A DNA stretch of 64,000 nt from Marivita sp. GX14005. GTDB taxonomy: Bacteria; Pseudomonadota; Alphaproteobacteria; Rhodobacterales; Rhodobacteraceae. Under the pieces are notes generated by a model. That model was not told the origin of the DNA, did no database searches, and saw nothing but the letters and a program-made list of their open reading frames with translations. The stretch spans positions 124,001-188,000 of the forward strand of contig NZ_JAMCCQ010000002.1 of NCBI RefSeq assembly GCF_023370775.1. Reading direction: 5' to 3'. Shown in pieces: positions 1 to 64,000 of this stretch (positions are counted from its first letter, which is position 1; each line of letters begins with the position of its first letter). A program made the translations under genes and the position numbers.

Positions 1-450
1 CCGGTGATGCAGGAGCTTCGGGAAAAGGTCATCGATGCCGGCCTGAGCCAGACCAATCCCGAAGAAGCCGAAGGCGTGTTCTACGGGCGCGGGCTTGTCA
101 TGTCGATGATCCTGGCCGAGGCGATTAAGAACGCGCAGGAGAATTTCGATACTGCCGAGATCAGCCCGGAACAGTTGCGCTGGGGTCTGGAGAATATCGA
201 TCTGACCGAAGAGCGCATCGCCGAGCTTGGCATGGAGGGGATGGTGCCGCCGTTTTCGACCTCCTGCGCGAACCATACCGGCCATTCGGGCGGCTGGATG
301 CTGGAGTGGGATGGCGAGAAATTCGTCAAGGCGTCCGATCTGCTGAAAGCGAATGTGGACGGGTATCGCGATCTGATCGACTCCTCCGCGGCCGATTATG
401 CCGAAGCGAACGCGCCCTGGCCTGTCAATGAGGACTGCGCGGCCGAATAG
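1..450 (+). CDS. ABC transporter substrate-binding protein, C-terminal part (branched-chain amino acid type)
   Basis: This is the last ~149 codons of a gene that begins outside the window; the frame is open from base 1. The visible part resembles the C-terminal lobe of Peripla_BP_6 (LivJ-like) periplasmic binding proteins, including a PPFSTSCANHTGHSGG stretch and an acidic tail ending NEDCAAE. The following livF gene, 74 bp downstream on the same strand, supports a Liv-type importer. The PaaK-like ligase after that suggests the substrate may be an organic or aromatic acid rather than leucine (inference). The ligand cannot be read from this fragment. Confidence 0.8.
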   Translation, partial: PVMQELREKVIDAGLSQTNPEEAEGVFYGRGLVMSMILAEAIKNAQENFDTAEISPEQLRWGLENIDLTEERIAELGMEGMVPPFSTSCANHTGHSGGWMLEWDGEKFVKASDLLKANVDGYRDLIDSSAADYAEANAPWPVNEDCAAE

Positions 451-465
451 GGCGCGCTGATCCGT

Positions 466-492
466 CACCGGCGACGCGGGCCGTCGCCGGTG
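466..492 (+). promoter_or_regulatory. Intercistronic stem-loop between the binding-protein gene and livF
   Basis: A perfect 10-bp stem (CACCGGCGAC paired with GTCGCCGGTG) with a 7-nt loop starts 16 nt after the binding-protein stop codon. A short T-rich run (TATTTTTG) follows about 8 nt later. In ABC operons such hairpins commonly protect the upstream mRNA or attenuate read-through, so that binding protein exceeds ATPase. That role is inferred here. Confidence 0.55.
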
Positions 493-523
493 CTTTCGAG
501 TATTTTTGACGAGAAGAAGAACG

Positions 524-1348
524 ATGCTGGACGCCGGACCCACCGATGAGACCCTGCTCGAGGTCAACAATATCGAGGTGATCTACAATCACGTCATCCT
601 CGTGCTGAAAGGGGTCAGCCTGTCGGTGAAGAAGGGCGGGATCACCGCGCTTCTGGGCGGCAATGGCGCAGGCAAGACGACGACGCTCAAGGCGATTTCC
701 AACCTGCTTCATTCGGAGCGCGGGGAGGTGACGAAGGGGTCCATCCTCTACCAGGGCGAGCGGGTTCAGGATCTCGACCCGGCGGCGCTGGTCAAGCGCG
801 GAGTGATCCAGGTGATGGAGGGGCGCCATTGTTTCGAACATCTGACGGTCGAAGAGAACCTTCTGACGGGCGCCTATACCCGCGGCGACGGCAAGGGCGC
901 GATCGAGGCCGATTTGCAGATGGTTTACGAGTATTTCCCGCGCCTCAAGGAACGGCGCCGCAGCCAGGCCGGCTATACCTCGGGCGGCGAGCAGCAGATG
1001 ACGGCGATCGGCCGCGCCCTGATGTCCCGGCCGCAGACGGTCCTTCTCGATGAGCCGTCCATGGGCCTTGCACCGCAACTGGTGGAGCAGATTTTCGAAA
1101 TCGTGAAATCGGTCAACGAGAATGAGGGTGTATCCTTCCTTCTGGCCGAGCAGAACACCAATGTCGCCCTGCGCTATGCGCATCAGGGCTATATCCTTGA
1201 GAATGGGCGCGTCGTGCTGGATGGCCCAGCGGCGGATCTGCGCGAGAACCAGGACGTCAAGGAATTCTATCTCGGGATGTCGGACGAGGGTCGCAAATCC
1301 TTCCGCGACGTGCGGTCCTACCGTCGGCGCAAACGCTGGCTGGCCTGA
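524..1348 (+). CDS. livF: Branched-chain amino acid-type ABC transporter ATP-binding protein (LivF)
   Basis: ATPase subunit that powers a Liv/HAAT-type importer at the inner membrane. The 274-aa protein has a Walker A motif GGNGAGKT near residues 45-52, the LivF-type signature SGGEQQMTAIGRAL, a Walker B run VLLDEPSMGLAP and the switch region LLAEQNTNVAL. It is longer than a typical LivF (~235 aa) because of a basic C-terminal tail (SYRRRKRW). ATG 524 is preferred over a TTG 18 nt upstream because the protein then begins normally and a purine-rich GAGAAGAAGA precedes it. It is downstream of the binding protein and 45 bp before the adenylating enzyme, so probably in one operon. Confidence 0.88.
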   Translation: MLDAGPTDETLLEVNNIEVIYNHVILVLKGVSLSVKKGGITALLGGNGAGKTTTLKAISNLLHSERGEVTKGSILYQGERVQDLDPAALVKRGVIQVMEGRHCFEHLTVEENLLTGAYTRGDGKGAIEADLQMVYEYFPRLKERRRSQAGYTSGGEQQMTAIGRALMSRPQTVLLDEPSMGLAPQLVEQIFEIVKSVNENEGVSFLLAEQNTNVALRYAHQGYILENGRVVLDGPAADLRENQDVKEFYLGMSDEGRKSFRDVRSYRRRKRWLA

Positions 1349-1393
1349 CGCGATGCACGACACCCGAGTTCGACCGACCCGATGGAGAGCGCC

Positions 1394-2590
1394 ATGAGCC
1401 GCTATTACGACGATCTGGAAACCCGCAGCGCGGATGCGCGTCGCGCCGCGCAGGAAGCCGCGCTGATCGAGCAGGTTCGCCGCGTCGCCGCGGCGCCGGG
1501 ATCCTGGCTCGAGGGGGCCGGGATCGGCTCACTCGATGATTTGCCGCGCCTGCCGGTTCTGCGCAAATCCGATCTGGTGGCGCAGCAGAAGGACAAGCCC
1601 CCTTTCGGCGCGGTGCCGGTGTCGAATATCGCGCATGTCTTCCAATCGCCCGGGCCGATCTACGAGCCGGGCGGCGCGGGCCACGATTGGTGGCGCATGG
1701 GGCGGTTCCTGCACGCGTGCGGGATCGGGGCGGATGACGTGGTGCAGAACTGTTTCGGCTATCATCTGACGCCGGCCGGCATGATCTTCGAGAACGGTGC
1801 GAGTGCGGTCGGAGCAAAGGTGTTTCCCGCCGGCACCGGACAGACAGAGTTGCAGGCGCAGGCCGCGCATGATCTGGGCGTGTCCGCTTTTGCCGGCACG
1901 CCGGATTATCTCAAGGTCATTCTGGAGAAGGCCGACGAGATGGGCCTTGCCTTGCGCATTACCCGAGCCGCGGTGGGGGGCGGCGCGCTCTTCCCATCCT
2001 TGCGTAGCTTTTATGCCGAGCGTGGCATCATCTGCCGGCAATGTTATGCCACGGCGGATCTGGGCAATATCGCTTACGAAAGCGAGGCCGAGGAGGGCAT
2101 GATCCTCGATGAGGGGGTGATCGTCGAGATCGTCACGCCGGGGACCGGCGATCCGGTGCCGGAGGGCGAGGTCGGCGAGGTGGTCGTGACGACGCTCAAT
2201 CCCGATTATCCGCTGATCCGCTTTGCGACCGGCGATCTGAGCGCGATCCTGCCGGGACAAAGCCCGTGCGGGCGCACCAACATGCGGATCAAGGGCTGGA
2301 TGGGGCGCGCCGATCAGACGACCAAGATCAAGGGCATGTTCGTGCGCCCCGAGCAAGTCGCGGCGCTTGTGGCGCGGCACGAGGAGATCGAGCGCGCCCG
2401 CGTGATCGCCAGTCGCGATGGCGAGATGGACGTGATGACCGTGCGGATCGAAACGGCAGCACAGGATGGCGCGATTTTCGAGCCGAGCGTTCTGGAGACA
2501 CTCAAGCTCAGGGGCCGCGTCGAGCTGGTGCCGCCGGGGGCCTTGCCGCGCGACGGGCTGGTGATCGAGGATGCGCGAAGCTACGACTAG
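1394..2590 (+). CDS. PaaK-family (phenylacetate-CoA ligase-like) AMP-binding protein
   Basis: Probable acyl/aryl-CoA ligase of the adenylate-forming superfamily, which activates a carboxylic acid with ATP and CoA. The 398-aa protein lacks the usual PaaK N-terminal extension. It carries PaaK-like stretches such as the YATADLGNIAYES region, the LIRFATGDLS motif that contacts ATP, and a C-terminal GRADQTTKIKGMFV hinge. ATG 1394 follows GGAGAG and is preferred over ATG 1382. Its position behind the Liv-type ATPase suggests that it activates the imported substrate. The exact acid is not identifiable from sequence alone. Confidence 0.8.
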   Translation: MSRYYDDLETRSADARRAAQEAALIEQVRRVAAAPGSWLEGAGIGSLDDLPRLPVLRKSDLVAQQKDKPPFGAVPVSNIAHVFQSPGPIYEPGGAGHDWWRMGRFLHACGIGADDVVQNCFGYHLTPAGMIFENGASAVGAKVFPAGTGQTELQAQAAHDLGVSAFAGTPDYLKVILEKADEMGLALRITRAAVGGGALFPSLRSFYAERGIICRQCYATADLGNIAYESEAEEGMILDEGVIVEIVTPGTGDPVPEGEVGEVVVTTLNPDYPLIRFATGDLSAILPGQSPCGRTNMRIKGWMGRADQTTKIKGMFVRPEQVAALVARHEEIERARVIASRDGEMDVMTVRIETAAQDGAIFEPSVLETLKLRGRVELVPPGALPRDGLVIEDARSYD

Positions 2591-2666
2591 CGCGTTTTTC
2601 GGCCCGCTATTGGATAACTTTCGCGTTTTGTGCGTTGTCCTCGTGAGAAAGATGGAGGCTGCGCTT

Positions 2667-4334
2667 ATGAAACGTCTGATTCTACCGCTATCCGCGGCGG
2701 CGCTGCTGGCCGGTCCGGCTTGGGCCGAGAGCAGCGATATTCTGATCCTTGGCAACAGCGATCGCGGCGTCTTGCAACGTCTGACGGGCGGCGGCGATCT
2801 GAGCGGCCTGCGGGGCGCTTTCGAGGAGCGCGGCGCGGAGGTCAGCCTTGCCACCGATGCCGACGCTGAAACGATGCGCGAGGCGTTTCGCGATTTCGTG
2901 GGTGGACTGGACGCGGGCACGGAGGATGTGGTGATCGTCCTGACCGGGCGGTTCGTTTCGACCGTGGCCGGCAGCTATCTTTTGCCCGAGGACAGTAGCG
3001 ACGATCCGGCGTTGGCCGATGTTCTGATCGAGGGTTTCCCGCTTGATGCCGTTTACGCCGTCGCGGCGAACTATCCGGGGCGGGCGCTGATCGTTCTTGG
3101 AGAGACGGATCAGGAGGGCGATCTTGCGCCCGGACTCTCGGTCGAGCTGCCGCTTGGCGAAGTGCCGCAGGGCGTCACCATTGCCATCGGTCCGGCAGGC
3201 AACGCCGCCGAGTTCACAGCGCAGCTTGCGGATGCGACAGGGGCGGATGTGCTGCCGCTCGCGCGGGCCGAAGGGCTGAGCCTCAAGGGGTTCGTGCCGC
3301 GCGAATTGCCGATGCTCGATGCGGAGGTCACCGATCTGCCGCAGGTCACCGACGATGGTGCGACGCAGGCGAACGCCGAGGCGGACGTCGCCGCCTGGGA
3401 GGAGGCGCAAGGGGCCGATACGCAAGCGGCCTATGAGACCTATCTCGCCGCCTTTCCCGAAGGCAGCAAGGCCGCTGAGGCGCGTCAGCGATTGGCGACG
3501 ATCAAATCCGAACCGTTCTATCGCGAGAAACGGGCGGAGGAGGCGCTTGGCCTCTCCCGCGATGCGCGCCGGGAGATCCAGCGCGATCTGGCGCTTCTGG
3601 GCTACAACACGCGGGGGATCGACGGTATTTTCGGCCGCGGCACCCGCGCCGCCGTGACCGCTTGGCAGGAAGAAAACGATGCGCAGGCGACGGGTTATCT
3701 GACTGCCAATCAAATCTCGCGGCTGGATGCGCAGGCTGAACGCCGGGCTGCCGAACTGGAGGAGGAGGCCCGCCAGCGGCAGGCCGAGCTCGAGCGCCAG
3801 GACCGGACCTTTTGGGAGGAAACCGGCGCCAAGGGCGACGAGGCCGGGTATCGCGCCTATCTCAAGCGCTATCCCGATGGCCAATATGCCGAGGCCGCGC
3901 AGGAACGTCTGAACGCCATCGAAGCCCGCCGACGGGCTGAAGCCGAAGATCAGGACGCCACGCGATGGCAGCAGGCGCGTCAACAGGACACGCAGGACGC
4001 ATATCGCGCCTATCTGAACGAGCGGCCGAACGGTGCCTTCGTCGAGGAAGCGCGCGCGCGGATCGACTGGCTGGAGCGGAACGCCGCGCAAAGCGCCGAG
4101 CAGGCGCAGGCCGAGGCCGAGGAAGCGGCGCTGAACCTCAATCCGGCTGCCCGCCGGCTGGCTGAGGCACGGCTCGAATCGCTGGGGTTGGAGCCCGGTG
4201 CGGTGGATGGGCGCTTCGATGAGGACTCCCGCCGCGCGATTCGGCGCTATCAGGAGGCGCGCGAGCTGCGCGTGACGGGTTATCTCGATCAGCCGACGGT
4301 GGTGCGGCTTCTAGCCGATACGCTGCTGCGCTAA
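2667..4334 (+). CDS. Secreted peptidoglycan-binding protein with a degenerate caspase-like domain
   Basis: A 555-aa protein with a Sec signal peptide (MKRLILPLSAAALLAGPAWA). Residues ~20-190 follow the caspase/metacaspase-like (peptidase C14) pattern: an LILGNSD strand, a TGRFVSTVAGSYLLPEDS segment and an ALIVLGE strand. The expected GHG histidine is replaced by Arg and the DAC cysteine by Glu, so it is probably not a protease. Then come short FxxYLxxxP-type helical repeats alternating with two PG_binding_1 domains (GIDGIFGRGTRAAV and GAVDGRFDEDSRRAI). Alanine- and glutamate-rich coiled stretches link them. ATG 2667 is chosen because the signal peptide starts there behind a GGAGG. It probably acts in the periplasm on or near the cell wall. 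Confidence 0.75.
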   Translation: MKRLILPLSAAALLAGPAWAESSDILILGNSDRGVLQRLTGGGDLSGLRGAFEERGAEVSLATDADAETMREAFRDFVGGLDAGTEDVVIVLTGRFVSTVAGSYLLPEDSSDDPALADVLIEGFPLDAVYAVAANYPGRALIVLGETDQEGDLAPGLSVELPLGEVPQGVTIAIGPAGNAAEFTAQLADATGADVLPLARAEGLSLKGFVPRELPMLDAEVTDLPQVTDDGATQANAEADVAAWEEAQGADTQAAYETYLAAFPEGSKAAEARQRLATIKSEPFYREKRAEEALGLSRDARREIQRDLALLGYNTRGIDGIFGRGTRAAVTAWQEENDAQATGYLTANQISRLDAQAERRAAELEEEARQRQAELERQDRTFWEETGAKGDEAGYRAYLKRYPDGQYAEAAQERLNAIEARRRAEAEDQDATRWQQARQQDTQDAYRAYLNERPNGAFVEEARARIDWLERNAAQSAEQAQAEAEEAALNLNPAARRLAEARLESLGLEPGAVDGRFDEDSRRAIRRYQEARELRVTGYLDQPTVVRLLADTLLR

Positions 4335-4338
4335 TGAA

Positions 4339-4365
4339 AAAGGCCACCCGTTCGGGGTGGCCTTT
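4339..4365. terminator. Bidirectional rho-independent terminator
   Basis: An 11-bp stem (AAAGGCCACCC / GGGTGGCCTTT) with a GTTCG loop is flanked by A and T runs. It lies between the convergent peptidoglycan-binding protein gene and rpmJ and can serve both. Confidence 0.85.
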
Positions 4366-4386
4366 CGCGTGTTCTGAGTTCTCCGC

Positions 4387-4512
4387 TCAGCCCTGGCGGG
4401 CCTTGAAGCGGCGCTGCGTCTTGTTGATGACGTAGACGCGGCCCTTGCGGCGCACAACGCGGCAGTCGCGATGGCGGTTCTTGAGCGAACGGAGCGAGTT
4501 TCTGACCTTCAT
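4387..4512 (-). CDS. rpmJ: 50S ribosomal protein L36
   Basis: A 41-aa, very basic protein beginning [17 protein letters not shown] and ending RRFKARQG, typical of bL36, which binds 23S rRNA in the large subunit. Only one cysteine is present, so this is the zinc-independent (C-minus) form common in alphaproteobacteria. A strong GAGGAGAG precedes the ATG. It stands alone between tRNA-Val and a terminator, away from the main ribosomal operon. Confidence 0.95.
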
Positions 4513-4593
4513 CGGTCTCTCCTCATGTCGCGGCGCGCGAGCGCCTCTCGGGTTGCGGTTGCCCTGATCCGGGGATCAGAACGGTGAATTCGA

Positions 4594-4668
4594 TGGTGGG
4601 CGATACAAGGTTCGAACTTGTGACCCCTTCGATGTCAACGAAGTGCTCTACCACTGAGCTAATCGCCC
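4594..4668 (-). tRNA. tRNA-Val (anticodon GAC)
   Basis: The reverse complement folds as a cloverleaf. The acceptor GGGCGAT pairs with ATCGCCC, the D arm starts GCTCAGTGGTAGAGC, the anticodon loop is TTGACAT, and the T arm contains TTCGAAC. The 3' CCA is encoded. A small inverted repeat, CTGATCCGGGGATCAG at 4564-4579, lies just downstream in the direction of transcription and may be its terminator, though no T run follows. Confidence 0.95.
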
Positions 4669-4814
4669 TCTATACCGGTTCGGGCCGAAGCGCCCCAAAT
4701 AAAAGGGGCGCGTCAATCCGCGCCGGTGACGGGTCTATAAAAGGAGTCGGAGGGAGGATCAAGGGCTTTTGATGAACGAAAAATTCGGTCTATTGTAGCG
4801 GATACGGAGGGCGT

Positions 4815-5678
4815 ATGCCGAAATTCGCTTATCATCTGTCCGAGCCGGAGATCTGCCAGTCGCGGGTCGTGTTCGCATCGCCCCATTCGGGGCGCGATTA
4901 CTGCTGGTCGTTCCTGCGGCGCACGGTGCTCGACGAACGGACGATCCGCTCCTCCGAGGATGCCTTTGTCGACAGGCTCTTCGATTGCGCACCGCAATTC
5001 GGCGCGCCGTTTCTCAAGGCGGGTGCGCCGCGTGCCTTCATCGATCTCAACCGCAGTGCCGAGGAACTCGATCCCGCATTGGTCGAAGGGGTGCGGCGAC
5101 AAACCCACAACCCGCGCGTGGCGTCGGGCCTTGGCGTGGTGCCGCGCGTCGTTGCGAACGGGCGCGCGATCTATTCCGGCAAGCTGGCGATGAGCGAGGT
5201 CGAGGGCCGGATCGCGGATTATTGGCATCCTTATCACGACAGGTTGCGCGCCTTGATCGCACAGGCGCATATGCGGTTCGGGGAGGCAATTCTGGTCGAT
5301 TGCCATTCCATGCCGCATGAGGCGCTGGACGGTGTAGCCAAATCGTCCGCGCGCCGTCCGCAGATCGTTCTGGGTGACAGGTTCGGCGCGTCCGCCAGCC
5401 GGACAGTGGTGGACCGGATCGAGGCGGCCTTTTCCGATGCCGGTCTGACCGTCGCGCGGAACACGCCCTTTGCCGGTGCCTATATCACGCAGGCTTATGG
5501 CCGCCCCTCGCGGGGCCAGCACGCCGTTCAGATCGAGATCGACCGCTCGCTTTACATGGATGAGGTCGCCGTGCGGCCGAATGCGAATTTCCACAATTTC
5601 CGCAAGCTTCTGCGCAGCGTCGTGGCCGAGATCGCGGCGATGGGTCAGGCCGACGATATGCCGGTTGCTGCGGAATGA
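4815..5678 (+). CDS. N-formylglutamate amidohydrolase family protein
   Basis: Probable zinc-dependent amidohydrolase releasing glutamate from N-formylglutamate or a related N-acyl amino acid (HutG/FGase family). Family landmarks in the 287-aa protein are ASPHSGRDY near the N-terminus, the AFIDLNRSAEELDP block, the VDCHSMPH motif and the C-terminal QIEIDRSLYM. The start follows GGAGGG. No histidine-degradation genes are adjacent, so the physiological substrate is uncertain. Confidence 0.85.
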   Translation: MPKFAYHLSEPEICQSRVVFASPHSGRDYCWSFLRRTVLDERTIRSSEDAFVDRLFDCAPQFGAPFLKAGAPRAFIDLNRSAEELDPALVEGVRRQTHNPRVASGLGVVPRVVANGRAIYSGKLAMSEVEGRIADYWHPYHDRLRALIAQAHMRFGEAILVDCHSMPHEALDGVAKSSARRPQIVLGDRFGASASRTVVDRIEAAFSDAGLTVARNTPFAGAYITQAYGRPSRGQHAVQIEIDRSLYMDEVAVRPNANFHNFRKLLRSVVAEIAAMGQADDMPVAAE

Positions 5679-5682
5679 TGGC

Positions 5683-6672
5683 TCAGAAGAGTGCTTCGAG
5701 CGCCTGCTTCAGGGGCGCGGTGTCGCGAATCGCGAGCCGGACAGGCACGGTCAGAACCTTCATCCGGTAGCTTTGCGGCAGCCGCACGCCGTCCTTCTCT
5801 GTCGTGACCAGTTGGGCATTGGCCGCTGCCGCATCCTTTTCGAGCCGGGCCAGCAAGGCAGGGCCGAGCGTCTGATGATCGTCGAGCGCGCGGGTTTCGA
5901 TCAGATCGACACCCAGATCGCGCAGCGTGAGAAAGAACTTCTCGGGATGGCCGATCCCGGCAAAGGCAAGCGCACGCAGGCCATCCCAGTCCATGCCCGT
6001 TTGAAGCGGCGCGAGATGGCCTGTCAGATGCGGCACGGGAATGCGGGCGCCCCAAAGCTCGGCAAACCGCGATTGCGCGTCATCCGGGCCGATGGAAAGC
6101 ACCAGATCGGCCCGCGCCATCGCCGCGCCGACAGGTTCGCGCAGCGGACCGGCGGGAATGCAGCGGCCATTGCCGAAGCCCCGAAGGGCATCGACCACGA
6201 TGATCGAAAGATCCCTGGCAAGAGCAGGGTTCTGAAACCCGTCATCGAGCAGGATCGCCTGCGCCCCCGCACGCACCGCCGCGCGCGCGCCCTCGGCTCG
6301 GTCGCGTGACACCCAAACCGGGCCGAAGGCCGATAACAGCAGCGGCTCGTCGCCGACATCGCCCGCCCCGTGCCGGCGTGGATCGACCTGAACCGGCCCG
6401 GCGAGCGATCCGCCATAGCCGCGCGAGACGACATGCGCCTGCTTCCCCATATCGCTCAGCATTTGCATCAGCGCGATCACGGTCGGCGTCTTGCCCGTCC
6501 CGCCCGCGTTGACATTACCGGCGCAGATCACCGGAACGCCGACGCGCTCGGGCGTGCCGCGCCGCAAACGGCGCTCGGTCAGCTTGGCATAGAGCGCACC
6601 GAACGGCGCGAGCAGGCGCGCCTGCCATCCGGGCGCATCGGGCGGCGCTGTCCAGAAGGCTGGCGGTCTCAT
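5683..6672 (-). CDS. lpxK: Tetraacyldisaccharide 4'-kinase
   Basis: LpxK phosphorylates the 4' position of the lipid A disaccharide at the cytoplasmic face of the inner membrane. The 329-aa protein has the family P-loop [13 protein letters not shown] and the downstream [11 protein letters not shown] and [10 protein letters not shown] motifs. The start MRPPAFW at 6672 overlaps the stop of the upstream WaaA-like gene (ATGA), showing translational coupling, so it is preferred over a start eight codons further upstream. It is part of a minus-strand envelope operon. Confidence 0.93.
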
Positions 6673-7934
6673 GGGCTGTCCTCTATCGCGTCGAGCCACT
6701 CGTTGACCTGTGCCAGCACCATATCGGCCGTCTCCGCGCCCGAGGATACAACGTTCCAGCCCGCATGGGCCATCGCCGCCGCGCGATCCGGGGCGATAAG
6801 ATGCGTGACCGCCGCGCTCAGCGATTCCATGTCCTTCACGATCCGCGCGGCGCCGGCGGACACGAGCCGTGAATAGGCGGGCAGGTGATTGCCGACATTC
6901 GGCCCATAGAGAATCGCCGATCCCAGCGCCGCGGCCATCATGGGCGATTGCCCACCCGCCCCGCTGACCAGCGATCCGCCAAGGAATGTCAGCGGCGAGA
7001 TGCGATACCAGAGCCCCAGTTCCGTGTCGTCACCGGCGAGCAGAACCTGCGTGTTCTCGTCCGGCATCTCGCCATGATCCCACCGCGCGAGCCGCAGGCC
7101 GACCTGCTGGCAACATTCGGCCATTTCGGGCTCATCATCGGGATCCTGCGGCACGACGACGAGAAGCAGCCGGTGCGACAAACGGCAAGCCCGCCGATGC
7201 GCCCGCATCACGGCATCCGCTTCCCTGCTCAACAAACCGGCCGCGAGCCAGACCGGCCGACCGGCAAGCGCCGAGGTCAATTCCTCGTGCAGCCCGTCAT
7301 GACTGTCGAGGGGCACGATCTCTCGCTCGATCGGCGTCGCCGTTTCGATCTTGCTCGCAGGCACACCGAGACGGCGCATCCTCTGCGCCGCCTGAGCGTT
7401 CTGCGCAAAAATCGTGTGGAAGAGCCCCAACGCCCCCGGCGTCGCATCCGGCAGCAACCGCTTCTGCGGTTGCTGCCAGACGGCATCCTCGGCATCGACC
7501 AGAAGCATATGCGCGCCCCGATCGGAGGTTTCCGAGATCAGTGCAGGGCGCAGCCCGTTGCCCGCCCAAATCAGAATATCGGGCCGCCAGTGATCCAGAA
7601 ACCGCTCGATATCGCCGAGCGTTTCGGGCGGCGGTGCGTGGACCTCCGCGCCATCGAGCGAAAATCCCTGGGTTTCCGTCGCATCGCATGTCAACAGGAG
7701 CGAGGCATCGCTGCGCTGAAGCCTCAAGCGGGCAATCAGGGTATGGAGCGTTTCGAGCCGCTCGCGCGTATCGCTGTGCAGCCACATCACCGCGCCATCC
7801 GGACGATCGGGCCAACGGGCGGCGTCCTCGGCTTGACGCTCGCGCCCGCGCGCCAGGGCCAGATAGGCGCTCAGGGTGAATGGCTTGCGGACCAAGCGCC
7901 TAGCCCTGATCCTCGGGTTGGCTCGTGCTGGCAT
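6669..7934 (-). CDS. WaaA-family (Kdo transferase-like) glycosyltransferase
   Basis: Two-domain GT-B-like protein of the WaaA/KdtA family (421 aa from this start), placed next to lpxK, where a Kdo transferase would be expected. Family motifs are present in position but altered. The WLHxxSVGE segment with the catalytic glutamate reads [15 protein letters not shown] reads GNGLRP, and GGHNPLEP reads GGQSPMMA. It may therefore be a diverged paralogue rather than an active Kdo transferase. The start is uncertain. ATG 7934 overlaps DUF4170 by 35 bp, whereas a TTG at 7895 ([13 protein letters not shown]) would give a 5-nt gap. Confidence 0.75.
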
Positions 7935-8136
7935 CCATCAGCTTTTCCAGATCGCCGAGGAAATAACGCATATGCGCATTGTCGACGGTGCGCTGAGCCT
8001 CGTTCTTCCAGGCGTCATAGGCGGATTTGCGATCCGGGAAAATTCCCACGACATGAATGTCCGCAGGGTTTTTGAAGACGTTGCGCTCCGGCGTTTCAAG
8101 TTCGCCGCCGAAGACGATATGCAGATGTTGGCTCAT
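7900..8136 (-). CDS. DUF4170 domain-containing protein
   Basis: A 78-aa cytosolic protein matching DUF4170, a small family found in alphaproteobacteria, often near lipid A genes. It contains FGGELETPERNVF and AYDAWKNEAQRTVDNAHMRY. The start follows a clear GGAAGGA. It leads the waaA-like/lpxK run and probably shares its transcript. Function unknown. Confidence 0.85.
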   Translation of the reverse strand: MSQHLHIVFGGELETPERNVFKNPADIHVVGIFPDRKSAYDAWKNEAQRTVDNAHMRYFLGDLEKLMDASTSQPEDQG

Positions 8137-8200
8137 GTCGTGGTCCTTCCTGTTTGGGTCGGCGCCAACCTATGGTCTGCGGCCAAGGGGTCAAGCGGCA

Positions 8201-8821
8201 TCAAAGATGTGGCGCATCGATCAGTTTCTTGATCGCCCGCGTATGATCCGGCGCGGCGGCGCAGATATCCGCGCCGAGCTCGCGCGTGGTTTCGGCCAAA
8301 GCCTCCTGCGGCACGATCCTGTCGATCAAACCCCACTCCCGCGCCTCTTCGGCACCGATCTTCTGCCCGGCCATCAGGATCATCTTCGCCCGCGCCGGAC
8401 CGACAAGCGCCCGCAATCGCGCGGGATCGGATGGTTGCGGCAGAAAGCCGAGCTTCATCACCGGGTAGAAGATCCGAGCCTGGGGCGCCGCGATGCGCAG
8501 ATCGCAAGCCAGCACCATGCCCATCGCGCCGCCCGCTGCCGTTCCGTTCAGCGCGGCGATGGTCAACCCCGGATGCCCGGCGATGGCTCCCGACAGCTCC
8601 TCCCATAGGGGACTCGTCGCGAGCCCCGCTCGCGCCGCGTCGAGATCGGCGCCGGCGGAAAACACCCGCCCCGCGCCCGTCAGGACAAGCACCGGCGCAT
8701 CGCGCGCGGCGTCGACGGCGTCGCGCAGCGCTTCCAGCATCTCGCCGGTCAGCGAATTGGCTTTCTCGGGACGGTTGATCGTCAGAATCCGCAGCGCACC
8801 GTCGTCGGTTGTCTCGATCAC
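8201..8821 (-). CDS. Enoyl-CoA hydratase/isomerase (crotonase) family protein
   Basis: A compact crotonase-fold protein (206 aa, usual ~260). The acyl-CoA-binding and oxyanion segments AGADLDAARAG and GTAAGGAMGMVLACDLR are recognisable. Aligned by eye to the rat hydratase, both catalytic glutamates are missing: the E in GGGxE is Gly and the E in QPE is Val. A hydratase reaction is therefore unlikely, and isomerase, hydrolase or another crotonase chemistry remains possible. The start is GTG, overlapping the stop of the upstream SDR gene (GTGA), so the two are translationally coupled. Confidence 0.8.
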   Translation of the reverse strand: MIETTDDGALRILTINRPEKANSLTGEMLEALRDAVDAARDAPVLVLTGAGRVFSAGADLDAARAGLATSPLWEELSGAIAGHPGLTIAALNGTAAGGAMGMVLACDLRIAAPQARIFYPVMKLGFLPQPSDPARLRALVGPARAKMILMAGQKIGAEEAREWGLIDRIVPQEALAETTRELGADICAAAPDHTRAIKKLIDAPHL

Positions 8822-9570
8822 GCCAGACCGACCTTTTGCCGGATGGCTTCATCGCGCAGCGAAAGTTCCTCGCCCAGATGGCCGTCGGCCTCCGGGCCGC
8901 ACATCCACAAAAGCGCCCTGGCTGGCCAGTCGGCCGGAATATGATCCGACCAGTCGAGTTTGCTGACCCGGTTGATCCCGCTCGCCTTGATCTCGCGCTG
9001 CATCTGCGTGGCGACCGTGCCCGGAGACAGGCCCATCGCGCGGATGCCCTTGCCCGCCATCTCGGTATGCAGGCACCGCGTCAGCATCGCCGCGCCGGCC
9101 TTCGATGCGCAGTAATGCGCCCAGCCTTCGATCGGGTTGTGCGCGGCGCCCGAACTGATCGTCAGGATCGTGCCGCCGCCTTGTCGTTGCATGACGGGCA
9201 GGGCGGCGTGGATCCCGTGGAACACGCCCTTGAGGTTGATGTCGATGACCTGCCCCCAGCCTTCGGGATCGACCTCGTTCAGACAAGCGATAGGTTCGAT
9301 CACCCCGGCATTGTTGACCAGCACATCGAGGCCGCCAAACGCCTTCACGCAATTCGCGACCGCCTGTTCAACTTCCCAATAGCGGCTTATGTCGCAAGGA
9401 ATGGCCACGGCCTTCGGCCCGATTTCGCCGGCCAGATCGGCGATCTGTTCGGCCGAGCGTGCCAGAAGGGCGACATTCGCGCCTGCGGCGGCGAAAACCC
9501 GCGCGGTTTCGGCGCCGATGCCGCGGCTCGCGCCCGTGATGAGCGTGGTTTTTCCCGTCAGGTCGGTCAT
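8818..9570 (-). CDS. SDR family NAD(P)-dependent oxidoreductase
   Basis: Classical short-chain dehydrogenase of 250 aa with an intact site: TGASRGIG cofactor motif, NNAG, catalytic Ser in ISSGAAHN, YCASK and the SPGTVAT segment. Its substrate is unknown. Coupling to the downstream crotonase suggests both act on one acyl-CoA or hydroxyacyl compound (inference). The start is preceded by GGAGGTG. An inverted repeat lies in the divergent promoter region upstream. Confidence 0.88.
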   Translation of the reverse strand: MTDLTGKTTLITGASRGIGAETARVFAAAGANVALLARSAEQIADLAGEIGPKAVAIPCDISRYWEVEQAVANCVKAFGGLDVLVNNAGVIEPIACLNEVDPEGWGQVIDINLKGVFHGIHAALPVMQRQGGGTILTISSGAAHNPIEGWAHYCASKAGAAMLTRCLHTEMAGKGIRAMGLSPGTVATQMQREIKASGINRVSKLDWSDHIPADWPARALLWMCGPEADGHLGEELSLRDEAIRQKVGLA

Positions 9571-9631
9571 TGGAACACCTCCTTCATGTCTTGCGTTGGT
9601 GCCGGAAAGGTGAGCCTAGAGCGCGCGGTCG

Positions 9632-9656
9632 GCAGGGTCCAGCCACTTGACCCTGC
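9632..9656. promoter_or_regulatory. Inverted repeat in the divergent SDR/DUF2125 promoter region (candidate operator)
   Basis: GCAGGGTC and GACCCTGC are perfect 8-bp arms separated by 9 nt. The repeat lies about 60 bp upstream of the SDR start and 50 bp upstream of the DUF2125 gene. Position and symmetry suit a dimeric repressor or activator site. No regulator gene is adjacent, so this is only a candidate. Confidence 0.35.
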
Positions 9657-9705
9657 GATGTAGGCGTCGGAAGCTAGGCCCAAGTTCAGTTCAAAGGAAA
9701 CCGCC

Positions 9706-11232
9706 ATGCCCTCGCTCCACCGCCTCTCGACCTGTTCCGCCTTCGCCCTCGCCATGGCCGCCGGACCGGCCGCTGCCGATCTGACCGCCCAGCAGGTCTG
9801 GGACGGGCTCGAAGCGGCCATGCAGGATTTCGGCTACAGCGTCGAAGCGACCGAAAACCCGGCGGAAGACGGACTGACGGTCCGTGACGTGACCATGCGT
9901 TTCGACATGCCCGAGGATGACGGCACCGTGTCCTTCACGCTCGACGAGATCACGTTCACCGAAAACTCCGATGGCTCCGTGGCGATGAGCTATCCGGCCT
10001 CCATGCCGATCACCGTGGATGCCGCGCCCGAGGATGGGGAGGCCGTCAAAATGATGCTGAACCTGACGCAATCCGGGCTGTCCATCGTGGCTTCTGGATC
10101 GCCCGATGCAATGACCTACACCTATGATGCGGATATGCTGTCGCTGGCGCTGGAAGAGTTGGAGGTCGACGGCGAAACCCTTGGCCGCGACGATGCGAGC
10201 TTCACGCTCGCACTGAACGGGCTGGACGGCGTGTCCACGATCGAAAAGGACGGCGCGACCCTAATGAACCAGGATCTGCGCGCCCGGACCGCACGCTATG
10301 ATTTCGCCTTTGCCGATCTCGAAAGCGAGGGGCGCGCGAAGGTGAGCGGTTCGATGGAGAACCTGACGACCGAAAGCACATCCTATCTGCCGGAAGGGTT
10401 CGACAGCGCCGATCCGCAGTCCTTCGCCACTGGCGGGTTTTCCGCAAGCGGTCGTCTGGGCTACGAGAACGGGCGGACCGAATTCACCGTGACCGAGGAA
10501 AACGGCGAAACGACCGGCAATACCGCTACCGCCAGCGTCGAGCTGGTATTCGAGATGAACGGCGAGACACTGGGTTACAGCGTGTCGGCCAAGGACCAGA
10601 AAGCCGATGTCAACGGCCCGGACATGCCGGTTCCGGTCAGCTTCAGCATGAGCGAGAGTGCCTTCAACTTCACCGTTCCCATCGCCGCCGCGACGGAGCC
10701 GCAGGAGATGGCGTTCGGTCTGACGCTGGCCGGCTTCGAAATGTCCGAAGAGCTTTGGGCCCTGTTCGACCGGGGCGGCGCGCTGCCGCGCGATCCGGCG
10801 ACCATCGCAATCGACGTGACCGGCAAGGTGACGCCTTTCGTCAACCTGTTCGATCCCGAGGAGATGGAGAAGATCGAGGAAACCGGCGCCGCTCCGGGCG
10901 AGCTCAACGCGCTGACGCTGAACGATCTGACCATCGAACTTGCCGGCGCGAGCCTCGGCGGAACCGGGTCTTTCACCTTCGACAATGACGATCTGAAGAG
11001 CTTTGACGGATTCCCGCGCCCCGAGGGGGCCGTGAACCTGACGCTCGAAGGGGCCAACGCTCTGATCGACCAGTTGATCGGGATGGGCGTCTTGACGCAA
11101 GAGGACGCGATGGGCGCGCGCATGATGATCAACATGTTCGCGGTGCCGGGCGATGATCCCGACACGCTGACCTCTTCGATCCAGGTGAACGAACAAGGTC
11201 ACGTTCTGGCGAATGGAATGCGGATCAGGTGA
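9706..11232 (+). CDS. DUF2125 domain-containing secreted protein
   Basis: A 508-aa protein with an N-terminal Sec signal peptide (about residues 1-24, cleavage after AAA), followed by a long beta-rich, acidic region typical of DUF2125. DUF2125 proteins are exported alphaproteobacterial proteins of unknown function. Repeated short motifs such as LTLNDLTIELAGASLGGTG suggest repeating beta-strands. ATG 9706 follows AAAGGAA. It is monocistronic, ending before a cluster of palindromic repeats. Confidence 0.82.
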   Translation: MPSLHRLSTCSAFALAMAAGPAAADLTAQQVWDGLEAAMQDFGYSVEATENPAEDGLTVRDVTMRFDMPEDDGTVSFTLDEITFTENSDGSVAMSYPASMPITVDAAPEDGEAVKMMLNLTQSGLSIVASGSPDAMTYTYDADMLSLALEELEVDGETLGRDDASFTLALNGLDGVSTIEKDGATLMNQDLRARTARYDFAFADLESEGRAKVSGSMENLTTESTSYLPEGFDSADPQSFATGGFSASGRLGYENGRTEFTVTEENGETTGNTATASVELVFEMNGETLGYSVSAKDQKADVNGPDMPVPVSFSMSESAFNFTVPIAAATEPQEMAFGLTLAGFEMSEELWALFDRGGALPRDPATIAIDVTGKVTPFVNLFDPEEMEKIEETGAAPGELNALTLNDLTIELAGASLGGTGSFTFDNDDLKSFDGFPRPEGAVNLTLEGANALIDQLIGMGVLTQEDAMGARMMINMFAVPGDDPDTLTSSIQVNEQGHVLANGMRIR

Positions 11233-11247
11233 CGGCGGATCGGGCAT

Positions 11248-11356
11248 GTCGTCCCCGGACTTGACCGGGGATGACGTGAACCGCCATCTGTCATCCTCGG
11301 ATTCGACTTGAGAATCTCATATTCACGAGAACCCCGGGTCAAGCCCGGCGATGGCG
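11248..11356. repeat. REP-like palindromic elements
   Basis: The 3' gap after the DUF2125 gene carries a hairpin at 11248-11275 (GTCGTCCCCGG, ACTTGA loop, CCGGGGATGAC). A degenerate second copy begins TGTCATCCTCGGATTCGAC, and a third piece contains CCGGGTCAAGCCCGG. These match the GTCATCCCCGGACTTGA-type extragenic palindromes dispersed in many alphaproteobacterial genomes. The hairpin may also end transcription between the converging genes. Confidence 0.65.
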
Positions 11357-11369
11357 CCCAAGAGCCCCA

Positions 11370-12587
11370 TCACCCCCGCATCAAATCAGGCAGATCGCCC
11401 CCCAGACCTGCGGCCTCGCGGATGAAAGCGCGGCGGGCGGCGGGGATCGCGTTGATCGCGGCCATGCCCAGATCACGCGCCAAGCGAAGAAAGGAACTGT
11501 CGTTCGAAAACAGCCGGTTGAACGTATCCGTCGCGGCCAGAAGCGTGGCGGTATCGAAGCCGCGCCATTGCGCATAGCGGCCCAGAACCTGTGCACTGGC
11601 GATATCCTCGCCGCGTCGCAGGGCGTGGGATAGCACATGCGCCAGCGCCGCCACATCGCGCAATCCGGCGTTCAGCCCCTGGCCCGCGATCGGATGCATC
11701 CCATGCGCCGCATCGCCGACGAGCGCCAGACGGTCCGCGGTGAAGCGGTTGGCCAGCGTCAGGCCCAGCGGATAGGTGAACCGATCGCCGGCCAGCGAAA
11801 TCTCGCCCAGAAAATCGCCGAAGCGGGGGCGCAGGACCGTCAGGTAGTCCTCTTCGGGCAGCGCGTTGATCTCTTCGGCCAGATCGCTCTTCTCGGCCCA
11901 GACGATGGAGGAGCGATTGCCCGGCAGCGGCAGGATCGCCAGCGGCCCGGCGGGCAGGAAAAGCTGATGCGCGACGCCGCCATGCGGCTTTTCATGCGCA
12001 ATTGCGCAAACCAGCGCGGTTTGCCCGTAATTCCAGGCAGTGCGGCGGATCCCCGCCCGCTCTGCCGTGCCGCTGCGGCGACCATCGGCGCCGACGATCA
12101 GACGCCCGGTCAGCACCTCGCCCGAGGCCAGAGTGACCGACGCGCCCGAAGCCTTCACCTCCTGCGCGACGACCCTTTCGCCTGCGCGATGCGTGACCTT
12201 GTCGGCACTTTCCATACCGTCCAGCAAAGCGCGCCGCAAATAGCGATCTTCGAGCATGTGCCCCATCGGGCCTTCCTCGATTTCCGCGCTTTGGAAATGC
12301 AGGCCCAAGAACACCTCGGCATCCCCGGCGCGCCCGTCGCTGACCTTGATTTCCCGCATCGGCTGCGCATCGCCCTTCAACCCGTCCCAGAGGCCGAGCG
12401 CGTCCAGCATCCGAACGGAGGCGAGAGCCAGCGCATAGGCGCGGCCGTCGAAATTGTCGCTCTTGCGCGCGCCCTCGGGCTGCGCATCGACGACGGTGCT
12501 CGTCAGCCCGGCTTGGGCGGCGGCAAGCGCCAGCACCGGGCCATTGAGCCCGCCGCCGACGATCAGAAGGTCGGAAGTCATGGTCAT
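11370..12587 (-). CDS. UbiH/UbiF-family FAD-dependent ubiquinone biosynthesis hydroxylase
   Basis: A 405-aa flavoprotein monooxygenase that probably hydroxylates the ubiquinone ring precursor at the membrane. The FAD Rossmann motif is GGGLNGPVLA at the start, the DG motif is GADGRRSGTAE, and the second FAD motif is LALVGDAAHGMHPIAGQGLN. The family shows UbiH, UbiF and UbiL types, and the ring position attacked cannot be fixed from sequence. The start is MTMTSDLL at 12587 (or 12581). Any earlier start would run into the divergent amidase gene. Confidence 0.85.
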   Translation of the reverse strand: MTMTSDLLIVGGGLNGPVLALAAAQAGLTSTVVDAQPEGARKSDNFDGRAYALALASVRMLDALGLWDGLKGDAQPMREIKVSDGRAGDAEVFLGLHFQSAEIEEGPMGHMLEDRYLRRALLDGMESADKVTHRAGERVVAQEVKASGASVTLASGEVLTGRLIVGADGRRSGTAERAGIRRTAWNYGQTALVCAIAHEKPHGGVAHQLFLPAGPLAILPLPGNRSSIVWAEKSDLAEEINALPEEDYLTVLRPRFGDFLGEISLAGDRFTYPLGLTLANRFTADRLALVGDAAHGMHPIAGQGLNAGLRDVAALAHVLSHALRRGEDIASAQVLGRYAQWRGFDTATLLAATDTFNRLFSNDSSFLRLARDLGMAAINAIPAARRAFIREAAGLGGDLPDLMRG

Positions 12588-12669
12588 GCCGCGAAATATG
12601 GGCGCGCGGGCGGGATTGTCCATGCGCTTCTCTGCCGCTACCGTCCCGCCGGCAGGCAAGGAGGCGCGA

Positions 12670-13998
12670 ATGAGCGACTGGCAGGACATGACGGCGGCCG
12701 ATCTGGGGCGCGGCATCGGCGCAAAGCAGATCGACCCGGTCGAGTTGACGCGTGACTTTCTGGACCGGATCGACGCGCATCCGTACCGGGATCGCATATA
12801 TGCGCGCGTCACGCCCGACCGGGCGCTCGCCGAGGCCGGCGCCGCGCACGAGCGCGCGCGGCTCGGTCTGCGCCGCTCACCACTCGATGGTGTTCCGATC
12901 AGCTGGAAGGATCTCTTCGACACTGCCGGGACCGTCACCGAAGCGGGATCCAAACTGCTTGAAGGGCGCATGCCGGACGCGGATGCAGAGGTTGTCGCGG
13001 CTGCTACGCATCAGGGGCTGGTTTGCCTCGGCAAGACCCATATGAGTGAACTGGCCTTCTCTGGTCTCGGTTTGAATCCCAAGACGAATACGCCGCCCAA
13101 TGCGCATGACGAGGCCAACGCGCCGGGCGGATCATCCTCCGGAGCGGCGGTCTCGGTGGCTTTCGGGCTGGCGGCCGCCGGGATCGGATCGGACACCGGC
13201 GGATCGGTGCGTGTGCCGGCGGCGTGGAACGATCTGGTCGGGCTGAAAACCGCCTCCGGCGTTTTGAGCCTGCAAGGCACGGTTCCGCTCGCGCCCAGGT
13301 TCGATACGGTCGGCCCGCTGACCCGATCGGTCGAGGACGCGGCGCTGCTTTTCGCGGCGATGGCGGGGCAGGGGGCTGTCGATCTGGCTGGCGCATCGCT
13401 CAAGGGGCGGCGGCTCGCCGTCTTGACCACCGTTGCCTTCGACGACATCCGCGATGCCCCACGCGAAGCGTTCGAAAGCGCCATCGCCGCCTTCCACGCC
13501 GCCGGAGCGGAGATCACGGAAATCGCCATTCCCGAGCTTGACGACGCCCTGGCCCTGTCGCCCATCCTCTACGGCTCCGAAGCCTATGGCACCTGGAAAG
13601 ACGTGATCGAGGCGAACCCGGAGGCCATGTTCTCGGAAATCCTCGCGCGGTTCCGGTCAGGCAAGGAATTCGGCGCCGCCGATTACGTTGCAGCTTGGCA
13701 TCGGATCGACCGCACTCGCGCGCTTTACCTGCGCGAAACCGCCGGATTCGACGCCGTTCTCTGCCCGACCTGCCCGATCACCCCGCCCAACGTGGAGCGT
13801 CTGCTGACCGAAAGCGCCTATTACGTCACCGAGAACCTTCTGACGCTGCGCAATACACGCATCGGCAACCTGATGGGGCTGAGCGTGTTGCAACTGCCCA
13901 CGGGCGTACCGTCTTGCGGGGTGTCGCTGATGATGCCACCGGCGCAGGAACGGCGGCTTTTGCGTCTCGGCGCGGCGGCCGAAGCGGCACTGGCCTGA
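12670..13998 (+). CDS. Amidase (amidase signature family)
   Basis: A 442-aa amidase-signature hydrolase. The Ser-cisSer-Lys triad is visible: Lys in PISWKDLFDTAG, cis-Ser and the Gly/Ser-rich stretch in GGSSSGAAVS, and the nucleophile in SDTGGSVRVPAAW. Such enzymes hydrolyse a range of amides. It is free-standing with no gatCB genes, so a role in tRNA amidation is unlikely. ATG 12670 has an ideal AAGGAGG upstream, so earlier in-frame starts are rejected. Confidence 0.87.
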   Translation: MSDWQDMTAADLGRGIGAKQIDPVELTRDFLDRIDAHPYRDRIYARVTPDRALAEAGAAHERARLGLRRSPLDGVPISWKDLFDTAGTVTEAGSKLLEGRMPDADAEVVAAATHQGLVCLGKTHMSELAFSGLGLNPKTNTPPNAHDEANAPGGSSSGAAVSVAFGLAAAGIGSDTGGSVRVPAAWNDLVGLKTASGVLSLQGTVPLAPRFDTVGPLTRSVEDAALLFAAMAGQGAVDLAGASLKGRRLAVLTTVAFDDIRDAPREAFESAIAAFHAAGAEITEIAIPELDDALALSPILYGSEAYGTWKDVIEANPEAMFSEILARFRSGKEFGAADYVAAWHRIDRTRALYLRETAGFDAVLCPTCPITPPNVERLLTESAYYVTENLLTLRNTRIGNLMGLSVLQLPTGVPSCGVSLMMPPAQERRLLRLGAAAEAALA

Positions 13999-14103
13999 AA
14001 ACCACAACACCCTGATCGCCGCGCTGTTTTTCTGGACGCCTGTGGCCCGGCTATGTAGTTTGGCAGGCAAAGAGGACGCCAACGATCCTCGACCTGAGGC
14101 AGT

Positions 14104-15300
14104 ATGACTATGTTTCCCGAGCGGTTTTCCAACCTGCCGCCCTATGCATTCCCGCGTCTGCGCGCCTTGCTCGACATGCACGAGCCGGGCGGCCCGGTGC
14201 TGCATATGACCATCGGGGAGCCGAAACACGCCTTTCCCGAATGGATCGGGCAGATCCTCGCGGAAAATATCGCCGGCTTCAACCGATACCCGCCGAACGA
14301 AGGCACGCCTGAACTGCGCGCCGCGATTCGCGATTGGCTGGCGCGGCGCTATGGCGTCACGCTCGATGCCGAGACGCAGATCATGCCGCTCAACGGCACG
14401 CGCGAAGGGCTCTACAACGCGGGCATGGCGCTCTGTCCCGAGGCGAAACGGGGCGGCAAGCCTGTCGTTCTGATGCCGAACCCGTTTTACCAGGTCTATC
14501 TCGTCTCGGCCCTCTCGGTCGCGGCAGAGCCGGTTTTCGTTAACGCGACCGGGGATACCGGCCATCTGCCCGATTTCACCCGGTTATCGCCCGAAACGCT
14601 GGACCGCACGGCGCTCGCGTATATCTGCTCTCCGGCCAATCCGCAGGGCGCGGTGGCGGATCCGGACTATTGGCGTGACCTGATCGCGTTGGCCGAGAAA
14701 CACGATTTCAAGATCCTCGCCGACGAATGCTACTCGGAGATCTATCGCGGCACGCCGCCTGTCGGCGCCTTGCAGGTCGCGAATGAGATGGGCGCCGATC
14801 CGGAGCGGGTGGCGGTGTTCCATTCGCTTTCCAAACGCTCCAACCTGCCGGGGCTGCGCTCTGGCTTTGTGGCGGGCGGGCCGCAGACGATCGCGCGCAT
14901 CCAGCAACTACGCAACTATGCCGGTGCGCCGCTTCCGTTGCCGCTGCAAAAGGTGGCGGAAAAGGTCTGGGCCGACGAGAGGCATGTCGAGGAAAACCGT
15001 GCGCTTTACGCAGAGAAATTCGCGCTGGCCGACCGAATCCTCGGGGATGTGCCCGGATACACCGCGCCGGAAGCGGGGTTCTTCCTGTGGCTGCCGGTGG
15101 ACGATGGCGAGGCCGCGGCGCTGAAACTCTGGCGCGAGACCGGCGTGCGCGTGCTGCCCGGCGCGTATCTTTCGCGCGGCACCGAGGCGGGCAACCCCGG
15201 CACGGGCTATATCCGGGTCGCCCTCGTGGCCCCGAAAGACGAAACCGAACGCGGCCTGACGCAGATCAGGGGCTGCCTTTACGGCAGTAAAGAGCAATAA
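14104..15300 (+). CDS. Class I/II aminotransferase, DapC-like (succinyldiaminopimelate transaminase)
   Basis: A 398-aa fold-type I PLP enzyme. The PLP lysine lies in [15 protein letters not shown], a motif typical of DapC-type N-succinyl-LL-diaminopimelate aminotransferases of the lysine and peptidoglycan pathway. Other landmarks are [12 protein letters not shown] and [20 protein letters not shown] stretch precedes ATG 14104. It is 11 bp upstream of ftsK and likely co-transcribed with it. DapC is the best guess, but other class I aminotransferases share these features. Confidence 0.8.
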
Positions 15301-15311
15301 AGAGGCGAGAC

Positions 15312-18230
15312 ATGGCATATCACGCACGGGGGCGCGCCCCTCTTTTCGACAGCAACATGCAGGCGGTCATCGAAAAGCGCGGGAAGGAACTGGGCGGGCT
15401 CGCGCTGATGGTGCTCGGCATCATGTCTGCGGCGATGATCTGGTCCTATTCGCCCGCCGATCCGAGCTGGCTGTCGGCGACCGACGCGCCGGTGCAGAAC
15501 TGGCTCGGGCGCACCGGGGCGTCGATTGCCGCGCCGCTGTTCATGATCGTCGGCTGGGCCAGCTGGGGGCTGGCGCTGGTGCTGCTCGTCTGGGGCGCGC
15601 GGCTGGCGCTTCACCGGGGCGAGGAGCGTGCCATCTCCCGCCTGATCTTCGCACCGATCTGGATCGCGGTCGCCGCGATCTATGCCGCCGGCGTACCGGA
15701 AAGCACCGCCTGGACGCATAGTTTTGGGCTGGGCGGGCTTTTTGGCGACATGATGATGGGCTCGATCCTGACGATGCTGCCGCTTGGCACGAGTTTCGGG
15801 CTGAAAGCCGTGATGCTGTTGCTGGGCGGCGTGGTTCTTGCGATGGGGCTTTTCGTTCTGGGCTTCACCAGGCCGGAACTGTCGCGTGTCGGGCGCTTCC
15901 TGTTGGTTGGGACGATCATGGTCTATGCCACGCTCTTGTCGCTGCTCGGCAAGGGCGCTTCGGGCGCCGTTGGTGCCGCGCGCCAGATGCAGGAGCGCAG
16001 CGCCGAACGCCGCGCGCGCCGCGCCGAATATGCGGCGGAAGAGGCCGATTGGGCCGCCGCGAAGGAACGGCTTCCGGCAGAGCCGCGCGTTCTGCGTGCC
16101 GCCACGCCGCCCGCGCCCGAGGCGTTGAAACCCGAGGACAGTTTCGCCGCCGCGCCCGAACCGGCGCGCGCGCCGCAGAAGACCGGCCTCTTCGCCAAGA
16201 TGCCCTCGCTGATGCGCCGGTCCGATCCCGAACCGGAACTCGTGGAGACCTTCGGGCCGCATGACATGCCCGAAACCCTGCCCGGCGATGACCGCGTGCG
16301 CGCCAAGATCGCCGACGCGATCAAATCGCGCGTGCGGGCGAACCCCGCGATCATGTCTGCCGCCGCCGCACCTTTGACCAAAGGGCGGGGCAGGGGGCCC
16401 GATCCGCTGATCTTCAAGCCGAATGCCGATCTGCCGCCCGAGCCGCCCGTCACCGCGCGCGCCGCGCCGCAGATGCGCGCCGAGCCGCCCTTGAGCGCCG
16501 AGCCGCAAACACCGGTCGAGGACACGTCCGAAGACAATATCTTCGAGGATATGGAATGGACCGATCCGGTGGACCCCGCGCCCATGCCGCCCGCTCCGCC
16601 GATGCAGGCGGAGCCGCGCAAGGTGGTTCAACAACCCCAGCGCAAGACCGTGCAAAAATCCCGCCGCGCGCAGGAAGAGGCGCAGCCGCGTCTGAAATTC
16701 GACGAGAGCGAAGCCGATTACGAGTTGCCGCCGCTGAACCTGCTCATGGATCCGGCCAATATCGAACGCCACCATTTGAGCGACGAGGCTTTGGAGGAAA
16801 ACGCCCGGATGCTGGAGGCCGTGCTCGACGACTATGGCGTCAAGGGCGAGATCGTTTCGGTCCGCCCCGGCCCGGTTGTCACCATGTATGAGCTCGAGCC
16901 TGCGCCGGGCCTTAAGGCGTCGCGCGTGATCGGGCTGGCCGACGATATCGCGCGCTCCATGTCCGCGCTCTCGGCGCGTGTCTCGACCGTGCCGGGGCGC
17001 AGCGTCATCGGGATCGAATTGCCCAATGAAAAGCGCGAGATGGTAAGCTTCCGCGAGATCCTCTCGGCCCGCGACTATGGCGATGGCAACCACAAGCTGC
17101 CGCTCGCGCTGGGCAAGGATATCGGCGGCGATCCGATGGTCGCCAACCTTGCCAAGATGCCGCATCTGCTCATCGCCGGGACCACCGGCTCGGGCAAGTC
17201 GGTGGCGATCAACACGATGATCCTGTCGCTGCTCTATAAACTCAGCCCGGCTGACCTGCGGCTGGTGATGATCGATCCCAAGATGCTCGAACTTTCCGTT
17301 TATGACGGCATCCCGCACCTGCTGTCCCCGGTTGTGACCGACCCGAAAAAGGCGGTCGTGGCGCTGAAATGGGTCGTGGGCGAGATGGAGGACCGCTATC
17401 GCAAGATGTCCAAGATGGGCGTGCGCAACATCGACGGCTATAACAGCCGCGTCGCCGATGCCCTGTCGCGCGGTGAGATGTTCGAGCGCACCGTGCAGAC
17501 GGGCTTTGACGACGAAACCGGGGAGCCGATCTTCGAGACCGAGGAACTCCAGCCCGTCAAGATGCCCTATATCGTGGTGATCGTGGACGAGATGGCCGAC
17601 CTGATGATGGTCGCCGGCAAGGAGATCGAGGCCTGCATCCAGCGCCTTGCGCAGATGGCGCGGGCGTCCGGCATTCACCTCATCATGGCCACGCAGCGCC
17701 CGTCGGTCGATGTCATCACCGGCACGATCAAGGCGAATTTCCCGACACGGATCAGCTTTCAGGTCACGTCGAAGATCGACAGCCGCACCATCCTTGGCGA
17801 AATGGGCGCGGAGCAGCTTCTTGGACAGGGCGACATGCTCTATATGGCAGGCGGTGCCAAGATCACCCGCTGCCACGGGCCGTTCGTGTCGGATGAGGAG
17901 GTCGAAGAGATCGTCACGCATCTCAAGGCTTACGGCCCGCCCGAATATGTCAGCGGCGTCGTGCAGGGGCCGGACGAGGAAAAGGCCGACGGCATCGATG
18001 CGGTGCTAGGCCTCAACACCGGCGGCAACACAGATGGCGAGGATGCGCTCTACGATCAGGCGGTCGCCATCGTCATCCGCGACCGCAAATGCTCCACGTC
18101 CTATATCCAGCGCAAGCTTGCCATTGGCTACAACAAGGCCGCGCGGCTGGTCGAGCAGATGGAGGACGAAGGTGTCGTCAGCGCCGCGAACCATGTCGGC
18201 AAGCGCGAGATCCTGGTGCCCGAGCAGTAA
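15312..18230 (+). CDS. ftsK: DNA translocase FtsK
   Basis: Septum-located DNA pump that clears chromosome dimers by activating XerCD at dif and helps assemble the divisome. The 972-aa protein has several N-terminal membrane spans (residues ~25-210), a Pro/Ala-rich linker (~215-450), the motor domain with Walker [15 protein letters not shown] and Walker [15 protein letters not shown], and a C-terminal winged-helix gamma domain ([27 protein letters not shown], broken here into its recognisable parts SYIQRKL and GYNKAARL). Full length. It is followed by lolA, as in related genomes. Confidence 0.96.
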
Positions 18231-18322
18231 CCCGTGCGCGAGGTCCGGGCGCTGCTATCGCATATCCGCGCCCGGTGCCCCATATAGAGGCGATGAATTC
18301 GAGCAGACAGGAGCCCAACCTC

Positions 18323-18919
18323 ATGCGTATTCGTTTCCTCGCGCTGATCGCCGCGCTGAGCCTTATTTCGGTGCTGCCCGCCCAAGCGCAGCAAATCTCG
18401 CTCGGCGCGCTGTCGAACTACCTCAACCAGCTGACCAGCGCCGAAGGCAGCTTCACCCAGATCAACGCCGACGGCACCATCTCGACCGGCACGATCTACC
18501 TGCGCCGCCCAGGCAAGGTGCGCTTTGAATACAACCCGCCCGAACAGGCGCTCGTCATGGCGAACAACGCCACCGTGGTCGTGTTCGACAAGAAGCTGGG
18601 CGGGGAGCCTGAAACGTATCCGCTGAACCGCACGCCGCTGGGGCTGATCCTTGCTCGGAATGTCGATCTGACCCGCGCCAACATGGTCACGCAACATGGA
18701 TACGACGGCACCGCCACCACCGTGACGGCGCAGGATCCCGCGCATCCCGAATATGGCAGCATCCAGTTGAAATTCACCGGCAATCCCATCGAACTGCGCC
18801 AATGGATCATCACCGATGACAGCGGCGCTCAGACGACGGTGATCCTTGGCGAGTTGCAGCGCAAGCAACTGGCGAGCCGGCTTTTCAATATCGAGATGGA
18901 GCGGCGCGCGCTGCGCTGA
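18323..18919 (+). CDS. lolA: Outer-membrane lipoprotein carrier protein LolA
   Basis: Periplasmic chaperone carrying lipoproteins from LolCDE to the outer membrane. The 198-aa precursor has a signal peptide cut after AQA. The mature part has LolA-type segments, including GSFTQINADG, RRPGKVRFEYNPP and the late NPIELRQWIITDDSG stretch. ATG 18323 follows CAGGAG at proper spacing, and a start at 18293 would add a non-signal extension. It lies 92 bp after ftsK. Confidence 0.92.
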   Translation: MRIRFLALIAALSLISVLPAQAQQISLGALSNYLNQLTSAEGSFTQINADGTISTGTIYLRRPGKVRFEYNPPEQALVMANNATVVVFDKKLGGEPETYPLNRTPLGLILARNVDLTRANMVTQHGYDGTATTVTAQDPAHPEYGSIQLKFTGNPIELRQWIITDDSGAQTTVILGELQRKQLASRLFNIEMERRALR

Positions 18920-18925
18920 GCATTT

Positions 18926-20050
18926 TCAGAGCCGCGTCACCTTGTCCAGTTCGTCGTAGGAGGTGACGTTGCTGAGCATCAGCGATACCGGGCGCAGCCT
19001 TCCGATCCGCGAACAGGCGATGGTCGTCACGATCAGAACGGGGGTGGACAAAAGCGCCCCCAAGAGCCCCCAGACCCAGCCAAAGACCAGCAGCCCCACG
19101 AAAATCACCACAGGTGAGATCGACACCTCGTGCCCCTGCACGCGAGGATCGACATAGTTGCCGATCACCTGCTCGATCACCGTCAACCCCGCGGCCACGA
19201 TGATCGCGGTGCCGAAATCCTTGGTCAGCAGCGCATAGATCGTCGGCAGGATTCCGGCGACGATCGAGCCGAGATTGGGAATGAAGTTGAGCAGGAAGGT
19301 CAGCGCGCCCCAGACAAAGATCAGCCCGACGCCGAACGGCCAGAGCCACAGCATGTAGAGCACTGCCGTCACCGCACCCAGCGCGGCGCGCACGGCCACG
19401 AAACGCAGCACGTCGCGGCTCATCACGGCGACGGCGTCGCCGGTTTCATCCGCCGCGCCGGTGCCGAAAACGGATGCAATCCGTGCCCGCCATCGCGGCG
19501 CGTCGATCAGAACGAGCAACGCGAGAAAGATCGCGACGACCAGCCCGCTCAGCGTCGCCGCCGCGTATTCAATCCCCGTCAGCGCGATGCCAGAGGCGAA
19601 TTCCGCCATGCGGGTCGCGATCTGGCTGACCGCCTGATTGGCATTGCTGAACATGCGCTCCAGCGCCCGCACGCTGTCCCCCGCCGATGGGTCGCTGCCC
19701 GGATCGAGCCCCGGCAACATTTCCGCGGCGGATGAGAATTCTGCCGCAATTCTTTGCGCGGCAAAGAAGAGGCAGGCCGCGAACACGAGGAGCACCACCA
19801 GGATGAGCAGGAATGCCGAGACATGGCCGATCCAGCGATGCCCGGTTTTCGCTATCGTCCAGCGATGAAACGGCGCAACGAGAATCGCAAGGAACAGCGC
19901 CGAAAGAATGAGCGCGCTGACCGTCGCGGTCGCATGCAGCGCCCAGCCGATCAGGATCACGAGAGCGGCAATCTGCAGCCCGATCAGCACACGCGGCGCG
20001 GAGCGCGGTGCAGGGTTGGCATGGGGGAAGGGGCGTCGATGATCCATCAT
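18926..20050 (-). CDS. AI-2E family transporter (PerM/YdiK-like permease)
   Basis: A 374-aa integral membrane protein of the AI-2E/PerM family, with two N-terminal spans (residues ~22-65), another at ~75-100 and several from ~165 onward. It has family motifs ALTFLLNFIPNLGSIVAGILP and GNYVDPRVQGHEVSISP, quoted here as short pieces FIPNLGS and GNYVDPR. Members export varied small molecules or ions, and AI-2 export is shown for only a few. It converges on lolA with a 6-bp gap. Confidence 0.88.
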   Translation of the reverse strand: MMDHRRPFPHANPAPRSAPRVLIGLQIAALVILIGWALHATATVSALILSALFLAILVAPFHRWTIAKTGHRWIGHVSAFLLILVVLLVFAACLFFAAQRIAAEFSSAAEMLPGLDPGSDPSAGDSVRALERMFSNANQAVSQIATRMAEFASGIALTGIEYAAATLSGLVVAIFLALLVLIDAPRWRARIASVFGTGAADETGDAVAVMSRDVLRFVAVRAALGAVTAVLYMLWLWPFGVGLIFVWGALTFLLNFIPNLGSIVAGILPTIYALLTKDFGTAIIVAAGLTVIEQVIGNYVDPRVQGHEVSISPVVIFVGLLVFGWVWGLLGALLSTPVLIVTTIACSRIGRLRPVSLMLSNVTSYDELDKVTRL

Positions 20051-20227
20051 GCGGCTCCGGCGGTTGCTGCGTTCCCTTCGTCAACCAGTGACGCAATGAG
20101 ATGTTCCGCACGGTGCCGTCGCACGGCGCGCTGGAACATTCCGCCCGGCGGCCTGTTTCTGGCCTCGTGATCGGAAGACGCCTTCCGACATTTTCGCCAC
20201 TCACCAACGCAACAGATGGAGAGAGAG

Positions 20228-20803
20228 ATGACAACGATGACACGGAAATTGCTGTCGGCCACCGCCGCGCTTGCGCTTTTCGCCGTGCCGGCAAGCGCAC
20301 AGATGTTCGGCGACGCCTACGGAACCGATCTCGACTACAACAATTTCGAGGCCGGCTTCAACGAAACCGGGCGATACGAGGCGCTCGACAGGAACGACGA
20401 TACGTTCCTCGACCGCAGCGAATACTCGACCGGGCTATATGCCGACTACGATCGCGACAATGACCGCATGATCTCCGAAGAAGAATGGGACATGGGGAAC
20501 GAGCGCTATCTCGGCTCGAATTACAATGCCGTCTACAGCGACTATGATCTCGATGAGGGCGGATTTCTCGATCAGGAGGAGTTCGGCGGCTTCTACGAAT
20601 CCGAATACACGCCCTATTATGACGGTCTCGATACCGACGGCGACGAAATGCTCTCGCAGTCCGAGTATAATCGCGGGGTCTATGATGCCGCCGATCTCGA
20701 TTCCGACGAAGTGATCAGCATCGAGGAAGAAGGCTGGTTCGAAGGCTGGTTCGATGGCGATGACATCGAAGCCGAGATCGAAGAGGTCGGCGACGTCTAC
20801 TGA
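20228..20803 (+). CDS. Secreted EF-hand calcium-binding protein with five loops
   Basis: A 191-aa precursor with a signal peptide (cut after ASA) and a strongly acidic mature chain. Five DxDxDG-like EF-hand loops are spaced along it: DRNDDTFLDRSE, DRDNDRMISEEE, DYDLDEGGFLDQEE, DTDGDEMLSQSE and DLDSDEVISIEE. It is probably a periplasmic or surface calcium buffer or sensor. ATG 20228 follows GGAGAGAG; ATG 20237 is also possible. It is monocistronic, and its 3' side is a cluster of palindromes. Confidence 0.82.
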   Translation: MTTMTRKLLSATAALALFAVPASAQMFGDAYGTDLDYNNFEAGFNETGRYEALDRNDDTFLDRSEYSTGLYADYDRDNDRMISEEEWDMGNERYLGSNYNAVYSDYDLDEGGFLDQEEFGGFYESEYTPYYDGLDTDGDEMLSQSEYNRGVYDAADLDSDEVISIEEEGWFEGWFDGDDIEAEIEEVGDVY

Positions 20804-20812
20804 CGCGCCGTA

Positions 20813-20922
20813 ATGCGTCGACGCATCATGCTGTTTGCGTCGACGCAAACAGGCGGTTTGATATTCTTATCAAATCGTTAATGGGTCAGAAGCGGTGACC
20901 TGATGTTTCGCGCGCGAAACAT
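20813..20922. repeat. Cluster of four palindromes filling a convergent intergenic gap
   Basis: Perfect palindromes lie at 20813-20826 (ATGCGTCGACGCAT), 20831-20852 (core TGTTTGCGTCGACGCAAACA) and 20903-20922 (ATGTTTCGCGCGCGAAACAT). An inverted repeat TTTGATA-TTCT-TATCAAA is at 20857-20874. The first two share the core GCGTCGACGC. They probably form tandem hairpins at the ends of the converging EF-hand and transglycosylase transcripts. Confidence 0.7.
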
Positions 20923-20938
20923 TGGGGCCGGTTCGGAC

Positions 20939-21529
20939 CTATCTGATATTGGGGCAACTGGCCAGTTGCACCTGATACATCGCCGCCCGCGCTGCAACCT
21001 CGTCGGAGACCCGAAGCAGCCAAGCCTTACGGTTGTAGCTGCCGCGCGAGAATCCGGTGCGCCCTTCGTGATAGGCGAGATATTGATTGCGCGCATCATA
21101 AGGTGAAATGCCCAACCGCTGCGTCGACTCCGCCATATACCAGGCCATGAAATCGGACGCATCGCGGATATTGTTTCGCCGCGCGCGGAACCGCCCCTGC
21201 GCGTCCTTGTATTCGTCCCACGTTCCGTTGAGCGCCTGGCTATAGCCATAGGCCGAGCTTTGCCGCCCCATCGGGATCACCCCGAGCGCATAGCGAAAGG
21301 GCGTCCGGGCGTCCGATTTGAACTTGCTCTCCTGATACATCGAGGCCATCTGGACATGCACCGGCACGCCCCATTTCCGCTCCGCCGCGCGAAACGCGCG
21401 GTGATAGCCGGGTCGCTGTTTCAGGATCGAACAGGCGTTATCGAGGTTGCGTGGCGCCGATGTGCCGCCGCCGCCCCCGCAGGAAGCGGCCAGTAAAACG
21501 ATCACCAAAGCGCGAAAGAGTCTGCTCAT
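20939..21529 (-). CDS. Lytic transglycosylase (SLT) domain lipoprotein
   Basis: A 196-aa lipoprotein with signal sequence and lipobox (LLAASC, lipidated Cys ~17), followed by a Gly-rich linker. The catalytic glutamate lies in MASMYQESKFKSDA, followed by YGYSQALNGTWDEY and a YLAYHEG motif, as in SLT-type murein transglycosylases that cut MurNAc-GlcNAc bonds. It is probably anchored in the inner or outer membrane facing the periplasm. Confidence 0.87.
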   Translation of the reverse strand: MSRLFRALVIVLLAASCGGGGGTSAPRNLDNACSILKQRPGYHRAFRAAERKWGVPVHVQMASMYQESKFKSDARTPFRYALGVIPMGRQSSAYGYSQALNGTWDEYKDAQGRFRARRNNIRDASDFMAWYMAESTQRLGISPYDARNQYLAYHEGRTGFSRGSYNRKAWLLRVSDEVAARAAMYQVQLASCPNIR

Positions 21530-21755
21530 CTGCCTCTCGCTAATTTTATGTGAGGGCTGTTTCTGCGCCCTTCTGCTTGGCCTTAGTGTAACGTAAACGC
21601 GATGAGGTGGAAATCACATTTCCCGAAAGTGGCACCTGCTCGCCAATCCCAGCCGCTGGTTTAACGCGACTACACAGTTTGTTTCCCTGAAACGCCAATC
21701 GGAAAATGGACAATTCGGCAGAAATCGGGCAGATATGTGGCAACGGACAGGACTC

Positions 21756-22082
21756 ATGATCAGACAACGCGCAAAATACAATATCGGGCAGGTGGTTCGG
21801 CACCGCAAACACCCCTTCCGGGGCGTTGTGTTCGATGTGGACCCGGAATTCAACAATACCGAGGAATGGTATGATGCCATTCCCGAGGAAAGCCGCCCGA
21901 AGAAGCACCAGCCATTCTATCACCTTCTCGCGGAGAACGAGCAGAGCTTCTACGTCGCCTATGTCTCCGAACAGAACCTGATCGCCGATTATTCCGGCGA
22001 GCCGGTCGAACATCCCGACGTGCCCGATCTTTTCGGCGCGTTCGAGGATGGCAGCTACGAGCTGCATTTCCAGTATAACTAG
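21756..22082 (+). CDS. hspQ: Heat shock protein HspQ
   Basis: A 108-aa protein of the HspQ/YccV family, which in E. coli specifies Lon substrates and binds hemimethylated DNA. It has KYNIGQVVRHRKHPFRG and the FYHLLAENEQSFYVAYVSEQNL block (seen as FYHLLAE and YVSEQNL). ATG 21756 follows GGACAGGA; an upstream ATG at 21735 lacks one. The 225 bp upstream hold no gene and no promoter that I can support. Confidence 0.92.
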   Translation: MIRQRAKYNIGQVVRHRKHPFRGVVFDVDPEFNNTEEWYDAIPEESRPKKHQPFYHLLAENEQSFYVAYVSEQNLIADYSGEPVEHPDVPDLFGAFEDGSYELHFQYN

Positions 22083-22117
22083 TCTCTCTCTTCGTTTGCC
22101 ACGGTGATAACCAGTTC

Positions 22118-22143
22118 AGGGCTCCTCCTCGGGAGCCCTTTTT
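22118..22143 (+). terminator. Rho-independent terminator after hspQ
   Basis: An 8-bp stem AGGGCTCC / GGAGCCCT with a TCCTCG loop is followed by a TTTTT run. It overlaps the stop codon region of the convergent threonine aldolase gene. Confidence 0.85.
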
Positions 22144-23185
22144 ACATGCCTGGCAGTAGCGCTGCGAAACGGTCGATCTCATCGCGCGGGAGCGACCAGT
22201 CACAGACGAGCCGGCCGGTCAGGGGTGCATCCTGCCCGCCCTTCGGATCGCCCGACACGTGATAGACCGCGCCGCTGCGCTGCAAATGCCGATGCAAACT
22301 TGCGGGAGCTTCGAAGAAGACGATGTTCGCCGCCGCGTCATTGACAAGGCGCAGGCCGGCAGCCTCTGCCATCCGCTCGCGCAGATACGCCGCATTCCCG
22401 TTCGCCGCGCGGGCAAGATCGCGCCAAAGATCGTTCCGCAAATACGCAGCCATCTGGGCCGAGAGATACCGGTGCTTCGAGAAGAGATGTCCGCCTCGCT
22501 TTCGGCGAAGCTCGAATTCCCATGCGCGCGCCGGATCGAATATCATCACGGCCTCCGCGCCCATCAGCCCGTTCTTTGTGCCGCCGAACACGGCAACATC
22601 GATCCCGGCCTTCCACGTCATCTCCGCCGGTGTCGCACCCAGCGCAATCAGCGCATTGGCCAGCCGCGCGCCATCGAGATGAACCGGGAGGTCATAGCCC
22701 TTGGCCAGATCGCAAAGCGCGCGAAGATCGTCCGGATCGTAGAGATTTCCGCGCTCCGTGACCTGAGTGACCGACAGCGCGCCGCGCTGGGGGCCATGCA
22801 CGCCGCGATTTCCCTCGCCCTCGATGGCGGCGCGGAGCGCATCGGGCGTCATCCGGTCGCCGCCCTCCACCAGCGTCAGCTTCGCGCCGCCGGTATAGAA
22901 TTCGGGCGCGTTGCATTCATCCTCGTGAATATGCGCGCAAGGCGTGCAGAACACAGTGTCAAAGGGCTGCACCAGGGTCGCCAGCGCCAGCGAATTCGCC
23001 GATGTGCCCGTCGCCACAAGGTATACGGCGGCCTCCGGCGCTTCGAAGAGATCGCGGAGGCGCGAGCGCACCTCGTCCATCAGCGGATCGGCTCCGTAGC
23101 TTGGCGCATAGCCGTTGTTCGCCTCGGCAAGCACATCCATGACGGCTTGCGGCACCGGGCCGCCATTGTCGGAGGCGAAGAACAT
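22142..23185 (-). CDS. Threonine aldolase family protein (low-specificity, beta-eliminating lyase fold)
   Basis: A 347-aa PLP enzyme that probably splits L-threonine or L-allo-threonine into glycine and acetaldehyde. It begins MFFASDNGGPVP, has the HIHEDECNAPEF segment and HLDGARLANAL, and has the PLP lysine in FGGTKNGLMGAEA. The start at 23185 overlaps the stop of the YcgN gene by one base (TGATG), so it is translationally coupled to the ribF-ycgN operon. Confidence 0.88.
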   Translation of the reverse strand: MFFASDNGGPVPQAVMDVLAEANNGYAPSYGADPLMDEVRSRLRDLFEAPEAAVYLVATGTSANSLALATLVQPFDTVFCTPCAHIHEDECNAPEFYTGGAKLTLVEGGDRMTPDALRAAIEGEGNRGVHGPQRGALSVTQVTERGNLYDPDDLRALCDLAKGYDLPVHLDGARLANALIALGATPAEMTWKAGIDVAVFGGTKNGLMGAEAVMIFDPARAWEFELRRKRGGHLFSKHRYLSAQMAAYLRNDLWRDLARAANGNAAYLRERMAEAAGLRLVNDAAANIVFFEAPASLHRHLQRSGAVYHVSGDPKGGQDAPLTGRLVCDWSLPRDEIDRFAALLPGM

Positions 23186-23658
23186 CAGGTCGGCTCCTCG
23201 ATGATATGCTCCTCCCAGTCGTCCTCGTCGATCTCGAACTCGGGAACGGTCGCGTTTCGCATCGAAACGCCTGCCTCGTGAACCGTCTCGGGCGTGCCGG
23301 AGATCAACGGGTGCCAGTCGTAAAGCGGCTTGCCCTCCCAAAGCAGACGATAGGCGCAGGTACGGGGCATCCAATAGGCGTGCTCGTCGATGTTAGAGGG
23401 TTTCAGCACGATACACTCCGGCACGAACTGGTGCCTGATCTCGTATTGCGCGCAGCGGCAAGAGCCGTCATCGAAAAGTCGGCAGGCGACACGGGTAAGC
23501 GCGACCTCGCCGGTCTCCTCGTCTTCCAGCTTGTTCAGGCAGCATTTGCCGCACCCGTCGCAAAGCGCCTCCCATTCGGGCGGCGACATCTCGTGCAGCG
23601 CCTTGCGCTCCCAGAAACGCGGGGTCAGCCCCGTTCGATCGATCGGATCACGGCTCAT
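23185..23658 (-). CDS. YcgN family cysteine cluster protein
   Basis: A 157-aa protein of the UPF0260/YcgN family with a conserved cysteine set (CDGCGKCC, then RVACRLF, SCRCAQY, VPECIVL and RTCAYR), likely to bind a metal or Fe-S centre. Function unknown. Its start overlaps the ribF stop (ATGA) and its stop overlaps the threonine aldolase start, so the three genes form a tight operon. Confidence 0.9.
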   Translation of the reverse strand: MSRDPIDRTGLTPRFWERKALHEMSPPEWEALCDGCGKCCLNKLEDEETGEVALTRVACRLFDDGSCRCAQYEIRHQFVPECIVLKPSNIDEHAYWMPRTCAYRLLWEGKPLYDWHPLISGTPETVHEAGVSMRNATVPEFEIDEDDWEEHIIEEPT

Positions 23659-24587
23659 TGGTTGTCCAGGATGGTGCGCGCGCGCATGCAGTCCTTGTGC
23701 ATTTGATCGACCAGTGCCGACACGCTCTCGAACTTGATCTCGGGGCGGAGAAAATCAACCAGCGCGACAGAAACGGTCGCGCCATAAAGATCGCCGCTGA
23801 AATCGAAGATGTAGGTTTCCAGATTGGCGCGGTTCTCGCCGAACATGGGCCGAACGCCGATGGAGGCGGCCCCCTGATAGGAGCCGGCATGGGGGCCGTC
23901 CAGAATGTCGATCAATACGGCGTAAACGCCGAACTTCGGCGGGTGCAGCCCGTCGATCGACATGTTGGCTGTCGGATAGCCCAGCTTGCGGCCGCGCTGT
24001 TCGCCGCTGATGACCTGCCCTTCGATCCGGTGCCAATGGCCGAGCATTTCAGCGGCCAGATGGGGTTGGCCGTCGGTGAGAGCCTGCCGGATCGCGGTCG
24101 AGGACACGTTGCCCGAGGGGGACTGGACGAGATCGGCGATGGTGACGCCGAATCCCATCTTGTCGCCGAAGGACGCCAGGTCGCTTGCGTCCCCGGCCCG
24201 ATCCTTGCCGAAACAGAAATCCGCGCCGACGACGACATGGCTGAGGCCAAGCCCGTCGGCGATCACCTGTTCGGCAAACGCCTGCGGCGTAAGGCTCGCG
24301 AGCTGCGTGTAAAACTTCAGCTCGTAGAGGATATCGACGCCGAGCTTTTCGAGCCGCGTGGCGCGTGCCTTGGCGTTCATCAGGCGAAAGGGCGGGGCGT
24401 TTGGGGCGAAATACTCGCGCGGATGCGGCTCGAAGGTGAGCACACCGAGCGGAGCATCGGGCGCGGCTTTGCGGGCAAGCTCGATCACCGCGCGATGGCC
24501 GAAATGCACGCCGTCGAAATTGCCGATGGCGGCGGTCGCGCCGCGATCCCCGGCCGAGACGTATTGATAATCCCGCACGATCTTCAT
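23655..24587 (-). CDS. ribF: Bifunctional riboflavin kinase/FAD synthetase
   Basis: RibF makes FMN and then FAD from riboflavin. The 310-aa protein has an N-terminal adenylyltransferase domain with the nucleotide-binding GNFDGVHFGHR motif (~residue 22) and FCFGKDRAGD. A C-terminal kinase domain has GRKLGYPTANM and an NLETYIFDFSGDLYG block. It leads the ribF-ycgN-threonine aldolase operon. A pair of long palindromes occupies the leader region upstream. Confidence 0.95.
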   Translation of the reverse strand: MKIVRDYQYVSAGDRGATAAIGNFDGVHFGHRAVIELARKAAPDAPLGVLTFEPHPREYFAPNAPPFRLMNAKARATRLEKLGVDILYELKFYTQLASLTPQAFAEQVIADGLGLSHVVVGADFCFGKDRAGDASDLASFGDKMGFGVTIADLVQSPSGNVSSTAIRQALTDGQPHLAAEMLGHWHRIEGQVISGEQRGRKLGYPTANMSIDGLHPPKFGVYAVLIDILDGPHAGSYQGAASIGVRPMFGENRANLETYIFDFSGDLYGATVSVALVDFLRPEIKFESVSALVDQMHKDCMRARTILDNQ

Positions 24588-24638
24588 GGCGCAGCACTAG
24601 CTGGCCGCTCGGTGCAGTTCAATCCCCCGGTCCAAGAG

Positions 24639-24684
24639 CGATTTTTCATCGATGAAAAATCGAGGATGCGTCGACGCATCCTCG
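24639..24684. repeat. Two overlapping perfect palindromes centred on TCGA
   Basis: A 24-bp perfect palindrome at 24639-24662 (core ATTTTTCATCGATGAAAAAT) runs directly into another 24-bp perfect palindrome at 24661-24684 (core AGGATGCGTCGACGCATCCT). They lie between the MaoC stop and the ribF start on the minus strand, so they may end the MaoC transcript. The second shares its core with the 20.8-kb cluster. Confidence 0.75.
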
Positions 24685-24695
24685 CGCTTTGCCGG

Positions 24696-25139
24696 TCAGT
24701 CGAACTTGCGTGACGGAGCGAGCACCTTGGCCTCGCCGATCAACACTTTCTTGCCATCGACAGCGCAATGACAATCCAGCGTCACGCGGCGTTTGGCAAC
24801 ATCGATATCGACAACCTTTACCTCCGCATGGACCATGTCGCCGGGGCGGACGGGAGCGAGGAATTTCAGGGATTGGCCGAGATAGACGGTGCCATGGCCC
24901 GGAAGCTGCTCTCCGATCACCGCCGAAATCAGACCGGCGGTCAGCATCCCATGCGCGATGCGCCCCTCGAAGATGGTGTCCTGCGCATAGTCGTCATCGA
25001 GATGCACCGGGTTTCGATCCGTCGAGATCTGGGCGAACATCTCGATGTCCTGATCGGTGACCTGCTTTCGCAGATGCCGGGTCATGCCCATCTCGATATC
25101 CTCGATACAGATCGTTCCGCGTGGAAGATTGTCCAACAT
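24696..25139 (-). CDS. MaoC-like (R)-specific enoyl-CoA hydratase family protein
   Basis: A 147-aa hot-dog-fold protein. The hydratase-2 motif with catalytic Asp and His is present (STDRNPVHLDDDYA), followed by FEGRIAHGMLTAGLIS. It probably hydrates trans-2-enoyl-CoA to (R)-3-hydroxyacyl-CoA, as PhaJ does, feeding beta-oxidation or polyhydroxyalkanoate synthesis. The start MLDNLPRG at 25139 is chosen from family length. It is monocistronic. Confidence 0.85.
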   Translation of the reverse strand: MLDNLPRGTICIEDIEMGMTRHLRKQVTDQDIEMFAQISTDRNPVHLDDDYAQDTIFEGRIAHGMLTAGLISAVIGEQLPGHGTVYLGQSLKFLAPVRPGDMVHAEVKVVDIDVAKRRVTLDCHCAVDGKKVLIGEAKVLAPSRKFD

Positions 25140-25242
25140 CCTACACCCCATTCCCGGCGCTTCGGTAACAAATATGCCGGCCATAAGGCCGTTCTGGCAA
25201 GTTTATTACTTTGCAGGTGCAGAAAATCAAGCAAAACTTGGG

Positions 25243-26115
25243 TCAGCGAAGCTGTCCTATCGTGTAGGTCGGCGAGGCTTGCTCCTTGGTCAGGTAGGCG
25301 TCGAGCGCATCCGGCTCCGGTTGATGCGCCGTTTTCGTTTCGGCCCTGGCCAGCCCGCCAGAGATGAACAGCGAGTCGATATCCTCGCCCATCGCGCCGG
25401 CGATATCGGTATGGATTCCGTCGCCAATGGCGAGCATGCGCGCCGGATCGGTATCCTTGCCCATCGCGGCCAGCCGCCGCCGCGCCAGATCGTAGATCGG
25501 GGGATGCGGTTTTCCGAAATAGAGGCTCTCGCCGCCCATCTCGGTATAAAGCGCGGCCAGCGCACCGGCGCACCATTCGCGCCTCTCGCCGCGATCCACG
25601 ATGATATCCGGGTTGGCGCAGAGCAGTTTCAGCCCCTTTTGTTTTGCATAGAGAAACTGCGGCCGGTTCACCGCCGGATCGGCGTGCGGATCGAACGGAC
25701 CGCAGCAGACGATGCCCTCGGCCTCTTCGAGTTCGACACGCTGGATATCGACAGGATCCTCGATGAGTTTCATCGGCTCGAAGAAGGCGAGATCGCCCTC
25801 CTGGCCCATGAACCAGACCTTTTCGCCGACCGCGCCGCGGAACATGGCCGCGCGGGCGCTGTCTCCGCTGGTGGCAATGAGATCATAGGCGTCCTCCGGC
25901 ACGCCGAAAAGACCGAGCTGTTTGGCCACCCCATGCCGCGCGCGCGGCGAGTTGGTCAGTAAAACGACCGTTCCGCCGCCGCGCCGAAACCCCTTGAGCG
26001 CGGCGACCGCGTCGTCATGGGCGCGCACGCCATCATGCACACAGCCCCACAGATCGACCAGCAGCACATCGTATCGGTCTGCGATATCGGCGAGGGAAGA
26101 GATGATCCGGGTCAT
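25243..26115 (-). CDS. TIGR01459 family HAD-type hydrolase
   Basis: A 290-aa HAD phosphatase of the class IIA (NagD-like) type, subfamily TIGR01459. Motif I is altered to LLVDLWGCVHDG, where the usual DxD second Asp is replaced; motif II is LLTNSPRA; the late motif is GDGIHTDIAGA. The DLWG form is typical of this subfamily. The substrate is unknown. The start at 26115 follows AGAGG. Confidence 0.82.
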   Translation of the reverse strand: MTRIISSLADIADRYDVLLVDLWGCVHDGVRAHDDAVAALKGFRRGGGTVVLLTNSPRARHGVAKQLGLFGVPEDAYDLIATSGDSARAAMFRGAVGEKVWFMGQEGDLAFFEPMKLIEDPVDIQRVELEEAEGIVCCGPFDPHADPAVNRPQFLYAKQKGLKLLCANPDIIVDRGERREWCAGALAALYTEMGGESLYFGKPHPPIYDLARRRLAAMGKDTDPARMLAIGDGIHTDIAGAMGEDIDSLFISGGLARAETKTAHQPEPDALDAYLTKEQASPTYTIGQLR

Positions 26116-26151
26116 TTTGGGCCTCTGGTGTGGTTTCCTGCAGGACACATG

Positions 26152-26178
26152 AAAAAGGGGGCGCCGTCCAGCGCCCCC
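26152..26178 (-). terminator. Rho-independent terminator of the Mn-pyrophosphatase gene
   Basis: On the minus strand, an 8-bp G/C stem (GGGGGCGC / GCGCCCCC) with a 6-nt loop is followed by TTTTT, 22 nt after the gene's stop codon. Confidence 0.85.
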
Positions 26179-26199
26179 GGAATTTCCGTCTTGGCCGCA

Positions 26200-27120
26200 T
26201 CAGACCTTTAGCGCCGGGATGATCTGCTTCTTGCGGCTGACGATGCCGGGCAGCAGGACCGTGTCGCCGGCGCTTTTGGCGCCAAAGCTCTTTTCGGCCA
26301 CCGTCTTGACGAAATCGTTCGGCAGCAGCAGTGTCGCCTCCTCGTTCAGGATATCGACGATGAAGAGCAGGACTTGATCCACCCCATCCTCGCGCGCGAC
26401 CTCGGGCATGGCGGCGATCAGGCTGTCCTTGCGCGCAAGAACCGTATCGGGCGATGTGGTTTCGAGCACTGACACCCGGAACGTCGTCTCTCCCAGTTCG
26501 AATTCCTTGCTGTCCATGCGCAGCAACTCGGCTTCGGAGAAGGCCGACACGTCGGATTTCGCGGCGAACATCTGCGCTGCGTAGTCGGGGATCGACACGC
26601 CCAGATCCTCGGCCAGCGCATGCGCGATGGCGCGGTCCTCCTGCGTCGTGGTGGGGGAGCGGAATTCGAGCGTGTCGGACAGAATGCAGGAGAGCATCGC
26701 GCCCTTGATGCCGCGGGGCGCCTGCGCCATGTCGTCGCCGATCAGCTTATACATGATCGTTGCAGTGCAGGCGACCGGCTCGATGCGAATGTCGAGCGGA
26801 CTGCGTGTTTCCAGACCGCCCACGAGGCGGTGATGATCGATGATGGCGCGAATGTCGGCGCTGTTGATCGCTGGCGGCAGTTCGGCGGGGTTGTTGGTAT
26901 CGACGATCACGACGGGCTGATCCGCCTCGACATCGGAGATGATCTGCGGCTTGTCGAGCGCCCAGTGATCGAGCACGAAGGCGGCTTCGGTGTTCGGCTC
27001 GCCCAGAAGCGCGGGTTTGGCATCCTCGCCCTTGATCTGGTTGAGATACCACGCCCAGATGATCGGGCTGCCGGTGCTGTCTGTGTCGGGGGAGGTGTGT
27101 CCGAAAACAAGGGTCGTCAT
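26200..27120 (-). CDS. ppaC: Manganese-dependent inorganic pyrophosphatase (DHH family, family II)
   Basis: Cytosolic enzyme hydrolysing pyrophosphate to phosphate. The 306-aa protein shows GHTSPDTDST at the N-terminus, a DTNNPAEL metal-ligand segment, AIIDHHRL (DHH motif), and the C-terminal SRKKQIIPAL substrate-binding motif. Length fits family II. The start MTTLVFG at 27120 is preferred over one nine codons further upstream. Confidence 0.93.
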   Translation of the reverse strand: MTTLVFGHTSPDTDSTGSPIIWAWYLNQIKGEDAKPALLGEPNTEAAFVLDHWALDKPQIISDVEADQPVVIVDTNNPAELPPAINSADIRAIIDHHRLVGGLETRSPLDIRIEPVACTATIMYKLIGDDMAQAPRGIKGAMLSCILSDTLEFRSPTTTQEDRAIAHALAEDLGVSIPDYAAQMFAAKSDVSAFSEAELLRMDSKEFELGETTFRVSVLETTSPDTVLARKDSLIAAMPEVAREDGVDQVLLFIVDILNEEATLLLPNDFVKTVAEKSFGAKSAGDTVLLPGIVSRKKQIIPALKV

Positions 27121-27202
27121 AGGTTTGTCGTTCCTGCCAAATGCCAATCGCGCGCCTTATAGGGCGCGCGATGCGGCTTGTCACCCGCCCGCGAGGGCGC
27201 GG

Positions 27203-28780
27203 TCAGTTCGAGACCTGTTCACGCAGGATTGAGCCGGTGAGCGAGATCAGCAGGTAGATGCCCGAGAAGATCAGGAAGGTCAGCAGCGTGTTCTCGAAGG
27301 CGCGCGGATAACTGGGATCCTGAGATGGCAGGGGGTAGACCGAGGTGGTCAGATAGCGCGCCTGGCTGTCGGCATCGCGGCGGGCCTGTTCGAGCCGTTC
27401 GAGCGCGGCGGCGAGCATCATGTCGCGCGTCGCCAGATCGGCCTCGGCCAGCTGGATTTGCACCGATGTTTCGGCCAGCGATCCTTCGCCCTCGCTTTCC
27501 TCTGTCAGTTCGGCGCCGATCTGCGCCTTGAGCGCCTCGAGGCGGCGAATGTCGGCCTCCACCCCTTCGACGCGGCTGCGATTGGGGCGGGCGTTGTCCA
27601 TCAGGGCCTGAAGCTGCAGGTTCTTTTCCTGAAGCTGCGTTTCGACATTTTCGATGCGGGCCTGCAATGCCGCGATGCGCGCGCGCGGGTCGAGCACGGT
27701 GCTTTGCTGTTGCAGGCGCACCAGCTTTTCCTGCGCCTCGCGGCGTGCGGCTTCTGCCTCCTCCAGCCCGACCCTGGCATCCTTCACGGCGTTCTCGCGC
27801 TTGCGGGCTGACAGGTTGTCCACGCGTTCCTCGGCATAGCCGATGAGCGCCTGCGAGAAATCGGTGGCGACCTGCGGATCGGCGGCGGCGACTTCCATGC
27901 GGATCACGCCTTCGGTCGGATCGTAGCCGATCTGGACGTATTTTTTGTAAATCTTGAACATTTCCTCGGAGGTTGCATCGGCATCGAGCCGCCGCAGCGG
28001 ATCGATATCGTCCTGCGAGAAATGCGCCTTGAACCCGACATCGGAATCGAGCCTGAGCATCGCATCTTTCGAGGTGAGGTAGCTTTGAACGGCGATGGCG
28101 TCCTGATTGGTGGCGAATTGCGTGCCGGAAAGCAGCCCGCCCATGCCTCCGCCGCTGGTTTCGGCCTTGAGGATGAGGAATTCGGATTTCGTTGCATACA
28201 TCGGTGTTGCGAGGGTGAAGAAATACCATCCCGCAATCACCGTTGGCAGAAAGACGAAGGCCGCGAGCCGGGCGAACAGCATCCGAAGGCGCAGGTTCCG
28301 CCGGCGGGCCATGTCCTGCTGGATCGCCATGATCTCCTGCGCGCGGCGTTCGGACGGGCTGCGGTTGTCGGTCGCGGGCAGGTTGGAGGTTGCCGGCTTG
28401 ACCGTCTGGGGCAGTTGCGGCTGCCGCGCCAGCGGCTCCTCGGGGGCGGCTGGCGGCTTTTTCGCCGGCACCATCAGGTCGAGCGCGTTTTCGCGCTGGA
28501 ACGGGTCGATCCCCTTGAGCCGCAGCATGTAGACCGCTTCGAAATCGGTGTTCGGGGTCAGCCCGTGCTTGTGCGCGATGCGCCGTGCCATGCGCAATTG
28601 CCGGCCGGTCAGCCCTTCCTTGCGGATCGCCTCGATCGCCTGTTCGACGCCGCCATCGACCGGACGGCTCACGCGTTCCGGCGTCGGGCGCGCTGCGGCG
28701 GGCGGCTGGCCGGCGGCGGGCTGGGCCGCGCCGGGGCTGCGCCGGATGCGGAAGCGTTTAGCCTTGGGTTTCGTAGTCAT
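27203..28780 (-). CDS. kpsE: Capsule polysaccharide export inner-membrane protein, KpsE family
   Basis: Polysaccharide co-polymerase-type protein (525 aa) that spans the periplasm to link the KpsMT exporter to the outer membrane. After a Pro/Ala-rich cytosolic region (1-165) there is a first membrane span (~AFVFLPTVIAGWYF), a long periplasmic coiled-coil region (~300-480) and a second span near the C-terminus (LLTFLIFSGIYLLISL). The N-terminal ~160 residues are longer than in E. coli KpsE. It overlaps kpsT by 23 bp. Confidence 0.88.
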   Translation of the reverse strand: MTTKPKAKRFRIRRSPGAAQPAAGQPPAAARPTPERVSRPVDGGVEQAIEAIRKEGLTGRQLRMARRIAHKHGLTPNTDFEAVYMLRLKGIDPFQRENALDLMVPAKKPPAAPEEPLARQPQLPQTVKPATSNLPATDNRSPSERRAQEIMAIQQDMARRRNLRLRMLFARLAAFVFLPTVIAGWYFFTLATPMYATKSEFLILKAETSGGGMGGLLSGTQFATNQDAIAVQSYLTSKDAMLRLDSDVGFKAHFSQDDIDPLRRLDADATSEEMFKIYKKYVQIGYDPTEGVIRMEVAAADPQVATDFSQALIGYAEERVDNLSARKRENAVKDARVGLEEAEAARREAQEKLVRLQQQSTVLDPRARIAALQARIENVETQLQEKNLQLQALMDNARPNRSRVEGVEADIRRLEALKAQIGAELTEESEGEGSLAETSVQIQLAEADLATRDMMLAAALERLEQARRDADSQARYLTTSVYPLPSQDPSYPRAFENTLLTFLIFSGIYLLISLTGSILREQVSN

Positions 28781-29417
28781 AGAGCTGTTTCGCTTCTTCC
28801 AGGGTATCGAACATATGCAGCTGACCGTCCATCAGGACGGCGGCCTTGCTGGCGAATCGCGCGAGGGTTTCGGGCTGGTGAGAGACGATCACCATCGTCG
28901 TCGTGCGCAGGCGTTCGGCCAGGATATCGCCGGCCTTGCGGTTGAAATTGACGTCCGTGTAGGTCGGCATCCCCTCATCGACGAGGTAGATATCGAAATC
29001 CAGCGCGAGCATCAGCGCGAAGGTGAACCGCGCGCGCATGCCCGAGGAATAGGTGCCGAGCGGCTGATCGAAATATTCCCCCAGATCGCACAGCCAGCGG
29101 CAATACGCCTCCACATAGTCGGGATCGAGCCCGTAGAGCCGGGCGATGAAGCGCGAGTTTTCCATCGCGGTATGCTTGGTCACGACGCCGCCCATGAAGC
29201 CGAGGGGAAAGGAGACCCGGCTTGTCTTGCGAATCTCGCCCTCGTCGGGTTTTTCCAGCCCCGCCATCATCTTGATAAGGGTCGTCTTGCCAGTGCCGTT
29301 CGGCGCGAGGATGCCGAGCGATTGACCCGGTTCCACGCGAAAGGAGGCCCGGTCGAGGATCACCTTTCGGTGCGAGCCGGTCCAGAATGATTTGCTGACA
29401 TTGTCGAATTCCAGCAT
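28758..29417 (-). CDS. kpsT: Capsule polysaccharide export ATP-binding protein, KpsT family
   Basis: A 219-aa ABC ATPase for group 2-type capsule export. The Walker A is APNGTGKTT, the signature is GTYSSGMRARFTF (KpsT-type rather than LSGGQ), and the Walker B is DIYLVDEGMP. It overlaps kpsE at its 3' end. The membrane partner kpsM is not adjacent on either side. Confidence 0.92.
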   Translation of the reverse strand: MLEFDNVSKSFWTGSHRKVILDRASFRVEPGQSLGILAPNGTGKTTLIKMMAGLEKPDEGEIRKTSRVSFPLGFMGGVVTKHTAMENSRFIARLYGLDPDYVEAYCRWLCDLGEYFDQPLGTYSSGMRARFTFALMLALDFDIYLVDEGMPTYTDVNFNRKAGDILAERLRTTTMVIVSHQPETLARFASKAAVLMDGQLHMFDTLEEAKQLYDYETQG

Positions 29418-29487
29418 GTCGCCCCTTTATCTCCGTACAGGCATCGCACGGGATTGTTTCCAAAGGGTTTAGATTTTGATTTTGACT

Positions 29488-29503
29488 GGATTGTGACCAA
29501 TCC
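29488..29503. promoter_or_regulatory. Short inverted repeat between the sulfotransferase gene and kpsT
   Basis: GGATTG and CAATCC arms are separated by TGAC. The repeat lies in the 114-bp AT-richer gap downstream of the sulfotransferase stop and upstream of kpsT. It could be a weak terminator or an operator; no T run follows it. Confidence 0.3.
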
Positions 29504-29531
29504 GTAGCAAATTCCGGATACTGTTGATGGA

Positions 29532-30455
29532 TCAGTGCCGGATCGTTTGCCTGACTTGCCGGTGAATTGACAGATCGGCGGCGTAATACTCCTCAAGCCG
29601 CCCCCGAAGGTCGTATGGCAGGTAACTGTTCAGATCGAGCGTCGGCGCATTGTCCAGATCGCCGGGCAGCAGATCGGCCGCGATGGAAAGGTGCTCGCGC
29701 TCTGCACTGCGCGAGGCGTTGATGTGCGGCAGTGTGATTTCCGATCCGATATGCGCGCCCAGATCCTCCGCCAGACGGTCGAGCGCGCGGACGTCGTAGA
29801 TATGAGTGAAGGGAATATGGCCCATGTAGAAGACCTGTGGCTGCCAGTGACTGTTCAGGGTCTGCGGCTCTTCGGACAGGATGTATTCCGCGAATTCGCG
29901 GAATGTGATGCCGTGCGCGTAATCCTCTTCGTTCAGTTCAGGCTTGCCGAAAATGGCGCACAGCACCTCATCTATGGTCTGGCGCTGGTTCTCGCGCGTG
30001 CGATTGACGACGAATTTCTCGACATAGGCACTGACCAGACGATCAAGCGGGTGGCGAAAGATCACGAACCGCATCCAGCCATCGCCCGTCAGTGCCGCCC
30101 GGATTTCTTCGTCGGAACGGTCCTTGAACTGCAGCCCGGTGTTGCGGCTATCGAGGATGTGATGGATGCCCTCGTCCTTGTCATCGGTCAGACCGCCCAA
30201 CTCGGCGACCAGCCGCTTGGTCGAAGAACAGGCGTTCTTGGCCACCGGCTGATAAATCAGCTTCAACGTATCGACGATCATTGCCTGACTGGTCGGAGAG
30301 CGCTTGCGCGATACCGACAATGGGCAATGCCCCTCACGTTTTCGGCGGGTCAGCCGGGGTTTGACGGGTTGAGGGCCGGCGGGCGTGTTGGGCTCGGCCA
30401 TCTGCGCCGAAGGGGCAAAGGAGCGGCGCAGTCTGACCAAGAGAGAATTTCCCAT
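29532..30455 (-). CDS. Sulfotransferase family 2 protein
   Basis: Probable PAPS-dependent carbohydrate sulfotransferase (Sulfotransfer_2 type, 307 aa). The 5'-phosphosulfate-binding loop appears as VAKNACSSTKR, and the 3'-phosphate-binding motif as IFRHPLDRLVSAYVEKF. The N-terminal ~55 residues are basic and low in complexity. Its place before kpsT-kpsE suggests that it sulfates the exported polysaccharide (inference). The start at 30455 follows GGACGG. Confidence 0.8.
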   Translation of the reverse strand: MGNSLLVRLRRSFAPSAQMAEPNTPAGPQPVKPRLTRRKREGHCPLSVSRKRSPTSQAMIVDTLKLIYQPVAKNACSSTKRLVAELGGLTDDKDEGIHHILDSRNTGLQFKDRSDEEIRAALTGDGWMRFVIFRHPLDRLVSAYVEKFVVNRTRENQRQTIDEVLCAIFGKPELNEEDYAHGITFREFAEYILSEEPQTLNSHWQPQVFYMGHIPFTHIYDVRALDRLAEDLGAHIGSEITLPHINASRSAEREHLSIAADLLPGDLDNAPTLDLNSYLPYDLRGRLEEYYAADLSIHRQVRQTIRH

Positions 30456-30801
30456 CGACCGTCCTTTCGCCAAACGCCTGCTTTTTCAGGCATGCGCCGT
30501 AACTACCGCAATTCGATCCGTTTGAGAAGAATCCGCCAGTCCGATTGCGATTACAGGCCGGAGAAGGCCGAATGGCGTGTGAAAAACCGCCGAAATGCGC
30601 ACAAAGCGACACAATGTCGTTTTTAGCGCTAACGAGGACGGTTTGCGGTGCCTGAACGGCGGCGGCATGGAAATACTCGGCCTCCTATGTCGCTGCTTGC
30701 AAAACTTCAGCAACCTTGTTGCATTATGTATCGCAAAGCGGTTTAGTCACGACATAAAAGAACGCGGAAACAATCCGCGGCCATAAACAGGGAGGGCATT
30801 T
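30456..30801. other. 346-bp intergenic region upstream of the polyamine-type ABC operon
   Basis: No gene is seen here. Small symmetric elements are CGACA-CAA-TGTCG followed by T5 (30607-30624), TTAGCGCTAA (30623-30632) and CGCGGA-AACAA-TCCGCG (30763-30779), the last just before the Shine-Dalgarno GGAGGG. A possible promoter is TTGCAT (30719-30724), 17 nt, TTTAGT (30742-30747). None is certain. Confidence 0.35.
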
Positions 30802-31905
30802 TTGCCAGACTCGTCACACAATGACGCGTTCGTTGAATTTGAACGGGTGCAAAAAAGCTATGACGGCGTGCAGCTCGTCGTCAAAGATTTGAACCTCACC
30901 ATGCCCAAGGGCGAATTTCTGACGATGCTCGGGCCGTCTGGATCGGGCAAGACGACCTGCCTGATGATGCTCGCCGGGTTCGAAACGGCGACGCATGGCG
31001 ACATCCGCCTCGATGGCCGGCCGATCAACAACATCCCGCCGCACAAGCGCGGCATCGGCATGGTGTTCCAGAACTACGCGCTGTTTCCGCATATGACGAT
31101 TGCCGAAAATCTCAGCTTCCCGCTGGAGGTGCGCAAGATCGGCAAATCCGACCGCGAGGCGAAGGTGCGCCGCGCGCTCGACATGGTGGAGATGGGCGAT
31201 TTCGGCGGCCGCCGCCCGGCGCAGCTTTCGGGCGGTCAGCAGCAGCGTATCGCGCTGGCGCGCGCGTTGGTGTTCGAGCCGGAGCTGGTGCTGATGGATG
31301 AGCCGCTCGGCGCGCTCGACAAGCAGTTGCGCGAGAAGATGCAGTTCGAGATCACGCATCTGGCGCACCGTCTGGGCATCACCGTGGTCTACGTGACGCA
31401 CGACCAGACCGAAGCGTTGACGATGTCGGACCGCGTCGCGGTGTTCGATGACGGCCGTATCCAGCAGCTTGCCCCGCCCGATGAGCTTTACGAGGCGCCG
31501 CAAAACAGCTTCGTCGCGCAGTTCATCGGCGAGAACAACACGCTCGAAGGCACCGTGCGCGAGATCGGCGGCAATCGCTGTCTGGTCGAGCTGGATGACG
31601 GCGAATTGATTGACGCCTTGCCGGTCAACGTGTCCAAACCGGGCGAGCGCACTCGTGTTTCGATCCGGCCCGAAAGGGTCGAGTTCGACAAGAGCCGCCT
31701 GCAGGAAGGCGTGCATACGCTCAAGGCGGAAGTGCTGGAATTCATTTACATGGGCGACATTTTCCGCACGCGGCTCAGCGTGGCGGGGAACGATGATTTC
31801 GTCATCAAGACGCGCAACGCCCCCGATCAGGTGCGGCTCGAACCGGGCGCGCAGATCGAGATCGGCTGGCTGCCCGAGGATTGCCGCGCGCTCGACGCGG
31901 GCTAG
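30802..31905 (+). CDS. Polyamine-type ABC transporter ATP-binding protein (PotA-like)
   Basis: A 367-aa importer ATPase of the spermidine/putrescine/Fe3+ class. Walker A is GPSGSGKTT, the signature LSGGQQQRIALARAL, Walker B LVLMDEPLGALD, the switch THDQTEALTMSD, and the C-terminal half is a TOBE-type regulatory domain. The start is TTG at 30802, supported by a strong GGGAGGG 8 nt upstream and the absence of a closer ATG. It is the first gene of a five-gene importer operon. Confidence 0.9.
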   Translation: MPDSSHNDAFVEFERVQKSYDGVQLVVKDLNLTMPKGEFLTMLGPSGSGKTTCLMMLAGFETATHGDIRLDGRPINNIPPHKRGIGMVFQNYALFPHMTIAENLSFPLEVRKIGKSDREAKVRRALDMVEMGDFGGRRPAQLSGGQQQRIALARALVFEPELVLMDEPLGALDKQLREKMQFEITHLAHRLGITVVYVTHDQTEALTMSDRVAVFDDGRIQQLAPPDELYEAPQNSFVAQFIGENNTLEGTVREIGGNRCLVELDDGELIDALPVNVSKPGERTRVSIRPERVEFDKSRLQEGVHTLKAEVLEFIYMGDIFRTRLSVAGNDDFVIKTRNAPDQVRLEPGAQIEIGWLPEDCRALDAG

Positions 31906-32009
31906 CGGCGCGGCGCCAGTGGGAGGCCGGCGCCTTCAGTCAGATGCGGAATGTTCGATCCGGCGCACCGCATCCTTCGACATAACCGGATTGCAAAGGG
32001 AGACCACGA

Positions 32010-33116
32010 ATGAAACTGTCTACAACTCTACTGGCGACGAGCGCCCTGACCGCTGCTGCCGTTGCGGCACACGCGCAGGACATGGCCGATGACATGACGC
32101 TCGTCAGCTGGGGCGGCGCGTATCAGGAAAGCCAGAACAAGGCCTATCTTCAGCCCTATCTCGAAGAGCATCCCGAGGTCAGCGCGTCCTGGGATGAAAG
32201 CTCTGCCGAGGCTGTGGCCAAGCTGCGTGCGATGAACGAGGCGGGCAACATCACCTGGGATCTGGTCGATGTCGTGGCCTCCGACGCGCTGCGCCTGTGC
32301 GACGAAGGTCTGGCGATGGAGCTGGATTTCAACGAGGTTCTGGCCGAGGGCGATGACGGCTCGACGCCCGAAGAAGATTTCGGCGACCTGCTGATCAATG
32401 ACTGTTTCGTGCCGCAGATCGTCTATTCGACCACCTTCGGCTACCGCACCGACATGGTGGGCGACACCCCGCCATCCTCCGTGTGCGATGTGTTCGATCT
32501 GGAAACCTATCCGGGCAAGCGCGCGCTGCAGAAGCGGCCGATCGACAACATGGAATGGGCGCTCTACTGCGACGGCGTCGAGAAGGACGAGATCTACGAC
32601 GTTCTGGGCACCGACGAGGGTGTCGATCGCGCACTCGCCAAGCTCGACACGATCAAGGATCAGGTCGTCTGGTGGACCGCCGGCGCGGAAACGCCGCAGC
32701 TTCTCGCCGATGGCGAGGTCGTCATGGGCTCGACCTTCAACGGTCGCCTCTTCTCGGCCATCGCGGAGCAGGATCAGCCGATCGATATGCTCTGGGACAT
32801 GCAGTCCTTCGATCTCGACGGCTGGATCATCCCCGAAGGTCTGCCGGAAGATCGTCTGGCGCGGGTGCTGGATTTCCTGAAATTCGCCACCGATACGCAG
32901 CGTCTTGCCGATCAGGCGAAGTACATCTCCTACGGTCCGGCGCGCAATTCCTCCGCGCCGCTGGTCGGCCAGCATGCCGAGCTCGGTATCGACATGGCAC
33001 CGCATATGCCGACCGATCCGGCCAATGCGACGAATGTTCACCTCTATGACTACGAATGGTGGGCTGACAACCGCGATGATCTGGACGCCAAGTTCCAGTC
33101 CTGGCTCGCGCAATAA
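32010..33116 (+). CDS. Extracellular substrate-binding protein, PotD-like
   Basis: Periplasmic solute-binding protein of 368 aa with a signal peptide cut near AHAQ. It has the N-terminal LVSWGGAYQESQNKAY stretch of the PotD/SBP_bac family, a VDVVASDALRLCDEG block and a C-terminal YEWWADNRDDLDAKFQSW. It probably delivers a polyamine or related cation to the permeases encoded downstream. The ligand cannot be fixed. Tandem hairpins follow it. Confidence 0.88.
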   Translation: MKLSTTLLATSALTAAAVAAHAQDMADDMTLVSWGGAYQESQNKAYLQPYLEEHPEVSASWDESSAEAVAKLRAMNEAGNITWDLVDVVASDALRLCDEGLAMELDFNEVLAEGDDGSTPEEDFGDLLINDCFVPQIVYSTTFGYRTDMVGDTPPSSVCDVFDLETYPGKRALQKRPIDNMEWALYCDGVEKDEIYDVLGTDEGVDRALAKLDTIKDQVVWWTAGAETPQLLADGEVVMGSTFNGRLFSAIAEQDQPIDMLWDMQSFDLDGWIIPEGLPEDRLARVLDFLKFATDTQRLADQAKYISYGPARNSSAPLVGQHAELGIDMAPHMPTDPANATNVHLYDYEWWADNRDDLDAKFQSWLAQ

Positions 33117-33123
33117 TCTCGCC

Positions 33124-33188
33124 GGGGCGGGGCAACCCGCCCTGCGCTGGGGCAGGCCGACGGCCTGTCCCGTTTCCCGAAGGGACGG
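33124..33188 (+). promoter_or_regulatory. Three tandem hairpins after the binding-protein gene
   Basis: First: GGGCGGG-GCAA-CCCGCCC (33125-33142). Second: GGGGCAGGCC-GAC-GGCCTGTCCC with one G-U pair (33149-33171). Third: CCGT and CCC pairing with GGG and ACGG (33170-33188). The third includes the AAGGGA Shine-Dalgarno of the next gene, so it could limit its translation. The second and third share two bases, so they may be mutually exclusive. Confidence 0.55.
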
Positions 33189-33194
33189 AAATTA

Positions 33195-33482
33195 ATGCCC
33201 AAAGGCTATATCATCGGTCATATCACCGTGAACGATCCCGAGGCCTACCGGGAATATGTGGAGCGTGATACGCCGATCCTCGAAGGCCATGGCGGGCGGT
33301 TCATCGTGCGCGGCGGAGCGTCCGAAACAGTCGAGGGGCAATCGGAGCGGCGACATGTCGTGATCGAGTTCGACGATTTCGAAGCCGCGAAGCGGGCCTA
33401 TCACGACCCGGCCTATCAGGAAGTCGCCGAGATTCGCCGCCGCACCGCCACCAGCACGATCATTCTAGTCGAAGGCACCTGA
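33195..33482 (+). CDS. DUF1330 domain-containing protein
   Basis: A 95-aa dimeric alpha/beta-barrel-type protein of the DUF1330 family, beginning MPKGYIIGHITVNDPEAYREY. Members are small cytosolic proteins of unknown function. It sits between the binding protein and permease genes with 4 bp to the latter, so it is co-translated with the importer. Its role there is unclear. Confidence 0.88.
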   Translation: MPKGYIIGHITVNDPEAYREYVERDTPILEGHGGRFIVRGGASETVEGQSERRHVVIEFDDFEAAKRAYHDPAYQEVAEIRRRTATSTIILVEGT

Positions 33483-33486
33483 CGAC

Positions 33487-35199
33487 ATGAGCCATCCAGC
33501 GACCGATCCCGACAAGATCATCGGAACGACGCCAGACAATGCGCTGCGCAATGCCGATCGGGCCGATGCCCGAGCCGACGGGCCGGTGCTCGCCGCCGAT
33601 GGCACGCCGCTCAAGCGGTCCCTGGCCCGTGCGCTTCGGGCGCAGAAGCTGCGTGCGCTGGCGCTGATCGCGCCGCTTCTCATCTTCGTTCTCGTCAGCT
33701 TCATTGCGCCCATCGGCGATATGCTTTTCCGCTCGGTCGAGAACCAGATCGTCAAGGACACGCTGCCGCGCACGGTTGTCGCGCTGCGCGACTATGATGC
33801 GGCCTCCACCGAATTGCCGCGCGACGAGGTGTTCGAAGCGGCCTATTACGATATTTTCTATGCAGCCGAGCGCAAGATCCACACACGGCTCGGCTCGCGC
33901 CTGAATTACGAGATGTCGGGCGCATCCTCGCTTTTCCGCAAATCCGGGCGCGGGCTCGACGATGTCGGAGAGCTTTATCAGGATCAGTTCGAGGCTTTGA
34001 ATGAGGGCTGGGACGAGGCCGGCCCCTGGGTCGAGATCATGGCCGATCCCGAATGGGTGACCGAGCAGGCGGCATGGGACGCCGCGCCGGAAGGCCGGAT
34101 GCCGCGCTTCGAGCTGCGTGAGGGGATCGCCGAAATCCTGCCGCGCACCAGCGAGGCTTACGAGACCTTCGCCCGGTTCACCCAAGTCGAAGAGGGCGAC
34201 AGCCCGCTCGAGGAAGAGCCGTGGTCGGCCGTTCACACGGCGCTTTACCAGGATCTCTCGGCCACCGACCTTTCCGGCTATTCCGGCCCGCGCGCCGACA
34301 TGCTGCAGGCGGCTGACGCTCTCGTGGAGAGTGACGGTTTCGAAACCGTCGCCTTCCGCGATGCCTTTGCTGAGGTCGATGAGGACTGGGTGGAGCCCGA
34401 GATATGGCAGACCATCAAGATGTATAGCCCCGCCTACACGTCGGGATATTTCCTCAACTCCATCGACATGCAGAAAACGGCGGACGGTCCGGCGCTGCGC
34501 GATGCGGATGAGCGCATCTACGGGCTGCTCTTCTGGCGCACGCTGTTCATGAGCCTCGTCATCACGTTCAGCTGCATCCTTCTGGGGTATCCCATCGCCT
34601 ATCTTCTGTCGAACCTGCCCTCGGGCAAGGCGAACCTGCTGATGATCCTCGTCCTTCTGCCCTTCTGGACCTCGCTTCTGGTGCGCACGAGCGCGTGGAA
34701 GGTGATGTTGCAGCAGCAAGGGGTGATAAACGACGTGCTCGTCTGGCTCGGCATGGTGTCGGATGACGGGCGGCTGGTGATGATCAACAACCAGTTCGGC
34801 ACCATCGTCGCGATGACGCATATCCTGCTGCCCTTCATGATCCTGCCGATGTTCTCGGTCATGTCGACCATTCCGGTCTCCTATACCCGCGCCGCGAAAT
34901 CGCTTGGCGCGACCAACTGGACGGCCTTCTGGCGGGTCTATTTCCCGCAATCGGTGCCGGGGATCGGCGCTGGCTCGATCCTCGTGTTCATCCTATCGAT
35001 CGGCTATTACATCACGCCCGAGATTGTCGGCGGCACCTCCGGCATCTTCATCTCGAACCGGATCGCCTATCACATCTCCAGCTCGCTCAACTGGGGTCTG
35101 GCGGCGGCGCTCGGCTCGATCCTGCTGGTGGTCGTGCTGATCCTCTACTGGGCCTATGACCGGATCGTGGGCATCGACAACGTGAAACTGGGGGGCTGA
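33487..35199 (+). CDS. ABC transporter permease, PotB-like, with large periplasmic insertion
   Basis: A 570-aa inner-membrane subunit, far longer than PotB (~285 aa). The first span is at ~57-78 (LALIAPLLIFVLVSFIAPIG). Residues ~80-345 form an unusual hydrophilic, acidic domain predicted to be periplasmic. The remaining spans (~350-560) carry the permease core, with the EAA-like loop RAAKSLGATNWTAFWRVYFP. It pairs with the next gene. Confidence 0.87.
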   Translation: MSHPATDPDKIIGTTPDNALRNADRADARADGPVLAADGTPLKRSLARALRAQKLRALALIAPLLIFVLVSFIAPIGDMLFRSVENQIVKDTLPRTVVALRDYDAASTELPRDEVFEAAYYDIFYAAERKIHTRLGSRLNYEMSGASSLFRKSGRGLDDVGELYQDQFEALNEGWDEAGPWVEIMADPEWVTEQAAWDAAPEGRMPRFELREGIAEILPRTSEAYETFARFTQVEEGDSPLEEEPWSAVHTALYQDLSATDLSGYSGPRADMLQAADALVESDGFETVAFRDAFAEVDEDWVEPEIWQTIKMYSPAYTSGYFLNSIDMQKTADGPALRDADERIYGLLFWRTLFMSLVITFSCILLGYPIAYLLSNLPSGKANLLMILVLLPFWTSLLVRTSAWKVMLQQQGVINDVLVWLGMVSDDGRLVMINNQFGTIVAMTHILLPFMILPMFSVMSTIPVSYTRAAKSLGATNWTAFWRVYFPQSVPGIGAGSILVFILSIGYYITPEIVGGTSGIFISNRIAYHISSSLNWGLAAALGSILLVVVLILYWAYDRIVGIDNVKLGG

Positions 35200-35202
35200 T
35201 CC

Positions 35203-36393
35203 ATGTCCGAAGCGATACTCACGCCGATCGAGAAAAAGCCCATCGGTTTCACCGTCGGAGTTCTGGCCGCGGCCGGCGCTGTCGCCGGGCTGTTCATCGG
35301 CACGGCGCAAGGCTCGGGCCTCGTCGGGATCGTCGCTGGTGCAGTGCTGATGGCCGTGCTGGCCTTCGTCGCGCTCGAGGTGCTGGGCCCAGGAATGGAA
35401 AAACCGTTGCGCTGGGGTGTGATCGCGCTTTTCGCGGTGGCGGGGCTTTTGCTGGGGTCGGTGCCGGGGCTCATCCTCGGCGCACTCTTCGGCTGGTTCT
35501 TCGGCTGGTTCGCCTATTGGATCGGCATGGGGCGATACCGCGCGCATCTGGTGCCCTACCTGACCGGCGGGCAGGTGCTCTGGCACTACAGTTTCCGCGT
35601 CATCTGCGGCGCGATCTTCATCTTCCTGATCACGCCGATCCTCGTGGTGATGCCGCTGTCCTTCAACGCCGAGAACTTCTTCACCTTCACGCCGGGGATG
35701 CTGCGCTTCGATCCCGAGGCCTATTCACTCAAGCATTACCGGGATTTCCTGACCAACCCGGAATGGACCAACGCGGTCAAGAATTCGCTGATGGTTGCCC
35801 CGGTGGCGACGCTGATCTCGGTCGGGCTCGGCACGCTGGCCGCCATCGGCCTGAGCCAGAGCCACGTGCCGGGGAAGCGCGCGATCATGGCGATTCTGAT
35901 CTCGCCGATGATCGTGCCGCTGATCATTTCGGCGACAGGGATGTATTTCTTCTACTCCAAGATCGGCATCGTCGGCACATATTGGGGCATCGTGCTGGCC
36001 CATGCGGTGCTCGGGATTCCCTTCGTCATCATCACCGTCACGGCAACGTTGGTGGGTTTCGACAGGTCGCTGACCCGCGCTGCGGCGAATATGGGTGCCG
36101 ATCCGATCCGCACGTTCTTCAAGGTGCAGATGCCGCTGATCCTGCCTGGAGTGATCTCGGGGGGTCTTTTCGCTTTCATCACCTCCTTCGATGAGGTCGT
36201 CGTGGTGCTGTTCATCGGCTCGGCGGAATTGCAAACCTTGCCGTGGCAGATGTTCACCGGCCTGCGCGAGCAGATTTCGCCGACGATTCTGGCGGCGGCG
36301 ACGATCCTTGTCGGCATTTCCATCTGCCTGCTGACCACGGTGGAGATGTTGCGGCGGCGCTCCGAACGGCTCAGGGGGATGTCGCCGAGTTAG
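35203..36393 (+). CDS. ABC transporter permease, PotC-like
   Basis: A 396-aa inner-membrane subunit. The permease core (~135-390) has the EAA-type loop RAAANMGADPIRTFFKVQMP. The first ~110 residues add about four extra hydrophobic spans (GVLAAAGAVAGLFIG, GIVAGAVLMAVLAFVALEVL and two more), absent from typical PotC (~265 aa). It is the last gene of the operon, followed by palindromes and a terminator. Confidence 0.88.
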   Translation: MSEAILTPIEKKPIGFTVGVLAAAGAVAGLFIGTAQGSGLVGIVAGAVLMAVLAFVALEVLGPGMEKPLRWGVIALFAVAGLLLGSVPGLILGALFGWFFGWFAYWIGMGRYRAHLVPYLTGGQVLWHYSFRVICGAIFIFLITPILVVMPLSFNAENFFTFTPGMLRFDPEAYSLKHYRDFLTNPEWTNAVKNSLMVAPVATLISVGLGTLAAIGLSQSHVPGKRAIMAILISPMIVPLIISATGMYFFYSKIGIVGTYWGIVLAHAVLGIPFVIITVTATLVGFDRSLTRAAANMGADPIRTFFKVQMPLILPGVISGGLFAFITSFDEVVVVLFIGSAELQTLPWQMFTGLREQISPTILAAATILVGISICLLTTVEMLRRRSERLRGMSPS

Positions 36394-36396
36394 GAC

Positions 36397-36441
36397 GCAA
36401 GCGTTTTCGAAAACGCTTGCAAGAGCCTTCGAAGGCTCTTG
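36397..36441. repeat. Two adjoining perfect palindromes centred on TCGA
   Basis: A 24-bp perfect palindrome at 36397-36420 (core AAGCGTTTTCGAAAACGCTT) is joined, sharing one base, to a 22-bp perfect palindrome at 36420-36441 (core AAGAGCCTTCGAAGGCTCTT). They start 4 nt after the permease stop codon and precede a conventional terminator. Arms differ from those at 20.8 and 24.6 kb, but the TCGA centre and the pairing are the same. Confidence 0.75.
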
Positions 36442-36453
36442 GACGTGGAAATG

Positions 36454-36487
36454 GGGAAGGCCCTGCACCTGAATGCAGGGCCTTTCC
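36454..36487. terminator. Bidirectional rho-independent terminator
   Basis: A 13-bp-class stem (AAGGCCCTGCA / TGCAGGGCCTT plus flanking pairs) with a CCTGAA loop is flanked by AAAT and ATTTT. It lies between the convergent permease and ilvE genes. Confidence 0.85.
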
Positions 36488-36512
36488 ATTTTGCCTGGCC
36501 ATTTTCGGGCGT

Positions 36513-37382
36513 TTAGCTGCGCACAAGCTTTTCGTAGCTTTCTGCGATATCGCGGGTCAGCGCGCCGACTTCGAAATTGTAGTCACCGATCTGGCCGACA
36601 GGCGTGACCTCGGCGGCAGTGCCGGTCAGCCAGCACTGCTCGAAACCCTCTAGCTCCTCGGGCATGATATGCCGCTCATGCACGGCGACGCCCTTCTGGC
36701 CAAGCATGTCGATCACGGTCTGCCGCGTGATGCCGTTCAGGAAGCAATCGGCCTTGGGCGTATGCACCTCGCCATCCTTGACGAAGAACATGTTGGCCCC
36801 CGTCGCTTCGGCGACATAGCCGCGATAGTCGAACATCATCGCGTCCGAGCAGCCCTTGGCCTCGGCCGCGTGCTTGGACATGGTGCAGATCATGTAAAGC
36901 CCGGCCGCCTTGGCCTGGCTCGGGATCGTTTCGGGGCTGGGCCGCTTCCATTTGGAAATGTCGAGCTTCGCCCCCTTCATCTTGGCATCGCCATAATAGG
37001 CGCCCCATTCCCAAGTGGCGACCGCCATGCGCACGGGATTGCGCGCCGAGGCGACGCCCATATCCTCACCGGCCCCGCGCCACGCGAGCGCGCGGACATA
37101 GGCGTCCTTCTGGCCGTTCGCCTCCAGCGTCGCGGCCTTGGCGGCCTCGATCTCGTCCACGGTGTAGGGGATCTCGAAATCAATCAGTTCAGCCGATTTG
37201 CGCAGCCGCTCCGAATGGTCGCGCGATTTGAAAATCTTGCCGCCATAGGCGCGCTCGCCCTCGAATACGGAGCTCGCGTAATGCAGCGCATGGGTCAGGA
37301 TATGGACCTTGGCATCGCGCCACTCGACCAATTGGCCATCCATCCAGATCTTTCCGTCACGATCATCGTAAGCGCCTGCCAT
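36513..37382 (-). CDS. ilvE: Branched-chain amino acid aminotransferase
   Basis: A 289-aa class IV PLP aminotransferase for the final step of Ile, Val and Leu synthesis. It has HALHYASSVFEGERAY near the N-terminus, the PLP lysine segment SQAKAAGLYM, and the signature EATGANMFFVKDGEVHTP with LNGITRQTVIDML (given as parts). A strong AAGGAG precedes the ATG. It is divergent from the petP-like gene. Confidence 0.92.
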   Translation of the reverse strand: MAGAYDDRDGKIWMDGQLVEWRDAKVHILTHALHYASSVFEGERAYGGKIFKSRDHSERLRKSAELIDFEIPYTVDEIEAAKAATLEANGQKDAYVRALAWRGAGEDMGVASARNPVRMAVATWEWGAYYGDAKMKGAKLDISKWKRPSPETIPSQAKAAGLYMICTMSKHAAEAKGCSDAMMFDYRGYVAEATGANMFFVKDGEVHTPKADCFLNGITRQTVIDMLGQKGVAVHERHIMPEELEGFEQCWLTGTAAEVTPVGQIGDYNFEVGALTRDIAESYEKLVRS

Positions 37383-37541
37383 CGTCTCGCTCCTTGCGTG
37401 GCTTTCGAGAAAATTGCGCGTATTAGGGCCGAAGCGGACATAATGTTGCGCAGAAACTGGGATTCGCTACCATTCGAGCCTTGGAATGTCAACAAGACTG
37501 ACATAAATTGGACCGCAACGAAAAGACCTCTGGAGGCGAGC

Positions 37542-38051
37542 ATGACTGAGGCGCAAGGCACGGCGCACCGATCGGGCGAAGCGCTGCTCTACCTGACCGA
37601 TGAGCAGCTCCGCCAGGGAATCGAGGCGATGTTCTTCGCCTATCGCGGCTTTACCGCCGATCCCGACCGCATCCTCGAAGGCATGTCCTATGGCCGCGCC
37701 CATCACCGCGCGTTGCATTTCATCCAATGCGCGCCGGGCACGACGGTCAACAACCTGTTGATCATCCTGGGCGTGACCAAGCAATCGCTCAACCGCGTGC
37801 TGCGCACGTTGATCGAGGACGGGCTGGTCGAGAGCCATGTCGGGCGCAGCGACAAGCGCGAGCGGCATCTGACACTGACGGAGGCAGGCCAGGCGCTGGA
37901 ACGAGAGCTTTCGGATGCGCAGCGGATGCGGATGCGCGATGCCTATCGCAAGGCCGGGCCGGAGGCCGTTGCAGGCTTCAAGACGGTGCTGGAGGCGATG
38001 ATGGATGACGATATGCGCGCAGCCTATCTCGCATTGCGGGACGGGCGCTGA
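37542..38051 (+). CDS. petP: MarR family transcriptional regulator, PetP-like
   Basis: A 169-aa winged-helix protein with the MarR recognition region LGVTKQSLNRVLRTLIEDG and the wing VGRSDKRERHLTLTEAG. The immediate overlap with an OmpR-type response regulator matches the petP-petR pair of Rhodobacter capsulatus, where PetR is needed for cytochrome bc1 expression. The start at 37542 follows TGGAGG. The name rests on gene order and family, not on an alignment. Confidence 0.78.
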   Translation: MTEAQGTAHRSGEALLYLTDEQLRQGIEAMFFAYRGFTADPDRILEGMSYGRAHHRALHFIQCAPGTTVNNLLIILGVTKQSLNRVLRTLIEDGLVESHVGRSDKRERHLTLTEAGQALERELSDAQRMRMRDAYRKAGPEAVAGFKTVLEAMMDDDMRAAYLALRDGR

Positions 38052-38752
38052 TGGCCGATCCCGACGCTCACCTTCTGATCGTCGATGACGACGAACGCAT
38101 TCGCGGGCTGTTGCAGAAGTTCCTCATACGCAACGGCTTTCTGGTCAGCGCGGCGCGTGATGCGGCGCATGCGCGGCGTATCCTTGCGGGGCTGGATTTC
38201 GACCTGATCGTGCTCGATGTGATGATGCCGGGCGAAGACGGGATCAGCCTGACACGGGCCATCCGCCAAGGCTCTAGCACGCCGATCCTGCTGCTCACCG
38301 CGCGGGCCGAGACAGAGGACCGCATCGCGGGGCTGGAGGCGGGGGCCGACGACTACCTCGCCAAGCCCTTCGAGCCAAAGGAACTGCTGCTCAGGATCAA
38401 CGCGATCCTGCGGCGGATGCCCGAACAGGCCGCGGCCGATGGTGCGCCGAAATATCTGACGCTTGGGCCGATCCGCTACGATACCGAACGCGGCGAGATG
38501 TGGCGGGGCGACACGCTGGTGCGGCTCACCTCGACCGAGATCCAGCTGATGAAGGTGTTTGCCGCCCGCGCCGGCGAGCCCTTGAGCCGCGCGCAACTGG
38601 TCGAGGAGCTTGGCCGGGATCGCGGGCAGAGCCAGGAGCGGGCGGTCGATGTGCAGATCACGCGGCTGCGCCGCAAGCTCGAGGACAATCCCAGGCAGCC
38701 GCGATACCTGCAAACGGTGCGCGGCGCCGGATATATGCTTGCGCCCGATTGA
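38051..38752 (+). CDS. petR: OmpR-family response regulator, PetR-like
   Basis: A 233-aa two-component regulator. The receiver domain (1-120) has acidic residues DDDE, the phospho-acceptor Asp in IVLDVMMPGEDG and Lys in LAKPFEPKEL. The C-terminal winged helix (135-233) ends with RAVDVQITRLRRKLEDNP (OmpR type). The start overlaps the MarR stop (TGATG). No sensor kinase gene is nearby, as for R. capsulatus PetR. Confidence 0.85.
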   Translation: MADPDAHLLIVDDDERIRGLLQKFLIRNGFLVSAARDAAHARRILAGLDFDLIVLDVMMPGEDGISLTRAIRQGSSTPILLLTARAETEDRIAGLEAGADDYLAKPFEPKELLLRINAILRRMPEQAAADGAPKYLTLGPIRYDTERGEMWRGDTLVRLTSTEIQLMKVFAARAGEPLSRAQLVEELGRDRGQSQERAVDVQITRLRRKLEDNPRQPRYLQTVRGAGYMLAPD

Positions 38753-38804
38753 GGCGTGGGGGTTTCTTGAGTATTCGGAATGAGAAGAAACAAGGGGAGA
38801 CCCC

Positions 38805-39731
38805 ATGGCGACCGCTTTGCTGACACATGCCGAGTGTCTCGATCATGTCACGCCCGATGGTCATCCGGAACGGGTGGCGCGGCTGGAGCATGTGTTGCAC
38901 GCGCTGGAAGGGTTGGAACTGCGGCGCGAGACCGCGCCGGAGGTGAAAGAGGCTCATCTGCGCCATTGTCATCCGCAGGCCTATATCGACCGGGTCAGGG
39001 CGGCGGTTCCCGAGACCGGGCAGCGGCAACTGGATGCGGATACCTGGCTGTCGCCGGGATCGTGGCGCGCGGCATCCCGTGCGGCGGGCGCGGTCGTGCG
39101 CGCGGTGGATATGGTGCTGGGCGGCAAGGCGCCGAACGCCTTTTGCGCCATAAGGCCGCCGGGTCATCATGCCGAAACGGACACGCCCATGGGGTTTTGC
39201 CTCTTCGGCAATGTCGCCATCGGCGCGAAGCATGCGCTGGAGGCGCATGGGCTGTCGCGCGTCGCGGTGGTGGATTTCGATGTGCATCACGGCAATGGCA
39301 CGCAGGATCTGCTGTGGAACGAGGCGCGGGCGCTGACGATCACAAGCCAGCAGATGCCGCTTTGGCCCGGCACCGGCGATCCGTCCGAGCGGGGGGCGCA
39401 TGACAATGTGCTCAATATCCCGCTGGCGCCCGGCACCGGCGGGGCGGAGATGCGGGCCGTCTATGAGGCGCAGGTGTTTCCGCGGCTTCGCGAGTTCGCA
39501 CCGGAGCTGTTGCTCCTGTCGGCGGGGTTCGATGCGCATCAGGACGACCCGCTTGCACAGCTGCGTTGGAGCACGGAGGATTTTCGCTTGCTGACGCGCG
39601 AGCTGTGCGGTCTGGCTGGCGAGCTGTGCGGCGGGCGCGTCGTCTCGACTTTGGAGGGCGGGTATGATTTGGCCTCGCTGGCGGACAGCGCGCGGGCGCA
39701 TGTCGAGGAACTGATGGAGGCGGGCAGATGA
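38805..39731 (+). CDS. Histone deacetylase family protein (acetoin utilization/acetylpolyamine-type)
   Basis: A 308-aa zinc deacetylase of the arginase/HDAC fold. Active-site motifs are intact: RPPGHHAE (His pair), DFDVHHGNGTQ (zinc ligands and His), SAGFDAHQDDPL (zinc Asp) and the LEGGYD loop. Bacterial members deacetylate proteins such as acetyl-CoA synthetase (AcuC) or acetylpolyamines. It overlaps xseB by 4 bp, so it is coupled to the xseB-ispA-dxs operon. Confidence 0.88.
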   Translation: MATALLTHAECLDHVTPDGHPERVARLEHVLHALEGLELRRETAPEVKEAHLRHCHPQAYIDRVRAAVPETGQRQLDADTWLSPGSWRAASRAAGAVVRAVDMVLGGKAPNAFCAIRPPGHHAETDTPMGFCLFGNVAIGAKHALEAHGLSRVAVVDFDVHHGNGTQDLLWNEARALTITSQQMPLWPGTGDPSERGAHDNVLNIPLAPGTGGAEMRAVYEAQVFPRLREFAPELLLLSAGFDAHQDDPLAQLRWSTEDFRLLTRELCGLAGELCGGRVVSTLEGGYDLASLADSARAHVEELMEAGR

Positions 39732-39970
39732 GCGATACACCTGTTGAGGACATGAGCTTTGAAGCGGCGATGGCCGAGCTTGAAAAGGTCGTGGGTCAGC
39801 TGGAGCGGGGCGACGTGGCGCTGGAGCAGTCCATCGCGCTTTACGAGCGCGGCGCGGCGCTCAAGAAGCGCTGCGAGGCCAAGCTGAACGAGGCGCAGGA
39901 AAAGGTTGCCGCGATCACTCTTGATGCGGGCGGACAGCCGACCGGAACGCAGCCTGTCGATCCGCAGTGA
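39728..39970 (+). CDS. xseB: Exodeoxyribonuclease VII small subunit
   Basis: An 80-aa subunit that pairs with XseA to degrade single-stranded DNA. It shows FEAAMAELEKVVGQLERGD and the ALEQSIALYERG helix typical of XseB. The start overlaps the upstream deacetylase stop (ATGA). The linkage xseB-ispA-dxs is common in proteobacteria. Confidence 0.93.
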   Translation: MSDTPVEDMSFEAAMAELEKVVGQLERGDVALEQSIALYERGAALKKRCEAKLNEAQEKVAAITLDAGGQPTGTQPVDPQ

Positions 39971-39979
39971 TCTGACGCG

Positions 39980-40849
39980 ATGTTCGCCGATCTTCTGCGC
40001 CGCGATGCCGAGTTGATCGGCGCGCATCTCGCGCCTCTCTTGGCGGGCGGGCCAGACATTCCGTTGCAGCACGCGCTGCGTTATGCGCTGTCGGGGGGCA
40101 AGCGGTTGCGCGGGTTTCTGGTGCTGGAATCCGCGCGGCTTCACGGGGTCGCTTCGGAACGTGCGCTTTGGCCGGCGGCCGCGATCGAGGCGCTCCATGC
40201 CTATAGCCTCGTGCATGACGATCTGCCTTGCATGGACGATGACGATCTGCGCCGCGGGATGCCGACGGTACATCGCCGCTGGGATGAGGGCACGGCGGTT
40301 CTCGTTGGTGACGCGCTGCAGGCGCTGGGCTTCGAGCTTGTGTTGAACCCGGCCTGCCATGACGATCCGGCGGTGCGCGCCGATCTGGCGTTGAGCCTTG
40401 CGCGCGCGGCTGGGCGGTCTGGCATGGTGATGGGCCAGGCGCTCGATATCGAGGCGGAGGCGGCCGAAGCGCCGCTGACGCTGGAGCGGATCACCGAGCT
40501 TCAGGCGGGCAAGACCGGTGCGCTCATCGTCTGGTCTGCGGAGGCAGGGGCGCGGCTCGCCAGCGCGGACGAAGCGCCGATGAGGCGATACGCCGAGGCG
40601 CTGGGCCTTGCATTCCAGATTGCCGATGACATTCTGGACGTCGAGGGCGATGCCGCTACCATTGGCAAGGCCACGGGCAAGGATGCCGGGCGCGGCAAAG
40701 CGACCTTTGTTTCGCTGCTCGGACTCGATGGCGCAAAGCGGCGCGCCGCCGAACTTGTGGAGGCCGCATGCGATGCCTTGTCGCCTTTCGGTGACCGGGC
40801 GCGAAACTTGAATGACGCCGCGCGCTTCGTTATCTCGCGCGACACCTGA
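39980..40849 (+). CDS. ispA: Polyprenyl synthetase (farnesyl diphosphate synthase)
   Basis: Condenses IPP with DMAPP and GPP to farnesyl diphosphate. The 289-aa protein has the first Asp-rich motif in VHDDLPCMDDDDLRRG and the second in QIADDILDVEGD, plus GGKRLRGFL near the N-terminus for substrate binding. It lies between xseB and dxs in the isoprenoid operon. Confidence 0.92.
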   Translation: MFADLLRRDAELIGAHLAPLLAGGPDIPLQHALRYALSGGKRLRGFLVLESARLHGVASERALWPAAAIEALHAYSLVHDDLPCMDDDDLRRGMPTVHRRWDEGTAVLVGDALQALGFELVLNPACHDDPAVRADLALSLARAAGRSGMVMGQALDIEAEAAEAPLTLERITELQAGKTGALIVWSAEAGARLASADEAPMRRYAEALGLAFQIADDILDVEGDAATIGKATGKDAGRGKATFVSLLGLDGAKRRAAELVEAACDALSPFGDRARNLNDAARFVISRDT

Positions 40850-40870
40850 CGCAACCCGGAGGCGCGGCTC

Positions 40871-42796
40871 ATGTCGCATGAACCCGACACCCCGCTTTTG
40901 GACACGGTCGCATCGCCGGCCGATCTGAAGCGGTTTTCCGACCGCCAGCTCGGACAACTCGCCGAGGAATTGCGGCAGGAGACCATCGCCGCCGTGTCGC
41001 GCACCGGCGGTCATCTGGGCGCGGGGCTCGGGGTGATCGAGCTGACGGTCGCGCTGCATGCGGTGTTCGATACGCCGCGCGACAAGATCATCTGGGATGT
41101 CTCGCATCAATGCTATCCGCACAAAATCCTGACCGGGCGGCGGAGCCGGATGGGCACCCTGCGGCAGGAGAACGGGCTTTCAGGATTCACCAAGCGCTCG
41201 GAATCGCCCTACGATCCGTTCGGCGCGGCGCATAGCTCTACCTCGATTTCCGCCGCGCTCGGCTATGCCGTGGCGCGCGATCTGGGCGGAAGTTGCGAGG
41301 GCGGGCTGGGCGATGCGATTGCCGTGATCGGCGATGGCGCGATGAGTGCGGGCATGGCCTACGAGGCGATGAACAATGCCGGCGCGCTGGGCAAGCGGCT
41401 GATCGTCATTCTGAACGACAACGAGATGAGCATCGCGCCGCCCGTGGGGGCGCTGTCCTCCTACCTGTCGCAGCTTTACGCCGGTGCGCCGTTCCAGGAT
41501 CTCAAGCAAGCGGCCAAGGGCGCGGTCAGCTTCCTGCCGGAGCCGTTCCGCGAGGGCGCGAAGCGCGCCAAGGACATGCTCAAGGGCATGGCCATCGGCG
41601 GCACGCTGTTCGAGGCGCTTGGCTTTTCCTATGTCGGGCCGATCGACGGGCATGATCTCGACCAGCTTCTGCCGCTTCTGCGCACGGTGAAGGACCGTGC
41701 CGACGGGCCGATCCTGCTGCATGTCGCCACGCGGAAGGGCAAGGGCTATCCGCCCGCCGAAGATGCCGCCGACAGGGGCCATGCGCGCGCGAAATTCGAT
41801 GTGATCACCGGGGAGCAGAAAAAAGCGGCGTCCAATGCGCCCAGCTATACAAAAGTGTTCGCGCAGGCGCTGTTGCAGGAAGCGGCCGAGGATTCGCGGA
41901 TTTGCGCGGTGACGGCGGCGATGCCCGATGGCACCGGGCTCGATCTTTTCGCCGAACGCTACCCGTCGCGTACCTTCGACGTGGGTATTGCCGAGCAGCA
42001 TGGCGTGACCTTCTGCGCCGCGCTGGCCGCGGGCGGGATGAAGCCGTTCTGCGCGATGTATTCGACTTTTTTGCAGCGCGGTTACGATCAGGTCGTGCAT
42101 GATGTGGCGATCCAGCGCCTGCCGGTGCGGTTCGCCATCGATCGCGCCGGGCTGGTCGGGGCCGATGGGGCGACCCATGCCGGCAGCTATGACATCGCCT
42201 ACCTGTCGAATCTGCCCGGCTTTACAGTGATGGCCGCCGCCGATGAGGCGGAGCTCAAGCATATGGTTGCCACTGCTGCCGCGCATGACGGCGGCCCCAT
42301 CGCCTTTCGCTATCCGCGCGGCGAGGGGCAAGGCGTGGAGATGCCCACGCGCGGCGAGGTGCTGGAGATCGGCAAGGGCCGGATGATTCGCGAGGGCAGC
42401 CGAGTCGCGATCCTGTCCTTCGGCACGCGGTTGGGCGAGGTGATGAAAGCCTGCGAGGCCCTCGGCGCGAAAGGGATCACGCCCACCGTGGCGGATGCGC
42501 GGTTCGCCAAGCCGCTGGACCGCGATCTGATCCTGACGCTGGCGCGGGAGCACGAGGCGCTCATCACCATCGAGGAAGGCGCGGTTGGCGGTTTCGGCAG
42601 CCATGTGGCGCAGCTTCTGGCCGAGGAAGCGGTGTTCGATGACGGTTTGAAGTTCCGGTCCATGGTCTTGCCGGATGTGTTCATCGATCAGGCCAGCCCT
42701 GCGCGCATGTATGAGATCGCCGGTCTCAGCGCGAAGCATATCGAGGCCAAGGTGCTCGACGTGCTGGACGTGGCCGCCTTGGGCAAGCGCGCCTAG
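40871..42796 (+). CDS. dxs: 1-deoxy-D-xylulose-5-phosphate synthase
   Basis: Thiamine-diphosphate enzyme of the MEP pathway, joining pyruvate and glyceraldehyde-3-phosphate. The full-length 641-aa protein has [13 protein letters not shown], the ThDP motif [18 protein letters not shown], the transketolase-like [14 protein letters not shown] segment (catalytic Glu) and a C-terminal VGGFGSHV. Its last 4 bp overlap the convergent exoD gene. Confidence 0.96.
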
Positions 42797-43422
42797 AAAA
42801 TCCCGAGGAACAGCGCAACGACGACGCCGAGGCTTGCGCCCATCAGGATATAGCCGCCGATCATCACGAAGCCATCGCGCACCATAAGGGCAAAGGCCGA
42901 GAGCGCGATGCCGGCGGCGCTGACCGATGTGAACATCGGCAGGATTTCCAGAAAGGGCCATGTCGCCGCGACAACGATGACGGCGAGAAGCGCAAGACGG
43001 TCGAGCGGCGGCGCGGTGAGCAGGCGAAGCCTGTCGCGGCTGCGCGCGTCGAGCCATGTCGCGGGTCGCCGTAGGAACCCGATGGCGCGGGACAGTTGGT
43101 CTGCCTTCAGCCGTCTGCCGGACAGAAACCGGGGAAGCCAGAGATGGCGCTTTCCGAAAAACGCCTGCGTGGCGATCGTCAGGATGATGAGCCCGCCCAA
43201 GGTGGGCATCAGCGGGATACCAGAGAGTGGCGAGACGAGTATGAGTGCAGGAACCAGAAGCGCGGCGCCGAACGAACGCGTGCCGACGCGATCGAGCATT
43301 TGCCGTATCGTCAGCCCATCCCGCGCATCAGGCGCGTCGGGGTCCGCCCCCGTTGCGGCGCTTTCAGGATCGAGCGCATCGAGCAGCTCGGTCAAGGACC
43401 GAGGCCCGGCGGGCTCTGTCAC
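42793..43422 (-). CDS. Exopolysaccharide synthesis ExoD family membrane protein
   Basis: A 209-aa ExoD-family protein. The first ~40 residues are soluble and the rest carries about four hydrophobic spans, with [20 protein letters not shown] and [12 protein letters not shown]. ExoD in Sinorhizobium affects exopolysaccharide levels and alkali tolerance; the biochemical role is unknown. It overlaps the epimerase gene upstream by 4 bp (ATGA). Confidence 0.86.
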
Positions 43423-44282
43423 GACCCGTCCCGCTCGGCGTCGAACACGGCTTTCAGACCGCTGCGATAGTCCGGATATTTCAACGTCACGCCCAATTCG
43501 TCCTTGATCCGATCATTGCGAACGCGCTTGCTCTCAGCATAGAAACTGCGCGCCATGGGCGTCAATTCGGCGTCTTCGAACGGAATCTCGGGCGGCGGGT
43601 TCACGCCAAGCAACCGGGCCGCATATTCGATCACGTCCTGCGGCGGCGCAGGATCGTCGTCGCAGAGGTTATAGGCCGCGCCAGGGCTCGGGTGCATCAT
43701 GGACGCTTCGAGCACCTGCGCGATATCCTCCACATGGATGCGGCTGAACACCTGTCCCGGTTTGATGATCCGCCGCGCCGTGCCGTTGCGCACCTTTGAA
43801 AACGGCCCCCGTCCGGGCCCGTAGATGCCGGCCAAGCGGAAGATATGAAGCGGCAGGCCGGGGATCGCCGCCCAGGCCGCTTCTGCATGCACCCGGCGGT
43901 GGCCACGCCGGGTCGCCGGGCTGAGCGGAGTATTTTCATCCACCCACCCGCCTTGCGCATCGCCGTAAACGCCCGTGGTCGACAGATAACCGACCCAGCT
44001 GAAACGGTCCGCCATCGCCTCTATATCCGGGCGCAGCAACGCAAGCGAAGGATCACTTGTGTCCGACGGGCCGGCTGATACGAGGATATGGCTCGCGTTT
44101 TCGAGCCAGGGCAGGATCGCGTCGCGATCCCACAGAAGCGGTGTGATCCCCTGCCCATGGAGTTCGTCGAAATTATCGGCGTCGCGCGTCGTTCCGGCGA
44201 TCCGCCAGCCCTGCGGCACGAGCCGTTTGGCCAGATAGCTGGCGCTATAGCCATGCCCGAGCGAAAGTAGTGTCTTTTCCAT
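43419..44282 (-). CDS. NAD(P)-dependent epimerase/reductase-like protein (extended SDR, YeeZ type)
   Basis: A 287-aa Rossmann-fold protein whose N-terminal motif is LGHGYSASYLAKRL, as in YeeZ-like atypical SDRs. The segment SWVGYLSTTGVYGDAQGGWVDE resembles the UDP-sugar epimerase YxxxK region but lacks a clear lysine, so catalysis is uncertain. HIFRLAGIYGPGRGP is conserved. It is co-transcribed with exoD. Confidence 0.8.
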   Translation of the reverse strand: MEKTLLSLGHGYSASYLAKRLVPQGWRIAGTTRDADNFDELHGQGITPLLWDRDAILPWLENASHILVSAGPSDTSDPSLALLRPDIEAMADRFSWVGYLSTTGVYGDAQGGWVDENTPLSPATRRGHRRVHAEAAWAAIPGLPLHIFRLAGIYGPGRGPFSKVRNGTARRIIKPGQVFSRIHVEDIAQVLEASMMHPSPGAAYNLCDDDPAPPQDVIEYAARLLGVNPPPEIPFEDAELTPMARSFYAESKRVRNDRIKDELGVTLKYPDYRSGLKAVFDAERDGS

Positions 44283-44378
44283 AACTTAAATGTGATGCCC
44301 GGGCGAGGAATTGCAAGGCAAATGCACATCTGTCACATAAATGCGATCCCCTTTGCGGTTCCTGCGGTGCGTGATGCG

Positions 44379-45368
44379 TCAGCCCATCGACAGCAAATGC
44401 AGCAGTTGCGCCTCGCGCCGCCGCAACCCGGTCCGGTCCTCGGCGGCGCCGACCAGCCGTTCACGCTCCCGCGCGGAAAGATCGACGAGGTCGATCACCT
44501 TCGGGTGGATATAGGAGGATCGCGCAATCGATGGCGTGTTGTGCAACCGTTCCGCAGCGGCTTCGGACAGCGATTTGATCGTCGGTTTATCCCCGGCCAG
44601 TGCGGCGTCGAGCGCTGCGACCGACCCGTTCCAGGTGCGAAACGTCTTGGCGGTGAGCGCGCTGTTGTCGAGGTAATCGGTCAGAAACCCGTTGATCTGA
44701 TCCGACGTGACCGACCGCGCCGCGCCATCCTCGTCGATCCAGCCGATGAGTTCCGGCCCCGGAAGATCATCGAGCCGCGTCAGCACCCGGTTCAGCGTCT
44801 GGTCCTTGAGCGTTTTCGTCACCATCTGCCCGCCCTTGCCGCGGTAGCGCAGGCGCAGCCGGTCGCCCGACAGGTCAAGATGCCGGGAGCGCAGTGTCGT
44901 CGCGCCATAGGTCTTGTTCTCGCGCGCATAATCCTGCGTCCCGATCCGCAAACCGGCGCGGTCGATCAGGGCCAGAACAGCCGCGATGGCAAAGGCGCGG
45001 TCGCCTGCATCGTTGTCGCGCAGATCCGACAGGATGCGGCGACGCAGTCGCGGCAGCGCTTCGCCGAAATCGGCAAGATGATCGTATTTCCGCGCCGCGC
45101 GGAACGCCGTCCAATCGGGGTGATAGCGATATTGCTTGCGCGTTCTGGCATCCCGCCCGGTGGCTTGCAAATGACCGGCGGGTAGGGGGCAGATCCAGAC
45201 ATCCTCCCAGGCGGGCGGTACGGCCAGGGCCGTGATCCGCTTGCGTTCGGTGCGGTCGGCTATACGCGTGCCATCGGGCGCCAGATACGAAAACCCGCGC
45301 CCGCGCCGCTGCCGGCGAATACCGGGGCGGTCATCGGGATAGTAGATCAGATCGGGCGCGTCGGACAT
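44379..45368 (-). CDS. DNA topoisomerase IB
   Basis: A 329-aa poxvirus-like type IB topoisomerase that relaxes supercoils through a 3'-phosphotyrosine link. The catalytic set is visible: Arg in ATTLRSRHL, Lys in RYRGKGGQ, Arg/His equivalents in KTFRTWNGS, and the nucleophile Tyr in ARSSYIHPKVID. Bacterial versions are scattered and probably accessory. Its start faces the amn gene. Confidence 0.92.
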   Translation of the reverse strand: MSDAPDLIYYPDDRPGIRRQRRGRGFSYLAPDGTRIADRTERKRITALAVPPAWEDVWICPLPAGHLQATGRDARTRKQYRYHPDWTAFRAARKYDHLADFGEALPRLRRRILSDLRDNDAGDRAFAIAAVLALIDRAGLRIGTQDYARENKTYGATTLRSRHLDLSGDRLRLRYRGKGGQMVTKTLKDQTLNRVLTRLDDLPGPELIGWIDEDGAARSVTSDQINGFLTDYLDNSALTAKTFRTWNGSVAALDAALAGDKPTIKSLSEAAAERLHNTPSIARSSYIHPKVIDLVDLSARERERLVGAAEDRTGLRRREAQLLHLLSMG

Positions 45369-45489
45369 GTCTCAAAACGCCAGCCGCGATGCGCCGGTTC
45401 CGGGCCGCGGGCAACCCATCTGCTTGAACCCGCCCCCTCTTGCTGTCACCTTGCGGGCCAAGCAAAGAACCGAAAAAAATGGGGCGCAT

Positions 45490-46974
45490 ATGCAGGATCG
45501 GTCGATCAATCTCGAAATCATGTCGCCCGATGCGCCGGCACCCGAAAAATTCGACGATGCCAAGGCAGCGGTTCAGCGCCTGCGCGATCTATACACGCTC
45601 TCGACCGATTTTCTATGCGAGGCCTTCCAAAGTGCGATGGACAAGGGCCATCCCGGCGTGCGTTACCGCGCCTTCTATCCCGAGGTTCGGATTACCACGA
45701 CCAGTTTCGTCCAGGTGGACAGCCGCCTCAGCTTCGGCCATGTCTCGCATCCCGGCACCCATGCCGCGACGATCACCCGCCCCGACCTCTTTCGCAAATA
45801 TCTCGAACAGCAGATCGGTCTTTTGATCGCCAACCACCATGTGCCGGTCCAGATCGGTCTGTCCGACACGCCGATGCCGGTTCATTTCGCCGTCGCCAAC
45901 GAAGAAACGGTGACGGTGCCGCAGGAAGGCGCGGCCGATTTCACGCTGCGCGACGTGTTCGATGTGCCCGATCTCGGCACCACGAATGACGATATCGTCA
46001 ACGGTGTCTCCAAGCCCGGCCCGAATGGCGAAGAGCCGCTCGCCCCGTTCACCGCGCAAAGGGTGGATTATTCGCTCGCACGCTTGGCGCATTACACCGC
46101 GACCGACCCGGAGCATTTCCAGAACTACGTTTTGTTCACGAATTACCAGTTCTACGTCGCCGAATTCGAAGCCTATGCGCGAGCGCAGCTTGCCGATCCG
46201 CAAAGCGGCTATACGAGCTTCGTCAGCACCGGAAATATTGAAATCACTTCGGCTGAGGATCCCATTCCCGAAGTACTCAAGATGCCGCAGATGCCGACAT
46301 ATCACCTGAAGCGGCCCGGCGGTGCGGGGATCACGCTGGTCAATATCGGCGTCGGCCCGTCCAACGCCAAGACGGCGACCGACCATATCGCCGTTCTGCG
46401 CCCCCACGCCTGGATGATGGTCGGCCATTGCGCGGGATTGCGCAATTCGCAGCGGCTCGGCGATTTCGTGCTGGCCCATGCCTATCTGCGCGAAGACAGC
46501 GTGCTCGACGACGATCTTCCGGTCTGGGTGCCGGTGCCCGCTCTGGCCGAAATCCAGATCGCGCTCGAACAGGCCGTTGCGCAGGAAACGCAGCTTCAGG
46601 GCTATGAGCTCAAGCGGATCATGCGCACCGGCACCGTGGCAAGCGTAGACAACCGCAACTGGGAACTGCGCGATCAGCGCGGCCCGGTGCAACGCCTCAG
46701 CCAGAGCCGCGCCATCGCGCTCGACATGGAAAGCGCGACCATCGCCGCCAATGGCTTCCGGTTCCGCGTGCCTTACGGAACGCTCCTTTGCGTCAGCGAC
46801 AAGCCCTTGCAGGGGGAGTTGAAACTGCCGGGCATGGCGTCGGATTTCTACACCAAGCAGGTGGCGCGGCACCTGATGATCGGGATTCGCGCAATGGAGA
46901 ATCTCCGCGAAATGCCATTGGAACGCATCTATAGCCGCAAGCTGCGCAGTTTCGAGGAGACCGCGTTTCTCTGA
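45490..46974 (+). CDS. amn: AMP nucleosidase
   Basis: Splits AMP into adenine and ribose-5-phosphate, adjusting adenylate pools. The 494-aa protein has a specific N-terminal domain (1-180) and a C-terminal nucleoside-phosphorylase-like catalytic domain with VNIGVGPSNAKTATDH, MVGHCAGLRNSQ and ALDMESATIAANG. The start MQDRSINLEIMSP at 45490 fits the family. Upstream in-frame codons overlap the divergent topoisomerase start. Confidence 0.93.
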   Translation: MQDRSINLEIMSPDAPAPEKFDDAKAAVQRLRDLYTLSTDFLCEAFQSAMDKGHPGVRYRAFYPEVRITTTSFVQVDSRLSFGHVSHPGTHAATITRPDLFRKYLEQQIGLLIANHHVPVQIGLSDTPMPVHFAVANEETVTVPQEGAADFTLRDVFDVPDLGTTNDDIVNGVSKPGPNGEEPLAPFTAQRVDYSLARLAHYTATDPEHFQNYVLFTNYQFYVAEFEAYARAQLADPQSGYTSFVSTGNIEITSAEDPIPEVLKMPQMPTYHLKRPGGAGITLVNIGVGPSNAKTATDHIAVLRPHAWMMVGHCAGLRNSQRLGDFVLAHAYLREDSVLDDDLPVWVPVPALAEIQIALEQAVAQETQLQGYELKRIMRTGTVASVDNRNWELRDQRGPVQRLSQSRAIALDMESATIAANGFRFRVPYGTLLCVSDKPLQGELKLPGMASDFYTKQVARHLMIGIRAMENLREMPLERIYSRKLRSFEETAFL

Positions 46975-47159
46975 CCGATTCTCTCTGAATCATCGCCAGC
47001 AACGCCGTTTCACGAGGATTTCAGGCCGAAACCTGTGGAAAACCGGTGAAATTCGCAGAAAACCCTTGCCAAGAGACCACCAATCGTTGTGTTTTGCCTC
47101 AATATACGGTTAGTTTTTGCACACGAGGCCCAAGATCGGGCAGTGAAGGAGACCACGAA

Positions 47160-47447
47160 ATGGCGAAACCAATGACCAAGACCCAGCTTGTGGCCGCTCT
47201 GGCCGAAGAAATGGGCAGCGACAAGAAAACCGCAAGCTCTGCGCTGGACGCAGTCACCGGGATCATCACCAAGGAGGTGTCGAACGGCGGCGCCGTGACG
47301 CTCCCCGGTGTAGGCAAGATCTATTGCCGCGAACGCCCCGAACGCATGGTCCGCAACCCGGCCACGGGCGAGCAGTTCAAAAAAGACGCCGACAAGGTCG
47401 TGAAGATGACCATCGCGAAGGCGCTCAAGGACAGTGTAAACAACTGA
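47160..47447 (+). CDS. HU family DNA-binding protein
   Basis: A 95-aa nucleoid protein with the HU/IHF beta-arm. It begins MAKPMTKTQLVAALAEEMG and has VTLPGVGKIYCRERPERMVRNPATGEQ (given as the hallmark region) with the intercalating Pro in RNPATGE. It bends and compacts DNA. The start follows GAAGGAGA. A strong terminator is 25 nt downstream, so it is monocistronic. Confidence 0.93.
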   Translation: MAKPMTKTQLVAALAEEMGSDKKTASSALDAVTGIITKEVSNGGAVTLPGVGKIYCRERPERMVRNPATGEQFKKDADKVVKMTIAKALKDSVNN

Positions 47448-47472
47448 GTTCACGCAATAAGACGAACACATG

Positions 47473-47497
47473 GCCCGCCTTTATAGGCGGGCTTTTT
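47473..47497 (+). terminator. Rho-independent terminator after the HU gene
   Basis: An 8-bp stem GCCCGCCT / AGGCGGGC with a TTAT loop is followed by TTTTT. Confidence 0.92.
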
Positions 47498-47586
47498 CGT
47501 TCGGTACGCGACGTCCGGCCATCGGAATTCCCGGAGTCTGAATCCGGGCGGCACGCAAAAGATGCAAAAGCTAAGGGGAAATTTTT

Positions 47587-47662
<76 letters not shown>

Positions 47663-47729
47663 GATTGATGTGCGTTCAATTACGCAAAGCGGGGGGCGGG
47701 ATCAAGCGCGATTCCGCCCCTTCGGAAAA

Positions 47730-48047
47730 TTAATCTTCGTCCTCGGAGGCAACATCCGCGACCTCGTCGAGCGAGACGTTGTCGTCCTCGTCATCGTCCA
47801 GGACATCGTCATCGGCGAGCTCGACATCGACATCATCGTCGTCAAGAACATCCGCGTCCTGCGCTTCCTTGTCCTTGGCCTTGCTCTGGTGATCGGCTTC
47901 ATCCGCCGCGATCATGCGGGTCTTGCCGGTATCCACCTCGACCACTTCGCCGGTATAGGGGCTGATGATCGGATCCTTGTTCAGGTCATAGAAGCGTTTG
48001 CCGGTGGTCGGGCAAAGGCGTTTGACGCCCCATTCTTCCTTGGGCAT
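47730..48047 (-). CDS. TIGR02300 family protein
   Basis: A 105-aa protein of the TIGR02300 family, found in alphaproteobacteria. The conserved N-terminus MPKEEWGVKRLCPTTGKRFY is followed by KDPIISPYTGE and a long Asp/Glu-rich tail (~65-105). Function unknown. The paired cysteine-type zinc ribbon common in such small proteins is not complete here. Confidence 0.9.
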   Translation of the reverse strand: MPKEEWGVKRLCPTTGKRFYDLNKDPIISPYTGEVVEVDTGKTRMIAADEADHQSKAKDKEAQDADVLDDDDVDVELADDDVLDDDEDDNVSLDEVADVASEDED

Positions 48048-48152
48048 GGGTCATCCCCTTCAATTGCGTGGTCATATCGACAATCCGCGCCAACTGCCAT
48101 AACAGCGAAGCCGTGTCAAAGGCTTTGCGGCGCGGATCGGATCGAGCGGTAT

Positions 48153-48842
48153 ATGGGCGTCAGAACGCTGCCGGGCAACCCGGATATTTCCATTTCGTTG
48201 CGCAGGAACGCGCGTTCCAAGCGGATGACCTTGCGGGTCTCCCGCATCGACGGCGCGGTGACATTGACCGTGCCGCGCGGTATCTCGGATCGCGAGGCGC
48301 TGGACTTCGCGGTGCAGCAGGAAAACTGGCTGCACCGACATCTGTCGACGCAGCCGGCGCATGTGCCGGTGGGGCCTGGAACGCGGCTGACGGTGGCGGG
48401 CGTTCCGATGACGGTGGAGCAGGGCACGGGAAAGCGGCTTCGCGCAGAAAGGGGGCGTCTGTCGCTGGCGGCTTCCGACCGGGCACTTTTGCAGCTTCGG
48501 GCCTGGCTCGCGGAACAGGCGCGGGCAGAACTGCGGCGCGCGTCGGATCGCTATGCGGCCGTGCTCGGGCGCGATTACAGCCGGCTGACATTGCGCGATC
48601 CGCGCTCGCGCTGGGGGTCATGTTCCTCTGCCGGGGCGCTGATGTATTCCTGGCGGCTGATCCTCGCGCCGCGCTTCGTGATGGACTACGTCGCTGCGCA
48701 TGAGGTCGCGCATCTGGCGGAGATGAACCATTCACCGGCCTTCTGGGCGCTGGTCGAACGGCTTTACGGTCCGCATGAAAAGCCGCGCGACTGGCTGCGG
48801 CGCGAAGGACCGGGGCTTCACCGTTTCCGTTTCGAGGCTTGA
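48153..48842 (+). CDS. M48/YgjP-type zinc metallopeptidase family protein
   Basis: A 229-aa protein of the YgjP/SprT-like metallopeptidase family (DUF45). The zinc motif is AAHEVAHLAEMNHSPAFW, with HExxH plus a downstream His. It is preceded by LRDPRSRWGSCSSAGALMYSWRL, seen as RSRWGSCSS, a family hallmark. The substrate is unknown. The start MGVRTLPG at 48153 is the first that gives a family-like N-terminus. Confidence 0.85.
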   Translation: MGVRTLPGNPDISISLRRNARSKRMTLRVSRIDGAVTLTVPRGISDREALDFAVQQENWLHRHLSTQPAHVPVGPGTRLTVAGVPMTVEQGTGKRLRAERGRLSLAASDRALLQLRAWLAEQARAELRRASDRYAAVLGRDYSRLTLRDPRSRWGSCSSAGALMYSWRLILAPRFVMDYVAAHEVAHLAEMNHSPAFWALVERLYGPHEKPRDWLRREGPGLHRFRFEA

Positions 48843-48872
48843 CCCCGCTGCCGGCTGTGATCACATATCCGT

Positions 48873-49523
48873 ATGAGTGTTCTTGCCCGTCCTTCGGAGC
48901 CGACCGTTTCGGCCCATGATCGCGTGTATCGTGGATTGCGCAATCGTATCATGTTCGGCCAGATCGCTCCTGGTCAGGCGTTGACCCTGCGAGGGATCGG
49001 GCGCGAATTCGACGTTTCGATGACGCCCGCCCGTGAGGCCGTGCAGCGCCTTGTCGCCGAGGGCGCACTGTCGATGTCCGCCTCTGGCCGTGTCGCCACG
49101 CCCGAACTCAGCCGCGACCGGATCGAGGAGCTGGCCGCTCTTCGCGCGCTGATCGAGGTGGAACTGGCGAGCCGTGCCCTGCCGCGCGCGCATCTTGCGC
49201 TGATCGACCGGTTGCAGGCAATCAATGGCACCATCGCCGATGCGGTTTCGAACCGTAACGCGGTGGGCTATTTGCGCACCAATCTCGATTTCCACCGCAC
49301 GCTCTACCTGCGGGCGCAGGCGCCGGCGATGCTGGCGATGGCCGAAACCGTCTGGCTGCAACTGGGCCCGACGATGCGCTCTCTCTATGGCAGGCTTAGG
49401 CGCACGGATGCGCCGCAATACCACCGGCTGATCATCGCGGCGCTGAAGGCCGGGGATGAACCCGGCCTTAGGCTTGCGGTCAGATCCGATGTGACGCAAG
49501 GGCTCCGCCTGCTGACGAAATAG
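48873..49523 (+). CDS. GntR family transcriptional regulator (FadR/FCD subfamily)
   Basis: A 216-aa regulator. The N-terminal winged helix has LRNRIMFGQIAPGQALTLRGIGREFDVS, here shown as the GntR-type IAPGQALTLRGIGREF, followed by MTPAREAVQRLVAEGAL. The C-terminal helical FCD domain (~85-216) has LRTNLDFHRTLYLRAQAP with a likely metal-binding His. The ligand is not known. Its 3' end nearly meets the universal stress gene. Confidence 0.86.
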   Translation: MSVLARPSEPTVSAHDRVYRGLRNRIMFGQIAPGQALTLRGIGREFDVSMTPAREAVQRLVAEGALSMSASGRVATPELSRDRIEELAALRALIEVELASRALPRAHLALIDRLQAINGTIADAVSNRNAVGYLRTNLDFHRTLYLRAQAPAMLAMAETVWLQLGPTMRSLYGRLRRTDAPQYHRLIIAALKAGDEPGLRLAVRSDVTQGLRLLTK

Positions 49524-49537
49524 CCCCCGCGACCGGT

Positions 49538-50377
49538 TCAGTGCGCCATGAAGACCGGCACTTCGGAAGTTTCGAGCATGTGCCGGGTCGCGCCACCAAG
49601 GATCGCCTCGCGGAATCGCGAATGGCCGTAGGCGCCCATCACGATCATGTCGGCATCCATATCATTCGCGCAACGCAGCATGACATCGGACACGCGCGGC
49701 ATCGTCTTGGACACGACATCGATTTCGATCTTCGCGCCATGCCGCGCGAGATAGGCGGAAAGCTGACCGCCCGGGTCCGAGCGGTTCGGCCCGTGCTGCG
49801 GCGGATCGATGACAACGATATGAACGGTTTGCGCCGATTTGAGGAAGGGCAGTGCACTGCGCACGGCGCGCAGCGCCTCGGCGCTTTCGTTCCAGCCGAT
49901 GGCGACAGTTTTCGGCATCTGAAGCGCCTTGCCCTTGGTCGGCAGGACGATCACGGGCGCCTGACCTTCGAAAAGCGCTCCCTCGACCACCGGTTCGACC
50001 TCGACTCCGCGATCCTCGCCATAGGGGCGGGGCAAAATCGCCAGATCGGAGAACCGTGCATAGGACGCCACCGTGCGCGTGATATCTGCCAGCTGGCAGA
50101 TCGCCTCGTTGACGCTCCAGCGCAGGCCGGTCCCTTCCATCAGCTTCTTTGCCTTGGCGGCCATCGTCTGTGCCGAGTTCTGTGCTTGCCGGACGGTCTC
50201 GTGCAGCATCGAGGCATTCATGCCGGCATAGTAATAGCCGGTCTGCGTCCTATCGACGCCGAGGCAGACGACATCGATATGCGCATCGAGCGCCTCGGCC
50301 ATGCCAATCCCTTGAGAAATAGTGCTTTCCAGATGGAGGCTGTCGGTTACCACCACCAGAATTGTTTTGAACGACAT
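49538..50377 (-). CDS. Universal stress protein (tandem UspA domains)
   Basis: A 279-aa protein made of two UspA folds (1-~140 and ~150-279). The second has the ATP-binding signature VMGAYGHSRFREAILGGATRH. The first is degenerate at that site. It is divergent from ccoN, with two FNR-type boxes in the shared region, so induction at low oxygen is likely. Position and regulation resemble the FnrL-controlled usp gene next to ccoN in related species. Confidence 0.88.
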   Translation of the reverse strand: MSFKTILVVVTDSLHLESTISQGIGMAEALDAHIDVVCLGVDRTQTGYYYAGMNASMLHETVRQAQNSAQTMAAKAKKLMEGTGLRWSVNEAICQLADITRTVASYARFSDLAILPRPYGEDRGVEVEPVVEGALFEGQAPVIVLPTKGKALQMPKTVAIGWNESAEALRAVRSALPFLKSAQTVHIVVIDPPQHGPNRSDPGGQLSAYLARHGAKIEIDVVSKTMPRVSDVMLRCANDMDADMIVMGAYGHSRFREAILGGATRHMLETSEVPVFMAH

Positions 50378-50440
50378 CTTCGATCCCTTCGTTGATACGG
50401 CTTTCCTGTCGAGCCTTCCCTTGTTTTCGGGGACCGCGCT

Positions 50441-50454
50441 TTGATACCCGTCAA
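50441..50454. promoter_or_regulatory. FNR-type (FnrL) binding site 1
   Basis: TTGATACCCGTCAA matches the FNR consensus TTGAT-N4-(A/G)TCAA. It lies 64 bp upstream of the universal stress gene's ATG, which fits activation of that gene, and 32 bp from site 2. Confidence 0.7.
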
Positions 50455-50472
50455 ACCGCGAGCGCTATTTTA

Positions 50473-50486
50473 TTGATGCAGATCAA
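50473..50486. promoter_or_regulatory. FNR-type (FnrL) binding site 2 and ccoN promoter
   Basis: TTGATGCAGATCAA is a perfect FNR consensus. A -10-like GATAAG at 50510-50515 would place transcription start near 50521. The site centre is then about 41.5 bp upstream, the standard class II FNR position. It probably drives the ccoNOQP operon at low oxygen. Confidence 0.85.
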
Positions 50487-50578
50487 AGATACGTTCGGCG
50501 GGAATCCGCGATAAGGGCACAGTCTAAATAACCGCCCGCGCGGGATCTTGCCGCGCGGGTATGACGAAGGGACGAACA

Positions 50579-52189
50579 ATGATGAACTATATCAAGCTGA
50601 TCGCGCTTGGCCTGGTCACGCTTTTCGCGATGATCGCGGCCAGCTACGCGCGCGATCTGGCCTATCAGGTGCATGCCATCATCGTGATGCTGGTATCTGC
50701 CGGGCTCTTTCTGTGGGTGCTGCGCCGGACGGATGAGCCGGTTCCGGCGCGGGTGCTGGAAGCCAGCTACATGGACGGCGTGATCCGCTACGGCGTGATC
50801 GCGACGGCCTTCTGGGGCGTGGTCGGGTTCCTGGTGGGAACCTATATCGCCTTCCAGCTTGCCTTTCCGCAGCTCAATTTCGACTGGCTGCACGGCTATG
50901 GCAATTTCGGGCGCCTTCGTCCGCTGCACACCTCGGCGGTGATCTTCGCTTTCGGCGGCAACGCCCTGATCGCAACGTCCTTCTACGTCGTCCAGCGCAC
51001 CAGCGCCGCGCGACTCTGGGGCGGCAATCTGGCCTGGTTCGTCTTCTGGGGCTACAACCTGTTCATCATTCTCGCCGCGACCGGCTATCTCTTCGGGGCC
51101 ACGCAATCCAAGGAATATGCCGAACCGGAATGGCATACGGATATCTGGCTGACCATCGTCTGGGTCGCCTATCTGGCGGTGTTCGTCGGCACCATCGTCA
51201 AGCGCAAGGAGCCGCATATCTATGTGGCCAACTGGTTCTACCTCGCGTTCATCATCACGATCGCGATGCTGCACATCTTCAACAACCTCAGCATCCCTGT
51301 GTCGATCTTCGGCTCCAAGTCGGTTCAGGTCTTTTCGGGCGTGCAGGACGCGATGGTTCAGTGGTGGTATGGCCACAACGCCGTGGGCTTCTTCCTGACC
51401 GCGGGCTTCCTCGGCATGATGTACTACTTCGTGCCCAAACAGGCCGAACGCCCCGTCTTCTCGTATAAACTGTCGATCATCCACTTCTGGGCGCTGATCT
51501 TCCTCTATATCTGGGCCGGTCCGCACCACTTGCACTACACCGCGCTGCCCGATTGGGCCGCGACGCTCGGGATGGTGTTCTCGGTCGTGCTCTGGATGCC
51601 GTCCTGGGGCGGCATGATCAACGGTCTGATGACGCTTTCCGGCGCCTGGGACAAGCTGCGCACCGATCCGGTGATCCGCATGATGGTGATCTCGCTCGGC
51701 TTTTACGGCATGTCGACCTTCGAAGGCCCGATGATGTCGATCCGCGCGGTCAACTCGCTGTCGCATTACACCGACTGGACCATCGGTCACGTCCATTCCG
51801 GCGCGCTTGGCTGGAACGGCATGATCACTTTCGGCGCGCTCTACTTTCTCGTGCCGCGCCTGTGGAACCGCGAGCGGCTCTATAGCCTGAGCATGGTTTC
51901 CTGGCACTTCTGGCTCGCCACCATCGGCATCATCCTCTACGCGGCCTCGATGTGGGTCACGGGGATCATGGAAGGCCTGATGTGGCGCGAAGTGGATGCC
52001 AACGGCTTCCTCGTGAACAGCTTCGCCGACACGGTGAGCGCCAAGTTCCCGATGTATGTCGTGCGCGCGCTGGGCGGTGTGATGTATCTCACCGGTGCCC
52101 TGATCATGTGCTACAACCTGTGGATGACTGTGAAGCGCAGCCCGGCGAAACAAGCCGCGGCCACTTCCGCAGCCGTCGCGGCCGAATAG
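50579..52189 (+). CDS. ccoN: Cytochrome cbb3 oxidase subunit I
   Basis: Catalytic subunit of the high-affinity cbb3 terminal oxidase, reducing O2 at a heme b3-CuB centre in the inner membrane. The 536-aa polytopic protein carries the heme and copper histidines in [30 protein letters not shown] and [14 protein letters not shown] 50579 follows AAGGGA; an in-frame ATG at 50561 is too near the likely 5' end. It is the first gene of ccoNOQP. Confidence 0.97.
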
Positions 52190-52201
52190 GAGATCGGATC
52201 A

Positions 52202-53044
52202 ATGGCCGACAAGAAAACCCCCAACAACGACCAGATCACGGATCCCGACAAGGATCCGCACGTCTCCACGCTCAAGGATTTCCCCGACGAGATCCCGAAC
52301 GAGCTGCCGCACCACACGAGCTTTTTCGACAAGCACAAGTTCATCGAGACGAACATCACGCTGCTTTTCGTCTTCAGCCTGATCGTGGTGAGCATCGGCG
52401 GTCTGGTGCAGATCGTGCCGCTCTTCTATCTCGACAACACGATCGAGGAAGTCGAGGGCATGCGTCCCTACACGCCGCTCGAACTCACCGGCCGGGACAT
52501 CTATATACGCGAAGGCTGCTATGTCTGTCACAGCCAGATGGTGCGTCCGATGCGCGACGAGGTGGAACGCTACGGTCACTACTCGCTCGCCGCGGAATCG
52601 ATGTATGACCATCCGTTCCAGTGGGGCTCGAAGCGGACGGGGCCGGACCTGGCCCGTGTGGGTGGACGGTATTCGGATGACTGGCACCTCGACCACCTGC
52701 GCGATCCGCAATCGGTCGTGCCGGAATCGGTGATGCCGAAATACGCCTATCTCGAAAGCACCCTGATCGACGGCGAGCATGTGGATGACCTGTTGTCCAC
52801 CCATGCCTTCATCGGTGTCCCCTATAGCGACGAGATGATCGAGACCGCCGTGGCCGATTTCCGGGCGCAGGCCGATCCGGACTCCGATTACGACGGTCTG
52901 CTCGAACGCTATGGCGAGAAGGTCAACGTGCGGAACTTCGACGGTCAGCCGGGAGTGTCCGAAGCGGACGCGCTCATCGCCTATCTGCAGATGCTCGGCA
53001 CGCTGGTGGATTTCTCGACCTTCACGCCGGTCGACAACCGCTAG
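52202..53044 (+). CDS. ccoO: Cytochrome cbb3 oxidase subunit II
   Basis: Membrane-anchored mono-heme cytochrome c subunit (280 aa). A hydrophilic N-terminus of ~50 residues precedes one span ([19 protein letters not shown]). The heme c motif is [11 protein letters not shown] at about residue 106. It passes electrons from CcoP to CcoN. Confidence 0.96.
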
Positions 53045-53053
53045 GACGAGAGA

Positions 53054-53251
53054 ATGGAAACCTATTCATTTCTCAGAACCTTTGCCGACAGCTGGATGCT
53101 TCTCGTCCTGTTCCTGTTCTTCGTGGCGGTGATCCTCTGGGTCATCCGCCCCGGGAGCAACAAAAAGCACCGCGATATCAAGAACATTCCGTTCCGGCAT
53201 GAAGATAAACCCGCAGAATCACGCGATGATTCCGAGGAGTCGAAAAAATGA
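53054..53251 (+). CDS. ccoQ: Cytochrome cbb3 oxidase subunit CcoQ
   Basis: A 65-aa single-span protein with the membrane segment [17 protein letters not shown] and a charged C-terminal tail. It stabilises the oxidase. Its stop overlaps the ccoP start (ATGA). Confidence 0.9.
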
Positions 53252-54120
53252 GCGACAAGAAAGACGACGATCTCGATTACGAGACAACCGGCCACGAATG
53301 GGACGGCATCAAGGAATACAACAAACCCCTGCCGCGCTGGTGGCTCTGGACCTTCTACGCGACCATCGTTTGGGGCGTGCTCTATACCATCGCCTATCCG
53401 GCATGGCCGGGCATCCGCGAGGCAACGCCGGGGCTTCTGGGCTATTCCACCCGCGCCGAGGTTGCCAAGGATATCGACGCGTTCGCGGCGGCCAATGCCG
53501 GGATCAACGAAACGCTGGCTTCGGTCGAACTGACCGAGATCCAGAACGATCCCGAGTTGCAGCAATACGCCCAGAACGCAGGCGCCGCGGTCTTCCGCAC
53601 CTGGTGTGCGCAGTGCCACGGCTCCGGGGCTGCCGGTGCCAAAGGCTATCCGAACCTGCTGGACGATGACTGGCTCTGGGGCGGCGATATCGAGGCGATC
53701 CACGAGACCATCGCCCACGGTATCCGCAACGAGGACGACCCCGATGCGCGCTATTCCGAGATGCCCGCTTTCGGCGACCTTCTCGAAGGGGAAGAGATCG
53801 TTCAGGTGGTCAATTACGTGATGTCGCTGTCTGGCGAGCCGAATGACGCGTCCCTCGTGGAGGCGGGCGAGACGGTCTACCTGGACAATTGCGCGGCCTG
53901 TCACATGGAGGACGGAACCGGAGACCGCTTCCAGGGCGCGCCGAACCTGACGGATGCGATCTGGCTCTATGGCGGGGATTACGACACGCTCATGGAAACG
54001 GTCGAATACTCGCGCTTCGGCGTGATGCCCCCCTGGGCCGACCGGCTCGGAGAAGCGCAAATCCGCGCCGTTGCGACCTACGTTCACGGGCTCGGCGGCG
54101 GCGAGGCCACTGTCGAATAA
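53248..54120 (+). CDS. ccoP: Cytochrome cbb3 oxidase subunit III (di-heme)
   Basis: A 290-aa subunit with one N-terminal span ([20 protein letters not shown]) and two periplasmic cytochrome c domains with CAQCHGSG (~119) and CAACHMEDG (~214). It receives electrons from soluble or membrane cytochrome c. Last gene of the structural operon; a strong terminator follows. Confidence 0.96.
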
Positions 54121-54151
54121 CACCCCAAACCGCCCTCAACCGGCGGCCTTG

Positions 54152-54184
54152 CCCGGCGCTCCCGTGAACGGAGCGCCGGGTTTT
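54152..54184 (+). terminator. Rho-independent terminator after ccoP
   Basis: An 11-bp stem CCCGGCGCTCC / GGAGCGCCGGG with a 7-nt loop is followed by TTTT. It separates the structural and assembly operons within a 341-bp gap that otherwise holds only the FNR-type site and no gene. Confidence 0.9.
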
Positions 54185-54381
54185 CCTTTTCCGGCAGGTG
54201 ACATTGTCGCACGTGCTGGCGCGCCTCTGGAAAACATGCCGCGCGGGCAATACGTGTGCGGTGGCGCAAGGCGCCTGCATCATGCTCGCCCGACATTCAC
54301 GGAGGTTCAGCGGGCGAAAGCCGTTGGTTTCCCGTCGAAATATCGGCCCGCCCCTGAAAACCTGAATTAAAGATACAGTAT

Positions 54382-54395
54382 TTGATGCAGGTCAA
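54382..54395. promoter_or_regulatory. FNR-type (FnrL) binding site upstream of ccoG
   Basis: TTGATGCAGGTCAA matches FNR consensus except for G in place of A in the second half, as in many alphaproteobacterial sites. It lies 67 bp before the ccoG start. No clear -10 is seen at the expected distance. Confidence 0.75.
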
Positions 54396-54461
54396 TGTCT
54401 GGCGCTTCGTGGCCTGAAAAAAGACCATCGAGAAATTCCCATATTCGGAGCACCGTTTTCC

Positions 54462-55898
54462 GTGTCTCATACAGATAACCAGACCCCGCCCAAGCTCTAC
54501 GCCGCGCGAGAGCCGATCTTTCCCAAGCGCGTTTCGGGCAGCTTCCGCAATCTCAAGTGGATCATCATGATCGTCACGCTGGGCATCTACTACGTGACGC
54601 CCTGGATTCGCTGGGATCGCGGGCCGGCACTGCCCGATCAGGCGGTGCTGGTGGATCTGGCGCATCGGCGGTTCTTCTTCTTCTGGATCGAGATCTGGCC
54701 GCACGAATTCTATTTCGTCGCGGGCCTGCTCATCATGGCCGGTCTGGGCCTCTTCCTCTTCACCTCGGCGCTGGGGCGTGTCTGGTGCGGCTACGCCTGC
54801 CCGCAAACCGTGTGGACCGATCTCTTCATTCTCGTCGAACGCTGGATCGAGGGAGACCGCAACGCGCGGCTTCGCCTGCACCGGCAGGAAAAGCTCGATT
54901 TCCGCAAGGCGCGTCTGCGCGTCACGAAATGGGTGACGTGGTTCCTGATCGCGCTGGCCACCGGCGGGGCCTGGGTGTTCTATTTCACCGACGCGCCGAC
55001 GCTGCTCGTCGATCTGGTGACGGGCCAGGCCCATCCGGTCGCCTACACGACGATGCTTGTTCTCACGGCGACGACCTTCTTCTTCGGTGGCTTCGCGCGC
55101 GAGCAGATCTGCATCTATGCCTGCCCCTGGCCGCGCATCCAGGCCGCGATGATGGACGAGGACACGCTGACCGTCGCCTATCGCGAATGGCGCGGGGAGC
55201 CGCGCGGCAAGCACCGTAAATCCGAAGGCTCCGAACAGCTCGGCGATTGCATCGACTGCATGGCCTGCGTGAACGTCTGCCCGATGGGGATCGACATCCG
55301 CGACGGTCAGCAGATGGAGTGCATCACTTGCGCGCTCTGCATCGACGCCTGCGACGATATCATGGCCAAGATCGGCAAGCCGCGCGGGTTGATCGACTAT
55401 ATCGCCCTGTCCGACGAGCCGCGCGAACGCGCCGGAGAGACGCCCCGGTCGGCCTGGTATCACATCTTCCGCGTCCGCACGATGATGTATACCGCGCTCT
55501 GGGCGCTGGTCGGCGTCGGGCTGGTCTTCGCGCTCTTCATCCGCCCGGATATTGAAATGTCGGTCGCTCCGGTGCGTAATCCGACCTTCGTGACCCTCTC
55601 GGACGGAACAATCCGCAACACCTATGATGTGCGGCTGCTCAACAAGCATGGCGAAGATCGGCCATTCGAAATGTCGATCACCGGCCATCCGGCGCTGGAG
55701 ATGGATCTCGAAGGTGTGGACGGCGACGTGGTAAATGTCCCCGCCAACCAGACCTACCTGCAACGCGTCTATGTGCTGGCGCCCGCAGGATCCGATCCGG
55801 CAGAGGCCGAACGCAGCGAATTGCGGCTCTGGGTCGAAGATCTGACCAATGGGCACCGCGCGTCGAAGGAATCGATCTTCAACGGAAAGGGCAACTGA
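54462..55898 (+). CDS. ccoG: Cytochrome c oxidase accessory protein CcoG (ferredoxin-like)
   Basis: Membrane Fe-S protein (RdxB/FixG), shown elsewhere to reduce copper for cbb3 assembly. The 478-aa protein has several spans, the CGYACPQTVWTDLF and CIYACPWPRIQAAM cysteine motifs, and two 4Fe-4S clusters in CIDCMACVNVCPMG and CITCALCIDACDD. The start is GTG at 54462 behind CGGAG. It is the first gene of ccoGHIS. Confidence 0.95.
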   Translation: MSHTDNQTPPKLYAAREPIFPKRVSGSFRNLKWIIMIVTLGIYYVTPWIRWDRGPALPDQAVLVDLAHRRFFFFWIEIWPHEFYFVAGLLIMAGLGLFLFTSALGRVWCGYACPQTVWTDLFILVERWIEGDRNARLRLHRQEKLDFRKARLRVTKWVTWFLIALATGGAWVFYFTDAPTLLVDLVTGQAHPVAYTTMLVLTATTFFFGGFAREQICIYACPWPRIQAAMMDEDTLTVAYREWRGEPRGKHRKSEGSEQLGDCIDCMACVNVCPMGIDIRDGQQMECITCALCIDACDDIMAKIGKPRGLIDYIALSDEPRERAGETPRSAWYHIFRVRTMMYTALWALVGVGLVFALFIRPDIEMSVAPVRNPTFVTLSDGTIRNTYDVRLLNKHGEDRPFEMSITGHPALEMDLEGVDGDVVNVPANQTYLQRVYVLAPAGSDPAEAERSELRLWVEDLTNGHRASKESIFNGKGN

Positions 55899-56359
55899 TG
55901 GCGAAGGAACGCAAACTGACCGGCTGGCATGCGCTGGCGATCTTTGGCGGGTGTTTCGCCGTCATCATTTCGGTCAACCTCGTGCTGGCCTATTCCGCCA
56001 TCAGCACCTTTCCGGGGGTCGAGGTCGACAATTCCTACGTCGCCTCGCAGCATTTCGACGAACGCCGGGCCGATCAGGAATCGCTAGGCTGGACGGTTGA
56101 TGCCAAGGCGACGGGCGGGCTGCTCATCCTCAGCATCACCGATGCCGATGGCCGGCCCGTGCAGGCCGGCACGCTCGACGCGGTGCTGGGCCGCGCGACC
56201 CATGTGCAGGACGATCGCAAGCCGGAGTTTTCCTTCGACGGCAAGGCCTATGTCGCCCGTGAAAGCTTGCGGCCCGGCAATTGGAACATCCGCATGAAAG
56301 CTACCGCGCTCGATGGCACGCCCTTCGAACAGCGCGTCGTTCTGAAGGTCGAAAGCTGA
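55898..56359 (+). CDS. ccoH: Cbb3 oxidase assembly protein CcoH (FixH)
   Basis: A 153-aa protein with an N-terminal span (ALAIFGGCFAVIISVNLVLAY) and a periplasmic FixH domain (NSYVASQHFDERRADQ). Needed for stable assembly of the cbb3 oxidase with CcoI. It overlaps the ccoG stop by one base. Confidence 0.94.
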   Translation: MAKERKLTGWHALAIFGGCFAVIISVNLVLAYSAISTFPGVEVDNSYVASQHFDERRADQESLGWTVDAKATGGLLILSITDADGRPVQAGTLDAVLGRATHVQDDRKPEFSFDGKAYVARESLRPGNWNIRMKATALDGTPFEQRVVLKVES

Positions 56360-56363
56360 AGCC

Positions 56364-58550
56364 ATGACTGCCGCGATGCGCCCGCCAGCGTCCGCTTGCC
56401 CCGCCTGTTCCGCTGCACCGGCTGCCGACGCGCTCGCGCAGCGGGCCGCACCCTCCAAGGCCGATTTCGTCCTGTCGCTGCCATCGATCCACTGCGCCGC
56501 CTGTATTTCGGGGGTCGAACGCGCCTTGAACGCCGCGCCGGGGGTGAAGGCCGCGCGCGTCAACCTGACCCTCAAGCGCGCCCAGATCGAGGCCGAGCCG
56601 GATGTGGCCGTGGACGACCTGATCGGCGTGCTGCAAGGCGCGGGCTTCGAGGCGCACGAGATGGACGCGACCGCGCTGCGCGCCACCCAGACCGACAAGG
56701 CGGGGCGCGATCTGCTGATGCGCCTTGCGGTTGCCGGGTTCGCCGCGATGAACGTGATGATGCTCTCCATCGCCGTCTGGTCCGGCGCCGAAGGGCCGAC
56801 GCGCGATATGTTCCACTGGATCTCCGCCGCCATCGCGCTGCCGACCATCGCCTTCTCCGCGCAACCCTTCTTCAAACACGCCTGGACGGCGCTCAGGGCC
56901 GGGCGGCTGAACATGGATGTGCCGATCTCGCTCGCCATCGCGCTCGCCGTCGTCACATCGCTCTGGGAGACATCGCTTTCGGGCGAACACGCCTATTTCG
57001 ACGCCGCGCTCACGCTCACATTCTTCCTTCTGGCCGGGCGGTATCTCGATCACCGCACCCGCGCCGCCGCGCGCTCCGCCGCCGAGGAACTCGCGGCGCT
57101 CGAAGTGCCGCGCGTTTTTCGGCTGACCGAGACGGGCGAGGAGCAGGTGGCGATGGCAGAGCTTGCCATCGGCGATCTGATCCGCGTGCGCCCCGGCGGG
57201 CGGATGCCCGTCGATGGCGAGATCGTGGACGGCCAGTCCGAACTCGACCGCTCGCTCCTGACGGGCGAGACGCGGCCGATCTATGCCGGGCCGGGTCAGA
57301 GCGTAAGCGCCGGCGAGGTGAACCTGACCGGCCCGCTTACCGTGCGCGCCGCCGCCGTGGGGCGCGATACCTCGCTGCACCGCATGGCCGATCTCGTTGC
57401 CATCGCCGAATCCGGCCGCTCGCGCTATACATCGCTCGCCGACAAGGCGGCCAAGCTTTACGCGCCGGGGGTGCATATCCTGTCGGCTTTGGCCTTCGTC
57501 GGCTGGTATTTCTACACCTTCGATCTGCGCACCGCGCTCAATATTGCGGCGGCGGTGCTCATCATCACCTGTCCCTGCGCGCTCGGGCTTGCGGTGCCTG
57601 CCGTGACCACCGCTGCCTCGGGCCGGCTCTTCCGCAAGGGGCTGCTGATCAAGGATGCCACCGCGCTGGAGCGTCTGGCGCAGGTCGATACGGTCGTCTT
57701 CGACAAGACCGGCACGCTGACCGATGGAACGCCGGAAGTGATGAACCTCTCCGATCACGCCCCGCGCGATCTCGGCATTGCGCTCGCGCTCGCTCGCGCC
57801 TCCTCGCATCCGCTCTCGCAATCGCTGGCAGCGGCCATTTCCGAACGCGATCTGCCTGCCGAAGAGGTCACGCGCATTACCGAACGGCCCGGACACGGCA
57901 CCGAAGGGGTGTGGAACGGGCAAACCGTCCGTTTGGGACGCGCCAGCTGGACAGGCGGAGGCGAAAGCCACGAGACCTGCGCATGGCTGCGCGTCGGCGA
58001 TGCCGAGGCCGTGCCGTTCCGCTTCACGGATCAAATACGCGACGGCGCGGAGGCGGTCGTCAGCGATCTGCAGGGCAGGGGCCTCGAAGTGATCCTAATG
58101 TCCGGCGATACAACGCCTGCGGTCGAGGCGTTCGCCCGCCGGCTCGGAATCGGCAAATGGATCGCCGAGGCGCTGCCGCAGGACAAATCCGCGCGGATCG
58201 AGGCGCTGACGAAAAGCGGCAAGCATGTGCTGATGGTCGGCGACGGGCTGAACGACACCGCTGCGCTCGTTGCCGCGCATGTCTCGATCTCGCCCGCCTC
58301 CGCGCTCGATGCGGCGCGGGTGGCGTCGGACGTGGTGCTGCTCGGCAAATCGCTGGAGCCGATCTCCGGCGCGCTGGCCACCTCGCAAACGGCAATCCGG
58401 CGCATCCGGCAGAACTTCACCATCGCGACATGGTATAACATCATCGCCGTGCCGCTGGCGGTGGCCGGGCTTTGTTCCCCGCTGATCGCGGCCTTGGCGA
58501 TGTCGAGCTCGTCGATTACAGTATCGCTGAACGCCCTGCGTCTGAAATGA
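56364..58550 (+). CDS. ccoI: Copper-translocating P-type ATPase CcoI (FixI)
   Basis: Exports Cu(I) to the periplasm for CuB insertion. The 728-aa protein has an N-terminal Cys motif (CPACSAAP), a metal-binding domain with SIHCAACISG, transmembrane Cys in TCPCALGLAVP, the phosphorylated DKTGTLTDG motif, an HP locus in SSHPLSQSL, and GDGLNDTAALVAA. It lies 4 bp after ccoH. Confidence 0.95.
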   Translation: MTAAMRPPASACPACSAAPAADALAQRAAPSKADFVLSLPSIHCAACISGVERALNAAPGVKAARVNLTLKRAQIEAEPDVAVDDLIGVLQGAGFEAHEMDATALRATQTDKAGRDLLMRLAVAGFAAMNVMMLSIAVWSGAEGPTRDMFHWISAAIALPTIAFSAQPFFKHAWTALRAGRLNMDVPISLAIALAVVTSLWETSLSGEHAYFDAALTLTFFLLAGRYLDHRTRAAARSAAEELAALEVPRVFRLTETGEEQVAMAELAIGDLIRVRPGGRMPVDGEIVDGQSELDRSLLTGETRPIYAGPGQSVSAGEVNLTGPLTVRAAAVGRDTSLHRMADLVAIAESGRSRYTSLADKAAKLYAPGVHILSALAFVGWYFYTFDLRTALNIAAAVLIITCPCALGLAVPAVTTAASGRLFRKGLLIKDATALERLAQVDTVVFDKTGTLTDGTPEVMNLSDHAPRDLGIALALARASSHPLSQSLAAAISERDLPAEEVTRITERPGHGTEGVWNGQTVRLGRASWTGGGESHETCAWLRVGDAEAVPFRFTDQIRDGAEAVVSDLQGRGLEVILMSGDTTPAVEAFARRLGIGKWIAEALPQDKSARIEALTKSGKHVLMVGDGLNDTAALVAAHVSISPASALDAARVASDVVLLGKSLEPISGALATSQTAIRRIRQNFTIATWYNIIAVPLAVAGLCSPLIAALAMSSSSITVSLNALRLK

Positions 58551-58563
58551 AGCGGAGGTTTCG

Positions 58564-58722
58564 ATGAATATCCTGGCCTATCTCATCCCGATATCGCTGA
58601 TTCTCGGCGGGCTTGGGCTGGCCGGTTTCGTGTTTACCGTCAAATCGCGGCAATATGACGATCCGAAAGGGGCCGCCGAACGCATCCTGTCGGACGAATA
58701 CGACGACCGCCCCAAGCAATAG
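58564..58722 (+). CDS. ccoS: Cbb3 oxidase maturation protein CcoS
   Basis: A 52-aa protein beginning MNILAYLIPISLILGG and ending DDRPKQ, with one membrane span and the QYDDPKGAAERIL tail typical of CcoS/FixS, which is needed to load cofactors into the oxidase. A GCGGAGG precedes the start. Small, but the position and sequence are diagnostic. Confidence 0.92.
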   Translation: MNILAYLIPISLILGGLGLAGFVFTVKSRQYDDPKGAAERILSDEYDDRPKQ

Positions 58723-58723
58723 C

Positions 58724-58741
58724 GCCGGGCGTCAGCCCGGC
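58724..58741. terminator. Stem-loop at the ccoS/dacA convergence
   Basis: A 7-bp stem GCCGGGC / GCCCGGC with a GTCA loop directly follows ccoS and overlaps the dacA stop codon. There is no T run, so it is only a likely terminator. Confidence 0.4.
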
Positions 58742-60273
58742 CCGATCATGAAGCAGGTCACCTGCCGGGCCTGAAGGCGGCGACACGCGAGATCGGCGGC
58801 CTCGCGGGTCAGCCCCATGAAATTCGCGTCGAACCCCCGGCTGCCATTCACCACCTTGCGCAAAGAGCCGTCGAGCGTCGTCATCTCCGCCAGCGCGGTC
58901 TTGAGCAGCGCCTTTTCGGCTGCGTAGCGGCTCGGGAAGCGCCCGACATTGATACCCCAATGCCGCCCGCCCGAGGTCGAGATACGCGTCACCACCTCGG
59001 TTTCGCGCTGAACCACAGGCTGCGCGGGCTCGGCGGCGCGGGCAGAGGCAAGAACCACCGTTTTCGGCCGCACGACGGGCTTGACCGACGCATCGGGCGC
59101 AGCCTTTTCACCACGGGCCACGACAGGCGCCGCAGCCGGCGCTGCGGCAACGAGCGCGGCCTTGGCCACCGTTTCTGTCACTTCCTTGACCTCTTCGGTC
59201 TGCACTTCGGCCAGAACATTCTGGATATCGTCCTTGAGCTCGGCCACCAGCGCATCGGGCAGTTCCGGCTCCGGTACGGGCCGCGCGGCCGGGCGCAGGC
59301 TCTTGGTGACGGCAGCGGCGACGACGCGGATGGACTTGGCGCGTGTTTTGGTCGACGGCACCGAGTTCTTCGCAATCACCGTCTCGCCATCGCCCGGCGC
59401 GACGGGGCCGAGATAGGGCGGCTTGCGCGGCTTGCGCAGCGCCATGCGGGTCGGTGCCTTATTGAACCCCAGATCCATCAGTTTGGCGACTTGCGCGTTG
59501 CGTGATGCGGTCGAATTGCCGCCGAACACCGTGACGATGATCCGTTCCGATCCCCGCTCCGCCGAAGCGACAAGGTTGAACCCCGCCGCGCGGGTGTAAC
59601 CCGTCTTGATTCCATCGGCGCCGCGATAGGCGTTCAGAAAGCGCCGGTTCGTATTCGCGACTTTCCGAATCCCGGCATCCGCCGAGCGGCGCGAGAACAG
59701 GTTGTAATATTGCGGATAGTCGTAAAGCACATGCCGGCCGAGGATCGTCATGTCCCGCGCCGTCGAAAGGTGCCCGCTCTCGGTCAGCCCATGCGCGTTC
59801 TTGAAGGTCGTCCGGCTCATCCCCAGCGCCTTGGCCGTGCGGTTCATCCGGCGCGCGAACGCGGCTTCCGAACCGGAGATTGCCTCGCCGAGCGCCGTTG
59901 CCGCATCATTGCCGGACTTGATCGCCGCCGCCCGCACGAGATAGCGCAGCCTGATCTTCGACCCGGCGCGCAGGCCGAGCTTCGAAGGCGGCTCCGACGC
60001 GGCCTTGCGCGAGATCGTGACTTCGGTGTCCATCGTGATCTCGCCGTTCTGGACGGCCTCGAACACGACGTAGAGCGTCATCATCTTGGTAAGAGAGGCA
60101 GGATGCAGCCGCGTATCGGCGTTCTCGGAATGGATCACTTCGCCATTGCGCGCATCCATGACCATCGCCGCATAGGGCGCGGCCATCGCGCTCAGCGGCA
60201 AGAGAATGGCAAACCAGATTCCGGTGATTACATACAGGCCCAATCGGCCCGGCAATTTGCGCCGTCCCGCCAC
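58732..60273 (-). CDS. D-alanyl-D-alanine carboxypeptidase with SPOR domain
   Basis: A 513-aa penicillin-binding-protein 5/6-type enzyme that trims peptidoglycan stem peptides. It has a signal peptide (~1-31), the peptidase S11 motifs SLTKM (nucleophile), SGNDAA and KTGYTRAAG, and then a long Ala/Val/Pro-rich linker (~300-435). A C-terminal SPOR domain (WGINVGRFPSRYAAE) targets denuded septal glycan. The SPOR fusion suggests action at division. Confidence 0.9.
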   Translation of the reverse strand: MAGRRKLPGRLGLYVITGIWFAILLPLSAMAAPYAAMVMDARNGEVIHSENADTRLHPASLTKMMTLYVVFEAVQNGEITMDTEVTISRKAASEPPSKLGLRAGSKIRLRYLVRAAAIKSGNDAATALGEAISGSEAAFARRMNRTAKALGMSRTTFKNAHGLTESGHLSTARDMTILGRHVLYDYPQYYNLFSRRSADAGIRKVANTNRRFLNAYRGADGIKTGYTRAAGFNLVASAERGSERIIVTVFGGNSTASRNAQVAKLMDLGFNKAPTRMALRKPRKPPYLGPVAPGDGETVIAKNSVPSTKTRAKSIRVVAAAVTKSLRPAARPVPEPELPDALVAELKDDIQNVLAEVQTEEVKEVTETVAKAALVAAAPAAAPVVARGEKAAPDASVKPVVRPKTVVLASARAAEPAQPVVQRETEVVTRISTSGGRHWGINVGRFPSRYAAEKALLKTALAEMTTLDGSLRKVVNGSRGFDANFMGLTREAADLACRRLQARQVTCFMIGPG

Positions 60274-60480
60274 GATATCCGCCTCTTTGCTGCCTCATGC
60301 CGCCGAATTTTTTCCGGTCGACGTTATTATTGAGGAAAACGCTAGCACATGAGCGGATGCCGATAAAGCGCTTATTTTTATACGTTTTGTTAACGATTCG
60401 AGGGCTCTTGCCCAATATGTTGCGGCTATTGAGGTCAGTCTTACAACCAAGGCGAATATGGCAGGAATATGGCGAACCTG

Positions 60481-61179
60481 TCAGCCGATTTCCGCCACAA
60501 GTTGCGGCAATTCCGAGAGATCCGTCAATTCGCGAAACCGCGCGCTTCGGGGGGCGTCGGCCGCTTCGAGGTCCCACGCAAGATCATGCGGCACGAAAAC
60601 GCCCCAGCTGCCCGCCTCGATGGCCGGAACCACATCGGATTTCATGGAGTTGCCCACCATCATCGCCGCGTCGGTGCCGCCGGGATGCGCGCCGAAAGCG
60701 GCGCGATAGGTGCTTGCCGATTTGTCAGACACGATGGCGACATCGTCGAAAAGATCGCCCAGACCCGACTGCGCCAGCTTGCGCTCCTGATGGAGAAGAT
60801 CGCCCTTGGTGATCAGCACGATCCGGTGCGTGCCGGCCAGCGCTTCGACCGTATCGCGCACATGGGGCAGCAATTCGACCGGGTGGGCCAGCATCTCCTG
60901 CCCGGCATCGAGCAATTCGCGGATGACATGGCCGGGCACCTGTCCATCGGTCACATCGATCGCCGTTTCGATCATCGACAGCACAAAGCCCTTAACCCCG
61001 AATCCGTAATGCCCGATATTGCGCCGCTCCGCCGCGATCAGCCGGTCGTGAAGATGCGCCCGTTCGCTATACTCCGTCAGAAGGGTTTCGAACCGATCCT
61101 GCGTGAGCTTGAAGAACCTTTCATTGTGCCACAGCGTGTCATCGGCATCGAACCCGATCGTTTCCAGCTTTCGTGCCAT
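60481..61179 (-). CDS. HAD family hydrolase
   Basis: A 232-aa haloacid-dehalogenase-fold phosphatase. Motif I is [12 protein letters not shown] (DxD), motif II is VLITKGD, and the late acidic motif is [13 protein letters not shown]. Helical cap type 1. The substrate is unknown. Divergent from clpS with 85 bp between them. Confidence 0.85.
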
Positions 61180-61264
61180 GATCCCCGGCCGTGCCTCTTT
61201 TCTCGCGCTGCCGACAGGTTATATACAGCGTTCAACAGATGAAACCCGAGGCACCAGTTTCCGC

Positions 61265-61621
61265 ATGACCCGCATGTCCGCCATTGTCGCCTGTCCGACC
61301 ATCGCCGGCCCCCCGCCGGACGAGGACGACCAGACCGGCGTCGTGATCGAGACGCGCACCAAGACGAAACGCCCGCCGCTCTACAAGGTGCTCCTGCTGA
61401 ACGACGATTATACGCCGATGGAATTCGTCGTGCACGTGCTGGAGCGGTTTTTCGGCATGAACCACGCGCAGGCCTTCGAAATCATGCTGACCGTCCACAA
61501 GAAGGGTCTGGCCGTGGTCGGCGTGTTCAGCCACGAGATCGCGGAAACCAAGGTCGGCCAGGTGATGGATTTCGCCCGCCGCCACCAGCATCCGCTGCAA
61601 TGCACGATGGAAAAGGAATAG
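61265..61621 (+). CDS. clpS: ATP-dependent Clp protease adapter protein ClpS
   Basis: N-degron receptor feeding substrates to ClpAP. The 118-aa protein has an unstructured N-terminus, then [17 protein letters not shown] (substrate-pocket Asn/Asp), the [19 protein letters not shown] region and the [11 protein letters not shown] helix. ATG 61265 has GAGG at workable spacing. It is upstream of the RsmC-like gene by 21 bp. Confidence 0.95.
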
Positions 61622-61642
61622 CCGGCCCGCCCGGCGCGCATC

Positions 61643-62656
61643 ATGGCTTCACCCAGATTGATACACGCGGTCGAGACCGGGGCGCTCGATCCTGCCTCCT
61701 CGGCGCGCGCCCTGCTGCTCGAACCGGCGGCGGATGCTGCGTTCGACGCGTTCGGCACGCACGATTTGACCGCGCAGCAGAACTTCAAACCGAGTTACGA
61801 TGCGCTTGAGGCGCAGGGCGTCACGGTCGTGACGCACGCCACTGACCCCGCCGATCTGGTGCACGTCACGGTCCCGCGCAGCCGCGATCTGGCTCGCGGC
61901 CTGATCGCGCAGGCCGCCCGGCTCGCGCCGCAGGGCCGGGTGATCGTGGACGGGGCCAAGACCGATGGCATCGATTCGCTTCTGCGCGAGGTCAAGGCGC
62001 GCGTGTCCATTGATGCACAACTGTCCAAGGCGCATGGCCGTATCTTCTGGTTTACGCCGGGGGATGCCTTCGCCGATTGGGCGCTTCCCGATCCCGCCGC
62101 GGTCGAGGGCGGCTGGATCACCCAGCCAGGCGTCTTTTCCGCCGATGGGCCGGACCCCGGATCGCAGGCGCTGGTCGCGGCGCTTCCCAAGGCGCTCAAG
62201 GGGAAGGGGGCCGATCTGGGTGGTGGCTGGGGGTTCCTCACGGCGCATCTGCTTGATCTGCCGGAGGTCACACATGTCGATCTCGTCGAGGCCGACCGCC
62301 GCGCGCTGACCTGCGCGGAGCGGAACGTGACCGACCCGCGTGCCGCGCTGCACTGGGCGGATGCAACGACATGGGGGCAGGCGCGCAGCCTCGATTTCGT
62401 GGTGATGAACCCGCCGTTCCACACCAGCCGCACACCCGATGCGTCGCTCGGACAGGCGTTCATCCGCGCCGCCGCGCGGCTGCTCAAGCCCAAGGGGCAG
62501 CTTGTCATGGTGGCCAACCGCCATCTGCCCTATGAAACGACACTGGCCGCGCATTTCGCGCAGCATGCGGAGCTTGGCGGGGATACGCGGTTCAAAATCC
62601 TGCACGCCGCCTCCCCGAATGCCACTGGCGCGGCCCCCCGGCGCAAGCGCCGCTGA
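61643..62656 (+). CDS. Class I SAM-dependent methyltransferase, RsmC-like
   Basis: A 337-aa protein resembling 16S rRNA guanine-1207 N2-methyltransferase. The C-terminal half has the SAM site GADLGGGWGFLTAHLL, an acidic LVEADRRAL, and the NPPFHTS motif of base N-methylation. The N-terminal half is the degenerate duplicate typical of RsmC. The motif evidence supports an N2-guanine methyltransferase; the exact base is inferred. Confidence 0.87.
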   Translation: MASPRLIHAVETGALDPASSARALLLEPAADAAFDAFGTHDLTAQQNFKPSYDALEAQGVTVVTHATDPADLVHVTVPRSRDLARGLIAQAARLAPQGRVIVDGAKTDGIDSLLREVKARVSIDAQLSKAHGRIFWFTPGDAFADWALPDPAAVEGGWITQPGVFSADGPDPGSQALVAALPKALKGKGADLGGGWGFLTAHLLDLPEVTHVDLVEADRRALTCAERNVTDPRAALHWADATTWGQARSLDFVVMNPPFHTSRTPDASLGQAFIRAAARLLKPKGQLVMVANRHLPYETTLAAHFAQHAELGGDTRFKILHAASPNATGAAPRRKRR

Positions 62657-62674
62657 CCGAAAGGATCGCAACAG

Positions 62675-63478
62675 ATGTCATTTTCCATCGAAGGCAAGAC
62701 CGCCATCGTCACCGGCGCTGCGAATGGCGTCGGGCTCGCGGTCGCGCGGCATTTCGTCGATCAGGGCGCGAATGTCATGTTCGCCGATATGGACGAGGCG
62801 CGGCTGTCGCATGAATGTGGCGAGATTCCCGAGGATGAGGGCAATATCCGCTACTTCGCAGGCGACCTGCGCGAACGCCTGACGCTCGCCAACCTGCTCT
62901 CGGCCACGATAGACGCGTTCGACCGTGTCGATATCCTCGTCAATGGCAGCCGTCAGGTGATGCCATCCGATCCGCTCGATCCCGATGACGACAGTTTCGA
63001 GACATTGATGAAGCAGAACGTCACCAACACGTTCCGCCTGTCGCAGCTTGTCGCCAAGCGCATGATCAAGCAGTCCGAAGGCAAGGACGAGGGGCAGGCG
63101 GGCGCCATCGTCAACCTGTCCTCCATCGCCGCGCGGCGCACGCAGCCGGAGCTGCTCTCCTATTCGGTCTCCACCGCCGCGCTCGACCAGCTCACGCGGT
63201 CGCTGGCAGTGGCCTATGCGCAATACCGCATCCGCGTGAATTCCATCGCGCTCGGCTCCGTCATGTCCGCCAGCCTCAAGGATGCGTTGAAGAAGAACGA
63301 CGACTACCGTGAACAGATCGAGGACATGACCCCGCTCGGCCGCATCGCCGCTCCGCGCGAGCTAGCCGAGGCGGTGCAGTTCCTGTCCTGCGAGGGCGCA
63401 GGATTCGTGACGGGCCAGATCATCACCGTCGATGGCGGGCGCACCTTGCTCGACCCCGTCGGCGCGCCGGCGCATTGA
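62675..63478 (+). CDS. SDR family protein with degenerate active site
   Basis: A 267-aa short-chain dehydrogenase-like protein. The cofactor motif TGAANGVG is intact, but NNAG reads VNGS, the YxxxK motif reads YSVST (Lys lost), and the late PG reads LG. Ser and Tyr remain. Normal hydride chemistry is doubtful. It lies 18 bp after the methyltransferase and 23 bp before hemF. Confidence 0.85.
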   Translation: MSFSIEGKTAIVTGAANGVGLAVARHFVDQGANVMFADMDEARLSHECGEIPEDEGNIRYFAGDLRERLTLANLLSATIDAFDRVDILVNGSRQVMPSDPLDPDDDSFETLMKQNVTNTFRLSQLVAKRMIKQSEGKDEGQAGAIVNLSSIAARRTQPELLSYSVSTAALDQLTRSLAVAYAQYRIRVNSIALGSVMSASLKDALKKNDDYREQIEDMTPLGRIAAPRELAEAVQFLSCEGAGFVTGQIITVDGGRTLLDPVGAPAH

Positions 63479-63501
63479 TCCCGCAACATGCCGAGGAACA
63501 G

Positions 63502-64000
63502 ATGACCGACAGTTTCGACACCGAGAAATCCCGCGCCTCCGCCTGGTTCCGCACCCTGCGCGACGAGATCGTCGCGGCCTTCGAGCGGCTGGAGGACACG
63601 CATGACACCGGCCCGCTGAGCGATGCCGCGCCGGGCCGGTTCGAAGTTACCGAAACCAGTCGCACCTCCGGGGACGGCAGCGATGCGGGCGGCGGTCTGA
63701 TGAGCGTGATGCGCGGTGGCCGGGTCTTCGAGAAGGTGGGCGTCAATGTCTCCACCGTCTACGGCACGCTCGGCGCGCGTGCGCAATCCGCGATGGCGGC
63801 GCGCAAGGGCATCCCCGGCATGGCGGACGATCCGCGTTTCTGGGCCTCGGGCATCAGCCTGGTGGCGCATATGCAGAACCCGCATGTCCCGGCGGTGCAT
63901 ATGAACACCCGCATGTTCTGGACCCCGCATGCCTGGTGGTTCGGCGGCGGGTCGGATCTCAACCCTTGTATCGAGTATGCCGAAGATACCGCGCATTTTC
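63502..64000 (+). CDS. hemF: Oxygen-dependent coproporphyrinogen III oxidase (5' part)
   Basis: Open to the right edge; the first ~166 codons are seen. HemF decarboxylates coproporphyrinogen III to protoporphyrinogen IX using O2 in heme and bacteriochlorophyll synthesis. Motifs include a GGRVFEKVGVNVS segment (a HemF signature), HMNTRMFW, and WWFGGGSDLNP. The start follows GAGGAA. Confidence 0.93.
   Translation, partial: MTDSFDTEKSRASAWFRTLRDEIVAAFERLEDTHDTGPLSDAAPGRFEVTETSRTSGDGSDAGGGLMSVMRGGRVFEKVGVNVSTVYGTLGARAQSAMAARKGIPGMADDPRFWASGISLVAHMQNPHVPAVHMNTRMFWTPHAWWFGGGSDLNPCIEYAEDTAHF

Follow-up and report, generated by a model that had tools for sequence, protein, structure and literature searches.

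Hairpin pairs at three gene ends

The window analysed here is a stretch of 64,000 nucleotides from the genome of Marivita sp. GX14005 (G000), and three of its intergenic sites each hold two palindromes placed side by side, to none of which a strand is assigned. Site 1 lies in a convergent gap between an EF-hand-like gene (20216-20803, + strand) and an SLT transglycosylase gene that ends at 20939 on the - strand. Its hairpin A (20813..20826; 14 bp, ATGCG-TCGA-CGCAT) begins 9 nt after the stop codon of the EF-hand-like gene, and 4 bp separate it from hairpin B (20831..20852; 22 bp, CTGTTTGCG-TCGA-CGCAAACAG), the two centres being 22 bp apart. At site 2, a B-like hairpin (24639..24662; 24 bp, CGATTTTTCA-TCGA-TGAAAAATCG) overlaps hairpin A (24661..24684; 24 bp, CGAGGATGCG-TCGA-CGCATCCTCG) by 2 bp. 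Hairpin A is found 11 nt from the stop codon of a MaoC-like gene (24696-25184, - strand), and the next gene, for a riboflavin kinase/FAD synthetase, occupies 23655-24587 (- strand). Site 3 begins 3 nt after the stop codon of an ABC permease gene (35203-36393, + strand) and consists of two T-class hairpins (36397..36420; 24 bp, GCAAGCGTTT-TCGA-AAACGCTTGC, and 36420..36441; 22 bp, CAAGAGCCT-TCGA-AGGCTCTTG) that overlap by 1 bp, with centres 22 bp apart; the pattern AAGCGYYTTCGAARRCGCTT has five copies genome-wide. Adjoining site 3, outside the pair, is a separate hairpin of the U-run terminator type (36454..36487, no strand assigned; GGGAAGGCCCTGCA...TGCAGGGCCTTTCC, then ATTTTG), and a similar hairpin is present in 8/8 relatives aligned there.

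An earlier note had described six palindromes of 14-24 bp at these sites, and all six were located again, each with a TCGA centre. Across the family to which they belong this centre does not hold throughout, and TCAA, TTGA, TCAC, GCGA and others are also found. The predicted RNA folds of the three sites are 4.1-4.2 sd better than those of shuffles, and in the best predicted fold of the site 1 RNA the two palindromes are paired to each other. Membership of an Rfam family was rejected, the window's matches at gathering score being limited to two tRNAs; a search of 20750-36560 gave one sub-threshold match, away from the sites.

A dispersed family of twin hairpins

The 14-bp palindrome of site 1 would be unremarkable alone (7 of this length in the window against 7.6 expected). 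Those of at least 18 bp number 9 in the window, against an expectation of about 1.1 (50 first-order Markov sequences). Palindromes of at least 20 bp number 31 in 848 kb of the genome, where 10 second-order Markov runs give 3.0, and 26 of the 31 are centred on TCGA (expected 0.1). The genome scan for adjacent palindromes that had been proposed as a check returned a clear excess over Markov controls, with 40 adjacent hairpins in 1.248 Mb against 3.0 expected (2 runs). Together these excesses rule out a chance origin of the pairs.

Sites 1-3 are copies of an element that is dispersed in Marivita and made of two abutting hairpins. They are best read as stems of 8-10 bp with a 4-base loop; in the family as a whole the stems are mostly 8-10 bp and the 4-base loops mostly TCGA, otherwise TCAA or TTGA. 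Two recurrent cores were recognised, A (GATGCG) and B (TTTCCG and variants), and these inner arms are found at dozens of unrelated sites, with sites 1 and 2 carrying cores common to many other copies. Exact GATGCGTYRACGCATC occurs 27 times in G000. Among the candidates scored (150 or 63 per genome), an A/B pair model gives at least 48 strong matches (E<=1e-5) in G000, a count from the 63-candidate search with its stricter filters, compared with 1 in 99 other genomes of the bacterial family. The site 1 pair is one match to this model (R1; E 3.4e-11, G000:C4:144809-144852 minus); under the strict pair rule it scores 14/16, just under threshold, and it is present in the looser list. In relatives these inner arms also form tandem arrays, 67 and about 103 bp long, and a few other genera have hairpins of the site 3 type as well. 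We looked for an outer stem around the two hairpins and did not find one (mean 2.23 compared with 2.32 in permuted flanks).

Paired changes in the arms

Complementarity is maintained while the arms change. In 69 non-redundant A/B pairs, 98.7% of 1067 cells are paired, 147 of the 1067 show changes on both sides (35.2 in shuffles), and only 5 are G-U. All four pair types are found at the variable outer positions, which stay complementary, and the inner pairs of hairpin B are conserved. In four of the five genomes most A-type loci were retrieved with an exact 16-mer, so that conservation of hairpin A reflects the selection of loci, and the information lies in hairpin B and in the outer positions. 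In 12 orthologous copies of site 2, aligned with the decayed L079 copy omitted and one of two candidate pairs from L078 used, 96.9% of cells are paired, 15 of 191 are changed on both sides (2.6 shuffled), and 9/16 pairs have at least one such change. The site 2 pair is retained in 11/12 orthologous Marivita gaps. By the same rule the site 3 pair is found in only 1/9 relatives. Its hairpin at 36420..36441 has a compensated copy in L069, and delimiting the site 1 gap in relatives by both flanking genes gave 0 gaps. When 21 orthologous clusters contribute a single comparison each, there are 18 both-sided and 9 one-sided changes.

These data bear out the view in the earlier note that symmetry is kept while the arms differ, and selection acts on the hairpins as it had argued. 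It was wrong to leave no part for copying: the cores recur at dozens of sites, and there are tandem arrays.

Co-directional sites are read mostly on one strand; on their sense strand, G-U and A-C cells are 5 and 3 of 528, with no G-U preference. The U-run terminators of these genomes (pairs masked) show no G-U preference either, at 5 and 5 of 124, a control that weakens the lack of G-U as proof of selection on two strands or at the DNA level; G-U is nevertheless rarer in the pairs than in these terminators (p=0.026).

Location at gene ends

The location at gene ends, also proposed earlier, is clearly non-random. Under the strict rule, 1.25 Mb of G000 gave 26 rows (two of them sharing a hairpin with the preceding row), of which 16 are convergent, 10 co-directional, and none divergent or inside genes, with genes called by our own codon-usage script. 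Relative to intergenic bases, the convergent share has p = 1.6e-6 and the divergent p = 5e-4. In a wider set taken from five genomes, 87 A/B pairs for which stems of at least 6 were required, every pair lies after a gene end (31 convergent, 56 co-directional), at a median distance from the stop codon of 13 nt for + genes and 10 nt for - genes. A looser partner rule places 103/107 between convergent or co-directional genes, with 3 divergent and 1 at a locus edge.

Proposed function at mRNA 3' ends

A terminator, a stabiliser, a protein site and a small palindrome family are all possible roles. The reading we favour, at a probability of roughly 0.45, is that this is a REP-like 3'-end element of Marivita, a hairpin pair that acts in transcripts as a 3'-end barrier. 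Transcription from one flank or from both would include the element in the mRNA, where it would fold into two hairpins with stems of 8-10 bp and UYRA-type loops. These could stop exonucleases that digest RNA in the 3'-to-5' direction and would thereby set the end of the mRNA; termination itself would probably lie farther downstream and be Rho-dependent or weak. REPs are known to block exonucleases. Because the element is self-complementary, both transcripts of a convergent pair can be served; convergent sites show no preference for the self-complementary loop (TCGA 40/74 compared with 62/132, p=0.38). Published REPs occupy gene-end places of this kind (PMC3733652). The Marivita repeats may mark or protect mRNA ends. 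Since REPs at most 15 nt from a stop codon are described as reducing translation (PMC12306157), lowered translation would by analogy be a possible further role here. An apparent sense bias (A-B 39 to 17, TTGA 36 to 13) faded once arrays and orthologues were removed, leaving no significant preference in order (A-B 26, B-A 16, p=0.16) or loop (TTGA 21, TCAA 13, p=0.23).

Of wider interest, the pairs can be counted and the bacteria are marine and culturable, which makes this a system in which to ask how 3' ends form where few gene ends have a U-run terminator. With dozens of copies per genome, orthologous or not, and arms that turn over mostly in step, the family is also a test case for hairpin evolution, and the same data can be used to test selection against replication template switching.

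Alternative explanations

Terminator classes carry shape names, such as V- and X-shaped, and WebGeSTer likewise uses shape classes. It has been proposed that short hairpins arranged in clusters act as terminators (PMC8355165), and the Marivita pairs resemble such clusters in having adjacent, strong hairpins soon after stop codons. They could be intrinsic terminators set in tandem, of the V/X-shaped or hairpin-cluster class, that lack a full U-tract and work in both directions at convergent genes, although we regard this as doubtful. In the reading order A-B, hairpin A runs into 3-5 T contributed by arm B in 25/26 co-directional pairs (0/16 in the order B-A), which could give it a weak U-tract when read this way, but that order is not significantly preferred. 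The 20 nt 3' of the pair are not T-rich in 42 co-directional pairs, and no T run follows the pairs, in keeping with the absence of such runs remarked on previously. Nor do the pairs substitute for U-run terminators, which occur in 4/16 convergent gaps with a pair and 28/131 without (p=0.75), and in 2/10 and 44/765 co-directional gaps (p=0.11; 3/10 unmasked). Pairs were masked in these counts; unmasked, some A hairpins with the T's of arm B were taken as terminators. Site 3 retains its separate U-run terminator, and the Marivita element differs from hairpin clusters in being a repeated sequence family of fixed geometry, independent of U-run terminators.

The common cores at dozens of sites, the expansion at genus level and the tandem arrays are also what a selfish, BIME-like repeat would leave, spread by a transposase, perhaps one that acts on single-stranded DNA hairpins, and tolerated at gene ends. 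Presence and absence at the gap 27121-27202 and a built-in polarity (B-A order is associated with the TCAA loop, 41 against 15 TTGA, p=7e-4) fit this too, yet we think it unlikely. Mobility by a RAYT was rejected for G000, PF01797 having no match there or in G002, G004, G009 and G013; 4/17 genomes of the genus have a match, but not G009 and G013, which have the most model matches among the candidates scored. The GTAG tag is found in 2/69 and 0/69 pairs on the two sides (control 0/138), neither of two aligned gaps contains a clean empty site, site 2 is old, and arms diverge by compensation more than by decay. The centre spacing of 21 or 22 bp in 106/106 partners at A seeds (20-23 tested; counted without G008 and the G018/G051/G041/G197/G224 loci) is about two turns of B-DNA, and with the conserved inner pairs of hairpin B it would suit a double-stranded site with two dyads for a dimeric protein such as gyrase or a nucleoid or partition factor. 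This is improbable: sequence recognition does not need outer complementarity with all four pair types, and the spacing varies, changing between 21 and 22 within 7/23 orthologous clusters and reaching 23 bp in a T-class triple in L077 and 23-24 bp in the genus G051 hairpins. Finally, replication template switching, a mechanism published for RNA hairpins (PMC8794818), could copy arm onto arm with little selection, consistent with many both-sided changes and few intermediates. It seems very improbable as the main source of the perfection of the arms. Loop inversion, which that source gives as a footprint, is rare (2/185 loop changes in all pairwise comparisons; 0/42 loops with one comparison per cluster), one-sided states are many in the all-pairs counts (229 compared with 313 both-sided), and gene-end placement would be left unexplained.

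Relation to known repeats

The Marivita twin hairpins look like a lineage-specific cousin of known REP repeats. REP/BIME elements and REPINs are palindromic pairs, intergenic, present in tens of copies and found in tandem arrays. The Marivita pairs share these traits with the RAYT-linked GTAG class but differ in the near absence of GTAG and in having no RAYT match in G000. As short, extragenic, repeated stem-loops with a common motif, they are REPs in the broad sense. REP-like repeats that lack the published tags may be missed by tag-based surveys. We consider it a doubtful idea that they form a previously undescribed Rhodobacterales 3'-end class (twin hairpins that lack a tag, have UNNA-type loops and expanded in a few separate genera, with paired arm changes, almost no G-U intermediates even at sites read on one strand, and a spacing near two DNA turns), shaped by a DNA form (a cruciform, a hairpin in single-stranded DNA, or repair by template switching) as well as by RNA.

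The nearest published kind is the REP elements, especially the alphaproteobacterial CGTC-REPs, without their terminal tag and tail. As described in PMC3733652, those have stems of 8-9 bp and loops of 4-5 nt (here mostly 8-10 bp and 4), commonly form dimers, have no transposase association, are patchy among species and adjoin 3' ends between convergent and co-directional genes. Seven Rhodobacterales names do not occur in the text of that paper, which lists species in its figures. Marivita hairpins differ in that they abut and their centres are separated by 21-22 bp. In the outer 8 nt of the A/B pairs, the CGTC tag is found in 0/69 on either side, TGTC in 0/69 and 0/69, and CCTC in 2/69 and 0/69 (controls 3, 3 and 5 of 138), and the unpaired tail of CGTC-REPs, mostly CCA, in only 2/69 per side. 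The first two stem pairs of CGTC-REPs are A-T (PMC3733652), whereas position 7 of the A/B pairs is mostly G-C or C-G; some T-class hairpins begin AA..TT.

Paired hairpins in the window

The six perfect palindromes of the earlier note, paired in three gaps, were confirmed as it described them. They lie in contig C4 (window C4:124001-188000) of the 3.45 Mb Marivita genome studied here. The genus assignment (Rhodobacterales) agrees with a protein encoded in the window, whose nearest full-length relatives, at 77-81% identity, come from Marivita apart from two labelled simply Alphaproteobacteria bacterium. Site 1 (20813-20852) is located between an EF-hand-like gene (20216-20803, + strand; Pfam score slightly under cut-off) and an SLT transglycosylase gene (20939-21529, − strand). 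Site 2 (24639-24684) is flanked by genes for a riboflavin kinase/FAD synthetase (23655-24587, − strand) and a MaoC-like protein (24696-25184, − strand), and site 3 (36397-36441) by those for an ABC permease (35203-36393, + strand) and a class IV aminotransferase (36513-37382, − strand). Near site 3, a U-run terminator hairpin, GGCCCTGCA..TGCAGGGCC (36454-36487), is present in 8/8 Marivita relatives aligned, its arms altered in step at one locus (L073). It mostly has an A-rich 5′ flank and is likely to be a bidirectional terminator.

Abundance, loops and geometry

Long palindromes are in excess: 848 kb of the Marivita genome contains 31 of at least 20 bp compared with 3.0 expected, and 26 of them are centred on TCGA (0.1 expected). 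The same DNA has 89 hairpins with a stem of at least 8 bp and a four-base loop (28.3 expected). The proposed TCGA centre is strongly over-represented as a loop (26 of the 89; 0.3 expected) but is not the only one favoured, because TCAA (6) and TTGA (5) are also over-represented against expectations of 0. The conserved feature is thus a stem with a UYRA-type loop, not TCGA itself. With the loop unrestricted, 40 tandem hairpins were counted in 1.248 Mb (3.0 expected).

Most pairs fetched, with hairpin A mostly serving as the bait, comprise hairpin A (GATGCG-loop-CGCATC) adjoining hairpin B (TTTCCG, TTTGCG, or TTTCGG ahead of the loop). The order of the two hairpins is polar: in the B-then-A reading, asymmetric loops are TCAA in 41 cases and TTGA in 15 (69 non-redundant pairs; p = 7e-4). 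Site 3 represents a second class, the T-class, with T ahead of the loop and feet that are often AAG. Across centre spacings of 12-59 bp in the Marivita genome, 25 pairs occur at 22 bp and 4 at 21 bp, with 0-5 at each remaining spacing and 1.5 expected per spacing. Around 112 distinct GATGCG-N4-CGCATC seeds in the Marivita DNA covered by this test, searched on both sides at 20-23 bp with the neighbour unconstrained, a partner hairpin (at least 6/8 pairs) is found at 106, and its distance is always 21 or 22 bp. As a control, distances of 50-53 bp gave at least 6 pairs at 2/112. The spacing between hairpin centres can change and is not frozen: 21 and 22 bp both occur within 7/23 orthologous clusters, and a T-class triple at locus L077 has 23 bp.

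Two genomes, G009 and G013, carry tandem arrays of pairs that repeat at 67 bp and at about 103 bp. The A/B pair is often adjoined by a third hairpin of the form GGGGC-nnn-GCCCC or similar, with AGACCCCCGAAGTATT or a similar sequence following it (loci L174, L188, L190, L199, L201, L210, L216, L218, and L224). Another type of tandem hairpin, GGGGGG-CCAG/CTGG-CCCCCC plus a second hairpin, occurs at C1:148989-149033 and C4:210301-210348 of the Marivita genome, and a similar one once in genome G008 (L141), 163 kb of which contained no TCGA pair.

Placement and range

Gene-end placement, also proposed previously, holds more widely. Among 26 strictly called pairs in 1.25 Mb, two being second readings of three-hairpin sites, 16 lie between convergent and 10 between co-directional genes, with none between divergent genes or within genes. 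For 87 A/B pairs from five genomes the numbers are 31 convergent and 56 co-directional; under a looser rule, 107 sites comprised 37 between convergent, 66 between co-directional, and 3 between divergent genes, and one more lay at the edge of a locus. The median distance from stop codon to A/B pair, read from sorted lists, is 13 nt for + strand genes and 10 nt for − strand genes.

The A/B form is nearly confined to Marivita, and the wider hairpin class is patchy across the family. The 16-mer GATGCGTYRACGCATC occurs in 15/17 genus genomes at 3-40 copies (27 in the genome studied; 0 for a reversed-pattern control) and in 3/394 family genomes, namely the one studied plus two with one copy each, where the partner hairpin is 24 bp off. 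A model of the A/B pair, scored on limited candidates per genome, had 15-132 matches per genome in 17/17 genus genomes at E<=0.01; at E<=1e-5, a set of 100 family genomes gave 48 in the genome studied and a single match in G018, while the remaining 98 genomes gave none. TCGA hairpins are absent from 54 loci sampled in other genera (1.08 Mb), where TNNA hairpins number 2 versus 4 in a single Markov run. Among 60 other genomes, the T-class pattern was located in G018 (4), G051 (6), and G041 (1). In 160 kb of G051, which belongs to another genus of the family, 18 TNNA hairpins were counted, and their centres are separated by 23-24 bp. This genome also has arrays of four distinct 20-24 bp palindromes (centres TCGA, TGGA, TGCA, TCGA, 23-24 bp apart), seen twice in the same order (L263, 585-678; L265, 5093-5185). 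CCAAGCGGTTTCGAAACCGCTTGG is repeated there 122 bp apart in L267 (16979, 17101) and about 130 bp apart in L268 (5799, 5928), one copy being one base shorter per side.

Evolution of the arms and turnover

Complementarity in 69 A/B pairs is retained at 98.7% of 1067 cells; 147 cells have changed on both sides, 5 are G-U, and 14 are unpaired. The site 2 pair is kept in 11/12 orthologous gaps; its alignment (12 sequences including the window's own, decayed L079 excluded) has 96.9% of 191 cells paired; both sides have changed in 15 cells, one cell is G-U, and 6 are unpaired. One comparison from each of 21 orthologous clusters (positions 1-7) gave 18 both-sided changes, 2 with G-U, and 7 other mismatches; loops were unchanged in 26, changed in 16, and inverted in 0. 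All pairwise comparisons (positions 1-8), which repeat species, gave 313 both-sided versus 229 one-sided changes, so one-sided states are fairly common.

At site 3 the same rule identifies a pair in 1/9 relatives (L069, arms compensated); L077 has three hairpins and other relatives have remnants. The gap matching 27121-27202, without a pair in the window, has one in 6/13 relatives, two of these at the threshold of 13/16. Sites are thus not only retained, as at site 2, but also gained and lost.

Relation to known elements and possible function

The pairs fall within REP in the broad sense, as worded in the defining passages of PMC12306157. Going by the passages of PMC3733652 on CGTC-REPs of Alphaproteobacteria, they share stem and loop size, dimers, absence of a transposase link, and gene-end placement, but the defining tag is missing from the A/B pairs. 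They are filed as REP-like, neither CGTC-REP nor REPIN. Among the matches listed in open PMC literature (subscription journals being outside this scope) on Marivita, Rhodobacterales or TCGA palindromes, and Roseobacter REPs, the element was not described.

The pairs are twin hairpins at gene ends, with repeated cores and co-varying arms. The most likely reading, at a probability of about 0.45, is a REP-like RNA 3′-end element: the pair would be transcribed and act at the mRNA 3′ end. RNA of the three sites is predicted to be 4.1-4.2 sd more stable than shuffles, and the minimum-energy fold of site 1 pairs the palindromes to one another. The pairs might instead be terminators, as 3-5 T of arm B lie 3′ of hairpin A in 25/26 co-directional pairs read A-then-B (0/16 for B-then-A). 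However, this order is not significantly favoured (26 to 16, p = 0.16), loops have no significant sense bias, and site 3 has a separate U-run terminator besides its pair. Nor, with pairs masked, do U-run terminators differ significantly between gaps with and without pairs, whether convergent (4/16 versus 28/131, p = 0.75) or co-directional (2/10 versus 44/765, p = 0.11).

Alternatively, hairpin perfection could be driven by mutation. Template switching can alter both arms in a single event, according to the passages of PMC8794818 on this process, and the both-sided changes are consistent with it; loop inversion is rare (2/185 loop changes), which fits it poorly. Selfish spread of the repeat is another rival to the RNA 3′-end reading, as is a DNA site. 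Pairing is equally strict at co-directional and convergent sites (mismatches 17/528 versus 12/296, p = 0.56). On the sense strand, co-directional sites have 5 G-U and 3 A-C. U-run terminator hairpins from the same genomes, used as a control, have 5 G-U and 5 A-C of 124, likewise with no G-U excess; G-U is rarer in the pairs than in those hairpins (p = 0.026, small numbers). The G-U counts are compatible with a DNA-level role but do not prove one.

A separate dispersed palindrome

A different palindrome, TGTTTCGC(RY)GCGAAACA, is found at 20903-20922 within a conserved surround of ~60 bp (20880-20942), flanked by AGGTCCG... and ...TGACCTAT-like sequence. It has 11 copies in the genome studied, and three further Marivita genomes have 12, 11, and 9. 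Outside the genus, G051 has 15, and genomes of three additional genera have 2, 1, and 0. The ParB site parS has the form TGTTTC..GAAACA. The parS-like ends of the palindrome offer a lead, making it a candidate partition- or nucleoid-type binding site.
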